NCBI GenBank assembly: GCA_003864495.1
Contig: ML133365.1
Location: forward strand, 1,061,856 to 1,125,855
Reading direction: 5' to 3'
DNA: 64,000 nt
DNA from: Nemopilema nomurai
Lineage: Eukaryota > Cnidaria > Scyphozoa > Rhizostomeae > Rhizostomatidae
Shown: in pieces, positions 1 to 64,000 of the stretch
Numbering within the stretch: the first letter of the stretch is position 1
Layout of the letters: every line of letters begins with the position of its first letter
Notes under the pieces: model-generated
Seen by the model: the letters and a program-made list of their open reading frames with translations, nothing else
Database searches by the model: none
What the model was told of the DNA's origin: nothing
Position numbers and translations under genes: made by a program

Positions 1-3000
1 TATTTTTTAAAGCTCTTCAGATTAGTGAATAAGTTGAGGCTTGTAGCTGTGAAGAGCAGACGTTTTTGAAGCTCTTCAGATTCGTGAATAAGTTGAGGCT
101 TATAGCTGTGGAGAGCAGACGTGTTGTTTGAAGCTCTTCAGATTGGTAAATAAGATGAGAGTTGTAGCAGTGGAGAGCAGACGTATTTTTTGAAGCTCTT
201 CAGATTAGTGACTCAGTTGAGACTTGTAGCTGTGGAGAGCAGACGTGTTTTTTGAAGCTCTTCAGATTAGTGGATCAGTTGAGGTTTGTAGCTGTGGAGA
301 GCAGACGTATTTTTTAAAGCTCTTCAGATTAGTGAATAAGTTGAGGCTTATAGCTGTGGAGAGCAAACGTGTTTTTTGAAGCTCTTCAGATTGGTGAATA
401 AGTTGAGGCTTGTAGCTTTGGAGAGCAGACGTGCTTTTTGAAGCTCTTCAGATTAGTTAATCAGTTGAGACTTGTAGCTGTGGAGAGCAGACGTTTTTGA
501 AGCTCTTCAGATTGGTGAATAAGTTGAGGCTTGTAGCTTTGGAGAGCAGACGTGTTTTTTGAAGCACTTCAGATTGGTGAATAAGTTGAGACTTGTAGCT
601 GTGAAGAGCAGACGTTTTTGAAGTTCTTCAGATTGGGGAATAAGTTGAGGCTTGTAGCTGTGGAGAGCAGACGTGTTTTTTGAAGCTCTTCAGATTGATG
701 AATAAGTTGAGGCTTGTAGCTGTGGAGAGCAGACGTGTTTTTTGAAGCTCTTCAGATTAGTGGATCAGTTGAGGTTTGTAGCTGTGGAGAGCAGACGTAT
801 TTTTTAAAGCTCTTCAGATTAGTGAATAAGTTGAGGCTTGTAGCTGTGAAGAGCAGACGTTTTTGTACCTCTTCAGATTGGTGAATAAGTTGAGACTTGT
901 AGCTGTGAAGAGCAGACGTTTTTGAAGCTCTTCAGATTGGTGAATAAGTTGAGGCTTGTAGCTGTGGAGAGCAGACGTGTTTTTTGAAGCTCTTCAGATT
1001 AGTGAATCAGTTGAGACTTGTAGCTGTGGAGTGCAGACGTGTTTTTTGAAGCTCTTCAGATTAGTGGATCAGTTGAGGTTTGTAGCTGTGGAGAGCAGAC
1101 GTATTTTTGAAAGCTCTTCAGATTGATGAATAAGTTGAGGCTTGTAGTTGTGGAGAGCAGACGTATTTTTTAAAGCTCTTCAGATTAGTGAATAATTTGA
1201 CGCTGGTAGCTGTGGAGAGCAGACGTGTTTTTTGAAGCTCTTCAGATTAGTGAATCAGTTGAGACTTGTAGCTGTGGAGTGCAGACGTGTTTTTTGAAGC
1301 TCTTCAGATTAGTGAATAAGTTGAGGTTGTAGCTGTGGAGAGCAGACGTATTTTTGAAAGCTCTTCAGATTGATGAATAAGTTGAGGCTTGTAGTTGTGG
1401 AGAGCAGACGTATTTTTTAAAGCTCTTCAGATTAGTGAATAATTTGACGCTGGTAGCTGTGGAGAGCAGACGTGTTTTTTGAAGCTCTTCAGATTAGTGA
1501 CTCAGTTGAGACTTGTAGCTGTGGAGAGCAGACGTGTTTTTTGAAGCTCTTCAGATTAGTGGATCAGTTGAGGTTTGTAGCTGTGGAGAGCAGACGTATT
1601 TTTTAAAGCTCTTCAGATTAGTGAATAAGTTGAGGCTTTAGCTGTGGAGAGCAGACGTGTTTTTGAAGCTCTTCAGATTGGTGAATAAGTTGAGGCTTGT
1701 AGCTTTGGAGAGCAGACGTGCTTTTTGAAGCTCTTCAGATTAGTTAATCAGTTGAGACTTGTAGCTGTGGAGAGCAGACGTTTTTGAAGCTCTTCAGATT
1801 GGTGAATAAGTTGAGGCTTGTAGCTTTGGAGAGCAGACGTGCTTTTTGAAGCTCTTCAGATTAGTGGATCAGTTGAGGTCTGTAGCTGTGGAGAGCAGAC
1901 GTATGTTTTGAAGCTCTTCAGATTAGTGAATCAGTTGAGGCTTGTAGCTGTTGAGAGCAGACGTGTTTTTTGAAGCTCTTCAGATTGTGAATAAGTTGAG
2001 GCTTGTAGCTGTGGAGAGCAGACGTGTTTTTTAAGCTCTTCAGATTAGTGAATAAGTTGAGGCTTGTAGCTGTGAAGAGCAGACGTTTTTGAAGCTCTTC
2101 AGATTGTGAATAAGTTGAGGCTTGTAGCTGTGGAGAGCAGACGTGTTTTTGAAGCTCTTCAGATTGGAATAAGTTGAGGTTGTAGCTGTGGAAGCAGACG
2201 TTTTTTTGAAGCTCTTCAGATTAGTGAATAGTTGAGGCTTGTAGCTGTGGAGAGCAGACGTGTTTTTTGAAGCTCTTCAGATTGGTGAATAAGTTGAGGC
2301 TTGTAGCTGTGAGAGCAGACGTTTTTGAAGCTCTTCAGATTGGGGAATAAGTTGAGGCTTGTAGCTGTGGAGAGCAGACGTGTTTTTTGAAGCTCTTCAG
2401 ATTGATGAATAAGTTGAGGCTTGTAGCTGTGGAGAGCAGACGTTTTTTTAAGCTCTTCAGATTAGTGAATAAGTTGAGGTTGTAGCTGTGGAGAGCAGAC
2501 GTTTTTTTAAAGCTCTTCAGATTAGTGAATAAGTTGAGGCTTGTAGCTGTGGAGGCAGACGTGTTTTTTGAAGCTCTTCAGATTAGTGAATCAGTTGAGG
2601 TTGTAGCTGTGGAGAGCAGACGTTTTTTGAAGCTCTTCAGATTGTGAATAAGTTGAGGCTTGTAGCTTGTGGAGAGCAGACGTATTTTTTAAAGCTCTTC
2701 AGATTAGTGAATAATTGAGCTTGTAGCTGTGGAGAGCAGACGTATTTTTTGAAGCTCTTCAGATTAGTGAATCAGTTGAGGCTTGTAGCTGTGGAGAGCA
2801 GACGTGTTTTTTGAAGCTCTTCAGATTAGTGAATCAGTTGAGGTTGTAGCTGTGGAGAGCAGACGTTTTTTGAAGCTCTTCAGATTGATGAATAAGTTGA
2901 GGCTTGTAGCTGTGGAGAGCAGACGTATTTTTTAAGCTCTTCAGATTAGTGAATAATTGAGGCTGTAGCTGTGGAGAGCAGACGTGTTTTTGAAGCTCTT

Positions 3001-6000
3001 CAGATTAGTGAATCAGTTGAGCTTGTAGCTGTGGAGAGCAGACGTGTTTTTTGAAGCTCTTCAGATTAGTGGATCAGTTGAGGTTGTAGCTGTGGAGAGC
3101 AGACGTATTTTTTAAGCTCTTCAGATTAGTGAATAAGTTGAGGCTTATAGCTGTGGAGAGCAAACGTGTTTTTTGAAGCTCTTCAGATTGGTGAATAAGT
3201 TGAGGCTTGTAGCTTTGGAGAGCAGACGTGTTTTTTGAAGCTCTTCAGATTAGTGAATCAGTTGAGACTTGTAGCTGTGGAGAGCAGACGTTTTTTGAAG
3301 CTCTTCAGATTGGTGAATAAGTTGAGGCTTGTAGCTGTGGAGAGCAGACGTGTTTTTGAAGCTCTTCAGATTAGTGAATAGTTGAGGCTTGTAGCTGTGG
3401 AGAGCAGACGTTGTTTTGAAGCTCTTCAGATTAGTGAATAGTTGAGGCTTGTAGCTGTGAGAGCAGACGTGTTTTTTGAAGCTCTTCAGATTGGTGAATA
3501 AGTTGAGGCTTGTAGCTGTGGAGAGCAGACGTATTTTTTAAAGCTCTTCAGATTAGTGAATAAGTTGAGGCTTGTAGCTGTGAGAGCAGACGTTTTTGAA
3601 GCTCTTCAGATTGTGAATAGTTGAGGCTTGTAGCTGTGGAGAGCAGACGTGTTTTTGAAGCTCTTCAGATTGGAATAAGTTGAGAGTTGTAGCTGTGGAG
3701 AGCAGACGTATTTTTTGAAGCTCTTCAGATTAGTGACTCAGTTGAGACTTGTAGCTGTGGAGAGCAGACGTGTTTTTTGAAGCTCTTCAGATTGGTGAAT
3801 AAGTTGAGGCTTGTAGCTGTGGAGAGCAGACGTTTTTTGAAGCTCTTCAGATTGGAATAAGTTGAGGCTTGTAGCTGTGGAGAGCAGACGTGTTTTTTGA
3901 AGCTCTTCAGATTGTGAATAAGTTGAGGCTTGTAGCTGTGGAGAGCAGACGTTTTTTTAAAGCTCTTCAGATTAGTGATCAGTTGAGGTTGTAGCTGTGG
4001 AGAGCAGACGTTTTTTTAAGCTCTTCAGATTAGTGAATAAGTTGAGGCTTGTAGCTGTGAAGAGCAGACGTTTTTGAAGCTCTTCAGATTGGGGAATAAG
4101 TTGAGGCTTGTAGCTGTGGAGAGCAGACGTATTTTTTAAAGCTCTTCGGATTAGTGGATCAGTTGAGGTTTGTAGCTGTGGAGAGCAGACTTTTTTTTTA
4201 AAGCTCTTAAGATTAGTTAATCAGTTGAGACTTGTAGCTGTGGAGAGCAGACGTGTTTTTTGAAGCTCTTCAGATTAGTGAATCAGTTGAGGTCTGTAGC
4301 TGTGGAGAGCAGACGTATGTTTTGAAGCTCTTCAGATTAGTGAATCAGTTGAGGCTTGTAGCTGTTGAAAGCAGACGTGTTTTTTGAAGCTCTTCAGATT
4401 GATGAATAAGTTGAGGCTTGTAGCTGTGGAGAGCAGACGTGTTTTTTAAGCTCTTCAGATTAGTGAATAGTTGAGGCTTGTAGCTGTGAGAGCAGACGTT
4501 TTTGAAGCTCTTCAGATTGTGAATAGTTGAGGCTTATAGCTGTGGAGAGCAGACGTGTTTTTGAAGCTCTTCAGATTGAATAAGTTGAGGTTGTAGCTGT
4601 GGAGCAGACGTATTTTTTGAAGCTCTTCAGATTAGTGACAGTTGAGGCTTGTAGCTGTGGAGAGCAGACGTGTTTTTTGAAGCTCTTCAGATTGGTGAAT
4701 AAGTTGAGGCTTGTAGCTGTGAGAGCAGACGTTTTTTGAAGCTCTTCAGATTGGAATAAGTTGAGGCTTGTAGCTGTGGAGAGCAGACGTGTTTTTGAAG
4801 CTCTTCAGATTGTGAATAAGTTGAGGCTTGTAGCTGTGGAGAGCAGACGTTTTTTTAAGCTCTTCAGATTAGTGAATCAGTTGAGGCTTGTAGCTGTGGA
4901 GAGCAGACGTTTTTTTAAGCTCTTCAGATTAGTGAATAAGTTGAGGCTTGTAGCTGTGGAGAGCAGACGTGTTTTTTGAAGCTCTTCAGATTAGTGATCA
5001 GTTGAGGTTGTAGCTGTGGAGAGCAGACGTATTTTTGAAGCTCTTCAGATTGTGAATAAGTTGAGGCTTGTAGCTGTGGAGAGCAGACGTTTTTTTAAGC
5101 TCTTCAGATTAGTGAATAATTGAGGCTTGTAGCTGTGGAGAGCAGACGTGTTTTTTGAAGCTCTTCAGATTAGTGAATCAGTTGAGGCTTGTAGCTGTGG
5201 AGGCAGACGTGTTTTTTGAAGCTCTTCAGATTAGTGATCAGTTGAGGTTGTAGCTGTGGAGAGCAGACGTATTTTTGAAGCTCTTCAGATTGTGAATAAG
5301 TTGAGGCTTGTAGCTGTGGAGAGCAGACGTATTTTTTGATCTTCAGTGAATAATTGAGGCTTGTAGCTGTGGAGAGCAGACGTTTTTGAAGCTCTTCAGA
5401 TTAGTGAATAAGTTGAGACTTGTAGCTGTGGAGAGCAGACGTGTTTTTGAAGCTCTTCAGATTAGTGAATCAGTTGAGGTTGTAGCTGTGGAGAGCAGAC
5501 GTTTTTTTAAGCTCTTCAGATTAGTGAATAAGTTGAGGCTTGTAGCTGTGGAGAGCAGACGTGTTTTTGAAGCTCTTCAGATTGGTGAATAAGTTGAGGC
5601 TTGTAGCTTGGAGAGCAGACGTGCTTTTTGAAGCTCTTCAGATTAGTGAATCAGTTGAGACTTGTAGCTGTGGAGCAGACGTTTTTGAAGCTCTTCAGAT
5701 TGGTGAATAAGTTGAGGCTTGTAGCTGTGGAGAGCAGACGTGTTTTTGAAGCTCTTCAGATTAGTGATCAGTTGAGGCTGTAGCTGTGGAGAGCAGACGT
5801 ATTTTTGAAGCTCTTCAGATTAGTGAATCAGTTGAGGCTTGTAGCTGTGAGAGCAGACGTGTTTTTGAAGCTCTTCAGATTGTGAATAAGTTGAGGCTTG
5901 TAGCTGTGGAGAGCAGACGTGTTTTTAAGCTCTTCAGATTAGTGAATAAGTTGAGGCTTGTAGCTGTGAAGAGCAGACGTTTTTGAAGCTCTTCAGATTG

Positions 6001-8069
6001 TGAATAAGTTGAGGCTTAGCTGTGGAGAGCAGACGTGTTTTTGAAGCTCTTCAGATTGGAATAGTTGAGGTTGTAGCTGTGGAGAGCAGACGTATTTTTT
6101 GAAGCTCTTCAGATTAGTGAATCAGTTGAGGCTTGTAGCTGTGGAGAGCAGACGTGTTTTTGAAGCTCTTCAGATTGGTGAATAAGTTGAGGCTTGTAGC
6201 TGTGAAGAGCAGACGTTTTTTGAAGCTCTTCAGATTGGGAATAAGTTGAGGCTTGTAGCTGTGGAGAGCAGACGTGTTTTTTGAAGCTCTTCAGATTGTG
6301 AATAAGTTGAGGCTTGTAGCTGTGGAGAGCAGACGTTTTTTTAAGCTCTTCAGATTAGTGAATAGTTGAGGTTGTAGCTGTGGAGAGCAGACGTTTTTTT
6401 AAGCTCTTCAGATTGTGAATAAGTTGAGGCTTGTAGCTGTGAGAGCAGACGTTTTTTGAAGCTCTTCAGATTGGAATAAGTTGAGGCTTGTAGCTGTGGA
6501 GAGCAGACGTTTTTTTAAGCTCTTCAGATTAGTGATAGTTGAGGTTGTAGCTGTGGAGAGCAGACGTTTTTTAAGCTCTTCAGATTAGTTAAAGTTGAGG
6601 CTTGTAGCTGTGGAGAGCAGACGTGTTTTTTGAAGCTCTTCAGATTAGTGAATCAGTTGAGGCTTGTAGCTGTGGAGAGCAGACGTGTTTTTGAAGCTCT
6701 TCAGATTAGTGAATCAGTTGAGGCTTGTAGCTATGAAGAGCAGACGTTTTTGAAGCTCTTCAGATTGGTGAATAAGTTGAGGCTTGTAGCTGTGGAGAGC
6801 AGACGTGTTTTTGAAGCTCTTCAGATTAGTGAATAGTTGAGGCTGTAGCTGTGGAGAGCAGACGTTGTTTTGAAGCTCTTCAGATTAGTGAATCAGTTGA
6901 GGCTTGTAGCTGTGAAGCAGACGTGTTTTTGAAGCTCTTCAGATTGATGAATAAGTTGAGGCTTGTAGCTGTGGAGAGCAGACGTTTTTTAAGCTCTTCA
7001 GATTAGTGAATAAGTTGAGGCTTGTAGCTGTGAGAGCAGACGTTTTTGAAGCTCTTCAGATTGTGAATAAGTTGAGGCTTGTAGCTGTTGAGAGCAGACG
7101 TGTTTTTGAAGCTCTTCAGATTGATGAATAAGTTGAGGCTTGTAGCTGTGGAGAGCAGAGGTGTTTTTTGAAGCTCTTCAGATTAGTGAATAAGTTGACG
7201 CCGGTAGCTGTGAAGAGCAGACGTGTTTTTTGAAGCTCTTCAGATTGGTGAATAAGTTGAGGCTTGTAGTTTTGGAGAGCAGACGTGTTTTTTGAAGTTC
7301 TTCGGATTAGTGAATCAGTTGAGACTTGTAGCTGTTGAGAGCAGACGTGATTTTTGAAGCTCTTCAGATTGATGAATAAGTTGAGGCTTGTAGCTGTGGG
7401 GAGCAGACGTATTTTTTAAAGCTCTTCAGATTAGTGAATAAGTGGAGGCTTGTAGCTGTGGAGAGCAGACGTGTTGTTTGAAGCTCTTCAGATTGGTAAA
7501 TAAGATGAGAGTTGTAGCAGTGGAGAGCAGACGTTTTTTTTGAAGCTCTTCAGATTGGTGAATAAGTTGAGGCTTGTAGCTTTGGAGAGCAGACGTGCTT
7601 TTTGAAGCTCTTCAGATTAGTTAATCAGTTGAGACTTGTAGCTGTGGAGAGCAGACGTGTTTTTTGAAGCTCTTCAGATTAGTGGATCAGTTGAGGTCTG
7701 TAGCTGTGGAGAGCAGACGTATGTTTTAAAGCTCTTCAGATTGGTGAATAAGTTGAGGCTTGTAGCTGTGGAGAGCAGACGTGTTTTTTGAAGCTCTTCA
7801 GATTAGTGAATAAGTTGAGTCTTGTAGCTGTGGAGAGCAGACGTATGTTTTAAAGCTCTTCAGATTGGTGAATAAGTTGAGGCTTGTAGCTGTGGAGAGC
7901 AGACGTGTTTTTTGAAGCTCTTCAGATTAGTGAATAAGTTGAGTCTTGTAGCTGTAGAGAGCAGACGTGTTTTTTGAAGCTCTTCAGATTAGTGAATAAG
8001 TTGAGGCTTGTAGCTGTGGAGAGCAGACGTGTCTTTTGAAGCTCTTCAGATTGGTGAATAAGTTGAGGC
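1..8069. repeat. Minisatellite array A, about 62-bp monomer, roughly 130 copies
   Basis: Head-to-tail monomers of about 62 bp; the last two complete ones put GCTCTTCAG at 7979 and 8041. Conserved blocks in order are GAGAGCAGACGT, a T-run of 5-8, GAAGCTCTTCAGATT, a variable AGTGAATAAG or AGTGGATCAG block, TTGAGGCTTG and TAGCTGTG. Each monomer carries GCTCTTC. The array is already running at base 1, so its left end lies outside the window. Monomers in about 1-1960 and 6950-8069 are close to full length, while those between carry many one- or two-base deletions. Since 62 is not a multiple of three, open frames here rotate through the repeat and are not genes. Confidence 0.97.
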
Positions 8070-8079
8070 ACGTTGACAT

Positions 8080-8303
8080 GGGCTCAATTCCAAAGGATAG
8101 ATCAATACTAGCTCTCTGCTGCTATATGCAAATTTTAACTAATGACATTGTTTTTATTGTCATTAACTGAAATGCTATTTTTTTCATATCAGATCATTCA
8201 TGCATCCAGCTATGCAGGCAGTTTTTAGAAGTCTCAATAACCTTTTTCATAAATGGGTTGATAATGGGACTGGTATGTGATAGATCCTTTGGAACTGTCC
8301 CGT
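8080..8303. mobile_element. Possible short foldback (MITE-like) sequence at the unit's left edge, copy 1
   Basis: TTCCAAAGGATAGATC near 8087-8102 is mirrored by GATAGATCCTTTGGAA at 8278-8293 on the opposite strand, with about 175 bp of AT-rich sequence between. The arms are short (about 16-20 bp, imperfect outside the core) and I see no clear target-site duplication. The identical arrangement is at 17620-17843. It could be a tiny non-autonomous element or only a local hairpin. Confidence 0.35.
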
Positions 8304-8403
8304 GGCTACTGTAAAAAAATTTAAATAGCTGCTAATTAACTAATTTTCTGAGGTTCGTCAACAATTGACATCACTTTTGCTGTAACAGAAAGCAAATATT
8401 TTG

Positions 8404-8925
8404 TTTAATTTTTGAATATGAGCCTAATGTAGCTGTTTTTTCCATGACACTTGCATTCAATCAGTCCATCTGGTGATGCAGCAAGATAAGGAGTGTCTGA
8501 TAAGACATGAAGGCCAGTATCCAAAATAACCATTGTTGTATGGCACTTAGTTACCAAGTTTATGTAGTCTCGTTTCGCTTCTCTCTCCATTCTTTTGCCA
8601 TATTACTGCACTTGGGGCAAACTTTCTCAGTTCTTTCAATTTATTTTTGACAGATGTCTCACCAGAAACAGAACTGACGGATCTTTAGAACAGTATGGCT
8701 TCTCCATTTGCTTACTACCTTTCGTCTGATTTGGGACACAATTATCTTTCTTGGGCCGTCGAAAGTCAATGTTTTTTAGCGGGGCTGGCTCGGCATACCT
8801 CCTTGATTTCTTCCATGCACATAGCTTACTGGTGCTGGCGACTTTATTCAGCTCAAGTTGGGTGCATGCCTGAAGCTTAAACAGCAGGGCAGCCACATGA
8901 CTACAGACAGATCCTAACCTAAAAT
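8404..8925 (-). pseudogene. SWIM zinc finger plus truncated YqaJ-type nuclease domain, copy 1
   Basis: Read on the minus strand, the segment near 8920-8690 has CSHVAALLFKL followed by a stretch ending STSKLCAW, the pattern I know from SWIM-type zinc fingers in invertebrate transposon-associated proteins. At 8590-8405 a second frame reads TGLHVLSDTPYLAASPDG, the entry to a YqaJ exonuclease domain. The expected downstream catalytic EIKCP-type motif is absent; the frame stops at 8405-8407, so the nuclease is truncated. The two parts lie in different frames. Copy 1 also has a 5-base insertion (AACAG near 8667) relative to copy 2 that breaks the linker. YqaJ genes are known partners of ISL2EU/Harbinger-type elements. 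The plus-strand open frame at 8695-8880 is a shadow of this gene. Confidence 0.6.
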
Positions 8926-9089
8926 GTTAAGCGAAAGCAATGTTTTGGAAAGGTATATGTGTATATCTATTCCTATATGGAATTAGCTGTAAACAGGCTT
9001 CTTTTTCACAGATCTATAAGCTAAGAAGAAACATTTACACTTTTTACCTGACTTTGGTGTTATGAAACATAACTAGCACTATTTTTAAA

Positions 9090-9240
9090 GGTTTTTCAAA
9101 CATCTTGTAAATGTAAACTTACCCTGCCACAGATGTACAATTCGCAGAGAGAATCCAGTCTTCTTTTTTGTATAGTACAACCCACACATCCTACAAACTT
9201 GATTTCTGTCCTTGTCTTTGACTTGGTAAAACCTGAATTG
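9090..9240 (-). pseudogene. Putative Cys-rich exon of the SWIM/YqaJ gene, copy 1
   Basis: On the minus strand this stretch reads VKDKDRNQVCRMCGLYYT, then basic residues and a short hydrophobic tail, without stops. It lies between the exon at 9408-9665 and the SWIM part at 8925, in the correct order and orientation to be an internal exon of the same gene. C-x2-C is the only recognisable motif. The assignment is by position and motif only. Confidence 0.4.
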
Positions 9241-9407
9241 AACAGTGACCCTGATTATATCAACATATCGCAGTTGGAGTAAAAAACATTACAATGGATA
9301 AAATATCACGATTTACAAGATTTTACCAACAAATGTAAATTTGTTTAAAATGACGTAAATAGGAAAATATTCATAAAAATGGGAGAAACGGCAAAATAGA
9401 TTTACAT

Positions 9408-9665
9408 ACCTGTGACTTTATACAACAAAAATCACTTGTGTTGGTAATTGGATGATAATAGACATAATTAACATGTCCGCAGACGAAAAAGTTGTATGCC
9501 TCCAAAGACTTGTAGGCCTTTGAAGATTCTTTAGTAAAATTACTTGGCGTATTTATTACGTAGTTGTATATGTCAGGCCAGCCAACATCTGGGAGCAAAC
9601 CAACATCATCCTGCCAGTCCTCGCCAAGACTGTATGGGTCAGGAAGGACAGAACCATCCGTTACG
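9408..9665 (-). pseudogene. N-terminal exon of the SWIM/YqaJ-type transposon gene, copy 1
   Basis: Minus-strand frame with LPDPYSLGEDWQDD, then VGWPDIYNYVINTPSNFTKE and KAYKSLEAYNFFVCGHV. The KAYKSLEAYN(Y/F)FV motif is one I recognise as the conserved start of invertebrate proteins that combine a SWIM finger with a YqaJ nuclease, and it sits upstream of those parts here. Introns would lie between this exon and the pieces at 9240 and 8925. No initiator methionine is evident, so the 5' end is missing or on another exon. Copy 2 has the same exon at 18948-19205 with a one-base deletion in a CA run (AAATACTTG against AAATCACTTG). Confidence 0.55.
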
Positions 9666-10103
9666 CTAATTTACATTTGTAATTAGCCTGATCTTTTTCG
9701 TCTAGAGAATCGAAATAGCTTTTATCTGACGACATCATATGAAACTTTATTAAGAAAATTACATATCCAAGCGAAATTTATATGCAAGCGACTACAGCAC
9801 ATAAACACAGCTGCTATTAAACTCATGGTAGCAACATGGAAGCACGCTTCGCGCAGCAAGAAAAATTGTTCAGCACACCTGCCCCGCTAAATTTACCCCA
9901 ATGCCAAGTAATAGGCTCTTGCAGCTGGGGGTCACGTGCCTAGATACCGCATGGCAACGATGTACTGGAGAGCAAGTGTTCCAACAGCGGCCGGTGTAAA
10001 CAATCAAAATAGCGGTAGCGTGCGACGATTTTTTACCTTATAGTGTCTTTTCTGAAGTTTTTACAGCTAATTGAGTTGCAAGTTAATTCTAGCTTGCTTT
10101 TAC

Positions 10104-10473
10104 CTACCTTTTTACCAACATCAGTACGATTTCAAGATTCAAATCAAACAGCGCTGGGTTGACCTGTAACTGAACCTGGCCTAAATGGAGCTCCCACAGA
10201 AGGTGAGAGTTTTTCTTAGCTTTTACATTGCTATACATCATACTATGCAGAACACTATAAAGTTTTGTTTGCTCATGTATATGATTAATGATGCTGTCAT
10301 CAACAAAAAGCTCATAAAAACTCATTGGACTCGAGAATCTTGTTAGGAGGATGTTTGGCTTTATCCTCAATTTTTCATTCACGGCAACATAATCAGAAGG
10401 TCTTGAAAATGTTTGATTCTCTCCCTTCTTCCACTGAATTTGATTATTGTTGCAACAAATATCTACACCATAC
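10104..10473 (-). pseudogene. piggyBac-like transposase N-terminal fragment, copy 1
   Basis: After a plausible acceptor (CTAG at 10477-10474) the minus strand reads RYGVDICCNNN, a charged linker, and then SSPMSFYELFVDDSIINHI and EQTKLYS. This matches the start of the DDE_Tnp_1_7 (piggyBac) domain, which typically reads TPLELFELFFDDELIEHIVEQTN. Nothing after this resembles the DDE-bearing core, so only the first roughly 90 residues survive. The frame runs out near 10195, where copy 2 has one extra A. It may be an ancient insertion or a captured exon within the unit. The separate piggyBac copy at the right edge of the window is far more complete. Confidence 0.5.
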
Positions 10474-10623
10474 CTAGAGTCAATTTGTAAAGTTTAAAGA
10501 ATAATTATAGATTAGTAAAAAAATATAATCAATGCATGGAAACCATGACTGCCAAACCAAATCTAAATATCTTGTTTTTTAATGAGAGAATTTGAAAAGA
10601 TGAAAAAATAATATCAAAAGTTT

Positions 10624-11180
10624 TCAGTAACTTGAATTACTATCCTTGGGTGAATTGACCATTTCAGAGAATGAAAAATTAGGCCTTCCACTGCTGTTTT
10701 GTGGGCTTAAAAATTGATGCTGGCTTGGAAAATATTGCTGGCCTGTCAAATTTCCTCCAATACCCATTTGTGCCTGAAACAATGTATTTTGGATATTGTT
10801 CATTGCAATCAGTCGTCCGCTCATCCATTGCTGACAATGTTTGGCCAACATATTTACCACAGGCAATACAACATATTTATCAAAGGCAGGCAGTTCAGCT
10901 GTCCGCTCATCCACTGCTGACAATGTTTGGCCAACAAATTTACCAAAGGCAATACAAGGTGTGCTCTCTGGTGCTTTAGGGTCATCTTCCAATGACGATG
11001 CCAGCTTTTTCAACACTTCCATCTCCTCTTCTTCTCTTTTTTTTTGTTTTTCTCTTTCATTGTTTCTGTTGGCTTCTTTGTAGATTTTTTCTCGGAAACA
11101 AAAGAAGCCTCTGTATTATCTGCCTCTTCATCCTCCTCATTAAAAGATATTCTTTCTGAATCATCAATATCATCAGTTTC
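10624..11180 (-). pseudogene. C-terminal half of an apparent MADF/BESS-like accessory protein, copy 1
   Basis: A good minus-strand acceptor (TTAATTTCAG ending at 11181) opens an exon that starts with an acidic run (ETDDIDDSERISF), passes through a Lys/Glu-rich stretch and continues as EVLKKLASSLEDDPKAPEST, IAFGKFVGQTLSAV and a Gln/Asn/Ser-rich tail ending SNSSY at 10624. This is the architecture of the C-terminal region of MADF (Myb/SANT-like) DNA-binding proteins, which PIF/Harbinger elements commonly encode beside the transposase. The N-terminal MADF exons should lie to the right, but that place is occupied 33 bp away by the opposite-strand transposase exon, so they are missing. The plus-strand open frames at 10701-11083 are shadows. 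Confidence 0.55.
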
Positions 11181-11213
11181 CTGAAATTAAAACAAATTTC
11201 TTTTTAACTTAAG

Positions 11214-11925
11214 GTTCCTTCAACTCCAGAAGAATGGAAGCAAGTAAGCAATAGTTTCGAATCAAAATGGAACTATCCCTATTGCATGGGTGCACTGGAT
11301 GGTAAACATATTGGAATCCAGCAGCCAAAGAATTCAGGATCCGAATATTTTAATTACAAAAGGTTCTTCAGCATCTTGCTCTTTGCATTGGTCAGTCATG
11401 ACTATAAATTTTTATACGTAGATGTGGGTGCAAGTGGGAGGAATGGTGATGCTGGAATTTTTGAAAGCAGCACATTAAAGAAAAAGCTAGACCACGGCAC
11501 TATTGGGTTTCCAGAGCCAGAAGAATTGCAAGGAACTGGGCTTCTTTGCAACTATCATCTCATTGGTGATGATGCTTTCCCACTCAGAAAAGATGTTTTG
11601 AAGCCTTTTCCTTTCAGACAGCTTGACTATGATCAACATGTTTTTAATTATAGGCTGTCTCGAGCAAGACGTGTTGTTGAGAATGCCTTCGGTATTTTGG
11701 CAAACAGGTTCAGGTTATTTTTAACAAAAATTGCACTTGAACCAGAGAAAGTTAAGAATTGTCATGGCAACATGCTGCCTTCACAATTTTCTTATTGATG
11801 AGCAACCATCATATGCAACGATAGCAGATCAAGAACATGAAAACAATCAATTAATGGGAGGTTACAGGAGAACTGATCCTCAGCTGACCAATATGGAAAG
11901 GACACAGGAAAGAAATTGTTGCTAG
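11214..11925 (+). pseudogene. HARBI1-type (PIF/Harbinger) DDE transposase, catalytic part, frameshifted copy 1
   Basis: A DDE_Tnp_4-type nuclease. After an acceptor-like TTAACTTAAG the frame reads VPSTPEEWKQVSN, then WNYPYCMGALDGKHIGIQ with the first catalytic Asp in LDGKH, DVGASGRNGDAGIF with the second Asp region, GDDAFPLR, and SRARRVVENAFGILANRFR with the catalytic Glu. These are the order and spacing of HARBI1 and PIF transposases. The N-terminal exons are absent: the sequence immediately upstream is the minus-strand MADF-like exon. A two-base deletion near 11756 (GTTAAGAATTG, against GTTAAGATGATTG in copy 2) shifts the frame within the last helix (CCLHNFLIDEQ continues in another frame), so this copy is broken whereas copy 2 reads through. 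Confidence 0.85.
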
Positions 11926-12371
11926 AAATTGTTAAATTACAGTAGTTGCTAGTAGTAAATAAAACCTACATCGAACGAGATTTTTTGCTTTATGGGACCC
12001 ATACTGCTAAAGGATAAATCAAACGAAGCGAAAATTTATTTTGTGAAATGAGGCTATACGTAAATAATAAGCATTAGCACCCACCCGTTGCCCCAAGAGT
12101 TTCAGCAAGTTCAGCGATGGGCAGCTTTTGCCGTTCTATCGGCATATTGTGGAAATTAGATGGCGTACAGGCAGGGTTTCTCGCGCCACAAATCAACCAA
12201 CAAATCCTCTTTTTCCGTTGTCCACGAAACAACGTTGTTCCAGCGACTCCATTTTGTCAAATTTCACAACATTCATCAACACTTTCCGCGTGCTTTTAAA
12301 CCCATTTTGATTGGCTGATCAAACAAGAATTTGTTTTTGCGCACCGCACACTTGCGATTTCCTGGTTTTAG

Positions 12372-12429
12372 TCGCTGGCGACAAAAACAAATATCTAACA
12401 TGCTAGATATTTGTTTCTGTCGCCAGCGA
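12372..12429. repeat. 26-bp-arm near-perfect palindrome, copy 1
   Basis: The arm starting TCGCTGGCGACA at 12372 and ending ATATCTA is repeated in inverse with one mismatch, ending at 12429, around a 6-base loop (ACATGC). Weaker inverted similarity continues outward (GCGCACCGCACACT on the left; AGTGTGCGC on the right read in reverse). The sequence resembles two Harbinger-type MITE ends joined head to head. The same palindrome is at 21923-21980. Confidence 0.85.
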
Positions 12430-13215
12430 CGGCGATTTTTGTGTGCTAGTGTGCGCTAGGCTTATGGGAAAGATTCTTTAAAACTGCTTCATCCGAAGAC
12501 ACACATCTGTAAAAATCTGGGTAGAACTTTTCAGCGCTTCCCTTGAAATCGCTGAAATGTAGTATGGTTGAAGCCGGTTAAGGTTCGTTTTTTGAGCATT
12601 TTTCAGCCCTTCGATTCTTATTTTCCCTGCTTATATTAGTTTTTAGTAGTAACTTGAAACTATACTTGAATTCAACTCGCTGTTATTTCTAACAACAGAT
12701 CAGGAAATAAGGCAACAACTGCTTATATGTGAAACAAATATACGGATCAGATGCCGACCTCAAAAAGCTTATCCTTTAAAACACTTCCTTATCTTTTCAT
12801 GTTGATTACAGCTAGTCAACATTTTTTGGCACTGACATGGGTTTGCCGCTAATAGCATAAACTCTTAATTTTGAAACTACTAGTTAGATTTTTCTTTGCT
12901 TTCTAGAAAATGTAGGCCATAAATAACGACACTAGCAAAACACAATCCTGGCTTTCTATGCATTTTTGCTCAACAACCTTTTTTATTTCAAAATCTCCAG
13001 TTTCAATTTTCTTTCGGTTCAGAATCAAAGCCTTAAAGATTCCTTCCTAGTGTGCATGCGCCCGAAATTTCCACTATGTCTATTTAAACAGATTCGTGCA
13101 GCAGCTCTCGATGGTTTCACTTGCGCTGCGTTCAAAAATCATTCCAGGAGGCAAATGAGATGATATTTGAATGCTAAGCCTTCATCCAACAGTCATCGAT
13201 TCTACTCAAATTAAT
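12430..13215. other. Non-coding part of the unit, copy 1
   Basis: About 790 bp without a convincing reading frame, AT-rich and present at the same place in copy 2 (21981-22769). From about 13108 on it is also shared with the diverged third copy at 44391. The short open frame at 12966-13163 has no recognisable motif. Confidence 0.6.
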
Positions 13216-13556
13216 CAATAAAAAATGAAGAACCACGTGCAAGCTCGTCTCCAAAGGTCGATCAGCATCAAATTAAAAACGAAAAAGGACCCAGAGAGCT
13301 GCCAAAAACAAAGTATGAATTTCACCTTCCTTTTTCCAATAACAAAGCGAAAAGGTGCCAGAATTGCCGCCGACAGTGCGAGAAGAAGCAGCCAGAAAAC
13401 TTATTGGTCGGAAAATATAGCACATATATTCAGGTTCCCACCAAGAAAAAGTCTACCAGAAATTACTACTTCTACGTCAATTTGGATTGCATTAAGGAAG
13501 AGTTCGATGACTTGTGGGACAAATTAATAATTGAAGACGCAATTAAAAAAAATTAA
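13216..13556 (+). pseudogene. C-terminal exon with a Cys finger, unidentified transposon protein, copy 1
   Basis: The coherent frame here is not the methionine-started one at 13225 but the one that reads KYEFHLPFSNNKAKRCQNC, RRQCEKKQPENLLVGKYST and YYFYVNLDCIKEEFDDLWD, ending at a stop at 13554-13556. CQNC plus later Cys residues suggest a small zinc-binding tail, as found at the C-termini of several DDE transposases. It is preserved identically in copy 2 (22770-23110). The diverged third copy at 44.5 kb retains KKQPENL, KYST and KLIIEDAIK. I do not recognise the family. Conservation in three copies supports real past coding, but no upstream catalytic exons were identified. Confidence 0.5.
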
Positions 13557-14259
13557 CGGCAAACATTGTGAAATGGATACAAAAATTAGGTATTGACTTG
13601 TCTAGTTTTTGGTAAATGTATCCTTTTCTCCTCCTTTAAAATACTAAGGAACTTTTCAAAGCAGTACTAGCAACAGCGGATGAAACTCTAGTACCTTTGA
13701 TTCAATCACCTTTCGCACTTGCAAAGAAAAGAATGTACTTTAAACGCCCATTAGCAGTTTTCTCCTTTCATCTGCAGAATTACGCAGTATTTCTCATTCT
13801 CTAGTGATTGATAGTCGCAAGATCTTTTCTTCAAAAAGATTCTATACATTTTGTGTAGCATAGATGATTTAAAGAAGGATTTTGGTTTAATTTTCACAAC
13901 ACATTTTTACAGTATTGTTATTATGCTCGCCCTGAAATAGAAACAATTTTAAAAAAATGTATTCAGTAACTCGGATCTCTTTTATGAACACTGAAAAACA
14001 GGTAACCACTGGAAAATGAAAAGGAAATATGCAAGGTGAGTCTGGGAATAACCTTGAAATTTTCTTAGAACCTTGCATTTCGGTTGCTCCAAATCGTTAT
14101 TTATAGTTTGTTTTCTGGTTATAATTACGTTTCTGAGCACAATTCACGTTTTTTCTCCTTTTTTCGAAACTCTAGACCGTTCCCTACTTGCAAAAACATC
14201 ATGTGACGTAAAATTTTTCGGCGCCTTTGAAAAAGAGTGATGAATTTTTCGGCGCCTTA
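13557..14259. other. Right end of the unit, copy 1
   Basis: About 700 bp without a recognisable gene. It ends with a short direct repeat: AATTTTTCGGCGCC occurs twice (near 14213 and 14237) about 29-31 bp apart. In copy 2 the same repeat continues into unique sequence, whereas here array B follows directly. Confidence 0.6.
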
Positions 14260-17200
14260 AGAGCAGCTTTTTGAAGCTCTTCAGATTGGGAATAAGTTGA
14301 GTTGTAGCTGTGAGAAGCAGAACGTGTTTTTGAAGCTCTTCAGATTGAGTGAATAAGTTGAGGTTGTAGCTGTGGAGAGCAGACGTTTTTGAAGCTCTTC
14401 AGATTAGTGAATCAGTTGAGGTTTGTAGCTGTGAGAGAGCAGATTTTTTGAAGCTCTTCAGATTAGTGAATAAGTTGAGGCTTGTAGCTGTGGAGAGCAG
14501 ACGTGTTTTTGAAGCTCTTCAGATTAGTGAATCAGTTGAGGCTTGTAGCTGTGGAGAGCAGACGTTTTTTGAAGCTCTTCAGATTATGAATAAGTTGAGG
14601 CTTGTAGCTGTGGAGAGCAGACGTATTTTTTAAAGCTCTTCAGATTAGTGAATAAGTTGAGGCTTGTAGCTGTGGAGAGCAGACGTGTTTTTGAAGCTCT
14701 TCAGATTAGTGAATAAGTTGAGACTTGTAGCTGTGGAGAGCAGACGTTTTTTGAAGCTCTTCAGATTAGTGGATCAGTTGAGGTTTGTAGCTGTGGAGAG
14801 CAGATTTTTTGAAGCTCTTCAGATTGAGTGAATAAGTTGAGGCTTGTAGCTGTGGAGAGCAGACGTTTTTTTGAAGCTCTTCAGATTAGTGAATAAGTTG
14901 AGGCTTGTAGCTGTGGAGAGCAGACGTGTTTTTTGAAGCTCTTCAGATTAGTGAATAAGTTGAGGCTTGTAGCTGTGGAGAGCAGACGTGTTTTTTGAAG
15001 CTCTTCAGATTAGTGGATCAGTTGAGGTTTGTAGCTGTGGAGAGCAGACGTTTTTTTGAAGCTCTTCAGATTAGTGAATAAGTTGAGGCTTGTAGCTGGA
15101 GAGCAGACGTGTTTTTTGAAGCTCTTCAGATTGGTGAATAAGTTGAGGCTTGTAGCTTTGGAGAGCAGACGTATTTTTGAAGCTCTTCAGATTATAATCA
15201 GTTGAGGCTTGTAGCTGTGGAGAGCAGACGTTTTTTGAAGCTCTTCAGATTAGTGAATAAGTTGAGGCTTGTAGCTGTGGAGAGCAGACGTGTTTTTGAA
15301 GCTCTTCAGATTAGTGAATCAGTTGAGGCTTGTAGCTGTGGAGAGCAGACGTGTTTTTTGAAGCTCTTCAGATTAGTGAATCAGTTGAGGCTTGTAGCTG
15401 TGAGAGCAGACGTGTTTTTGAAGCTCTTCAGATTGGTGAATAAGTTGAGGCTTGTAGCTGTGGAGAGCAGACTTTTTTGAAGCTCTTCAGATTAGTGAAT
15501 AAGTTGAGGCTTGTAGCTGTGAGAGCAGAGTTTTTGAAGCTCTTCAGATTGTGAATAAGTTGGCTTGTAGCTGTGGAGAGCAGACGTGTTTTGAAGCTCT
15601 TCAGATTGGTGAATAAGAGGCTTGTAGCTGGAGAGCAGACGTTTTTTGAAGCTCTTCAGATTAGTGAATCAGTTGACTTGTAGCTGTGGAGAGCAGACGT
15701 GTTTTTGAAGCTCTTCAGATTAGTGAATAAGTTGAGGCTTGTAGCTGTGAGAGCAGACGTTTTTGAAGCTCTTCAGATTGTGAATAAGTTGAGGCTTGTA
15801 GCTGTGGAGAGCAGACGTGTTTTTTGAAGCTCTTCAGATTGTGAATAAGTTGAGGCTTGTAGCTGTGGAGAGCAGACGTTTTTTGAAGCTCTTCAGATTA
15901 GTGAATCAGTTGAGGCTTGTAGCTGTGGAGAGCAGACGTTTTTTGAAGCTCTTCAGATTAGTGAATAAGTTGAGGCTTGTAGCTGTGAGAGCAGACGTTT
16001 TTTGAAGCTCTTCAGATTAGTGAATAAGTTGAGGCTTGTAGCTGTGGAGAGCAGACGTTTTTTGAAGCTCTTCAGATTAGTGAATAAGTTGAGGCTTGTA
16101 GCTGTGGAGAGCAGACGTTTTTTTGAAGCTCTTCAGATTAGTAATAAGTTGAGGCTTGTAGCTGTGGAGAGCAGACGTGTTTTTTGAAGCTCTTCAGATT
16201 AGTGAATAAGTTGAGGCTTGTAGCTGTGGAGAGCAGACGTGTTTTTGAAGCTCTTCAGATTAGTGAATCAGTTGAGGCTTGTAGCTGTGGAGAGCAGACG
16301 TTTTTTGAAGCTCTTCAGATTGGTGAATAAGTTGAGGCTTGTAGCTTGGAGAGCAGACGTGTTTTGAAGCTCTTCAGATTAGTGGATCAGTTGAGGCTGT
16401 AGCTGTGGAGAGCAGACGTTTTTTGAAGCTCTTCAGATTAGTGAATCAGTTGAGGCTTGTAGCTGTGGAGAGCAGACGTTTTTTGAAGCTCTTCAGATTA
16501 TGAATCAGTTGAGGCTTGTAGCTGTGGAGAGCAGACGTTTTTTGAAGCTCTTCAGATTAGTGAATAAGTTGAGGCTTGTAGCTGTGAAGAGCAGACGTTT
16601 TTTGAAGCTCTTCAGATTGGTGAATAAGTTGAGGCTTGTAGCTTGAGAGCAGACGTTTTTTGAAGCTCTTCAGATTGATGATAAGTTGAGGCTTGTAGCT
16701 GTGAGAGCAGACGTGTTTTTGAAGCTCTTCAGATTAGTGAATAAGTTGAGCTTGTAGCTGTGGAGAGCAGACGTGTTTTTTGAAGCTCTTCAGATTAGTG
16801 AATAAGTTGAGGCTTGTAGCTGTGGAGAGCAGACGTGTTTTTGAAGCTCTTCAGATTAGTGAATAAGTTGAGGCTTGTAGCTGTGGAGAGCAGACGTGTT
16901 TTTGAAGCTCTTCAGATTATGAATAAGTTGAGGCTTGTAGCTGTGGAGAGCAGACGTTTTTTTGAAGCTCTTCAGATTAGTGAATAAGTTGAGGCTTGTA
17001 GCTGTGGAGAGCAGACGTGTTTTTTGAAGCTCTTCAGATTGGTGAATAAGTTGAGGCTTGTAGCTGTGGAGAGCAGACGTTTTTTTGAAGCTCTTCAGAT
17101 TAGTGAATAAGTTGAGGCTTGTAGCTGTGAGAGCAGACGTGTTTTGAAGCTCTTCAGATTAGTGAATAAGTTGAGGCTTGTAGCTGTGGAGAGCAGACGT

Positions 17201-17609
17201 GTTTTTTGAAGCTCTTCAGATTAGTGAATAAGTTGAGGCTTGTAGCTGTGGAGAGCAGACGTGTTTTGAAGCTCTTCAGATTGTGAATAAGTTGAGGCTT
17301 GTAGCTGTGGAGAGCAGACGTTTTTTAAAGCTCTTCAGATTAGTGAATAAGTTGAGGCTTGTAGCTGTGAGAGCAGACGTTTTTTGAAGCTCTTCAGATT
17401 GGTGAATAAGTTGAGGTTGTAGCTGTGGAGAGCAGACGTGTTTTTTGAAGCTCTTCAGATTAGTGAATAAGTTGAGAGCTTGTAGCTGTGAGAGCAGACG
17501 TGTTTTTTTGAAGGAGCTCTTTTTCAGATTAGTGAATCAGTTGAGGTTTGTAGCTGTGGAGAGCAGACGTGTCTTTTGAAGCTCTTCAGATTGGTGAATA
17601 AGTTGAGGC
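14260..17609. repeat. Minisatellite array B, about 62-bp monomer, roughly 55 copies
   Basis: Same monomer as array A (GAAGCTCTTCAGATT, TTGAGGCTTGTAGCTGTG, GAGAGCAGACGT). It starts abruptly after the right end of unit copy 1 with a partial monomer and ends with the same terminal monomer as array A (GTCTTTTGAAGCTC, then GTTGAGGCACGTTGACATGG). Monomers are on average shorter than 62 bp because of frequent one-base losses in T-runs and GG/AA pairs. The last monomers (about 17480-17530) carry small insertions such as GAAGGAGCTCTTTTTC. Confidence 0.97.
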
Positions 17610-17943
17610 ACGTTGACATGGGCTCAATTCCAAAGGATAGATCAATACTAGCTCTCTGCTGCTATATGCAAATTTTAACTAATGACATTGTTTTTATTGT
17701 CATTAACTGAAATGCTATTTTTTTCATATCAGATCATTCATGCATCCAGCTATGCAGGCAGTTTTTAGAAGTCTCAATAACCTTTTTCATAAATGGGTTG
17801 ATAATGGGACTGGTATGTGATAGATCCTTTGGAACTGTCCCGTGGCTACTGTAAAAAAATTTAAATAGCTGCTAATTAACTAATTTTCTGAGGTTCGTCA
17901 ACAATTGACATCACTTTTGCTGTAACAGAAAGCAAATATTTTG

Positions 17944-18465
17944 TTTAATTTTTGAATATGAGCCTAATGTAGCTGTTTTTTCCATGACACTTGCATTCAA
18001 TCAGTCCATCTGGTGATGCAGCAAGATAAGGAGTGTCTGATAAGACATGAAGGCCAGTATCCAAAATAACCATTGTTGTATGGCACTTAGTTACCAAGTT
18101 TATGTAGTCTCGTTTCGCTTCTCTCTCCATTCTTTTGCCATATTACTGCACTTGGGGCAAACTTTCTCAGTTCTTTCAATTTATTTTTGACAGATGTCTC
18201 ACCAGAAACTGACGGATCTTTAGAACAGTATGGCTTCTCCATTTGCTTACTACCTTTCGTCTGATTTGGGACACAACTATCTTTCTTGGGCCGTCGAAAG
18301 TCAATGTTTTTTAGCGGGGCTGGCTCGGCATACCTCCTTGATTTCTTCCATGCACATAGCTTACTGGTGCTGGCGACTTTATTCAGCTCAAGTTGGGTGC
18401 ATGCCTGAAGCTTAAACAGCAGGGCAGCCACATGACTACAGACAGATCCTAACCTAAAATGTTAA
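17944..18465 (-). pseudogene. SWIM zinc finger plus truncated YqaJ-type nuclease domain, copy 2
   Basis: Counterpart of 8404-8925. Here one minus-strand frame continues from CSHVAALLFKL through KNIDFRRPKKDSCVPNQ, SVSGETSVKNKLKELRK and FAPSAVIWQ (18431-18087), the expected transition from the SWIM finger to the YqaJ fold. It then shifts frame into TGLHVLSDTPYLAASPDG (18130-17945) and stops without the EIKCP-type catalytic strand. The truncation point is the same as in copy 1, so it predates the duplication. ISL2EU-type elements pair such a nuclease with a DDE transposase; that this unit descends from one is an inference. Confidence 0.62.
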
Positions 18466-18947
18466 GCGAAAGCAATGTTTTGGAAAGGTATATGTGTATA
18501 TCTATTCCTATATGGAATTAGCTGTAAACAGGCTTCTTTTTCACAGATCTATAAGCTAAGAAGAAACATTTACACTTTTTACCTGACTTTGGTGTTATGA
18601 AACATAACTAGCACTATTTTTAAAGGTTTTTCAAACATCTTGTAAATGTAAACTTACCCTGCCACAGATGTACAATTCGCAGAGAGAATCCAGTCTTCTT
18701 TTTTGTATAGTACAACCCACACATCCTACAAACTTGATTTCTGTCCTTGTCTTTGACTTGGTAAAACCTGAATTGAACAGTGACCCTGATTATATCAACA
18801 TATCGCAGTTGGAGTAAAAAACATTACAATGGATAAAATATCACGATTTACAAGATTTTACCAACAAATGTAAATTTGTTTAAAATGACGTAAATAGGAA
18901 AATATTCATAAAAATGGGAGAAACGGCAAAATAGATTTACATACCTG

Positions 18948-19205
18948 TGACTTTATACAACAAAAATACTTGTGTTGGTAATTGGATGATAATAGACATA
19001 ATTAACATGTCCGCAGACGAAAAAGTTGTATGCCTCCAAAGACTTGTAGGCCTTTGAAGATTCTTTAGTAAAATTACTTGGCGTATTTATTACGTAGTTG
19101 TATATGTCAGGCCAGCCAACATCTGGGAGCAAACCAACATCATCCTGCCAGTCCTCGCCAAGACTGTATGGGTCAGGAAGGACAGAACCATCCGTTACGC
19201 TAATT
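18948..19205 (-). pseudogene. N-terminal exon of the SWIM/YqaJ-type transposon gene, copy 2
   Basis: Counterpart of 9408-9665 with the same VGWPDIYNYVINTPSNFTKE and KAYKSLEAYNFFVCGHV motifs. A one-base deletion near 18968 interrupts the end of the frame. As in copy 1, no start methionine is visible. Confidence 0.55.
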
Positions 19206-19682
19206 TACATTTGTAATTAGCCTGATCTTTTTCGTCTAGAGAATCGAAATAGCTTTTATCTGACGACATCATATGAAACTTTATTAAGAAAATTACATAT
19301 CCAAGCGAAATTTATATGCAAGCGACTACAGCACAATAAACAAACAGCTGCTATTAAACTCATGGTAGCAACATGGAAGCACGCTTCGCGCAGCAAGAAA
19401 AATTGTTCAGCACACCTGCCCCGCTAAATTTACCCCAATGCCAAGTAATAGGCTCTATGCAGCTGGGGGTCACGTGCCTAGATACCGCATGGCAACGATG
19501 TACTGGAGAGCAAGTGTTCCAACAGCGGCCGGTGTAAACAATCAAAATAGCGGTAGCGTGCGACGATTTTTTTACCTTATAGTGTCTTTTCTGAAGTTTT
19601 TACAGCTAATTGAGTTGCAAGTTAATTCTAGCTTGCTTTTACCTACCTTTTTACCAACATCAGTACGATTTCAAGATTCAAA

Positions 19683-20013
19683 TCAAACAGCGCTGGGTTG
19701 ACCTGTAACTGAACCTGGCCTAAATGGAGCTCCCAACAGAAGGTGAGAGTTTTTCTTAGCTTTTACATTGCTATACATCATACTATGCAGAACACTATAA
19801 AGTTTTGTTTGCTCATGTATATGATTAATGATGCTGTCATCAACAAAAAGCTCATAAAAACTCATTGGACTCGAGAATCTTGTTAGGAGGATGTTTGGCT
19901 TTATCCTCAATTTTTCATTCACGGCAACATAATCAGAAGGTCTTGAAAATGTTTGATTCTCTCCCTTCTTCCACTGAATTTGATTATTGTTGCAACAAAT
20001 ATCTACACCATAC
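19683..20013 (-). pseudogene. piggyBac-like transposase N-terminal fragment, copy 2
   Basis: Same fragment as at 10104-10473: RYGVDICCNNN, then SSPMSFYELFVDDSIINHI. The frame ends differently (after KKNSHLLLGAPF) because of one extra A near 19735. The catalytic core is missing, as in copy 1. Confidence 0.5.
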
Positions 20014-20163
20014 CTAGAGTCAATTTGTAAAGTTTAAAGAATAATTATAGATTAGTAAAAAAATATAATCAATGCATGGAAACCATGACTGCCAAACCAA
20101 ATCTAAATATCTTGTTTTTTAATGAGAGAATTTGAAAAGATGAAAAAATAATATCAAAAGTTT

Positions 20164-20726
20164 TCAGTAACTTGAATTACTATCCTTGGGTGAATTGACC
20201 ATTTCAGAGAATGAAAAATTAGGCCTTCCACTGCTGTTTTGTGGGCTTAAAAATTGATGCTGGCTTGGAAAATATTGCTGGCCTGTCAAATTTCCTCCAA
20301 TACCCATTTGTGCCTGAAACAATGTATTTTGGATATTGTTCATTGCAATCAGTCGTCCGCTCATCCATTGCTGACAATGTTTGGCCAACATATTTACCAC
20401 AGGCAATACAACATATTTATCAAAGGCAGGCAGTTCAGCTGTCCGCTCATCCACTGCTGACAATGTTTGGCCAACAAATTTACCAAAGGCAATACAAGGT
20501 GTGCTCTCTGGTGCTTTAGGGTCATCTTCCAATGACGATGCCAGCTTTTTCAACACTTCCATCTCCTCTTCTTCTCTTTTTTTTTGTTTTTCTCTTTCCT
20601 CATTGTTTCTGTTGGCTTCTTTGTAGATTTTTTCTCGGAAACAAAAGAAGCCTCTGTATTTTCATCTGCCTCTTCATCCTCCTCATTAAAAGATATTCTT
20701 TCTGAATCATCAATATCATCAGTTTC
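20164..20726 (-). pseudogene. C-terminal half of an apparent MADF/BESS-like accessory protein, copy 2
   Basis: Same protein tail as 10624-11180, with identical sequence from EVLKKLASSLEDD to SNSSY. Small indels in the acidic/Lys-rich segment upstream (near 20600 and 20660) distinguish the copies. The acceptor (TTAATTTCAG on the minus strand, ending at 20727) lies 33 bp from the start of the opposite-strand transposase exon, again leaving no room for the 5' exons. Confidence 0.55.
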
Positions 20727-20759
20727 CTGAAATTAAAACAAATTTCTTTTTAACTTAAG

Positions 20760-21473
20760 GTTCCTTCAACTCCAGAAGAATGGAAGCAAGTAAGCAATAG
20801 TTTCGAATCAAAATGGAACTATCCCTATTGCATGGGTGCACTGGATGGTAAACATATTGGAATCCAGCAGCCAAAGAATTCAGGATCCGAATATTTTAAT
20901 TACAAAAGGTTCTTCAGCATCTTGCTCTTTGCATTGGTCAGTCATGACTATAAATTTTTATACGTAGATGTGGGTGCAAGTGGGAGGAATGGTGATGCTG
21001 GAATTTTTGAAAGCAGCACATTAAAGAAAAAGCTAGACCACGGCACTATTGGGTTTCCAGAGCCAGAAGAATTGCAAGGAACTGGGCTTCTTTGCAACTA
21101 TCATCTCATTGGTGATGATGCTTTCCCACTCAGAAAAGATGTTTTGAAGCCTTTTCCTTTCAGACAGCTTGACTATGATCAACATGTTTTTAATTATAGG
21201 CTGTCTCGAGCAAGACGTGTTGTTGAGAATGCCTTCGGTATTTTGGCAAACAGGTTCAGGTTATTTTTAACAAAAATTGCACTTGAACCAGAGAAAGTTA
21301 AGATGATTGTCATGGCAACATGCTGCCTTCACAATTTTCTTATTGATGAGCAACCATCATATGCAACGATAGCAGATCAAGAACATGAAAACAATCAATT
21401 AATGGGAGGTTACAGGAGAACTGATCCTCAGCTGACCAATATGGAAAGGACACAGGAAAGAAATTGTTGCTAG
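20760..21473 (+). CDS. HARBI1-type (PIF/Harbinger) DDE transposase, catalytic part, open copy 2
   Basis: An uninterrupted frame from the acceptor-like TTAACTTAAG at 20751-20759 to a stop at 21471-21473. From the internal methionine at 20832 it is 213 residues. The DDE_Tnp_4 signatures appear in order: ALDGKHIGIQ (first Asp), DVGASGRNGDAGIF (second Asp), GDDAFPLR, RRVVENAFGILANRFR (Glu), then IVMATCCLHNFLIDEQ, the usual last conserved helix. Full-length HARBI1-like proteins are about 350-400 residues, so the N-terminal domain exons are missing. The protein would cut DNA at PIF/Harbinger ends in the nucleus if complete; as it stands it is a catalytic remnant. Confidence 0.85.
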   Translation, partial: VPSTPEEWKQVSNSFESKWNYPYCMGALDGKHIGIQQPKNSGSEYFNYKRFFSILLFALVSHDYKFLYVDVGASGRNGDAGIFESSTLKKKLDHGTIGFPEPEELQGTGLLCNYHLIGDDAFPLRKDVLKPFPFRQLDYDQHVFNYRLSRARRVVENAFGILANRFRLFLTKIALEPEKVKMIVMATCCLHNFLIDEQPSYATIADQEHENNQLMGGYRRTDPQLTNMERTQERNCC

Positions 21474-21922
21474 AAATTGTTAAATTACAGTAGTTGCTAG
21501 TAGTAAATAAAACCTACATCGAACGAGATTTTTTGCTTTATGGGAACCCATACTGCTAAAGGATAAATCAAACGAAGCGAAAATTTATTTTGTGAAATGA
21601 GGCTATACGTAAATAATAAGCATTAGCACCCACCCGTTGCCCCAAGAGTTTCAGCAAGTTCAGCGATGGCTGCAGCTTTTGCCGTTCTATCGGCATATTG
21701 TGGAAATTAGATGGCGTACAGGCAGGGTTTCTCGCGCCACAAATCAACCAACAAATCCTCTTTTTCCGTTGTCCACGAAAACAACGTTGTTCCAGCGACT
21801 CCATTTTGTCAAATTTCACAACATTCATCAACACTTTCCGCGTGCTTTTAAACCCATTTTGATTGGCTGATCAACAAGAATTTGTTTTTGCGCACCGCAC
21901 ACTTGCGATTTCCTGGTTTTAG

Positions 21923-21980
21923 TCGCTGGCGACAAAAACAAATATCTAACATGCTAGATATTTGTTTCTGTCGCCAGCGA
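21923..21980. repeat. 26-bp-arm near-perfect palindrome, copy 2
   Basis: Identical to 12372-12429: TCGCTGGCGACA arms, ACATGC loop, one mismatch between arms. Confidence 0.85.
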
Positions 21981-22769
21981 CGGCGATTTTTGTGTGCTAG
22001 TGTGCGCTAGGCTTATGGGAAAGATTCTTTAAAACTGCTTCATCCGAAGACACACATCTGTAAAAATCTGGGTAGAACTTTTCAGCGCTTCCCTTGAAAT
22101 CGCTGAAATGTAGTATGGTTAAGCCCGGTTAAGGTTCGTTTTTTGAGCATTTTTCAGCCCTTCGATTCTTATTTTCCCTGCTTATATTAGTTTTTAGTAG
22201 TAACTTGAAACTATACTTGAATTCAACTCGCTGTTATTTCTAACAACAGATCAGGAAATAAGGAACAACTGCTTATATGTGAAACAAACTATATACGGAT
22301 CAGATGCCGACCTCAAAAAGCTTATCCTTTAAAACACTTCCTTATCTTTTCATGTTGATTACAGCTAGTCAACATTTTTTGGCACTGACATGGGTTTGCC
22401 GCTAATAGCATAAACTCTTATAATTTTGAAACTACTAGTTAGATTTTTCTTTGCTTTCTAGAAAATGTAGGCCATAAAATAACGACTAGCAAAACACAAT
22501 CCTGGCTTTCTATGCATTTTTGCTCAACAACCTTTTTTATTTCAAAATCTCCAGTTTCAATTTTCTTTCGGTTCAGAATCAAAGCCTTAAAGATTCCTTC
22601 CTAGTGTGCATGCGCCCGAAATTTCCACTATGTCTATTTAAACAGATTCGTGCAGCAGCTCTCGATGGTTTCACTTGCGCTGCGTTCAAAAATCATTCCA
22701 GGAGGCAAATGAGATGATATTTGAATGCTAAGCCTTCATCCAACAGTCATCGATTCTACTCAAATTAAT

Positions 22770-23110
22770 CAATAAAAAATGAAGAACCACGTGCAAGCTC
22801 GTCTCCAAAGGTCGATCAGCATCAAATTAAAAACGAAAAAGGACCCAGAGAGCTGCCAAAAACAAAGTATGAATTTCACCTTCCTTTTTCCAATAACAAA
22901 GCGAAAAGGTGCCAGAATTGCCGCCGACAGTGCGAGAAGAAGCAGCCAGAAAACTTATTGGTCGGAAAATATAGCACATATATTCAGGTTCCCACCAAGA
23001 AAAAGTCTACCAGAAATTACTACTTCTACGTCAATTTGGATTGCATTAAGGAAGAGTTCGATGACTTGTGGGACAAATTAATAATTGAAGACGCAATTAA
23101 AAAAAATTAA
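22770..23110 (+). pseudogene. C-terminal exon with a Cys finger, unidentified transposon protein, copy 2
   Basis: Same exon as 13216-13556, with the coherent frame RCQNCRRQCEKKQPENL through YYFYVNLDCIKEEF and a stop at 23108-23110. The family is not recognised. Confidence 0.5.
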
Positions 23111-23917
23111 CGGCAAACATTGTGAAATGGATACAAAAATTAGGTATTGACTTGTCTAGTTTTTGGTAAATGTATCCTTTTCTCCTCCTTTAAAATACTA
23201 AGGAACTTTTCAAAGCAGTACTAGCAACAGCGGATGAAAACTCTAGTACCTTTGATTCAATCACCTTTCGCACTTGCAAAGAAAAGAATGTACTTTAAAC
23301 GCCCATTAGCAGTTTTCTCCTTTCATCTGCAGAATTGACGCAGTATTTCTCATTCTCTAGTGATTGATAGTCGCAAGATCTTTTCTTCAAAAAGATTCTA
23401 TACATTTTGTGTAGCATAGATGATTTAAAGAAGGATTTTGGTTTAATTTTCACAACACATTTTTACAGTATTGTTATTATGCTCGCCCTGAAATAGAAAC
23501 AATTTTAAAAAAATGTATTCAGTAACTCGGATCTCTTTTATGAACACTGAAAAACAGGTAACCACTGGAAAATGAAAAGGAAATATGCAAGGTGAGTCTG
23601 GGAAATAACCTTGAAATTTTCTTAGAACCTTGCATTTCGGTTTGCTCCAAATCGTTATTTATTTGTTTTCTGGTTATAATTACGTTTCTGAGCACAATTC
23701 ACGTTTTTTCTCCTTTTTTCGAAACTCTAGACCGTTCCCTACTTGCAAAAACATCATGTGACGTAAGAATTTTTCGGCGCCTTTGAAAAAGAGTGATGAA
23801 TTTTTCGGCGCCTTTGAAAAAGTGTGATGGACTCGATTTTACAATGCTTTCGTTCAGAGTAAAATTTCAGGGATAGAGGATTAACACCCAATGATCGCAT
23901 CAAATTTTGCAGCAAAA

Positions 23918-23956
23918 ATGGACAAGTCGAGTATGTTACACGATCGACTTGTCCAT
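23918..23956. repeat. Perfect 13-bp-arm hairpin
   Basis: ATGGACAAGTCGA at 23918-23930 is exactly complementary to TCGACTTGTCCAT at 23944-23956, with a 13-base loop. Just after it CATGTAACCCGGC appears twice (near 23955 and 23980). It is just past the right border of unit copy 2. Confidence 0.8.
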
Positions 23957-26900
23957 GTAACCCGGCTAAGAAAATGATCATGTAACCCGGCCCTTACACT
24001 AAAATCTGCGTGGCAACAGAATCTGCGAGGGCCCATTCAAAATGTTTTTTTGCGCTTGCGCCATCTAGTTTGCATAACAAACGCCGCTCAGCATGCAGAC
24101 TATGCAAAGGCTATTTTGGCATCTGCACCTTGCATGGACGTTGCATCATGCCATTTCGCTTGTACGTAAAAGAATCTGGCAATCCAGAGCCATTTCTAGG
24201 CATAAGCTTTACTACATTCTACTCTCACGTTCCTTTCACCTTTGTCATATTTAGTTATTTGTCATAGAAAGCAGGTTTTTCGAAGAAAACATTTTGAGCT
24301 GCCCATCATACTTTAGGGTACTGTGGCTAAGAAAAAATCGTTACTTTTATTACCATAAAAAAATTCTACACCCATAAGTTCCCATAAGATGTTTGTTTTG
24401 ATTTTAGCGTCATCGCTTTTTATTTTCATTTCTGTCATTAATGAAATTGTTAGTTTTTTTTGTCTTGCTGGTTTTTGTATGTCTCTTTGCAACATTTCCT
24501 TCTTTGCCAACCTTTTCTTGACTTCTTTTTAAATTTAAATAAGAATTTTGGGACTGCTAATTACAAAATTTTTGGAACTTTCTTTACAAGTAAACAAAGC
24601 GTTTGTAGAACTGTACGTTTTGTGTGGAATTGCACGTTAAAAATTTTTAATGGTAGATAGTTTTAATCGTATATTTATTTCAGAAATTTTAGCTTTGAAC
24701 CCTTGTCTTTTTATGATAAATTCTGCGATACATTATTTCATATTGAACGTGTCTAAAGCCGCAAATTGATTGCTAGGCCTTGAACGCATGTTGTAAATTG
24801 AAAAAGACAATAATCAAATTAGAGTCAATTAAATTGTAAAATTTTCGTTGCACCTTGTGCATTTTTACAAGAAGGGCTGTTTCTGCCTGAAATACATAAT
24901 TGGCAGATAAATTGGAACTAGAAATTTTGCTTCTTTATTGACATGCAGGAAGATTTTATCTTTAGTCCCTCAATTATTAATCTAACTCCAATTGGGCATT
25001 TATTCGGGCGTAAATAATGGAAATCCCCATAAATAAGTATATCTTGAATGATAGAAATAACAACAGTACCGATGAGCTTAGCTTTTAAAAGTTTTTCTGG
25101 CTTCATATGAATGAAAAGTTTACAAGGGGTTATCACATTAAACTTCAACTATTAAAAATTCTTCATGCTCGATCTTTGTATTAAATAAAATTACAATGAA
25201 GGGGGTTCAAACTAATGCTATAAACTGCCAAAATCCCAGATGCGTTTCCTTCAAAATGTGCCATACTGTTCTGGTCTATTTTCCTAAACGGACACAGCGC
25301 CAAAAATGCAGAAAAATTGAATAACGAAACACCATTATTAGCCCCCTTCACTTTCTAAGACCCCATATTTCTAACTTTTCCAAGGTGCCTGCCAAATATT
25401 ACCTAATATTAAATTTTTCATTTTAAAATGCAAACAAAATTTTTCATTTTGTGTTTTGCAATCTTCAAGGAGACTCTGATCTTAGAAGTCAATAACATGC
25501 ACAAGTTTCAGGTTCAAAGGAAAATGATGCATTTATTCCTGGACCAAAGTTAATGCCTGTTAAAAAGAAACTTAGTTTGTAATAATTCACTAATAGCTAA
25601 AATGATTGGTGTAAAATAAAGTTATTTAAGATAAGATCAACTACATTATCCATTAAAATCGTGATTCTCTAGTGAGTTCAGAATGCATTCAAGGGGTATT
25701 ATGTCTCTTTTCACAAATAGCTATTGGTTGGAACATTTGAGTACTGTAGTAAAAGGGCAATCTTAATTATGTTTCAAAAATTTATCATTACGTATGTGCT
25801 ATGCTGTGCTTGCTCGCGAAATAGCATTTGACTTCCTGGGTTGTTTAATCAGCAGAAACACAGCAGCACCTCACCTCAATGGGACAGTGGGTCGCCAGCA
25901 AAAGTGCAAAGGGCAATCTTAATAATGTTTCCAAAATTTTATCATTACGTTTGTGCTATGCTGTGCTCTTTCTGCTTTTGAAATAGCATTTGCCTTCCAG
26001 GGTCGTTTCATCAGCAACAAATTAGTAGCTCACTGCATTGTAAAACGGAAGTGCAAAGGGCGATTCTCTAATCTCAATAAATACTGATAGGGCCCTAAAG
26101 CAACCCATTTCAAAAATCATCTTCTTCCGAAGAGGTAGTCAGAGAAAAATCAACAACAACTGCAGATAGACAACTAGTTTCTTTTGATGCTTGTATTGCA
26201 GTAGATTGAATTTTTATTTTGTAAGGTGACCAGCAGCAAACTGAAGATTAATTTAAAAGATTTTGAAACACTTAACTGTGTTTATTACAGCTTAAAGGTC
26301 AAAAAGTACAAAATACTTGAATAGAATCGCAAGCTAATTTATGGTTATAAAACAATATAGCAAAAATTATTTCCTTTTAATATGATAGAAAGTAAGATAG
26401 AAAGCACGTCTATCCAATTATCATGCTAAATCTAGCCCTTCAATGTCTTTTTCAATTTTTGGTCTTTGCTTCGTTAACTCTTTTTTTTAACCACATAATT
26501 AATATTATTGAAGTGCGAGCGAGCGTATGCAATCACACGAAGATGACAATGAGACCAAACTGATAAGATCTCAATAAATCGCACTATGTAGGGCCGTGAT
26601 AGTATTCAAAAGAACAGGGCGCAATTCACGGGGGAAGCATCGAGGAGCTAGGTCACCGTGGGGAGCATACGAACTTCTTTCTTGTTGGATAAAAGTTTAC
26701 TTTATCTTTAAGCAATAAGATCTAAAAAAACTTCTAGGGGTTTTTTAAGAATTTTTGTCAAAATAATAAGGCTGGTAGCTAAATTCAAGTGAAATTTCTA
26801 AGCCTTTTCACATTGGGTAAAGTAATAATGAACGAATACTTTCAAGACAAAATGTGTACAGTTGCCTCCTGAAATTGTTGAGGTTGGAATTTTAAAAAAA

Positions 26901-27577
26901 TATTCTCGCTATCAACATGCAACCTGTTGGGGCCGCTCACCAGTTTTAGAAGGGCTGCATTAAAGCAACCTTTTCTATAACATCCTTTGGAAACCAAGTT
27001 TTTATGGCTCAACTCTTAGAAAAACACTCTCAAAGTAACAAAGAGAGATATAATTCGAAGCCCTAAATATGGAGCAAGCTATGACAAGTTATAAAATCAT
27101 TTTGCCTGAAATCTACTGATATATGAAGCTCCGGGGCCCTCTATACTTGACCAGATGGGAATAGGCACAGAATAATGAATCTTTTCCGATAACATACCTA
27201 CCCTTAAGAGAAATTATCATTTTGTTACGTTTGATTGATACCATTCCTGAAATGAAATTCATCACTTTATAACGGCTTCTAGATCTTAAAGATCTGGGGC
27301 AATTTGTCCACTGAACGCTCCTTTGTTGATGGCCAATGACTATAAATACTCGTTTTTAACACTGCAAAAAACAGTTATCATTGTTATAATTAGGTATGAA
27401 TAGCTTTTGGGTTTTTTTTAATTGTTTGGAATAAGTATTTTTAAGGTCATTTATCTGACTAAGGTCAATATTATGAGACCTGGCATAAATTGCCATATTT
27501 TCCAGTTTTTTCGCAAATTTTTAATGGAATTGCAGGAGTGGCAGCATGGGGAGGGGAGACAAGATTTTAGCTAGCAT
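23957..27577. other. Gene-poor AT-rich stretch
   Basis: No reading frame here shows a recognisable domain, and the open frames are short and in low-complexity AT-rich sequence. Apart from the tandem duplication at 25752-26055 I see no structure. It could be intron, intergenic DNA or old transposon debris. Confidence 0.5.
25752..26055 (+). repeat. Two-copy tandem duplication, about 150-156-bp unit
   Basis: AAAGGGCAATCTTAAT starts at 25752 and again at 25908. Both copies go on through ATGTTTC, ATCATTACGT, TGTGCTATGCTGTGCT and AAATAGCATTTG. A third start (AAAGGGCGATTC) occurs at 26055 but does not continue. The copies differ at many sites, so the duplication is not recent. Confidence 0.85.
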
Positions 27578-27597
27578 CCCCCCCCCCCCCCCCCCCC
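27578..27597 (+). repeat. Homopolymer of 20 C
   Basis: An uninterrupted run of C flanked by CTAGCAT and GCCGTCGG. Shorter C-runs occur near 52652 and 54037 in the MITE complex. The length is likely to be imprecise in any assembly. Confidence 0.9.
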
Positions 27598-29122
27598 GCC
27601 GTCGGTAGCCATTCAATTTTTGCTTTCTCAATACCGTCGGCACTTGATGGCTGTCACCCCGTTTCCATGTTGTTTGAATGACCTAAATAATCGACGAGAA
27701 GCTGCACTGGCTGGTTTATGGGTTTATGAAAACCATCTTAAAAAATTCAATCTCAAAAACGATGAGTTCTTTTCCATCTAGGGCTGCTTTGTCGGGGAAT
27801 TTTCAAACCTGTCAGCAAATAAAGGATGGTTCATCCAGCCTAAAAGTTTTGGAAAAATTAAGAACAACCAGCCTGAATTTAAATTTACTGGTTCTCATGA
27901 AGAGAGTGTATTAGTTGCTCTATTCTGATAAGTTGTCGGAGGAAATTGGTTGTCTTTTTTCGCGCGCTGAGGCCTGAAACATGAGTTCTAAATTAACTTC
28001 AGAAATAAAGAAGCGCTTTAAAATGGCTTGGCCTAAATTGACATTATCTGTTTTGTTTATCTACTGGAAACTTTAGGGTACTGGGCTTTAAAACTGCAAT
28101 GTTTTATCTCAGTGTGCTAGACAACATGGGGGCCAACATGTTTGTTTTTTTATCTTACACGATCAATATAATTAAAACTACTTAATATTATAATTGTACC
28201 TTCTATTTTAAACTTTGTTGTAAATATTTATGTTGAATTTTTACCGTTTTAACTACCGATATGGTTTTCATCCAAGCTAACAACTCTCCTTAGTACCGAC
28301 ATAGTATAGACAAAAGATCTCATGCCAGTGTCATTTAATGTCAGCATTATACCAACAATTTAACTTTTTCCCGAAAAAACGTTTGGCTCATAAAAGGCTG
28401 TTTTTTTTGCGCTTAAAGGCCGGTTTACACGATCATATTCAGGTCACATTTGCATCACATATTTTATATGATCACAGGCAAATTTTAAATCCTCATTCTC
28501 ACCTCCCATATTTTTTGGCATCATTTGACACTGAGCAGCGTCATCATCAGAGTCATTTGGGAATAGATGAAACTTGAGCATTTTTATTGAACGAAACTTT
28601 TCTAGCAAATTCAATTCGTGAGCCACGTTAGCGTTGTTCCCACCATGCTCTATCACTTAATAGCTGAATATCCTAAATTTGAAAAATCACTGAAAGGATG
28701 GCTGTCAATAAAGATTAGCGTGGAAATGCCATCACTTTCAGAAAGCAATTATCACCACCATGACGTTTTGTCGCGAAATGATCAAGAACAAAGTTGAAAA
28801 ATGCATGGCCTTGTAACTCAAGTCCGCTGATTAACCCTTCGCGGTATGTTGCGCGTCTCATAGAACTTCAACATGTAACTTTTTATTGTTAAGAAAAAGC
28901 TTTCTTATGAAAAAAGACGGATACACCAATTTCTGAATGTATAAAAGATGTTGCCTTTTTGAAAGCTGCCCGGACTAAATTCCCAGCGCGACCTCAACCC
29001 CTAAATAACATTGTTCCGTAAATACATCAAAGACACATCAAAGTTGATCTGAAATTATAGGCCATGAGGAAACAATCTATAAGCCATGGTCTCCCCACCA
29101 TCGGTAAGCTGCAAGTCAGCAA
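27598..29122. other. Gene-poor stretch with one possible transposon end
   Basis: No recognisable gene. Near 28413 the sequence TTAAAGGCCGGTTTACACG resembles the TTA-target plus G-rich inverted-repeat start of PIF/Harbinger-type MITEs, but I could not find a matching opposite end. The minus-strand open frame 28444-28656 lies just inside it and has no known motif. Confidence 0.35.
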
Positions 29123-29758
<636 letters not shown>

Positions 29759-30180
29759 GCTCTGGAAAAATGCTCTGGTCTGCAGAGTATGGCACTTTTC
29801 GACGAGATCTCTGGTGTGCACGAGCAAAAAGCCTGGTGTGCACTACCAAAAGTTTCAAGTGTGCTGTTGTGCACCAGCTTTTTTCCCCTCTTGTGGTTAA
29901 AAATTGTAAATTTGCATTATACTTTAAAAATGCGAAAAAGCATTGCGTGCCTTTATTTTTGCCCCCTCTCTTTCTTCTTTTTGTCGGGGTCATTCCAGAA
30001 GCTTATCAATGTGGAAGACTCAATAAAGACTGACGTCTGGGAATTTGTTTGGAAATAAAATTTTGTCTCAACAATTTTTGGTTAAGTAGGTAATCATTAA
30101 ATATAGAATAAGGACATTCGCACATTCGTGCTGACAACGTTTGCTCTCAGACTGTCACTTAAAACCTTTGCTATCAAGCC
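29759..30180. other. No gene seen
   Basis: About 420 bp between the microsatellite and the C2H2-type fragment. Overlapping short open frames on the plus strand have no recognisable motif. Confidence 0.5.
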
Positions 30181-30750
30181 TTATGATTTAAAAAGCTGCC
30201 AACCTCCCAGTCCCAGATCTAGCATTATAAAATGAGTAAATATACAAAATCCTAGGCTTGCTTTTCTCAATTTAGACCATAATTCAACAGCATCATCATT
30301 TGTGAACATAAATAATTCCTTCGAAAATCGCTCTCGCAAACTTGAGGGAAAGCATTCATCTGAAGAGATCTTTTCGGCGCATTTCAGTACGATGGCTTTG
30401 AGCTGTAGTGGATGAAGCTTTTGACGACTTACTTCATCAGCAGAATAGTTAGAAGAAGAAGATGTTTGTGCAGCACTGGACAAGGAAGATATGGGAGCGT
30501 CAGAGGAAGAAGTAATATGACGATGTTTTGAATTTGTGTGCCTTGATAGTCCGCGACATGACTTTCAGGCCCTCCAACAGACGTTGCATTCGAAACCTGC
30601 AGGGTTTTCTTAGTCTCTGGTAACTTCTATGGCAATATTTTTAATCTGACAATTCAAACCCTCATCTTCTTCCAGAAATCCTTCGTTAATTAGGTACAAA
30701 ATATCATCAAGTTCCTCGACAGGTAGAGATTCCTGTTTGTTAGAGGCCAT
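30181..30750 (-). pseudogene. Decayed C2H2-finger protein fragment
   Basis: On the minus strand, from a methionine at 30750, the reading is acidic (EELDDILYLINEGFLEEDEG), hits a stop, and continues as GFECNVC followed after one more stop by KSCRGLSRHTNSKH, a C2H2-type finger. A Ser-rich linker leads into HPLQLKAIVLKCAEKISSDE and RFSKELFMFTNDDAVELWSK. The last block resembles a helical region I associate with uncharacterised, often multi-copy cnidarian C2H2 proteins, but I cannot name the family. With two in-frame stops and no continuation after about 30240, it is a broken fragment. Confidence 0.5.
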
Positions 30751-31685
30751 AATCAGCCGGATTTTGCACCTTCGGGTTGTTGATGTTGCTGGTTCAACCT
30801 TGAGGCGCGCACAATCGGAAATAACAATAGCGCATTGTTCCCTTCCAGATCTCTCTCTTGTGACTATGTTTTTAGCGATCAGCTTAAGGTAAATAAGGAC
30901 TTGTTTTTAAAATTTCAAGATGGAATTATGTGAAACAACGACTGCAAGAAAGTTGCAGTAACTACGTACGAAAAAGCGATCAAGGTTTTCCATCAGTACC
31001 ACGGAAATGGAGAAGGGCACTTTGGTTCTTAGAAGACTACAGCAACAAATTCGCGCGATTTTAAGAGGAAAAACATTTCCCAATGGGTAAGAGTTTTTGC
31101 GGAATCGCAAAATAGTATTCCAGACTTTTGAAGTAACGTCAGTTGTACTGGAATTTTAAATTATTCATTCAACATCGCCTTGATTTTTATTCTTGTTGCT
31201 TGGTTCAATAGATCATGGAATAAATTTTTGAAGTTTTTAAAGGATCTGTCGTCACAATAGTGCTCGTACAGCTCTTTCAGAGTTTTTTTAAAATTACATC
31301 AACTTCTGGCAAAGACTGTAATTTGGTGTTGCTTGACTAGTCCATTATCTGTCAAGATCATTTCATGGTATCCTTTATAGCCATTGGCTTTTTATTTGAA
31401 GATAAAATTGTGCGAGGCATGTCAGTTTTTGGGACCAAAACTACGCAATGTGGATGTTGACTTCCAGCCAATCAAGGTATCGTTACATCCTTATACAACG
31501 TTTCCAAGATATATCAGAAGTATAATTTTAGTCTTATCTAAACTACTTTAAACGTCAGACGCTTAAAAAATAAGAGGTCTATTGCATCGTTTAGAAATAC
31601 AGAGCTCAATTCGAAAATTGCATGATCTTCATTTAGGATTGCAAGTGAGTGAAACATCATGACATAGTGTAAATTTTTTGATAGG
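30751..31685. other. No gene seen
   Basis: About 930 bp between the C2H2-type fragment and the integrase exons. The minus-strand frame at 30907-31110 is short and has no recognisable motif. Confidence 0.5.
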
Positions 31686-33060
31686 TGTCAAAACCTTGGG
31701 AAATGGTGGGAATTGACTTCATTACTTGTTCTTAAGCTCCGAGAGGAAACAAATATATCCTTAGTGTTACTGATTATTTTACAAAATTGGTGGAGGCATT
31801 CCCCACTGTATCAAAAGTGGAGTCCTTCGTCACAGAGTGCTTATCGAAATTATTCTATCAACACGGAGCACCTGACAAGATCCCAGGGATGTTCAAGTCA
31901 GAGAGTTCATGAACAAGGTAGTATCAGTGATAAGGTTGTAAGCAGTCAGAATGCTTACAGATGTGTCTAAACACATTTTTGTTAAAGTGCAATGCGTTTA
32001 ACAGCGTCTAGACAAATTCTTTCAATGTTGAGTACAGAAACAAAGAATTACAGTTATTTCTAAAATCGTATTTGTGTAGACGGGATTTTCAAGTAAAAGT
32101 GCTATCAAATTGCAGCTGTGAATAAAAATTAAGAGCCAAAAACTATTTGATCACTCATAGGGAAACGTTGCGTTCTGCAAATATTTAAAAATAGAGCAAA
32201 GCAAACCGCGGCCTACCATCCTCAAACTAACGGCTTGGATGAAAAAACGAACCAAACTGTATAAAGGTAGGAAATATCTTCATCTTATCATTAATTACAG
32301 CAAAATAGCTGAATTGAATCGACTCAATTATAGTAACATAAATACCCGAAGTTTTTTAAATGTAGCGAAAATTGATGTTTGATTATGACTTTTCCACTGT
32401 CTTCTTAATCAAGATATTCATAAATGATGAGTGAATTTATTTTCAGGTCACTCGATAAAATGGTGAACGATAGGCAAAATAAATGGGACCTGCACCTTGA
32501 CACTCTGGGCAATCAGGACAAGTGTTGTTTTTGATAAAAAATTTTGCATTGTTCAACAAAATTTTTGCCTTTCCGATTGCTATATAATTGAGAGGCTAGA
32601 AGACCAGTTCAGTTGGAAAATAATGGTGAAGATTGGTCCAGTGTGAGTGTTTTCAAAAATAAAAATATCTCTAATAAGAAATGCCGATTTTTCACTACTC
32701 CAATGGTTTCGGGGACTATTAAAGCACTTAATATCTCTTCGTGTAGCTCTTTTAATCTTTAGTTATTAATGGAATTAATCTATATCGAAAAATCTGTCTT
32801 ACAGGTTACGATTAACTTGCCTTATCTCAAAACGTTGACAAGGCACAAGGGAGACAAACAAAATATTATAGAGCTAGAGACCCGATAAACGGAAAGCGGG
32901 TTTTATTCGAAGAAGGGCAGTTGGTGCTTCTTTTTAATTCGCAGAAGGCGTCAAAAATGGGCGATTCCTACGAATTATGGAAAAGATTGCAGCTATGTGA
33001 TACAAATTGCAAAAAATTCACTACATAACAAAATTCGACCAGAAATAAAACAGAATTTTC
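31686..33060 (+). pseudogene. Ty3/Gypsy-type integrase (rve) remnant divided by intron-like gaps
   Basis: Four blocks resemble a retroviral-type integrase core and C-terminus in order. (1) 31690-31915: WEMVGIDFI with the first catalytic Asp, VTDYFTKLVEAFP, and after a frameshift RDVQVREF with the second Asp. (2) About 32195-32265: YHPQTNGLDEKTNQT with the catalytic Glu. (3) From 32447: DKMVNDRQNKWDLHLDTLG. (4) 32810-32960: KAQGRQTKYY and VLFEEGQLVLLF. The gaps have splice-like ends (AAG|GTAGTA at about 31916, TTTATTTTCAG before block 3). This fits an intron-bearing integrase such as Ginger-type DNA transposons or a domesticated copy better than a retroelement. A stop and at least one frameshift are visible. 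Confidence 0.6.
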
Positions 33061-33087
33061 AAAGTCAACTCCATTCTCAATGTTTAG

Positions 33088-33661
33088 GATGTTTCGAAGG
33101 TGAAAGGACCCGAAATGGAACAAGGCACACCAAGAACAGATGACCAGGTAGTTAGAAGCATTATATTGTTGCGATTTTCACTCTACTTGCATTTTTCAAT
33201 TGCATTTGTGTTAGTGTTACAAGAGACCTAACTCAAATTGAATACTTTTTAATTTTTAGGATGTTCCGAAAATAAAACGACGTGAAATGGAACAAGAGAC
33301 ACCAAGAACAGATGACCAGGTGTTAGAAGAATTATATTGTTGCAATTTTCATTCTAATTGCCTTTTCCAATTGCATTTGTGTTAGTGTTACAAGAGACCT
33401 AACTCAAAAAGAATGCTTTTTAATTTGTAGGATGTTCCCAAAGTAAACAACGTGAAATGGAACAAGGAACACCAAGAACAGATAACCAGGTAGTTAGAAG
33501 AATTATATTGTTGCAATTTTCATTCTAATTGCCTTTTTCAATTGCATTTGTGTTACTATTACAAGAGACCCAACTCAAAAAGAATGCCCGTTAATTTGTA
33601 GGATATTCCGAAAGTGAAACGACCGGAAAAGGCACAAAGAACACCAAGAACAGATGACCAG
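33088..33661 (+). repeat. Tandem array of four duplicated 20-codon exons, about 171-bp period
   Basis: Four near-identical mini-exons at 33088-33147, 33260-33319, 33431-33489 and 33602-33661, each preceded by a T-rich tract ending in AG and followed by GTAGTTAG or GTGTTAG. Exons 1, 2 and 4 are 60 bp and keep the frame; exon 3 lost one base. They encode an Asp-Val/Ile-Pro/Ser-Lys start, a basic centre and a constant TPRTD(D/N)Q end. The intervening about 111-bp introns are also duplicated (ATTATATTGTTGC, TTGCATTTGTGTTA, ACAAGAGACC). They sit directly downstream of the integrase blocks and may form its C-terminal tail. Confidence 0.8.
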
Positions 33662-33665
33662 GTAG

Positions 33666-34505
33666 TTAAGGTCCATTCACACTTGTCGTGTTGTTCATGC
33701 CGCAGATCATAAAAGCGTTTTTTTGACGCACAGCTCGGTGCCAATGCGTTTTTTTGCAATGCGGCAAAGTTGAAAAAATCCAATAAAAACGGTTTGTGAC
33801 GCTCAGATGGCTAGTTCAAAAAGGCTGCTAAACACGTCAACAAGGAGTTATTGATTGAATTGGTTAGAAAATATTCTTGTCTTTATGATACATTGCGGAA
33901 AGGTTACAAGGATGACAGTATTAGGGAAAATGCCTAGAAAATGGTTTGCATCGTTGCGTTGAACCATGTGAAAAAAGACCAAAAAATTCTGGTTCCTGCA
34001 CGAGTTTTTATTAATCATTTCGCGCTGCTTATTACTCTCATCTTCAGCAATATCTTAAAAAAAAACAACCAAATTAACGACGTAGATCGAACATTTGATA
34101 TGCTTGCTTTCGGCTTATGATAACTGTAGTTCTACCCCAAACCTTGAACATCCTGTCAAACGTCCTAAAAAATCTGCATGAACAACTTGGCATGTCAGGC
34201 TAACCATGTCAGTCTGAAATTATTTTAATAAAAGCCATCGTTGTATTTTAAACTTGCTATTAGGCTTTAGAAGGTGTCAACATAACTCTCTAAAATTCTA
34301 TAATTTTATTTGTTTTAACAAAATTTTACTGTTAGTTGAGCTTAGGATTTTTTATTTGCCATACAGATATTGCAATGCTGAAAAGAGTTTTCAAAAACTT
34401 GAGAGACCGGTACATGAAAATGAAGAAAGAGTGCAAACCGCGAGGGAGTGCAGGAGGGGTTCCTTTGTTGCCCTCTAAGTGGCTGAGTGAGATCCAGTCA
34501 CAAAA
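33666..34505 (+). pseudogene. MADF-domain gene remnant, probably from a Harbinger-type element
   Basis: Two exon-like blocks. 33830-33950 reads NKELLIELVRKYSCLYDTLR, then KGYKDDSIRENA before a stop codon: the first part of a MADF (Myb/SANT-like) domain. 34364-34505, after an acceptor CATACAG, reads LKRVFKNLRDRYMKMKKECK, then PRGSAGG and SKW: its second part. A methionine with MASSK at 33807 is one frame off. The segment opens with TTA then AGGTCCATTCACACTTG, like a Harbinger end beside its TWA target, inserted in the intron after duplicated exon 4. No matching right end or transposase was found. The tail of an apparent MADF/BESS-like protein is what survives in the 6.2-kb units. Confidence 0.55.
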
Positions 34506-34995
34506 CGTAAATTTTGTATCATTAAGAACCTTTTCGATTTTGAATAACATTATTAGATTAGATAGCGTCTTTTTAAAATGGGGTGCCGTTTGAGAGAGGG
34601 GAGATACTATTGACCACTGTGGTATTATTGAATTGCCTCCCCCCTCTTGCATAAGCAATCTCCTCAAATGGGCCCCTAAACTGGAACTGAAAATTCTTAA
34701 TAAGCCCCTACCCTTTGAATAGGACCCCTTCTTAACATGCCAATTTTTACAATACATGGTTTTAGTTTCTGGATGGATACGACATTCGTCGTAAAGTCAA
34801 ACTATTAAAAACGAAACATTTTAAATTTTTTTTAAAACTTATTTTCAAAATATTTGTTCTCTTGGAGTGGACTTGAATAAAAAAAATTGCTTCAAAGCTG
34901 TTTTCATGGCGACTTAAAGAGATTTTTTATTATTATGAGTTAAAAGCTTCTCCCATGTTGCCCTCGTTTTGCACTATGAAAGGCAGATATTTCTA
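34506..34995. other. No gene seen
   Basis: About 490 bp between the MADF remnant and the left TTAA of the Kolobok-type element. No recognisable coding frame. GAAAGGCAGATATTTC just outside the left end has a look-alike (GAAAGCAGATATTCC) just outside the right end at 42961. Confidence 0.5.
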
Positions 34996-34999
34996 TTAA

Positions 35000-35205
35000 A
35001 GGACAAATCCGGTCAAGAATTTTTTTTCTCTATTCCATACATTTACAGTACGCAGAGTTTGATTTATTTTGTAGAAATCACGTATGGGTTATATTAATGG
35101 TTGAAAATCGCGTTGAAAGGTCCGAGTTTTATCAAAATATTGCCTAAAAACCGCGTTAGTAAAAAAGCCTGGCACTAGTTAACTCGTGACGTAAACTGAG
35201 TCAGA
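35000..35205. repeat. Left terminal inverted-repeat region of the Kolobok-type element
   Basis: The left end runs from AGGACAAATCCGG at 35000 to about 35205. Matching blocks with the right end are separated by diverged sequence: the outer 15 bases, AAAACCGCG near 35148, CCTGGCACTAG and GTGACGTAAACTGAGTCA. Presumed transposase-binding region. Confidence 0.75.
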
Positions 35206-35290
35206 CATTTTTGGTCGCTAGGTCTGTTGTTAGTTGTTAGGTAACAAACCACAGCTACCGGATAGGCCTTAAAAGTTGATGATACTAAAA

Positions 35291-38200
35291 ATGCCGAGAA
35301 GATGCGTTGTTTATGGTTGTGGAGAGTCAGCTTCTGCATTGAAAGGTGTGTCGGTTCACATTATCCCTTTTTTGACGACAAAAGGCCGATTGCAGTCAAC
35401 AGACGAAAGCGGTGGATTGACTTTGTCCAGAGAACGAGAAAGAAGTGGTTGGCAACGAAAACATCGGCAATCTGTTCCCGGCATTTCCATCCAAATGTTT
35501 TTGAACAGTATTTGGCTTAGTCTGATACCCTCTTAAACTTTCAAGGCTCGTTTTTGCGGACCTTGCGACGTGATGAGCACGGAATAAGTTCCTTTCCGTC
35601 CATTTATCCTGAAGAAAGCACTGACGCGTCGGCTTCATCGGAGACGATGCCACAAAGTAGGCCCAGTAATCGCGCAAATTGACAGGTAAGGATGTTATCA
35701 ACGCTAATATTATGCTCTTGTTGACTACAAGTTAATTTTTTTATTCTTGCACTTTTCTCCTCAGCATTAAGACTTGGGATTTCTAAAAAGGATGTTTCAT
35801 TTTTAGATTATCCGTGAAGCTTTATGTGGTTCAAATGCGCAATCGACCAGTGCTTGTGGCCACCGTAGATCGGAATCCGTAGTAAAAAGTCCGAGAGAAG
35901 AAGATCGATCGCAGAGTTTTGAAGATGATAATAATTTCAACGATATCAACCAGAAGAGCTGCAAGTAAGTATTCAACAATCAGGTACATTGGAAGCACTT
36001 AAAAGGCGCACTGCATACACTTTGATACTTTTAAAAAAAATTCATTCAGAGGTAAAATTTTGAAAAAAGAAAGTTTAACAAAAGTTGGGAAGCGTACATC
36101 TAGTAGCATAGCAAGGGGGCGGATACCCGCATGGCAACAAATATTGTTGAGAAAGGGAGTTTTCTGGTGTGCCAAAAGGTATGGACTCCCAACCCCATTT
36201 GTACCCTCACTCGACTTGCCTTCCTCCAAATCTTACCAACATGACTACGTTACTGTGCACATGCTCCTGATAATAAACATATTTTGATTTATCAACTATT
36301 TAACATTCACTCCAGCCATAGACTCCCATGTAGACTAGAAGAAAGACAGTTTGCACAAAAATATAAGATGCTAATTGTTTAATTTGAATTAGCAATTTGC
36401 TATTGTGTTCAGCCTTAAAATTTAAGCATCCTTTTTTATCTCATAAAAAATTTTCTTCCAATGACAGAATTTCTTTCTGCCATAGTTTAAAGAGGTTTCA
36501 ACTCAAATGGATCAGTGTGTTGGTTGCATACATCTGTCTTCTGAGAACAACCATTTGAAAAACTTATGGATTGGTGCAAAGCACAAACTTGCTGCTGAAA
36601 AAGCGAGATTTCAAAGCTCCAAAGAAAACTTGGTAAACAGCCATATTTTAGTTAAGAAACAATGTATATTGGAATTTCCTAGTGGGTTAAAAAACTGCAG
36701 CACAAAAAAAGAATGTGTACAAAAACAGGTTCCCTGATTTTAACACTATATATTAGTTTTACCTACATATGCAAAGAGAATTTGCTATACAATTTATTGT
36801 ATTCTTACTGCCAAGTATTAGAGGCAAGGATGTTGTGGTGGGGGTGCTTGGTGCTCAACCCCTGTGTTAAAATGTGATGAGATTACAAAGGGGCTCAGTC
36901 ATCCTTAAATAAGCAGAGCCTGCCTCTAGATATTAAGGTGGCATCCCTTGGGAAAGTCCAAAAAGCTGATTTGTTCTTGTTGCCACTGAGCTAATCCCAT
37001 TAAAGGTTGACTTCAGGAACAGAAAACATCTTTATAAAAATAGCCCAAATATTAATTCCTTGTAAATATATCATAGTCTTGTCAGTGATTTAAATATATA
37101 TCTTTCGCAGAAAAATTTCAAGATAATGAGAAAAGTCAAGAAGAGGAAATTTGGGAAGATTTGGTTGAAGCAAGGGAGACTATGGATAATGATGATGGAG
37201 ACAATGATATGGATAATGATTTTGATGATGATGATGGGAATGATGTTGAGGATGATGATTATAGTATCGAGGATGAAAATGAATGCGTAACAGAACTTGA
37301 TGATACAATCACTAGCAGGTATTTATCAACTCTAATATGATTGACAATTCTACCTTAATTGAACTTGTAATTCTGATATAAGGAAAATATTAATCACCAT
37401 ATAAAACCCTGAAATGTGGAGCAAACTGCAGCCTTGTGTTAACCTGGATATTAAAATGTGGATGTGACTTTAAAGTAACATCTACAGAAAATATTTCAAA
37501 ATATTTAAACATATTTTAATGATTTTCAGCCCAAAAGAAAGTTGGTCCAATGATGTTCGAACAGAGCCAAAGTTCATTGTTTTTCTCTCTCAACTTCTAC
37601 TTTTATTTCGTATCTGCCCCTCATGCAAAGCAGATGGTGTCCTAACAGAGCAAAGAACAATTGGCACATTAATAGAAATTGTATCTTTCTGTGCAAATCC
37701 AAAGTGCCCAAAACCAGAGGTCACATGGAGAAGTCAACCAGACTTACCAGGAACAAGGATCCCAGCAAGGAATTTTCTTCTCTCTTTTGCAATTCTTGTC
37801 GCTGGTGCATCCGCAACTAAGATTAGGACTGTCTTTGGCCACATGGGACTTGCTTGCATATCACTCGCAACATACTATACTCATCAGAAGGTATGTAAAA
37901 CTTGCTGATCATGCCTAGTAACAAATTTTAGCAAATATTAACGAATTTAAACATCTATTTTCAAAAAAGATGTTTTAATATACTGCCATTTATATGGTTA
38001 TTATATTAAGTTATGCAATATCCGGTTACAGCCGCACAAAATGTTGCTTAAAAACTTGTGACTGTAAACAGAGTGTCACTGTAAATGGAGCTAAATTAAA
38101 TAGTTTTACATATTTTGGTTTAAATTTTGTGTGACTGTAACCAGTAGTGTGCCTTTGAGCAGTGATTGTAAAGTAATTCGACTGTACAGACATGAACAAG

Positions 38201-41198
38201 TAGCCAAAACAAAGTCTTTTATTGCCAACAACATTAATTTTTATAGTATTTGTTTGCCTGTGCATGTTTTGCTTTAGATTTCACGGGACAATAAAATTGC
38301 TGTTTCCTTTTTAAATATTGCCTACTGTATCAAAAGATTGCAATATTCCAGGTAAAGAGCATTTCAAAATAATTATTTATTCCATTGTTTGCATGACCTA
38401 GGGTATGCAGTAGAACTTATACAATATCCTTTCTTTTAGGAGAAGCTGTTCCCTTCTGTCTATCTTCACTGGAAACAGTATCAACAGAAGCTGATAACGG
38501 ACATTAACAGCCTTGGAGAACAACTAATTATAACTGGTGATGCACGACATGATAGTATGGGTCATAGTGCTAAGTATGGTGTATACAGTGTATTTTGTTG
38601 CAACAAACCATCAATTACACACTTTGATCTTGTCCAGGTAAGCACGTCTAAACATTACTTAGTAGTTTCGATAAGTCCTTTTCACCATATTGTTGTTAGG
38701 AGAATTGATTTTTATATACCATGCAATACTAGTTGCAGTTTTACTTGTAAGCCTTGGTGTAGCCCATAAAGAATTGTTAAGGCCTCTACTGCATTTGCCT
38801 TCACAGTGTGATAAAAGACTCTCTCTATAAAATCTGACACAACTGTTTAACTATGCTTGATAACCTTGCATCAAAGGCACACTTTCAAGTGATTGCTTTT
38901 TATCAGTAGCTGATGTATGAAAATAAATCTACCAATTCAACTTTTTATAGCGTAATGAGGTAGATAGCAGCTTAGCTATGGAGTACGAAGGGTTTCAACG
39001 AAGCATGACATTCTTTGCTACATTGCCTTGTGGAATATCCACATTTGTATCAGACAGACACTGCTCTGTTGCAAAGCACATGAGAGAAAAGCTTCCTACT
39101 GTGAAACATTACTTTGATCTCTGGCATATAAAAAAAAGTAAGTTTTCATCTGATTAGAAAAAATTAATAATTGATGCCTATATTTAAAAAAAATAATGTA
39201 TGCAAGCTTCATCTTTAGCAATTCTTTTCATTGCATTTATCTGCTTTTCTTTAGAGGTTCGTAAAATTTTGACAAAGATATCAAAGCTAAAGGGTTGCGA
39301 AGTATTGGCAGAGTGGATTCAACCATGTGTGAACCATTTGCATTGGAGTGCAACAACAACGCCAAGTGGAGATGGCAACGTTATTCTTGCAAAATTTAGG
39401 TCCTTTCTTGGGCACATCATCGATCAGCATAAAGATCTTGAAAATCCTCTTTTTGATAAATGTGCACATGGAGAAAATATTCACAACGCAAATGGCTTAG
39501 GAAAGGTTTGCATTATTTGTATAAAGTACCCTGCATTCTTTTCTTTTTATTACTGTTGATCAAGTGTACAATTTTCAGGGCAAGGAAGCATTCTGTAAAT
39601 TAGTTCATGAAAGTTTCTCATAGACTGAATTCTAACATAACTTAAAATACTTGATTTATTATAATTTTTTAAGGAAAAAATTACATACTGCACACTTATG
39701 TGGACTCAGCTTTAGGGTATTTCATTCAGTCGAAAAATCTTAAAAAAATGATCTTGATTTTGCATTTATTGTCTCCTCACAGATTCTGATGAATTTGAAT
39801 CACTCAGTTCTGCCCTCAGTAATAAGCTACTGGAAAAAGGCATCCAACAAGCTTCACCATTGGCCCAGACTAGCTGCTTAGAAGGTTTCCACTCAGTGGT
39901 TAATCATTTTTGCCCAAAAATGATCGGTTTCTCGTATGTTGGAATGTTTTGCAGGTAAACTGGATTATTAGACTAAAAATTTCCATATCTTCTTGTGCAA
40001 AAGACAACTTAGTGAGGCTGTGTTAATGAACAATATCAACTTTTTGGCTTATTTACTTTTTAACAGTCAATAAGGAAGCTGCTTCTTTGCATCATATTTA
40101 AAAATGACCTGTACACGATTTAATATCTTTAGGATGCGGATACACTTCATGCATTGATTTGATTCTAATTCAGATCAACAGCTTGCAGCATTTAGCTTTT
40201 AAAGAGAAACTGACTAAAAGCACAATTGCTTTTATGCCTACCATTTGATTTTGTTTCCTAACAAATAGCATATCAATTTCTTTTCAGACATGCATTGGCT
40301 GTTCTACATTTCAACTACAATTTGGACAGGAAGTCAAAAGGAGTGATGACGGTTCAGCTCAATTAGCTGTCCATTACCCGAAGTTCAAAAATGGGGAGGC
40401 TACCATAAAAAATATTAGAGTTCATCAGAATTTTGGTGAATATTTGTTTTTCTTTTTCTCATTAATTACTCTAGTACAAATAAAGTAGTTGACAGTTTCT
40501 AAAGTATTCTAGTTCAAATAAGGTTTGTGTGCTTGCCTAATGTGGCTGTTGATGTTCAACTATCCTCTCATATTTTATATCAGAATATGTGGAGGAGCTT
40601 TTTGCCACAACAATGAAAAGCATTGATGAAGGACAATTGACTGCAGCCATGAACAAACTGAAAGAGGCTACACCACCCCCGCTTTGTGCAGGTTTTGACA
40701 AAGAAAATAGGGAAGAGGCAATTTAAAAACAGGAGCAGCGAAAGCGGATGGTTACACAAGAAGTGCCTGCAACATCTTCAGGTAAAATGGAAAAGGTTCA
40801 TAATGCACAATGTTGAAAACTATGTCAACCCATATAATCACATATATTGAAAGAATTATTGAAAGTGACTGCCTGAACAGTATGTAACAATAGATGCAAT
40901 GGGAACCAAATTTAACTGCTGGCAAATATTTTATGTGAAAAGTTGAATGTTTCATTTTGCATACAGTTAAAGAGTTTCATATGTTTCAAATCATATGTTT
41001 CAATTTGCATATTGTGCAAATGAAAGATTATCCAACTATAGTGTATTTAATGCACTTCTTAACATTTCAGGTTCAGCTGATGTTGTGGGACCTCTTAAAA
41101 AGAAAGCACCTCATTGCACAGCTTGCAAAAGACCAATGAAAGGACACAGATTATTACAAGACTGTCCAAAAAATTTAGAGCAATCAGATTTATTATAA
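35291..41198 (+). pseudogene. Kolobok-type transposase with N-terminal THAP domain, multi-exon
   Basis: Exons by GT-AG sites: 35291-35685 (THAP: RRCVVYGCGE, WIDFVQRTRKKW, ICSRHFHPNVF), 35807-35964, 36486-36632, 37111-37318 (very acidic), 37530-37890 (EPKFIVFLSQLLLLF, CPSCK), 38440-38637 (GDARHDSMGHSAKYGVYS, catalytic Asp), 38951-39137 (STFVSDRHCSVAKHM, second Asp), 39255-39505, 39783-39954 (TSCLEGFHS, Glu), 40288 to about 40433, 40584-40781, and 41071-41198 (CTACKRPMKGH with DCPKN, a zinc-knuckle-like tail). The DDE motifs match what I know of Kolobok. Defects: a frameshift near 35380, a stop at 35518-35520, a frameshift near 40345 and a stop near 40723. It would cut and paste the element at TTAA. 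The stop is 66 bp from the convergent gene's stop. Confidence 0.8.
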
Positions 41199-41263
41199 CT
41201 TACCATAAATAGAGTCTAAGCAGCCCAACTCCTTTTTGACACCCTTACTAGCGATAGTCCAGT

Positions 41264-42676
41264 CTACTGTAACACGTTTTCATCACGTTCTGCATATCCT
41301 GTTGCTCTCTCATTTCTTAAATTAAATTTTCTTCTGATTGCATTATAAGCACATGCAGGCAGTGGCACACGCTTTTTCCCCAACTTTCCATGAATCAGCC
41401 TTGTAAAAGCTCTATAGGCAACAGCTCGCAAAAATCTAAAAAAGAAAAATAACTGCTAACAAGGAGGAAAGATTAAGAAAAATAAGAAATGAATCATCAG
41501 CATGCAGTGCCATAACAACTGACAAGTTGTGGCAATAAATTTTCTTCAAAAAAGATGGAAGAACAAAGTTTTCCCTAGTGAAAATAAATTCTTTGTTAGA
41601 AATTTGATAAATTTTAATTTCAAAACTTTGATATTTATATTATACATCTTGACAAATAATGAAAATTGATGTTTTACCAGTTCGACATAAAGTGCTTCAT
41701 GTCGTGCAGGTAGAGCTGTAAAGGCGTTTGTTGACAAATATATTCTCGCATGTTTGCCTATTGATATTGATCTTTTTAAAATTCATAAAAAGCCTTGACA
41801 ATCACTTTTAAGCACACTAAAAGACCTAATTCTTAAATTTGATGCATTGAACTGCTAACTTATATTAGTACCTCAAATAGAGAAGAAGAAATTGATTACA
41901 AACATTTTTTCTGATCCTAGATTTCGGTAGCGTGTTTTTCGAGTTGTTTTATACTGGTCAGCCAGCAACTCTAATGTCCATTGATTCAGGCAACTTGGTT
42001 CAAATCCTGGATGACCAGTGACGCATTCAGGGGCTTCCCAAGTTCTTCTAGGACCCGTTCTCTATGTATTGCCTCAACACATTCCTCATTTTTTTTGCAG
42101 CACTTGCATTCTTTGGCATTTTCAAAAAGTGCATTGTCACATTGACCGCATCTGCACCTAGAAATGAATCCGAAAATAAAGTTATGCAAAGATGTGTTAA
42201 AGTTCTATCAATTTATTAAATGAGATGCTTTTATCAGATTCAAATCCAATCAAATTTATCACTGTTATTTTCCTTCATGCAAGGAAATACATGTAATAAA
42301 TGTCTCAACCTCTAGCCAGGCAGCGTCAGCAAGAGGGGCCTAGTAGGCGAAGGACCTTTGGCCTAATCACAAAACGTTGAACAACCTACCAGGTATTTAA
42401 CGGCTCCGTTCCATCCAGACGGCTAGTAAGTATTCTTTGTCTGTCTTCGTCCTCTCTGCGCCGTCGGTTATAGTTTCGAAGCCATTCCTCATCTGCTAAT
42501 GGTTCACCCATATAGGGACCCTCTAAATCGGCATCGTTACCGCCAGTTGCTTGGCCTAGTCTTTGCTCTACGCCTTGAGCTATATCGTTCGGGTCTTCCA
42601 CATCAAGCTCGAATTGAGATGTGTCACTAAGATCTTGATCCTGGTAAGTTTCTGAAGAATCGCTGATATCCGACAT
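41264..42676 (-). pseudogene. P2X7 intracellular (ballast)-domain-like protein carried by the Kolobok-type element
   Basis: Minus-strand gene with three exons: 42676-42390, about 42157-41903 and 41435-41264. Exon 1 starts MSDISDSSETY, is acidic and includes GPYMGEPLADEEW. A phase-2 intron splits the Trp codon of WCRCGQC. Exon 2 has KECKCCKK and, after a one-base shift near 42026, PECVTGHPGFEPSCLNQW. Exon 3 reads FLRAVAYRAF, GKLGKKRVPLPACAYNAIRR and KFNL. The order WCxCGxC, CC, C(I/V)TxHPxF, RxVAYR, PAC...IR is that of the P2RX7_C family (zinc-binding C-terminal domain of P2X7). No transmembrane segment or channel part is present. The role in the transposon is unknown; DNA or protein binding is a guess. 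Confidence 0.7.
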
Positions 42677-42756
42677 GCTTTCCCGATTTCGAAGTGAGAT
42701 GAAACAAGTTTTTGAGAGTACGGCGATCAGCGGATCGTCAAGTACGAATTGATGAC

Positions 42757-42955
42757 ATATTATGACTCAGTTTACGTCACGACTTAACTAGTTCCAGGTC
42801 TTGTTCGCCGCGCGGTTTTCAGGTAGGGGTAGACGATTTTAAACCCCCCAAATCATACGTTGTGTTTCCCAATGACGAAAACTATAATCACCATTAAAAT
42901 GTAAATACTTTAAAGTGGCAGATATTCAAAAATGGCGATAGGCCATATTTGACCT
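42757..42955. repeat. Right terminal inverted-repeat region of the Kolobok-type element
   Basis: Reverse complement of the left end in blocks: TGACTCAGTTTACGTCAC at about 42761-42780, CTAGTTCCAGG, CGCGGTTTTC, and the end GGCCATATTTGACCT just before TTAA at 42956. It includes the possible promoter side of the minus-strand gene, which starts at 42676. Confidence 0.75.
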
Positions 42956-42959
42956 TTAA

Positions 42960-44390
42960 TGAAAGCAGATATTCCTATTCATGTGTGATGTGCTTTTCCC
43001 ATTTTGATTCTTGTCCCATTTTTCAATTTTTCAATGAAAGGCGCCTTTTCCTGTTGATTCTGAGCCCCTCCTGTCTTTTCAGCACCCCAGGGTCAACGAG
43101 AAATAACTTTTTTTCTTTTTCAATTTAAGTATAGTGGTAAAACATATTATATATAAAGCAACGGAAATAGCAAGGTTAACTAACGATTTTATTTGATTGG
43201 CTCATAAGATGTTCTTTTTACGTAATCATACTGCCAAGGCAATTCTCCTTGTGCTGACTGAAAGTAGTCTGCGACTTTCTGTCGAAAACCTTGGGCGGAT
43301 TCTACTATGATTATTAGAACCAAGTTGCTTTATGTCTGAAAGAGAGCCAGACTCTTGTTACTTCAAATCTCCATGTTCCGCGATGAAGAATACCATGGGC
43401 ATCTTCATAATAAATGTAACCTGGGGGCAGTAAATTCTTCCGTACGCTTTTTGACTGTCATCGTGCTTTTTTAGCCAGCTATATAGGGTGTGCAGCATCT
43501 CAAGAAAGTCCAGAGAAATTGGAGGTTGGTCTGCGCTTAAATAAATAGAAACCAACCACTTGATTGCATTTTCTAAAAAAATTCTCTTCATAGAAACTTT
43601 TGCTATCAAAGCGCGATGAGCTTGAAGACAAGCATGCTAAGGGAATGGTTCATTGTCACCCCAAACCACCCAAAGCAACATGACGCGTACAATAGTGGTG
43701 CCTTCTGTATGGAGGTTTGTGTTTTATAGATGCATTTGGCGTTGATCATATAAAATAACGATTTGACAATATATTGTAATCAATACAATGATGACAATAA
43801 TAATTATAACGATGATGATAACAGACAACAACATTGTTATGAATATGGTTAACAAGAATTTATGGAGATTTATTACGAAATTACGTTTGATAGTAAATGA
43901 TAGGACAATATATGTTGGCAAATGTGAAATATTCTTGGGTGAAAATATTTTTGTGTGAGGATGCAAACCATCCAATCTTTATCACATTCCTTATCACAGT
44001 TATCAGCTCATTTAAAACTTTTCCTGCATATTTTAATAACAATAGTGTTGCAGGTGATATTATTAAATTCGAATTTAATGTTAATTATGCTCGTTCGTTC
44101 TTTAAAAGTATTATTTCAGCTTGCTGAGATTTTGCTGAGAGACTAGATTTGGCAATTCAAAAACCAAGTCGGAAGATTTAATCGCATATCGCAAGACGAT
44201 TGGTCAACTGCTGCTCTCTGACTCAGGTTATTAGAATTTCTCTGCAGTTTTTTTTAAAATGGTATCAATAAAGAAAAACAATTTTTTTATCATAGTGTTC
44301 ATATTAAAGAAAGATGAACTCTACCCCGTCCACTCAAAAATGTGCCACTATAGTGTTAAGGATGATGTGTAAAATAAAAAAATGTTCACT
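42960..44390. other. No firm gene; one minus-strand open frame of 83 codons
   Basis: About 1.4 kb between the Kolobok-type element and the next transposon debris. The minus-strand frame 43609-43358 (LENAIKWLVSIYLSADQPP, then LEMLHTLYSWLKKHDD) looks helical and could be a fragment of a real protein, but I do not recognise it. The stretch near 43795-43830 is simple AT-rich (TAATAATTATAACGATGATG). Confidence 0.4.
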
Positions 44391-45333
44391 GTCGATGCTT
44401 TCACTTGGGCTGGGTTCAAAAATCATTCCGAGAGGCAAATGAGATGATATTTGAATGCTAAGCCTGCATCCAACAGTCGTCAATTCTACTTGAATCAATC
44501 GATGAAAAAAATTAAGAACCACGTGCAAGCTCATCTCCAAAGGTCAATAAGCATCAAATTAAGAAAGGAAAAGGCCCGAGAGAGCTGCCAAAAACAATGT
44601 ATGGATTTCATCTCCTTTCCTCCAATAACAAAGCAAGAAGGTGCCAGCATTGCCGCCAACAGACAGGTCGAGAAGAAGCAGCCAGAAAACTTAATGGTCG
44701 AAAAATACAGCACATTCAAGGTTCCAGCCAAAAAAGGGCTACGAAAGTCTACCAGAAATAACTACTTCTGCATCAATTTGGGTTGCATTTAGGAAGAGTT
44801 CGATAGCTTTCCGTGGGACAAATTAATAATTGAAGACGCAATTAAAGAAAAATTAACGGTAAACAATGTGAAATGGTTAGAAAAATTAGGTATTGACTTT
44901 TCAAAGCAATACTAGCAACAGCAGATGAAAACTCTAGTACCTTTCATCCAATCACCTTCGCACTTCTAAAGAAAAGAATGTAATTTAAACGACTATTAGC
45001 AGTATACTCCTTTCATCTGCAGAAGTGACGCAGTATTTCTCATTCTCTATTGATTGATAGTCGCAAGAATTACAATCTTTTCTTCAGAAAAAGATTCTAT
45101 GAATTCTGTGCAGCAGCAATGATTTAAAGAAGAGTTTTGGTTCAATTTTCAGAACGCATTTTTACAGTACTGTTATTATGCTCACCCTGAAATAGAAACC
45201 ATTTGCAAAAAGTGTATTCAGTAACTCAGATCTCTGTTATGAACACTGAAAAACAGGTAACAAATGGAAAATGAAAAGGAAATATGCAAGCTGATTATGG
45301 GAAATTATCTTGAAATTTTCTTAGAACTTTGAC
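44391..45333 (+). repeat. Third, diverged copy of the tail of the 6.2-kb unit
   Basis: From about 44391 (TCGATGCTTTCACTTGGGC) to about 45333 (TTGAAATTTTCTTAGAAC) the sequence aligns to 13108-14074 with many substitutions and a few indels. It covers the zinc-finger tail exon; here KKQPENLMVEKYSTFKVP and KLIIEDAIKEKL are visible in different frames, and the last block stays open longer than in the units (through NNVKWLEKLGI). The array and the rest of the unit are absent. This shows the tail exists as an independent, older dispersed repeat. Confidence 0.85.
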
Positions 45334-48300
45334 AACACAGAGCCTGAATATTCTTTCTGAATATTCCTGATATCCTCACTTGAGTTTTTTTCATTATTAA
45401 TCGCGTAGGCAACTCAGAATGGACTGCAAAGCTTGTTCACTGTGACAAGGGTTTTAAGGTTAAGAGTGCAAAGATATGTGCTGTGCACTTCAAAAAGGGA
45501 TGTATCTTTATAGGTATGGATTTTATTCAAGTATTTCTTGTCCATTTGATAGTGCAAAAAACGAGTCAAATGCAGACTTTACCGGTCAACAGGCTTGCTA
45601 CTTTGCATGTATCTTTAGCGGACCCTCATTTTGCCTATCAACCAAGATACTCTTGGAATAAATTTTATCCATTTTTGTTTTTGACATAGGAATCTTTACC
45701 TCCTCACGTATCAATTATTTTCATTTAGGAAAAAAACAAAATCCCATGTCCGCGTAAATAAAAACATATATGAAGATGCCTACAACCTGCATCTTGAGAA
45801 AACTCCAAAACTCAATGTCCTACAGCCTGTAGGATATCTTGAGAAAACTCCAAAACTCAATTTCCAAAATTTTCTGTCCAGATAAATCTCTCCACATCCT
45901 TCTCACCGAATATGATTATTTTAAGATTTTGAAAATTTACCAAACCTAAAGGATACCAAACCTACTGACTTTTTTCTGTTCTAGATAAGAATGGGATCCC
46001 AGAGTTGAAGGAGAACAGTTTGCCAACTGAACTTCTTCCTCAAAAAAGCATTGTAACACCTAAACCAACACCCAGAGGAGAGTTGCATATTTAAAGCCAC
46101 AAGAGCCATTAAAAGCGATAAAGTATGCTTGTTTAGACGATATTGAAAAGGATATTCGCTTTATCGAAGACCCATGGAAAATTATTAGGAAATGTGATGA
46201 ATACTGGCATGTTGTCCAATTATCAGAAAATGCGGACATTGACAAGTAAAAATTGACAGTTCCATTAGTTATGAAATTGAGTGTCAAGGGGTTAAGCTGC
46301 CAGTGGATCATTCTATATAAAAAAGAAGTTAAGAAATTTGCAAAGGTGCAGACTACAATGGGTTTTGAATGACACAGATAGTTTTCAAGGATGTCCTGGA
46401 GTAGTGAAACCTGAGCTACAAAAGTTTGGACAACTTCCGACTACAAGGTCTATTGTCCCTTTCTATTTACATTCGAGATCTAAGCTACAGTATTCAGACA
46501 AATGTGGTGCAGCTGAAACAGTTGATGAACTGTCTGATGATGAAAGATACCCTTGTGATGTAGTTACAAATGTTCGGTCTTCAGCCTGCGACTTGCTGGT
46601 GCACAATGAAAGATCATGTTTAAACAGTACGGGAATTGAAATAAGCTTTCACCAAAGAATGAGAAAAGAATAGGAGACCATCAAAATCTAATTTCAATGA
46701 AAGCACCTTTGCACAAAGTGGCAAAATCAAAGCTTGTTAAGGCAATAAAGGTTGCTAGAGAAAAAGAAAAATATCTTAATCAAGAAATTTTGTCATTGAA
46801 AGAACAAATTCACCAGGTTGGAGTATTTCTAGAGAAAGAAGTGCATGAAGATTGTAGAGGAATAATTGAAGGTAAAGTAGATGAAATGGAGGAAGGGTCA
46901 TTTGAGAAATTGTTTTGGAAGCAACAAATTGAATCTTTTAGATGTAATCTAAGTTCTTTCAGATGGCACCCCATGATGATTCGCTTTGCCCTTCATTTGC
47001 ACTTGAGATCTCCTTCTGCATACAATGCTTTGAGGGAAAGCTTCCTTGTGAGAGAACTCTTGAGGGTTTATTCCAATGTAATCCACCCTGAAGCTGGATT
47101 TAGTAAGGAAGTCCTAGATGACTTGAAAAAGATGTTGCAAAGCTAAAACATGACATGCAGCATTATGTTGCCTCCTTTTTGATGAAGTATCAATCAAAGA
47201 GATGACCTTGTGTAGGATAGCACCACAACTGGTGAACTGATAGGATTCATCAATTTAGGTGACAACATGGATGAATTCATTGATAGCTTTAGGGAGGGAG
47301 AGCCTTCAACCTGTGTTGCTACACATGCACTTGTTTTTGATTGTTGGTTTTGCCTCAGATCTGAGGTAGACAATTGGATATCTTGGCACAAGGGGAGCAA
47401 CAGCTGATATCCTTTATCCATTGATTTGGAAAGCAATAGATATCTTGAAATTTATGTTGGTTTCAAAGTTATTTTGATGGTTTCAGATAAAGCAAGTCCA
47501 AACCAAAGATTTTACAGAATCCACAGAAATGACAAGGATCCTGCTGTTTACAGAGCTGTTAATATTTTTGCTCCTGAGGGGCATCGGTATTTTTTCCCTT
47601 TTTCAGATGCACCCCATCTCCTGAAAACTATCAGAAACAACCTTCCAAACTCTGGTTAAGGTTTGAAGACAAGATACCTCTGGAACAATGGAAAGCATTT
47701 ACTTTGGAGCTACATTGTCAAATGCTACTTGCAAGACAGCCATGGGAAGTCAAGAAAATTGCCAAAAATAACAAGAGATCACATTTACTTGAACAGCTAT
47801 TCCAAATTGAGAGTCAATTTAGCAGCCCAAGTCCTGAGCGAAACAATGTCAAATGTAACGAGAGTGTATTGTGATGATGAGGCCTCAGAAACAGCAAATT
47901 TTATAGGGCTTCTGGACAAGTTCTTTGACTGTTTCAATACACGTTCTTTAAAAGAAGCTCAGTATAAGAGGAAGCCATTCTTGGCCCAATTTACAAATCT
48001 TAATGATCCAAGATTTGAATCTCTGCAGTCCACATTCCAGGGCTATCTGAAAGATTGAAAAGATGCAACTGAAAAGAGAGATTTCTCAAAATCAGAGAGA
48101 GAGCTCAGATGTTTTTATCACCTCAGACCTATGAGGGTACACAGAAGTCAGTTTATGCATTGATAGAAACCACAAGATACTTGTTGTTGGCTCTAGCTAT
48201 GTCAAGCAAGCTATGTCTAGCTCCTGTCAAGCAAATCCAGTCAAGCCCTTTGGAGGAGCACTTTGGTCGACATAGGGCTCTTGCAAGACGCTCTTCAAAC

Positions 48301-48395
48301 CCAACATTGTACTCATTAGGATATCAGGAAAACAAGCTTTGCACACAGAGATCCATTGCCATGCTAATCACACCAAAAGGAAATGTTAGGACTAA

Positions 48396-49073
48396 GGGGC
48401 CCTTTACATGAGACCTGAAATGAAACTCATGCCAGCACGAGTTTTCATGCAGCCACGAGTTTCATGTTGGGTGCTAGTCTGAGCTACTGTTGTGATTACA
48501 TGGCGTCAACCGAAATGAAACTTGTGCCTGCATCTCATGTCGCTTTTTCATGCCGGCATGAAATTTCATATCGGCACAAAAGTGTCGTGTAAACAGATCA
48601 GTTTTTCATATAGGGGGAATCAGTGATAAAGTGGCCTCTGTTGCACAAATTCCGCACTTGTGTGACCAGGTTTTCTCCATTGCTGTCTTTTTCCTTAAAA
48701 ATCTATTTCTCATGGCTCTGTATCCGCATAGAACACGATTTTTGTCTTCATCAGCAGCTCTTAACTTTTCTTTAATTTCTTGCTGTTGCAAGAATACCTG
48801 TAAAGCTAGAAACATTTGGCTTTGAAGCGCTTTGCAACCAGTTGTAAAAACTAGATTGAGGACCGTGATCAAGAGAAGTTTCCTTGGATCATCTAACGCC
48901 ATTTTAAAATTTACTTTTAAACTTTCCTGCTCTTTTCTGAGAAGCACGAAATCACGTGAATATCATGTGAAAGAATTCGACAGTTTCATATCGGGTTTCA
49001 TGTAATGGCGAGCAAATTTCACCGAATTTTAATTCTGGCATGAGTTCATTTCAAGTCTCATGTAAAGGGCCCC
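48396..49073. mobile_element. 678-bp PIF/Harbinger-type MITE inside the P-element-like gene
   Basis: Terminal inverted repeats of about 40 bp begin GGGGCCCTTTACATGAGAC on the left and, read backwards, GGGGCCCTTTACATGAGAC on the right. They are flanked by the 3-bp direct repeat TAA (48393-48395 and 49074-49076), the target-site type of PIF/Harbinger. Subterminal CACGAGTTTTCATG-like repeats are present. The insert carries a minus-strand open frame (see 48606-48947) but no DDE motifs, so it is non-autonomous. Confidence 0.9.
48606..48947 (-). CDS. Open frame of 113 codons inside the MITE, function unknown
   Basis: Minus-strand frame that starts within the element, with MALDDPRKLLLITVLNLVF, a Gln-rich helical middle and YRAMRNRFLRKKT followed by CGIC. 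No catalytic motif is present. It might be the N-terminal exon of a Harbinger protein retained from the autonomous parent, or non-coding. The stop lies well before the element's left end. Confidence 0.35.
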   Translation of the reverse strand: MLLRKEQESLKVNFKMALDDPRKLLLITVLNLVFTTGCKALQSQMFLALQVFLQQQEIKEKLRAADEDKNRVLCGYRAMRNRFLRKKTAMEKTWSHKCGICATEATLSLIPPI

Positions 49074-49172
49074 TAAGAAACGAAACAAGGCATTACAGTT
49101 ACGAGCAGCCCTTTCAAAAAAAGTGAGGTACCCAAAAGCAAAGAAATTGGACATTAGAGAAACAAATCAATA

Positions 49173-49589
49173 ATCAAAACCAATTTGGAAAAAACAACAA
49201 TTTTAATGTGAGCATAATTTTTGTATCATAATTTTGTTTTAGAGGCCTACAGTGCAATATTTTTGGATGGAGAGTGGCCACTATCTTTTTGATATGTTTC
49301 TTATAGTTACCTTAATTTGCATTGCACTTATTTTTGCAAAATTTCACATTTGCAAGATTAAATTTTGAAACCTGAAACAGGATATAATCAGTCAGAAGTT
49401 TTAAATTGGTGCACCTGTTTGACCCATGATGCAATGACTCTTTGAATGTATCTTAGAGTTCAAGAAAAAAATTAAATTCCATTCTTGTTCAGTTAAGAAA
49501 ATACTTGTTTGGTGGATTCTTACCATATGCTGATTTCTTGGAAACTTTTTAAAAAACTATGACTAACTCACTGTAATCAAAATTTGAAA
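49173..49589. other. No gene seen
   Basis: About 420 bp of AT-rich sequence after the P-element-like gene's stop; possibly its 3' flank and terminal region. No matching inverted end was identified. Confidence 0.45.
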
Positions 49590-50345
49590 AATTTTAGTCT
49601 CTACCATTGTCTTTTTTAGTCTTCAGCTCTGTTAGTATCCCCTTCTGTTTTGAAGATTTATCTGCCGCTCTTCTGTATTTATCAATTTTGTTGTTTGCAT
49701 AGTTGTGACACCGTATCTTTATGTATATCAAAAGCACAGCTTTACATACAAATAATGCATCTTCGAAGCTGCATTGTTGGGGAATCAAATTAAAAATTTC
49801 CTTTCAATTTCACTGTTTTGAAGACAGTCTTGTAAGATGTAAGTAGCATTTATTGTTTTTTCAATTTTCGACACATGTGTTTGAAAAATGTTCTCTGCAA
49901 CAAGTAAAATTGCACAGAATCCACTTTTTGCTTGTGTCAATCCACCTCTGTCAAGGGCACTGATGAGTTTTTCATTTGATTTTTCATTGCCACTTTAAAG
50001 GAATCTATGATAAGTAAATCCTTATGAATTGAGCTCACTTTCTCAGGGGTACTGGTTTTCAAAAGCTTAAAGAATCTCTTTTCTAGCTTGGATAATATTG
50101 TTCCTCCTACATATGCAATTTCATCTTTCTCGTCATCTGAAATTTTGATTTGCGGCACAGATTCTTCATCAAGAGCAATTCCAAGCTTTTTGTGAAGACT
50201 GGTCTATATGTCTATATATCATTAAAAACCATGACTCAAATCCAAGAGGACCTTCAAGACTTGACTGAAGGGATTTAATAAGTTCCCGGTCAGAGCCAAT
50301 ACTATGGAATTCTCTCCACATGGTTTCTCTTGCCACTGCAACACT
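49590..50345 (-). pseudogene. Transposase C-terminal-like fragment (possibly THAP9/P-element type)
   Basis: Minus-strand reading in order: MWREFHSIGSDRELIKS, SLEGPLGFESWF (50320-50230), then after a shift KISDDEKDEIAYVGGTILSK, STPEKVSSIHKDLL and SSVPLTEVD (50158-49937), then RGGLTQAKSGFCAILLVAE further on. The combination of an AYVGG(Y/T)ILSKL-type motif followed by a DRGGLT motif is one I associate with the C-terminal end of P-element/THAP9-like and related transposases. Orientation is opposite to the neighbouring P-element-like gene, so it is a separate insertion. Stops and frameshifts are frequent. Confidence 0.4.
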
Positions 50346-50951
50346 TCCCTAGCCAAAATTTTAAATAGTTTTTTGCAACTTTGGAATAAGGAAGTCGAGG
50401 TTTGGAAGAGATTGCTGAAGGAGGATTTTTATTTTTGGTTCATAGAGGTGATCTAGCATAGGATCTCTCTGCATTATATTTATTGCATCTCTAATAACTC
50501 AACATGCTTGAGTCGATGACCAGGTTATTTTTCTGTTAATTTTTTTTTTCTTTTTTTCATTTTCTTTTTTCCCTTCACCCTTTTTAGTTATTGAACTAAT
50601 ACCTGGGTTGTCACCATCTGGTTGCTTATGTGACTGGATGAAAACAATCTCCCTCTCGTCAAAGTATTGTAATAATACTTCCTAAAATTAAGAGCAACAA
50701 TCACTTGACAAAAGTCTAAAGGATTAGAAATGTCTGAATCCATGGTATAGTGGAGGGGTTATGTAGCATATCTCTGGGCAGCAGTGCAATACTTACAGTT
50801 CAAAGGTAATTGTGGGGTTATGCTTCTTGGATATAAATGCTGCACTAAAATTTGTACAATTAACAAAGCTATCTTTTTATACAACAAAGCTCCTATTATA
50901 TAAAGAGATGTATGAAAAAGCATAAACAACTGCCGATTTCCAAAAGAAAAC
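50346..50951. other. No gene seen
   Basis: About 600 bp with T-rich low-complexity sequence near 50535-50575. The minus-strand frame 50759-50953 has no recognised motif. Confidence 0.45.
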
Positions 50952-51011
50952 AAGGTACAGTAAGTTCTGCGCTAGTGTAGTATCGTACCTCTCCATGATC
51001 CACAGGTCCTA

Positions 51012-51432
51012 CATTGATAAATTATACCCCAACGATAGCATTTGATGTGCCTATTAATGTGAGACCATCGGCAGGTTTATAGGTTAAAGTTTCGAAAAGT
51101 TATAGCAAAATTATGTTTCACTCCTACCATCGATCAAGTGTTGGCCATCACTGTTTACGTGTTAATTTCAAATATTTCAGGAGCTAGAAACAGGCTGTTC
51201 AGCCGTCTGACAACAAAATAACTCTTTTGTAATAAAACTGGTAGCAAAAAAAGATTCGGCCATTTGACTTTTTACTTTTTATGTGATAGAAGTGATGGCC
51301 GACACTTGATCCACGGTACGAGTGAAACATAATTTTGCTATAACTTTTCGAAACTTTAACCTATAAACCTGCCGATGGTATCATATTGATAGGCACATCA
51401 AATGCTATCGTTTGTTGTATAATTTATCAATC
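51012..51432. mobile_element. 421-bp foldback MITE with TA target duplication
   Basis: The left arm (CATTGATAAATTATAC, GATAGCATTTGATGTGCC, AGGTTTATAGGTTAAAG, AGCAAAATTATGTTTCACTC) is mirrored by the right arm ending at 51432, giving arms of about 150 bp with a short centre. TA stands on both sides (51010-51011 and 51433-51434), consistent with Tc1/mariner-type transposition. No coding capacity. Confidence 0.88.
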
Positions 51433-52216
51433 TACAATCCTGGCCAAAAGGTTACTGGACTGGAGAAAAAAACCACTAAGATTGCAATTTTATCCTGAAA
51501 ATGGTATAGAAACCCCCCACCCCTGCAGCAATGTTGGTTTTTTGGAAAATACCAAAGTATCAGTTACCGAAATGAGTAGAAATAAGCATCTCAACATTGC
51601 TTGTGGGGGGTGGGGATTGTATCTTTTAAAAAAGGCAGCAATTTGCCAGCCAGTCCACTATCTTTTGGCCAGGATTGTCCGATTTTGAAGGAAAATGAAA
51701 ATCCATCATAGTGGTTTATTGGGTATCGGAAAGGGCTATTAGGGGTCTAGAAATGGGCGCCCAATCCTAAAAAAACTAGGAAGTCGGTCTTTTAGAGTAA
51801 TATGTGTTAAATATTCATAAAAATTAAAAAATTCAAAATGCTGCACCTAACGTAGTAAATCTGAGGACGCGGCATGTTTGCCTACATTAATAAGATTTAT
51901 AGTTCTCTGCGCGGTGGGTACATAATTATCATGGGAAATATAGATGTTGGGGTCCTGCCTAGTCAATTAGCTATAAATCATTGGTTGGTATGGGATAAAT
52001 AGCGTGCACAACGCGGTTTGCTTCAGACTTTGCTATATGGCACTATGACAAGAGAATACCTCCGACGAGAGAGAGAATGAAATGATGGCTGTAAGGTGGA
52101 AAATATTCGAGTTTACCCATCGGATACCGGCAGATGAACAAAAAAACATTCCGAGTTGTCCTCGCTGCTTTGCAGAACTGATAATGAGCGGTAGCGATGT
52201 GTAATTTCCAAATTGT

Positions 52217-52458
52217 CACGAGTTACCAACGAGTTACCAACGAGTCACCAACGAGTTACCATAAAGGGTTACCATCTCTAATAGTGGCTTTATATGGGAA
52301 AACCACGAGTTACCATGACTTTTTATATAAATATATATATATTCTATTTGATAACGAAAGTGGTAACTCGTTGGTATCTCGTTCACATCCATACTGAGCT
52401 TTGTAAATGTATAATGTAACTCGTTCGGTAACTCGTTGGTAACTCGTGGTAACTCGTA
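52217..52458. repeat. GAGTTACCAAC foldback cluster, copy 1 (within B1)
   Basis: Four or more direct copies of ACGAGTTACCA (about 11-bp period) at the left are mirrored by GGTAACTCGT copies at the right, around an AT-rich centre (TATATAAATATATATAT). It forms a long imperfect palindrome of about 242 bp; it may itself be a small foldback element inserted in B before B was duplicated. Confidence 0.85.
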
Positions 52459-53589
52459 ATCATTTTCCTATTACGGTACAAACGGCTTCTTTTACCAGCA
52501 TTACCAGCATATACATTAGTGCATGCGTATAGTTGGTTTACTGTTAAAATTCCAAATTTTGATTTTATACATAGTTCTAGAAGACACATAAACACATGTA
52601 GTTGTAGTTCCAGTTTATTTATTTATATCACCTATAAACCCAAAAAATCCCGCCCCCCCCCTCGATGTGAAAATCTTTTCAAACCTCAACACTTGCATTC
52701 AAGACCACTCGATATTAACAAATAGAGGTAAAAGCAAACATGCCGACAACATTTCACAGTATCTGAGTGTGTATTGGCCCAAATCTTTGCATGCCCCTTT
52801 TTGCCGCTACATAGGACAATCCTGGCCAAAAGGTTAGTGGACTGGAGAAAAAAACCACTAAGATTGCAATTTTATCCTGAAAATGGTATAGAAACCCCCC
52901 ACCCCTGCAGCAATGTTGGTTTTTTGGAAAATACCAAAGTATCAGTTACCGAAATGAGTAGAAATAAGCATCTCAACATTGCTTGTGGGGGGTGGGGATG
53001 TATCTTTTAAAAAAGGCGGCAATTTGCCAGCCAGTCCACTATCTTTTGGCCAGGATTGTCCGATTTTGAAGGAAAATGAAAATCCATCATAGCGGTTTAT
53101 TGGGTATCGGAAAGGGCTATTAGGGGTCTAGAAATGGGCGCCCAATCCTAAAAAACTAGGAAGTCGGTCTTTTAGAGTAATATGTGTTAAATCTTCATGA
53201 AAATTAAAAATTCAAAATGCTGCACCTACGTAGTAAATCTGAGGACGCGGCATGTTTGCCTACATTAATAAGATTTATAGTTCTCTGCGCGGTGGGTACA
53301 TAATTATCATGGGAAATATAGATGTTGGGGTCCTGCCTAGTCAATTAGCTATAAATCATTGGTTGGTATGGGATAAATAGCGTGCACAACGCGTTTGCTT
53401 CAGACTTTGCTATTTGGCACTATGACAGAGAATACCTCCGACGAGAGAGAGAATGAATGATGGCTGTAAGGTGGAAATATTCGAGTTTACCCATCGATAC
53501 CGGCAGATGAACAAAAAAACATTCCGAGTTGTCCTCGCTGCTTTGCAGAACTGATAATGAGCGGTAGCGATGTGTAATTTCCAAATTGT

Positions 53590-53830
53590 CACGAGTTACC
53601 AACGAGTTACCAACGAGTCACCAACGAGTTACCATAAAGGGTTACCATCTCTAATAGTGGCTTTATATGGGAAAACCACGAGTTACCATGACTTTTTATA
53701 TAAATATATATATATTCTATTTGATAACGAAAGTGGTAACTCGTTGGTATCTCGTTCACATCCATACTGAGCTTTGTAAATGTATAATGTAACTCGTTCG
53801 GTAACTCGTTGGTAACTCGTGGTAACTCGT
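53590..53830. repeat. GAGTTACCAAC foldback cluster, copy 2 (within B2)
   Basis: Same structure and practically the same sequence as 52217-52458, duplicated along with segment B. Confidence 0.85.
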
Positions 53831-55361
53831 AATCATTTTCCTATTACGGTACCATCGGCTTCTTTTACCAGCACTTTTACCAGCATTATACATTAGTGCA
53901 TGCGTATGGTTGGATTTACTGTTCAAAATTCCAAATTTTGATTTTTATACATAGTTCTAGAAGACACATAAACACATGATAGTTGTCGTTCCAGTTTATT
54001 TATTTATATCACCTATAAACCCAAAAAAATCCCGCCCCCCCCCCCCCCTCGATTGTGAAAATCTTTTCAACCTCAACACTTGCATTCAAGACACTCGAAT
54101 ATTAACAAATAGAGGTAAAAGCAAACATGCCGACAACATTTCACAGTATCTGAGTGTGTATTGGCCCAAATCTTTGCATGCCCCTTTTTGCCGCTACATA
54201 GGACAATCCTGGCCAAAAGGTTACTGGACTGGAGAAAAAAACCACTAAGATTGCAATTTTATCCTGAAAATGGTATAGAAACCCCCCACCCCTGCAGCAA
54301 TGTTGGTTTTTTGGAAAATACCAAAGTATCAGTTACCGAAATGAGTAGAAATAAGCATCTCAACATTGCTTGTGGGGGGTGGGGATTGTATCTTTTAAAA
54401 AAGGCAGCAATTTGCCAGCCAGTCCACTATCTTTTGGCCAGGATTGTAGGACCTGTGGATCATGGAGAGGTACGGTACTGCACTAGAGCCGTAAGTCCCA
54501 GCCTAAAGGAAACTCATATTTTCATATCAGGTTGTTTAGTTTCTGTCAGGTTACCCTGGGTACCAGAGCCGCAAAAATTAAAATTAAAAAATAATGAGAG
54601 CTGCGGAGGCGAAGGAGAGAGAAGAGAGAAGAAGAAAGCGGCTCTGCTTCCATCAATTGCAAACCTCCTTCTCGCGTGGAACATGCGGATTCACCGCTGA
54701 TCACAATCGCTAATTGGGTAATCACCCCAATCACAATCTCTAATCGAGTGTCGGTGGGAGCTTGAAAATAGAATGGACTGTAATGGCGGAAAATACTCCG
54801 GTCAAAGTTTACTGCCCATTTACAGCTGAAAATAATACCTCCTCGTGTCTGTTATGTGGATTCAATTTTGCGTTAAGTGGAACGAGACCGGCATATAGGA
54901 TCTTTGGGCAGCTTAAAAGTTCGTCAGAAAGCGATTTCCTTGAAAAAATACGACAGGTCTTGCACGACGATTTCTTTGCGTCGCAATCGGTTCTTCCCTC
55001 TTCTGTATCGTGCAAGAGTTGTCACAGTAAAGTCTACAGATTGGCAAAGAATTTGAAAGAAATAGAGTATTTTAGAGACGCAGTGAAATGTAGGCTGGGT
55101 AACGTCTTCGAAACCATTACAACAGAAAACTCACCACCTGGAAATGTGCGAGTAAAAAGATGTTCGAAGTCACCACACCAAAGTGGCCCTCCTTTGAAAA
55201 TGCTACAAACAATATTGCCGGCTGAAGAAGATGCAAAAGCTACCAAAAGCAAATTCGTAAGAGAACTAATAACTGTTGGTAGCAATAATCTAGAATGTCT
55301 GCCATTCAAAAACGCAGAAATCCCTGATGCAACAAGAGGGCGAAATTTAACGTCTGTTGAT

Positions 55362-56282
55362 GTGAGTAGTACCAAGTTTTTACTGAGAATTTCTTACACT
55401 GGTTTTCTGTTATTGTTTGAACATCAGATGTTTATACTATCAGTTCATCTTTCAAAAAAATGTTTTTTGTTTTCCCCATCCACACAAAATATACAGACAT
55501 TTTTCAAGTCTTAATGTTCTTATAAATGTGTGGTTCTTCTGAGCTCAAAAGTATTCTTAAATTATTATTGAGCAACACAAATTTGGTATTAGTCTAAAGA
55601 TAGAGTTATGCTACTGTGTTTCTTTTCATGAAAACATTTTGAGAAATGAAATATACTAGCACAATACAAACTTGTGGATTGAAGCTGAAACTATTGGTCT
55701 TATTTGCTCAAACTATTCAGATGAATAAAAAGACTAACTGTCATCTAGCTATTGTTTTTTATTAATTCTTAGATTCACAAATTTTACCAGTACTCTTTTA
55801 ATTTTATTCATATAAGATGCAAATTGCTTTTTCAGTACAAATAGATTGAAATGTAAAACAATATCTTTATAGACACAGAAGGAATGTTGTCATGTCACAC
55901 TGTGGTTTTATTCGGGAGGGTTGCTGTCATTTTATAAAGTTCAGTTCCGTTTCATTTTTTAAAATAGACAACATACAATACTCAACATTCAGGTTAAATC
56001 AATACATTAAACACAACAATCAATACAAATAGCAAAATCATAACTAAATCTATATATTTTAGATAAAATACAAACAATAAATCATTCAGTACAAATGAGG
56101 AGTTGTATGAAGGAAATTTATCGAGGAGGAGCTCTCAGTATATCAAGGAGAGGGCACCCCCTGTGATTCTTTTTCACATCATTAGAATTTATAAACTGAT
56201 TGATTGTTTTACAAATGATTTAACTGTTATCATGCAAGTAACTAACAAACAAACATTGACACACAATTTTGTTTTTATAAAG
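55362..56282. other. Intron 1 of the DUF6589-like gene
   Basis: About 920 bp between a GTGAGT donor and an acceptor at ATAAAG before VRINYLSGSK. AT-rich; no inserted gene seen. The open frames running into it from exon 1 and before exon 2 lack motifs. Confidence 0.5.
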
Positions 56283-57295
56283 GTACGTATAAATTACCTG
56301 TCAGGCTCAAAGCAAATGTGTGTTAAGTCAGAGATCATGTCACCTATTATAATTGCACTTGTTACTGGTGATATCAAATTCGTTATAAAGAAGATAGAAA
56401 AACACAAGGATTTGAAACCATTACTTTTTAAATGGGTTGAGGACAAAGTTGTTGATGAGGTTTCAACTGTTGTGGCTGTAAAAAATCCAAGCTTGCTGTC
56501 TAAGACCAATTGTGAAGACCTAGTTAAACTAAAAAATGAAGCAGTCATTGGTGAAATGCAAAAACGAGCCCCTTTGCTGTGTCATGTATTAAAAGCCGCA
56601 GTTACATCAAGGCAGAGAAAAAAGAAAATCAAAGAAGGACAAGAGCACAAAATATGTTTGCATGGTCTTGCAATGGTGTATGCAATTTTAATGAGAATGA
56701 GAAGCCCAACACTAAGTGCTTTGGCATATCGCATATCTATGGTTTTACATCATAGTGGAGCTAAGAAAAGAGTAAGTGTGAATATTACTAAGATTTTAAC
56801 AGGATCTTTTTATGTTCTTTTTATTGTAACAAAGAAATTTAAGTTCACCCTTGTTTTCAAGCCTGCAATATTTTTAAATGTTGATTTAAGAGTAAATGTT
56901 TTTGATAGCAAAAATACTGAATAACATAACAGGGGTGGATTTTAAAGCAAATAGGGAAATCGACACGCCAGTTTCAAAATGATTATTTGAAGAAAAAAAG
57001 GAAAATATTTCTCTTTTGCCTAAATCAGCTGGGGGATGTTTCTAAAAAGTTTCTTAAATTTTATACAATCTGGTTCTAAAGTTTGTTAAAATGATGCGTG
57101 TTTAATAACCTATCCTATTGCACCAAACTATTGCGTTACTTTTTTCATTTTGAACTTGGATACAAATAAGCACAAATAGATTGACAGGATTAAATAATAA
57201 TAACTTATGGATAGCTCTCAGCAGTTGCATACTATTAATTAAATGGGTGAATAATATCTCCAGTATAATTTAGTACTTATTAGATGTATAAAATG

Positions 57296-58645
57296 TTACC
57301 AGTCATCTTCAACATCTAACCCTTCTATACCATCAGACAAATCACTTTTGTCACTTCCAGATGTACTATCTGCATCTGAATTTGGGCAAAAGAGCCACTC
57401 TGGTAAGGACAAACTCTGTACTTCTTCATTCCTGTCTCTAGCAGCATTTTGTGCCTTGCTTACTTCGATATCTGTTATATCACCAAAGATATCATGCACT
57501 ATCAGAACTATTTCTCCAGCATGATGCTCTTTGTAAATGGGAGTGTGGCTAAGAATATAGTCAATGCTTGTTATAAAAGGTAAGTGGCCTTGAAGCTCCT
57601 TGGTGACGCTCTTTGATATGCCAACAAAAAATTGCTTATCAAAAAATGATGTAACATTGGCATACGTTCTATTTTGTTGCGATACATAATCTAAGAATAC
57701 TTCCTTAAAAAGGTGCTTCTCTGGCTTGGATACAGTTCGCACTTCTCCTTGCCTTGAAACTTTTAGCATACCCTCTTCTAAGTTCAAAAAAGGCATTGCA
57801 CACATACCACTACCTTTACAGTCACAGTGTGCATGACACCAGGAACAACAATCATGTTTCACTTCTGGAAGCTTTACATCTTGTGTGACAAAGCTTTTGT
57901 AAAGTGCAACACGAAGACAAGATTCTGTTTCTGTTGCATATGCCTTCATCTCTGCTGTTGCTTTAGCCAACTGTCGTCCTGAATAATATAAAATTGCAGT
58001 AGCTGCTGCTCCATCACGTCCTGCTCTTCCAATCCCCTGAATATAGTCTATGACTTCATATGGAGCTCCATAATGAATTACATATCTCAGGTCACTGATG
58101 TCAACACCCATCACAAGTGAGGTTGTTGCAACAACTACCCTGCATGAACCATCAACATCAGACAATTGTGCAAGCAACATCAGAGTCATTTTGTGGTACA
58201 TGCCAATAAGCATGTTATTTGTGGACTTTTCTCTTGATAAAATGTCAAAAGCTTCTCTACCAAGTTCCTCCTTTAAAAATAAAAAAACTTTAGAAACATT
58301 CTCAATGCTTTGGCAATAGATGATAGTCTTTTCAAAATTCCTTTACTGTTTTCGTAAACCTTCAACTATCCATTCTAGTAAGGATGGGTTGAGTGTGGGG
58401 CATTTTACTTTCATAAGATGAATATTTAGCCTGTTTGGACTGGCTCTTATCATTGTGAAAGATTGCATTGAAAGAGACTTCACTATTTTCTTCTCTAAGT
58501 CTTTATCAGCAGTTGCAGTTAATGCCAACATGTTCACATTTGGAAGCAAGGTTCTCAGCATTCCAAGCTTTGAGTAGGAATCTCGAAAAGCCTTTCTGAC
58601 TACTTTTAGACCTCTCTTTCTGTGATCTGTGGGCAAATCACACCT
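57296..58645 (-). pseudogene. RecQ-like helicase, C-terminal half, inside an intron on the opposite strand
   Basis: After an acceptor (CTTTTCAG) at 58646 a single minus-strand frame runs to 57296 with one stop at 58343-58345. It reads KLGMLRTLLPNVNMLALTAT (motif III region), IYCQSIENVSKVF (motif IV region), GMYHKMT, VVVATTSLVMGVDISDLR (motif V), YIQGIGRAGRDG (motif VI), then a Cys/His cluster HDCCSWCHAHCDCKGSGMC and an acidic C-terminus. These are RecQ-family 3'-5' DNA helicase motifs. The Walker A (GKS/T) and DEAH exons are missing: no minus-strand candidate occurs before the plus-strand exon at 58729. It lies wholly within intron 2 (56771-58728) of the DUF6589-like gene. Confidence 0.82.
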
Positions 58646-59685
58646 GAAAAGACATATTACTTTATCATTTGAAAGTAATAAATACAAGAAATAAATAGCT
58701 CAGTGTGATTTATTGTACTGTTTTACAGGCCTATCGTTGTTTGTCACCATATGGTGTATGCCTAAGCAGACAAAGAGTCATTACAAAGTTGCAAGCTGCT
58801 GGTACAAGTCGTGACGAAGCCATAGTTCAGAGAAAAGAAGCTATCCAGACTCTCTACACCAAGGAAAAAACAATAGATGAAGAGTTACAAATGCAGTTAG
58901 CAAAACTGTCAGGTGTGCCAGACATTGATATTAAGTTCTTTGAAGAATCATCAATTCCACATGTTCATGTTGCATCGGCAAGTAAGCAGCATGCTAGACA
59001 AAAAGCTATCTGCAAGAAGTCAAGTGATGCAGGTTCCATGGCAAACTCTGGTACTGAACATGATAAAGCAGCAATGGCAGCTATTGATGCAGAGTTTAGC
59101 TTATTTCAAAAAATTGAAGCAAATGAGATGTGCAAGCTTGATACTCTAATAGAGCAGAAAATGCACATCCAGAGGTCAATGCAAGAAATGCTTTACCAAG
59201 TTATTGGTGACAATCTTGATTTATACATAAAAGTGAAACACATGACAAGTGAAAATCAAAACAAGTAAATTTCTTTAATTTTTATTCAAAGTTTTTATCT
59301 CAAACTGTAAAAACTCTATTTTCAGACTTAATTTATTTCCATTTTTTCTTGTATTCTTTGTAAAGCTCCTTTTCCCTGAAATAAACATGTTTCTTACGTG
59401 ATTAAATCAGATGTTGACGGTCTGATTAGTTTTAGTTTTTACATGTACCAAACAAACTTAAACTCATGGAAACTACATAAAGAATGTACCTATTTCACGG
59501 CTAGGTTATTTGGAGTATAGAACAGGATGGTTCTAAGTTAATAATCTAATTTTTAGGCTTAGTTGAATTATCAGGCAAGTTTTGATGTTAAAAGTGTTGT
59601 ATCAAAGTTGTTTGAATTATTTTATGCCTGACTGTTTTGTTTATCAAGGCCAATATTTCTTGATCTTGATATTTTTTCTGATTAG

Positions 59686-61133
59686 TTCAGCAGTTCATGT
59701 ATGGCTATATTGAAAGACATTGAAAAGCTATCCTCAGATGCCCAAACAAGCTGCCTCGAGGGCTTCCATTCCTTGCTGAATCACTGGCATCCCAAGATGA
59801 CCCATTTTTCTTGGCTTGGAACAAATTGCAGGTATATGTTTTGTTTTCAACTTGTACTGTAAAAGCTTGCTACAGCATCTTGAGCTGTTGATTTGTGGAA
59901 GCAGCTCTTACAATTCGAAATAGATAAAACAAACATAGCTGACTGTGGCTAAATTACATTTAGTTCATCTGGATACAACTTGGTGCTGTATCTACTGTAT
60001 ATGGTATATTACACCCCTGTTTCATTTCTGTTACCTGCTGAAAACTTTTAAACATGAGGATCAAAAGGTACAGGTATGGCAGAAGCAATCAACAGAATCA
60101 AGATTTTCTATGTAAGCAAAGAGAAATCACTTTTATTTGTCACTATAAATAAAATATCTGTTTTCTTTGATACTTTTAGACATGCATTGGCTGCCATGCA
60201 TTTCAATGAAAATATTCAGAGGGAAAGAAAAAGGACTACTGATGGTGAACTATCCTACAATGTGCTTTACCCAAAGTTCAAGCTTGGAGAAGAAGTAGTG
60301 CGTGTTGTTGCTGTTCCTCCAACTTATAGTAAGGCACTTTTGTATTTATTGTTTTAAGTGATTGCTTCCCAGTAGACTTCACAGGCTCTACGAATTAAAA
60401 TTTAAAGGTTGGTTTAAGTTTGAGGATAATTTTTTGCTCTTAACAGGTTATGTTAACGATATCAAAGACATTATGCTGTCAAAATCAATACAAGACCTGA
60501 AAGAAGCATTTGATAATTTTACCAGAGATATCCCAGAATCACTGACAAGTCAGTTCACGGAACGACGTACAAAAGCTGATGCAATCAGGTACCAGAATGA
60601 AAGAAAGTCTATACAGACTCCATATTATCCAACAAGTAGGTTTTGATCATCATCACAATTCCCGATTTGAATTAATGTTCTTTTACCAGGGTTAAAGGGC
60701 TATGAAGTCTTGCAGGGGGGAAAATTCATGATTTAAGCAGTATACTGAACAGGGTGGACTAAGCAAGTTCTGATTACCTCACCTACAGTCTCCAATTCAA
60801 TTTTTTGCTTTTGAAGTATGCTAATATTTGCTGTTGAGGTATGCCTTGTTACAGTCTGCATGGGCCATTTGTGTAAAGTTTCAACTCTGTGAATTTATCT
60901 TGTTCACTAGGACAATTACTTGTCAATGAAATGTTCAAGCAACCCAAAATTTCTACTTCTACCTAATTATGTTTATAGTTGAACAACAAGAAGAGCTGCA
61001 GTCATCAGCTTCTCCTGCCATCATTCCAAAAAAGACAAGAGCCCCACCCTCTTGTAAGAAATGCAAGAAGCCAAAGTTGGGTCATCCAAGAGACCACTGT
61101 CCAGAGGCAACAGTTGCCCTTCCATCTGACTGA
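59686..61133 (+). CDS. Second Kolobok-type transposase, 3' half only (four exons)
   Basis: Exons 59686-59831 (KLSSDAQTSCLEGFHSLLNH, the catalytic Glu region), 60180-60328 (RHALAAMHFNENIQRERKRT, YPKFK), 60447-60635 (GYVNDIKDIMLSKSI, FTRDIPESLTSQF) and 60979-61133 (SCKKCKKPKLGHPRDHCPE, zinc-knuckle-like tail). Each matches the corresponding exon of the first transposase (AQTSCLEGFHS; RHALAVLHFN...YPKFK; CTACKRPMKGH) at the same intron positions, but the sequences are clearly diverged, so this is a different subfamily rather than a recent copy. The two catalytic Asp exons and the THAP exon are absent. The four exons have no frame errors, unlike the first gene. The stop is 124 bp from the convergent gene's stop. 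Confidence 0.75.
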
Positions 61134-61256
61134 TTGGATTGATATTTTGCGTTTTTTTATTCATAATGTTATATATATACTGTTTCCAGCAACTTTTTTC
61201 ATTATATAAAAATAACAACATGCAGTGACGAATGGAATGTACCTACCTTTTGGAGG

Positions 61257-62105
61257 TCACTGCCTTTCTTGAGCAGAGGCATACCCTATAGCTTCTGCTA
61301 CTGGATATTTTTCCCTTATATGGTTGTAGATGCATGCTGGAAGGGGTCTTGTGTTGTCCCAGCCCAGATAACCAAAAATCCACCTTACTACCCAACGATA
61401 TGCAACTGCCCTCAAATATCTAATGATAAATAATAAAAATGTCAGGATTTAATTGCAGGATTAAACATATTAAAGTATGCTTCGCTTGTAATGGAAAATC
61501 CATCTTGTTGGTAACAGTGCATTGGAAAAAAGATACAAGAGCACACATACTGGTTTTTGCTTTGTCCTGCTTTTCTTTTGTATAGTCGGCCATTCTTGTC
61601 TTTCAATAAGGGGCCAGTCATCATCAGTACCTTCATTTGTCACTGCAGTGTAATCTTCGTGTTGGATTATGCATGAAATGTCCTCTCTACCTTCAAAAGT
61701 CAATTTGCCATTAGCTTCAGCAACTTCTGTGCAGCAACGAAATTCTAGGGCACCAACCAAACGATCCGCTTTACACTTTCCACAGGAACACCTGCGTTAA
61801 ATACAACGATAAAATATTTGATGTGTCTGAGTAATACAGTAATTTCAGTTCCCACCTCATGACACACCTTCCCAGTCCGGAAAGGGCCTAAACTTACCAG
61901 GACAGTTTTTAATTTGAAAAACAAGAAGGGAACTTCCCTTGAAACGAAATAATTAGGTATAAAATATCAAAATGCAATATCACATACCAGTCTTCCACAA
62001 TTATTCGTTGTTCCTGCCTGGCAGCCAAAACGGCGTGAGGAATCCCGTCTTTATCTTCTTCGAAATGAAATGTTGGTTGCCCAGCAATGTATATTCCTTG
62101 AACAA
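61257..62105 (-). pseudogene. Second P2X7 intracellular (ballast)-domain-like gene
   Basis: Exons on minus: about 62105-61988 (IAGQPTFHFEEDKDGIPHAV, LAARQEQRIIVEDW), 61791-61551 (CSCGKCKAD, EFRCCTEV, CIIQHEDYTAVTN; then, after a one-base shift near 61640, GPLLKDKNGRLYKRKAGQ) and 61419-61257 (YLRAVAYRWVVRWIFGYLGW, RPLPACIYNHIREKYPV). The intron after exon 1 splits the Trp codon of WCSCGKC exactly as in the first element, confirming both splice models. No start codon was found for exon 1, so a further 5' exon or a frame error is likely. Family P2RX7_C by motif order. Confidence 0.7.
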
Positions 62106-62109
62106 CACA

Positions 62110-62758
62110 CTTCCATTTTGTGATAATTTAATTGTTATTGAAACAATTGTAACTTAGCAACCATTATTTAAACTCAAGATTGCTGTTTGTGAAATAAAAA
62201 AATATAAGAAAATTTCTATTTAAATGGCTATTAAAAATATACTGAATATTTTTTTGAATTAAAGAGTTTCAAATTTGAATTAAGCAAACAAAATTACTCT
62301 CTTAAACCTCCTAACTTACTAAAATAACTTTATTTTAAGTTTTTAATTTGGTTTCTTGATTGTCAGGTTTTTGCACTTTTTCATTACTTTGTACCGACTT
62401 TCTCCAGTAGTGTGGCTTTCTTGCAAAAACTGTTTTCATAACAGAGATTGGCAATGTATGCACTTGTAACTCTTTAAATAGATGTCAAAGTTTAAAAAAT
62501 TAAATGTTTTTGCCTGTATTCATAATGGTAGCTACAATAATGGCAGAAAACAGAAGAAATCCACATCAAATTTTTCAGAAATGTAAAATTGATGATAAAT
62601 AAATGGTTCTTTATAATGTCAGTATGTGAATTGACAAAAGCTGATTCACCATCAATCTTTAACCTCCAATTATAAAAGAAAATGTGTGTTTTAGGACTGT
62701 TCAACTATTTGTCCAGAAAAATAGGCTGCTCAACCTCCATCATTTCACACTTGCTTTG
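62110..62758. other. No gene seen
   Basis: About 650 bp of AT-rich sequence between the second P2RX7_C-like gene and the piggyBac pseudogene. I looked for an end similar to that of the first Kolobok-type element (AGGTCAAAT before TTAA) and did not find it. Confidence 0.45.
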
Positions 62759-64000
62759 CTATAGAAACACGAAAGCATTCTTGGCAAATAAAAGCATCAC
62801 ACTTTTCACAAAAATTACATGTTTTTTGTCCTTTCTTTTCCTGCTTCTTGCATCAATCATGTATGCACACCCAATACACTTTCGCCTAGAAGGGTAGCGG
62901 CTTACTGGGTAATGTCTTCCTCGTAATCTGACATGATCTGCAACGCGAATGTTTTTCCTAGGCTGTTCAGCATTTGATGTTGAGGTATTGGGACTCTTTG
63001 AACTCTCCGTTCTACCTCTTTCGCCTAGTAATGCCTGCACAAGAGCATGAACAAGTATAATCCTGAATTTCTTATGGGCTTGCCTCTTTTCTGCAAATTC
63101 TGGATTTACATGGATATAAAGACACATTGCATTTACAATGCACAGTTCAACAAGGCGGAAGAAGACTTTATTCCACCATTTCAAAGATTTACTTCCAACC
63201 GAATAGTACGATAAAAATTGGTTACATTTATCAACCCCTCCCATGTTTTGATTGTAATCACAAATCATATCAGGTTTGTATATTTCTCCACTAAAGCGCT
63301 CAATTTTTTGTTCAGAGTTTCCATGGAAAGATGACAAAGCATAAACATCCCGCTTCTCTTTCCAATGAACTGCTAGAATGTTGCCATTTTGCAAATAGAC
63401 AGTGGAGCCTTTCCCCAACTTATCATTTTTGAATTTACTGGGAAATTCACCTCTGTTTGTTCGTATTGTTCCGCAGCAATAGGTTTTTCTATATAGTAGA
63501 TCTTTCAAAAGTTTGAGACTGGTATAGAAATTGTCAAAGAAAAGATGAAAGTCTTTGTCGAGATAACCTCCCATCAAATCGAAAACAACCCTTTGTACAA
63601 GTCCATGGTCCGCTGTGCCATTGGTCTTGCCAGCATACACTTGAAACTGAAGACAATAGCCTGTCATTGCTTCGCATAGTGCCCATAATTTAATCCCAAA
63701 CTTTTTAGGCTTTTTTGGCATATATTGCAAGAATCCAATTCTTGACTTTGTGCCAATCATTTGTTCATCCAAGCTTAGATTCTGGGAAGGACAGTACATT
63801 TCCTAAAAAGATTTATTCAGGTTGGGCACAATATTTCCAGTTTGAAAAGCCTATCTCTGTTTGGATCATTCTGGGGCAGATCTTTAGAGTTATCTACAAG
63901 ATGAAGATAACGCAAAAGTCGTTTGAAATGATTTCTTGTAAAAATACCTGCAAACCACAGCATATAAAATAGACTTCCTTTTGACCAGTAGTCATCCATT
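62759..64000 (-). pseudogene. piggyBac-like transposase, truncated by the window edge
   Basis: Minus strand. 63999-63817 reads MDDYWSKGSLFY, then NHFKRLLRYLHLVDNSKD and NDPNRDRLFK, the start of the DDE_Tnp_1_7 fold. After a frameshift near 63840 and a stop near 63805 the frame 63799-62759 continues: YCPSQNLSLDEQMIGTKSR (first Asp), DFHLFFDNFYTSLKLLKDL (second Asp), NMGGVDKCNQFLSYY (third Asp), then RKCIGC near the end, the remains of a Cys-rich C-terminal finger that is out of frame in its last part. The 5' part lies beyond the right edge. piggyBac enzymes cut and paste at TTAA. It is more complete than, and different from, the fragments in the 6.2-kb units. Confidence 0.85.

Follow-up and report, generated by a model that had tools for sequence, protein, structure and literature searches.

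The cytoplasmic ballast of the P2X7 receptor belongs to an inflammatory channel, and a gene with a similar domain lies beside a transposase gene twice within one 64,000-nucleotide stretch of the Nemopilema nomurai genome (hereafter the window). What is such a gene, and is it a component of the transposon or merely its neighbour? According to the sections of Kojima and Bao (2022, PMC9587614) used here, Kol0 transposons of the Kolobok superfamily encode a second protein, named KolX, that is similar to P2X7 residues 476-595, and P2X7 itself is proposed to be a fusion with KolX (sections 12 and 16). In a few piggyBac families, the same sections note a protein resembling the C-terminal part of KolX. 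The evidence presented below makes it probable that both pairs in the window are copies of Kol0-type Kolobok elements, with KolX as an element-encoded transposition factor.

Results

Both accessory genes of the window encode the P2X7 ballast domain

A preliminary description of the window had claimed two convergent pairs of a Kolobok transposase gene and a P2RX7_C gene. When Pfam was run on single pieces of the window, most pieces were too weak: the three pieces of the element 1 KolX gene gave 12.1 bits, 15.5 bits and no match to P2RX7_C, and those of pair 2 gave 13.9 and 26.7 bits, with only the last exon passing the cut-off of 23.5. Joining of the exons gave significant scores for both genes: element 1 reached 27.3 bits, its frame change being read as X, and pair 2 reached 38.9 bits. 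The profile test that had been suggested for the minus-strand exons thus upholds both pairs. The domain (PF20478) is recognised in both genes; KolX has the ballast fold and, of the seven zinc cysteines of the domain, those of WCxCxxC...CC and the cysteine of PxC are seen in it. On this similarity in sequence, the window elements are putatively assigned to the Kol0 type.

A phase-2 intron splits the Trp codon of WCxC (TG/G) in both window genes, as had been described. The accessory genes also lack a P2X channel domain, again in agreement with the earlier claim; all eight P2X_receptor matches of the genome lie at C84:1149205-1156611, a contig with no P2RX7_C match in the genome profile search. 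The transposase genes bore out the description in part, since element 1 has a whole gene with a THAP start and pair 2 retains only the 3' exons from the catalytic-Glu exon onwards. Similarly, the tail-to-tail layout stood, and the spacing between stops was measured as 65 and 123 nt rather than 66 and 124 (element 1: transposase 41196-41198, KolX 41264-41266; pair 2: 61131-61133 and 61257-61259).

Table 1 Features of the two Kolobok/KolX pairs (window coordinates).
Feature	Position	Strand	Description
Element 1	34996..42959	.	decayed copy of a Kolobok (Kol0-type, putative) DNA transposon; 7,964 bp with both TTAA
Element 1 left end	34996..35203	.	TTAA then AGGACAAATCC...; long imperfect inverted repeat, conserved core 35143-35203
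Element 1 right end	42763..42959	.	inverted-repeat core 42763-42823 out to TTAA 42956-42959; no second-copy confirmation
Element 1 transposase gene	35291..41198	+	THAP 36.3 bits (cut-off 23.9, X at frame change), translations, sequence matches
Element 1 THAP exon	~35291-35521	+	carries frame change
Element 1 further transposase exons	~37531-37893, 38440-38640, 38952-39138, 39255-39508, 39782-39956	+	edges by eye
Element 1 last transposase exons	~40286-40440, 40583-40790, 41070-41198	+	edges by eye
Element 1 KolX (P2X7-ballast) gene	41264..42676	-	exon 1 42390-42676, exon 2 from 42157 down, last exon ends 41264
Pair 2	59707-62112		fragment: 3' transposase exons and ballast gene
Pair 2 transposase, 3' part only	59707..61133	+	catalytic-Glu exon to C-terminal zinc knuckle
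Pair 2 KolX gene	61257..62112	-	exon 1 ~62112-61988, exon 2 from 61791 down, last exon ends 61257

Element 1 is a TTAA-bounded Kolobok transposon

A repeat scan of the window revealed a 61-nt inverted pair, 82% complementary and 7.56 kb apart, from which the outward alignment reaches TTAA on both sides and thereby delimits element 1 (Table 1). The inverted ends contain five mismatches within the first 16 bases after TTAA, and the outer-end match is modest alone, its score being equalled in 3 of 1000 dinucleotide shuffles, a control applied to the element 1 outer ends only. The left end is independent of this match because a partial copy of element 1 on contig C2 (L046) aligns, with a gap, at 96-98% identity from exactly 34996 to 38805, and its flank outside the TTAA differs from that of the window. 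The TTAA and AG ends of element 1 agree with the TTAA target site duplication and 5'-RR ends of the Kolobok superfamily.

Translation of the transposase exons revealed the motifs GDARHD, SDRH, DLWH and CLEGFH together with a C-terminal CxxC...GH...C knuckle. In an alignment (A2) of 22 relatives, drawn from 59 transposase hits, D101, D168, W191-H192, C264 and E316 are invariant and D189 is present in at least 90%. Frame changes interrupt the THAP exon and KolX exon 2, and in-frame stops occur late in the transposase; the window's copies are decayed and probably inactive.

Pair 2 is a fragment related to a TTAA-bounded element

Only the E part of the catalytic signature is present in the pair 2 transposase. 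Positions 53001-59706 gave no match to any transposase query, including pieces from the pair 2 relatives L039 and L040. The ends of pair 2 were not found, the L040-type end pattern occurring once in the window against 1.2 matches expected by chance. L040 contains a TTAA-bounded element to which the pair 2 KolX gene is related. Contig C53 (G000:C53:1908290-1932982) carries a near-identical and colinear counterpart of each window pair; this is either the other haplotype or a large duplication.

Two neighbours of pair 2 were considered as alternative owners of its ballast gene. A piggyBac-type transposase ORF (62759-63802, minus strand; DDE_Tnp_1_7, 194 bits) lies on the same strand, its near end approximately 650 bp from KolX. 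Upstream, multi-exon-gene-like ORFs at 54783-59268 (+), with 57296-58699 (-) nested on the other strand, carry a RecQ-like helicase (Helicase_C, 54 bits); these are perhaps another transposon, with AcademH as possible kin. That the gene belongs to either neighbour is very improbable, proximity being outweighed by the observation that L040 holds a Kolobok transposase and KolX between its TTAA ends. Moreover, at five loci that have both Kolobok and KolX neither the RecQ nor the 54783-gene query gave a match, and the piggyBac query matched nothing at L039-L045. Both neighbours were rejected on these grounds.

The remainder of the window holds other repeats. A fragmented P-element-like transposase at 46640-48055 scores 52.6 bits for a TNP-like GTP-binding domain (cut-off 24.8) and 21.4 bits, under its cut-off, for the P-element HTH. 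Repeat units of 1.38 kb, approximately 97.6% alike, occupy 51434-54447, and a piece of them was seen by eye beside the L043 element. Positions 1-23814 contain an 8-kb array of a 62-bp tandem repeat with strong GC skew, together with a 9.5-kb direct duplication (4722-14258 vs 14260-23814, 97.4%) that repeats part of the array.

The pairing recurs throughout the genome

The window's own genome (G000, 212.9 Mb) was surveyed. An exon-by-exon P2RX7_C profile search gave 44 matches, all above the cut-off, and is incomplete, since the two KolX genes of the window are absent from it. Use of the element 1 KolX DNA as a query gave 14 matches, two of which were itself and its near-identical copy on C53. 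We examined 36 loci (L003-L038), comprising 6 of the 12 non-self DNA matches and 30 of the 44 profile matches. Many of these loci are near-identical to each other (for example L003/L006, L007/L008 and L015-L017/L019), so that the counts below overstate the number of independent cases.

Seventeen of the 36 loci are copies of a single 1.57-kb MITE family (L020-L023, L025-L036, L038), in which TTAA(A/G)GGAGAA stands at both ends with a ballast exon between in 16 of the 17 copies; L029 is without the right one. The idea that the many ballast matches distant from a transposase are stand-alone host genes was rejected for this reason. A copy covered in full (L041) has a THAP-like start of 20.7 bits, under the cut-off of 23.9. 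Since the MITE holds a THAP-like start and the last exon of KolX, it looks like an internally deleted Kolobok.

A convergent Kolobok transposase was found within the 1.5-kb flank in 17 of the 19 non-MITE ballast loci, including L010 and L012, and L047 is a further locus with the pair. L011 and L037 had no convergent transposase in this flank. TTAA ends of the AG type surround both genes in element 1, L040, L043 and L045; L039, L042 and L044 had no TTAA inverted ends in the stretches examined (L043, L044, L045 and L042 being larger stretches of places in L014, L010, L017 and L007, respectively). In a first pass using coordinates only, just 5 of the 44 P2RX7_C matches had a listed convergent transposase no more than 5 kb away; this pass relied on a hand-thinned transposase list and on queries that missed other lineages, and many of the matches were MITEs. 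It had been reasoned that the partnership would fail if family copies had the gene outside their ends or usually missing. Given the 17 of 19 convergent pairs, the TTAA-enclosed elements and the 16 of 17 MITEs, this is not the case in this genome.

A pattern search for relatives matched 11 stretches of prokaryote genome contigs and 17 of viral contigs, none of which encoded one. At L037 (C133:2430799), the KolX last exon is followed by a THAP exon on the same strand (29.1 bits, cut-off 23.9), which is either a rearranged copy or an unusual arrangement. Contigs C1, C2, C45, C143 and C133, together 5.3% of the assembly, hold 89 of the 122 hand-thinned transposase places and are possibly a repeat-rich or non-recombining region; this clustering is a lead only, because C1 supplied the queries and only some of the candidates were scored.

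KolX co-diverges with the transposase and is constrained

Across ten loci with both genes readable, the protein distances of transposase and KolX were correlated (Mantel r 0.73), a value that was reached in none of 9,999 permutations. Comparison of pair 2 with L040 gave a dN/dS of 0.18 for KolX and 0.11 for the transposase, and element 1 KolX against L005, L006 and L007 gave 0.25-0.29. Between L015 and L018, 75% of synonymous sites in KolX differ compared with 10% of nonsynonymous sites. For the remaining between-family KolX pairs (pS 0.75-0.87, pN 0.11-0.45) no ratio is given, because synonymous sites are saturated. Between subfamilies, the KolX protein evolves under constraint. In close copies, dN/dS for KolX was 0.92 (L003/L006), 0.88 (L009/L013) and, on few changes, 0.38 (L015/L019), and that of the L009/L013 transposase was 1.27; such values are expected after insertion and are no proof of function. 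The constraint between subfamilies is the pattern of a gene that the element needs in order to spread, and is silent on what KolX does.

These data bear on the possibility that KolX is a passenger, a host gene captured by chance whose neighbouring copies reflect shared insertion hot spots. We regard this as highly implausible. L011 and L037, lacking a partner in the flank examined, would suit such a history, but KolX lies inside TTAA ends in four elements and in all but one of the MITE copies, it co-diverges with the transposase, and it is constrained at saturated synonymous divergence. Together with the genome survey, co-divergence and constraint support the earlier claim of an old partnership kept across subfamilies.

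Two KolX gene structures and the origin of the P2X7 tail

The Trp-codon intron is present in both window genes, L002, L003, L005-L008 and L014-L019, and absent from L009-L013 and L024, that is, from 6 of 20 places with a readable motif. Two spurious matches to the pattern are left out of this count, as are L001 and L042-L045, which duplicate other places; L040 was assigned to the intron class from its exon break. The intron thus does not mark the whole partnership.

A tree of 29 KolX and P2X7 sequences separated the intron class from the others, with P2X7 among the others (support 89/93); L009 and L040 form long branches, and the placing of P2X7 beside L009 is unsafe. Three of 20 database proteins were omitted from the tree and P0011 from alignment A1, and the database KolX proteins are biased to the intron-less class because they are ORF calls. 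P2X7 scored 41-66 bits with L009, L010 and L012 and 21 bits with L024 of the intron-less class; in the intron class scores reached at most 26.3 bits, element 1 and L007 not being reported at all.

The preliminary description had proposed a transposon gene as a possible source of the vertebrate domain. The tree agrees, with moderate support, and together with the P2X7 scores it indicates that the intron-less class is a better match for such an origin than are the genes of the window, which look like cousins of the donor. This suggests that the P2X7 tail was likely donated by a KolX gene lacking the Trp-codon intron. In Hydractinia, a stand-alone KolX-like protein (P0012), which bears the database name 'P2X purinoceptor 7-like', is likely a misnamed transposon gene.

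Discussion

The proposed transposon origin of the P2X7 tail and the pairing itself have been in print since 2022 (PMC9587614), and ours is a sound rediscovery with added detail. In the sections of that paper considered here, Kol0 likewise combines a transposase with a ballast-like second protein, a TTAA target, purine ends and a proposed source of the P2X7 tail; the present work adds the families of a further animal genome. Neither the two classes of KolX gene structure, which are apparently new, nor the co-divergence and selection tests appear in the abstract, Background, Results or sections 16 and 20 of the paper. Among the papers that our literature searches brought up, we saw no other that links the ballast to transposons. 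The same sections describe other Kolobok lineages with an accessory protein (KolobokP, KolobokH, KolobokD and KolobokE), on the complementary strand in KolobokP; these accessories are a His-Me nuclease, RecQ, and DnaQ-like and lambda-exonuclease-like nucleases, none of them a ballast domain. Frog Kolobok ends such as AGCGATTCTGACATGG, given with TTAA in the part of PMC6004289 consulted, are close to AGTGCCTGTGACATGA of L045.

With the P2X7 cytoplasmic ballast (PDB 6u9v, 8tr6, 9e3m) KolX shares the zinc cysteines noted above, the fold and two of five GDP-contact residues; it differs in having no channel. Channel-less proteins with this domain, the ZCD or Nanor-like proteins, occur across animals (Rump et al. 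2020, PMC7016195), and a text search of the main text of that paper found no instance of 'transpos'.

A Kol0-type Kolobok carries two tail-to-tail genes, one for a THAP/RNase-H transposase and one for KolX, a small zinc protein whose fold is that of the P2X7 cytoplasmic ballast. In the mechanism that we propose, KolX would act in transposition, most likely by joining the transposase in the end complex or by regulating it, and may persist because a family without it would cease to spread. Like the preliminary description, we infer that KolX functions in transposition or in regulation. It is possible, though the less likely course, that KolX is a regulator or host-facing factor (a repressor, an anti-silencing factor or one for expression timing) rather than transposition machinery. 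Antisense control could also arise from convergent genes, whose stops lie 59-498 nt apart in six measured pairs, and a transcription role proposed for zebrafish Nanor is mentioned by Rump et al. (PMC7016195). The stop-to-stop spacing is, however, not conserved, and nothing in the data separates a regulator from machinery.

For KolX as a transposition factor, the five GDP-contact residues of the P2X7 ballast listed by Rump et al. (PMC7016195) offer a more specific idea. Among the readable genome KolX rows, 15 of 16 retain Arg546, as do 19 of 19 database rows, and Arg578 is retained in 17 of 17 of each (two more database rows have gaps); according to Rump et al., these are the only GDP residues conserved beyond deuterostomes. 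His547 is kept in four genome rows (L014, L015, L018 and the MITE) and 1 of 19 database rows, and Arg574 and Lys583 in none of the database rows, the only rows examined for them. In the P element, GTP is needed for pairing, cleavage and strand transfer, as stated in the part of PMC7776569 used here. The P element was absent from the 50 matches listed in one comparison and present in another only. By analogy with the built-in GTP-binding domain of the P element transposase, KolX might be a zinc module responsive to guanine nucleotides that acts in trans for the Kolobok transposase. We consider this unlikely, and the supply of a P element-like GTP site in trans is speculation. Were it true, P2X7 would retain, in the GDP site of its ballast, a remnant of a transposition apparatus.

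Our results support, across one whole animal genome, the published view of the P2X7-tail domain as part of a gene carried by transposons and selected by them. The role of the P2X7 ballast, a domain of an inflammatory channel, thereby becomes a testable question on transposition.
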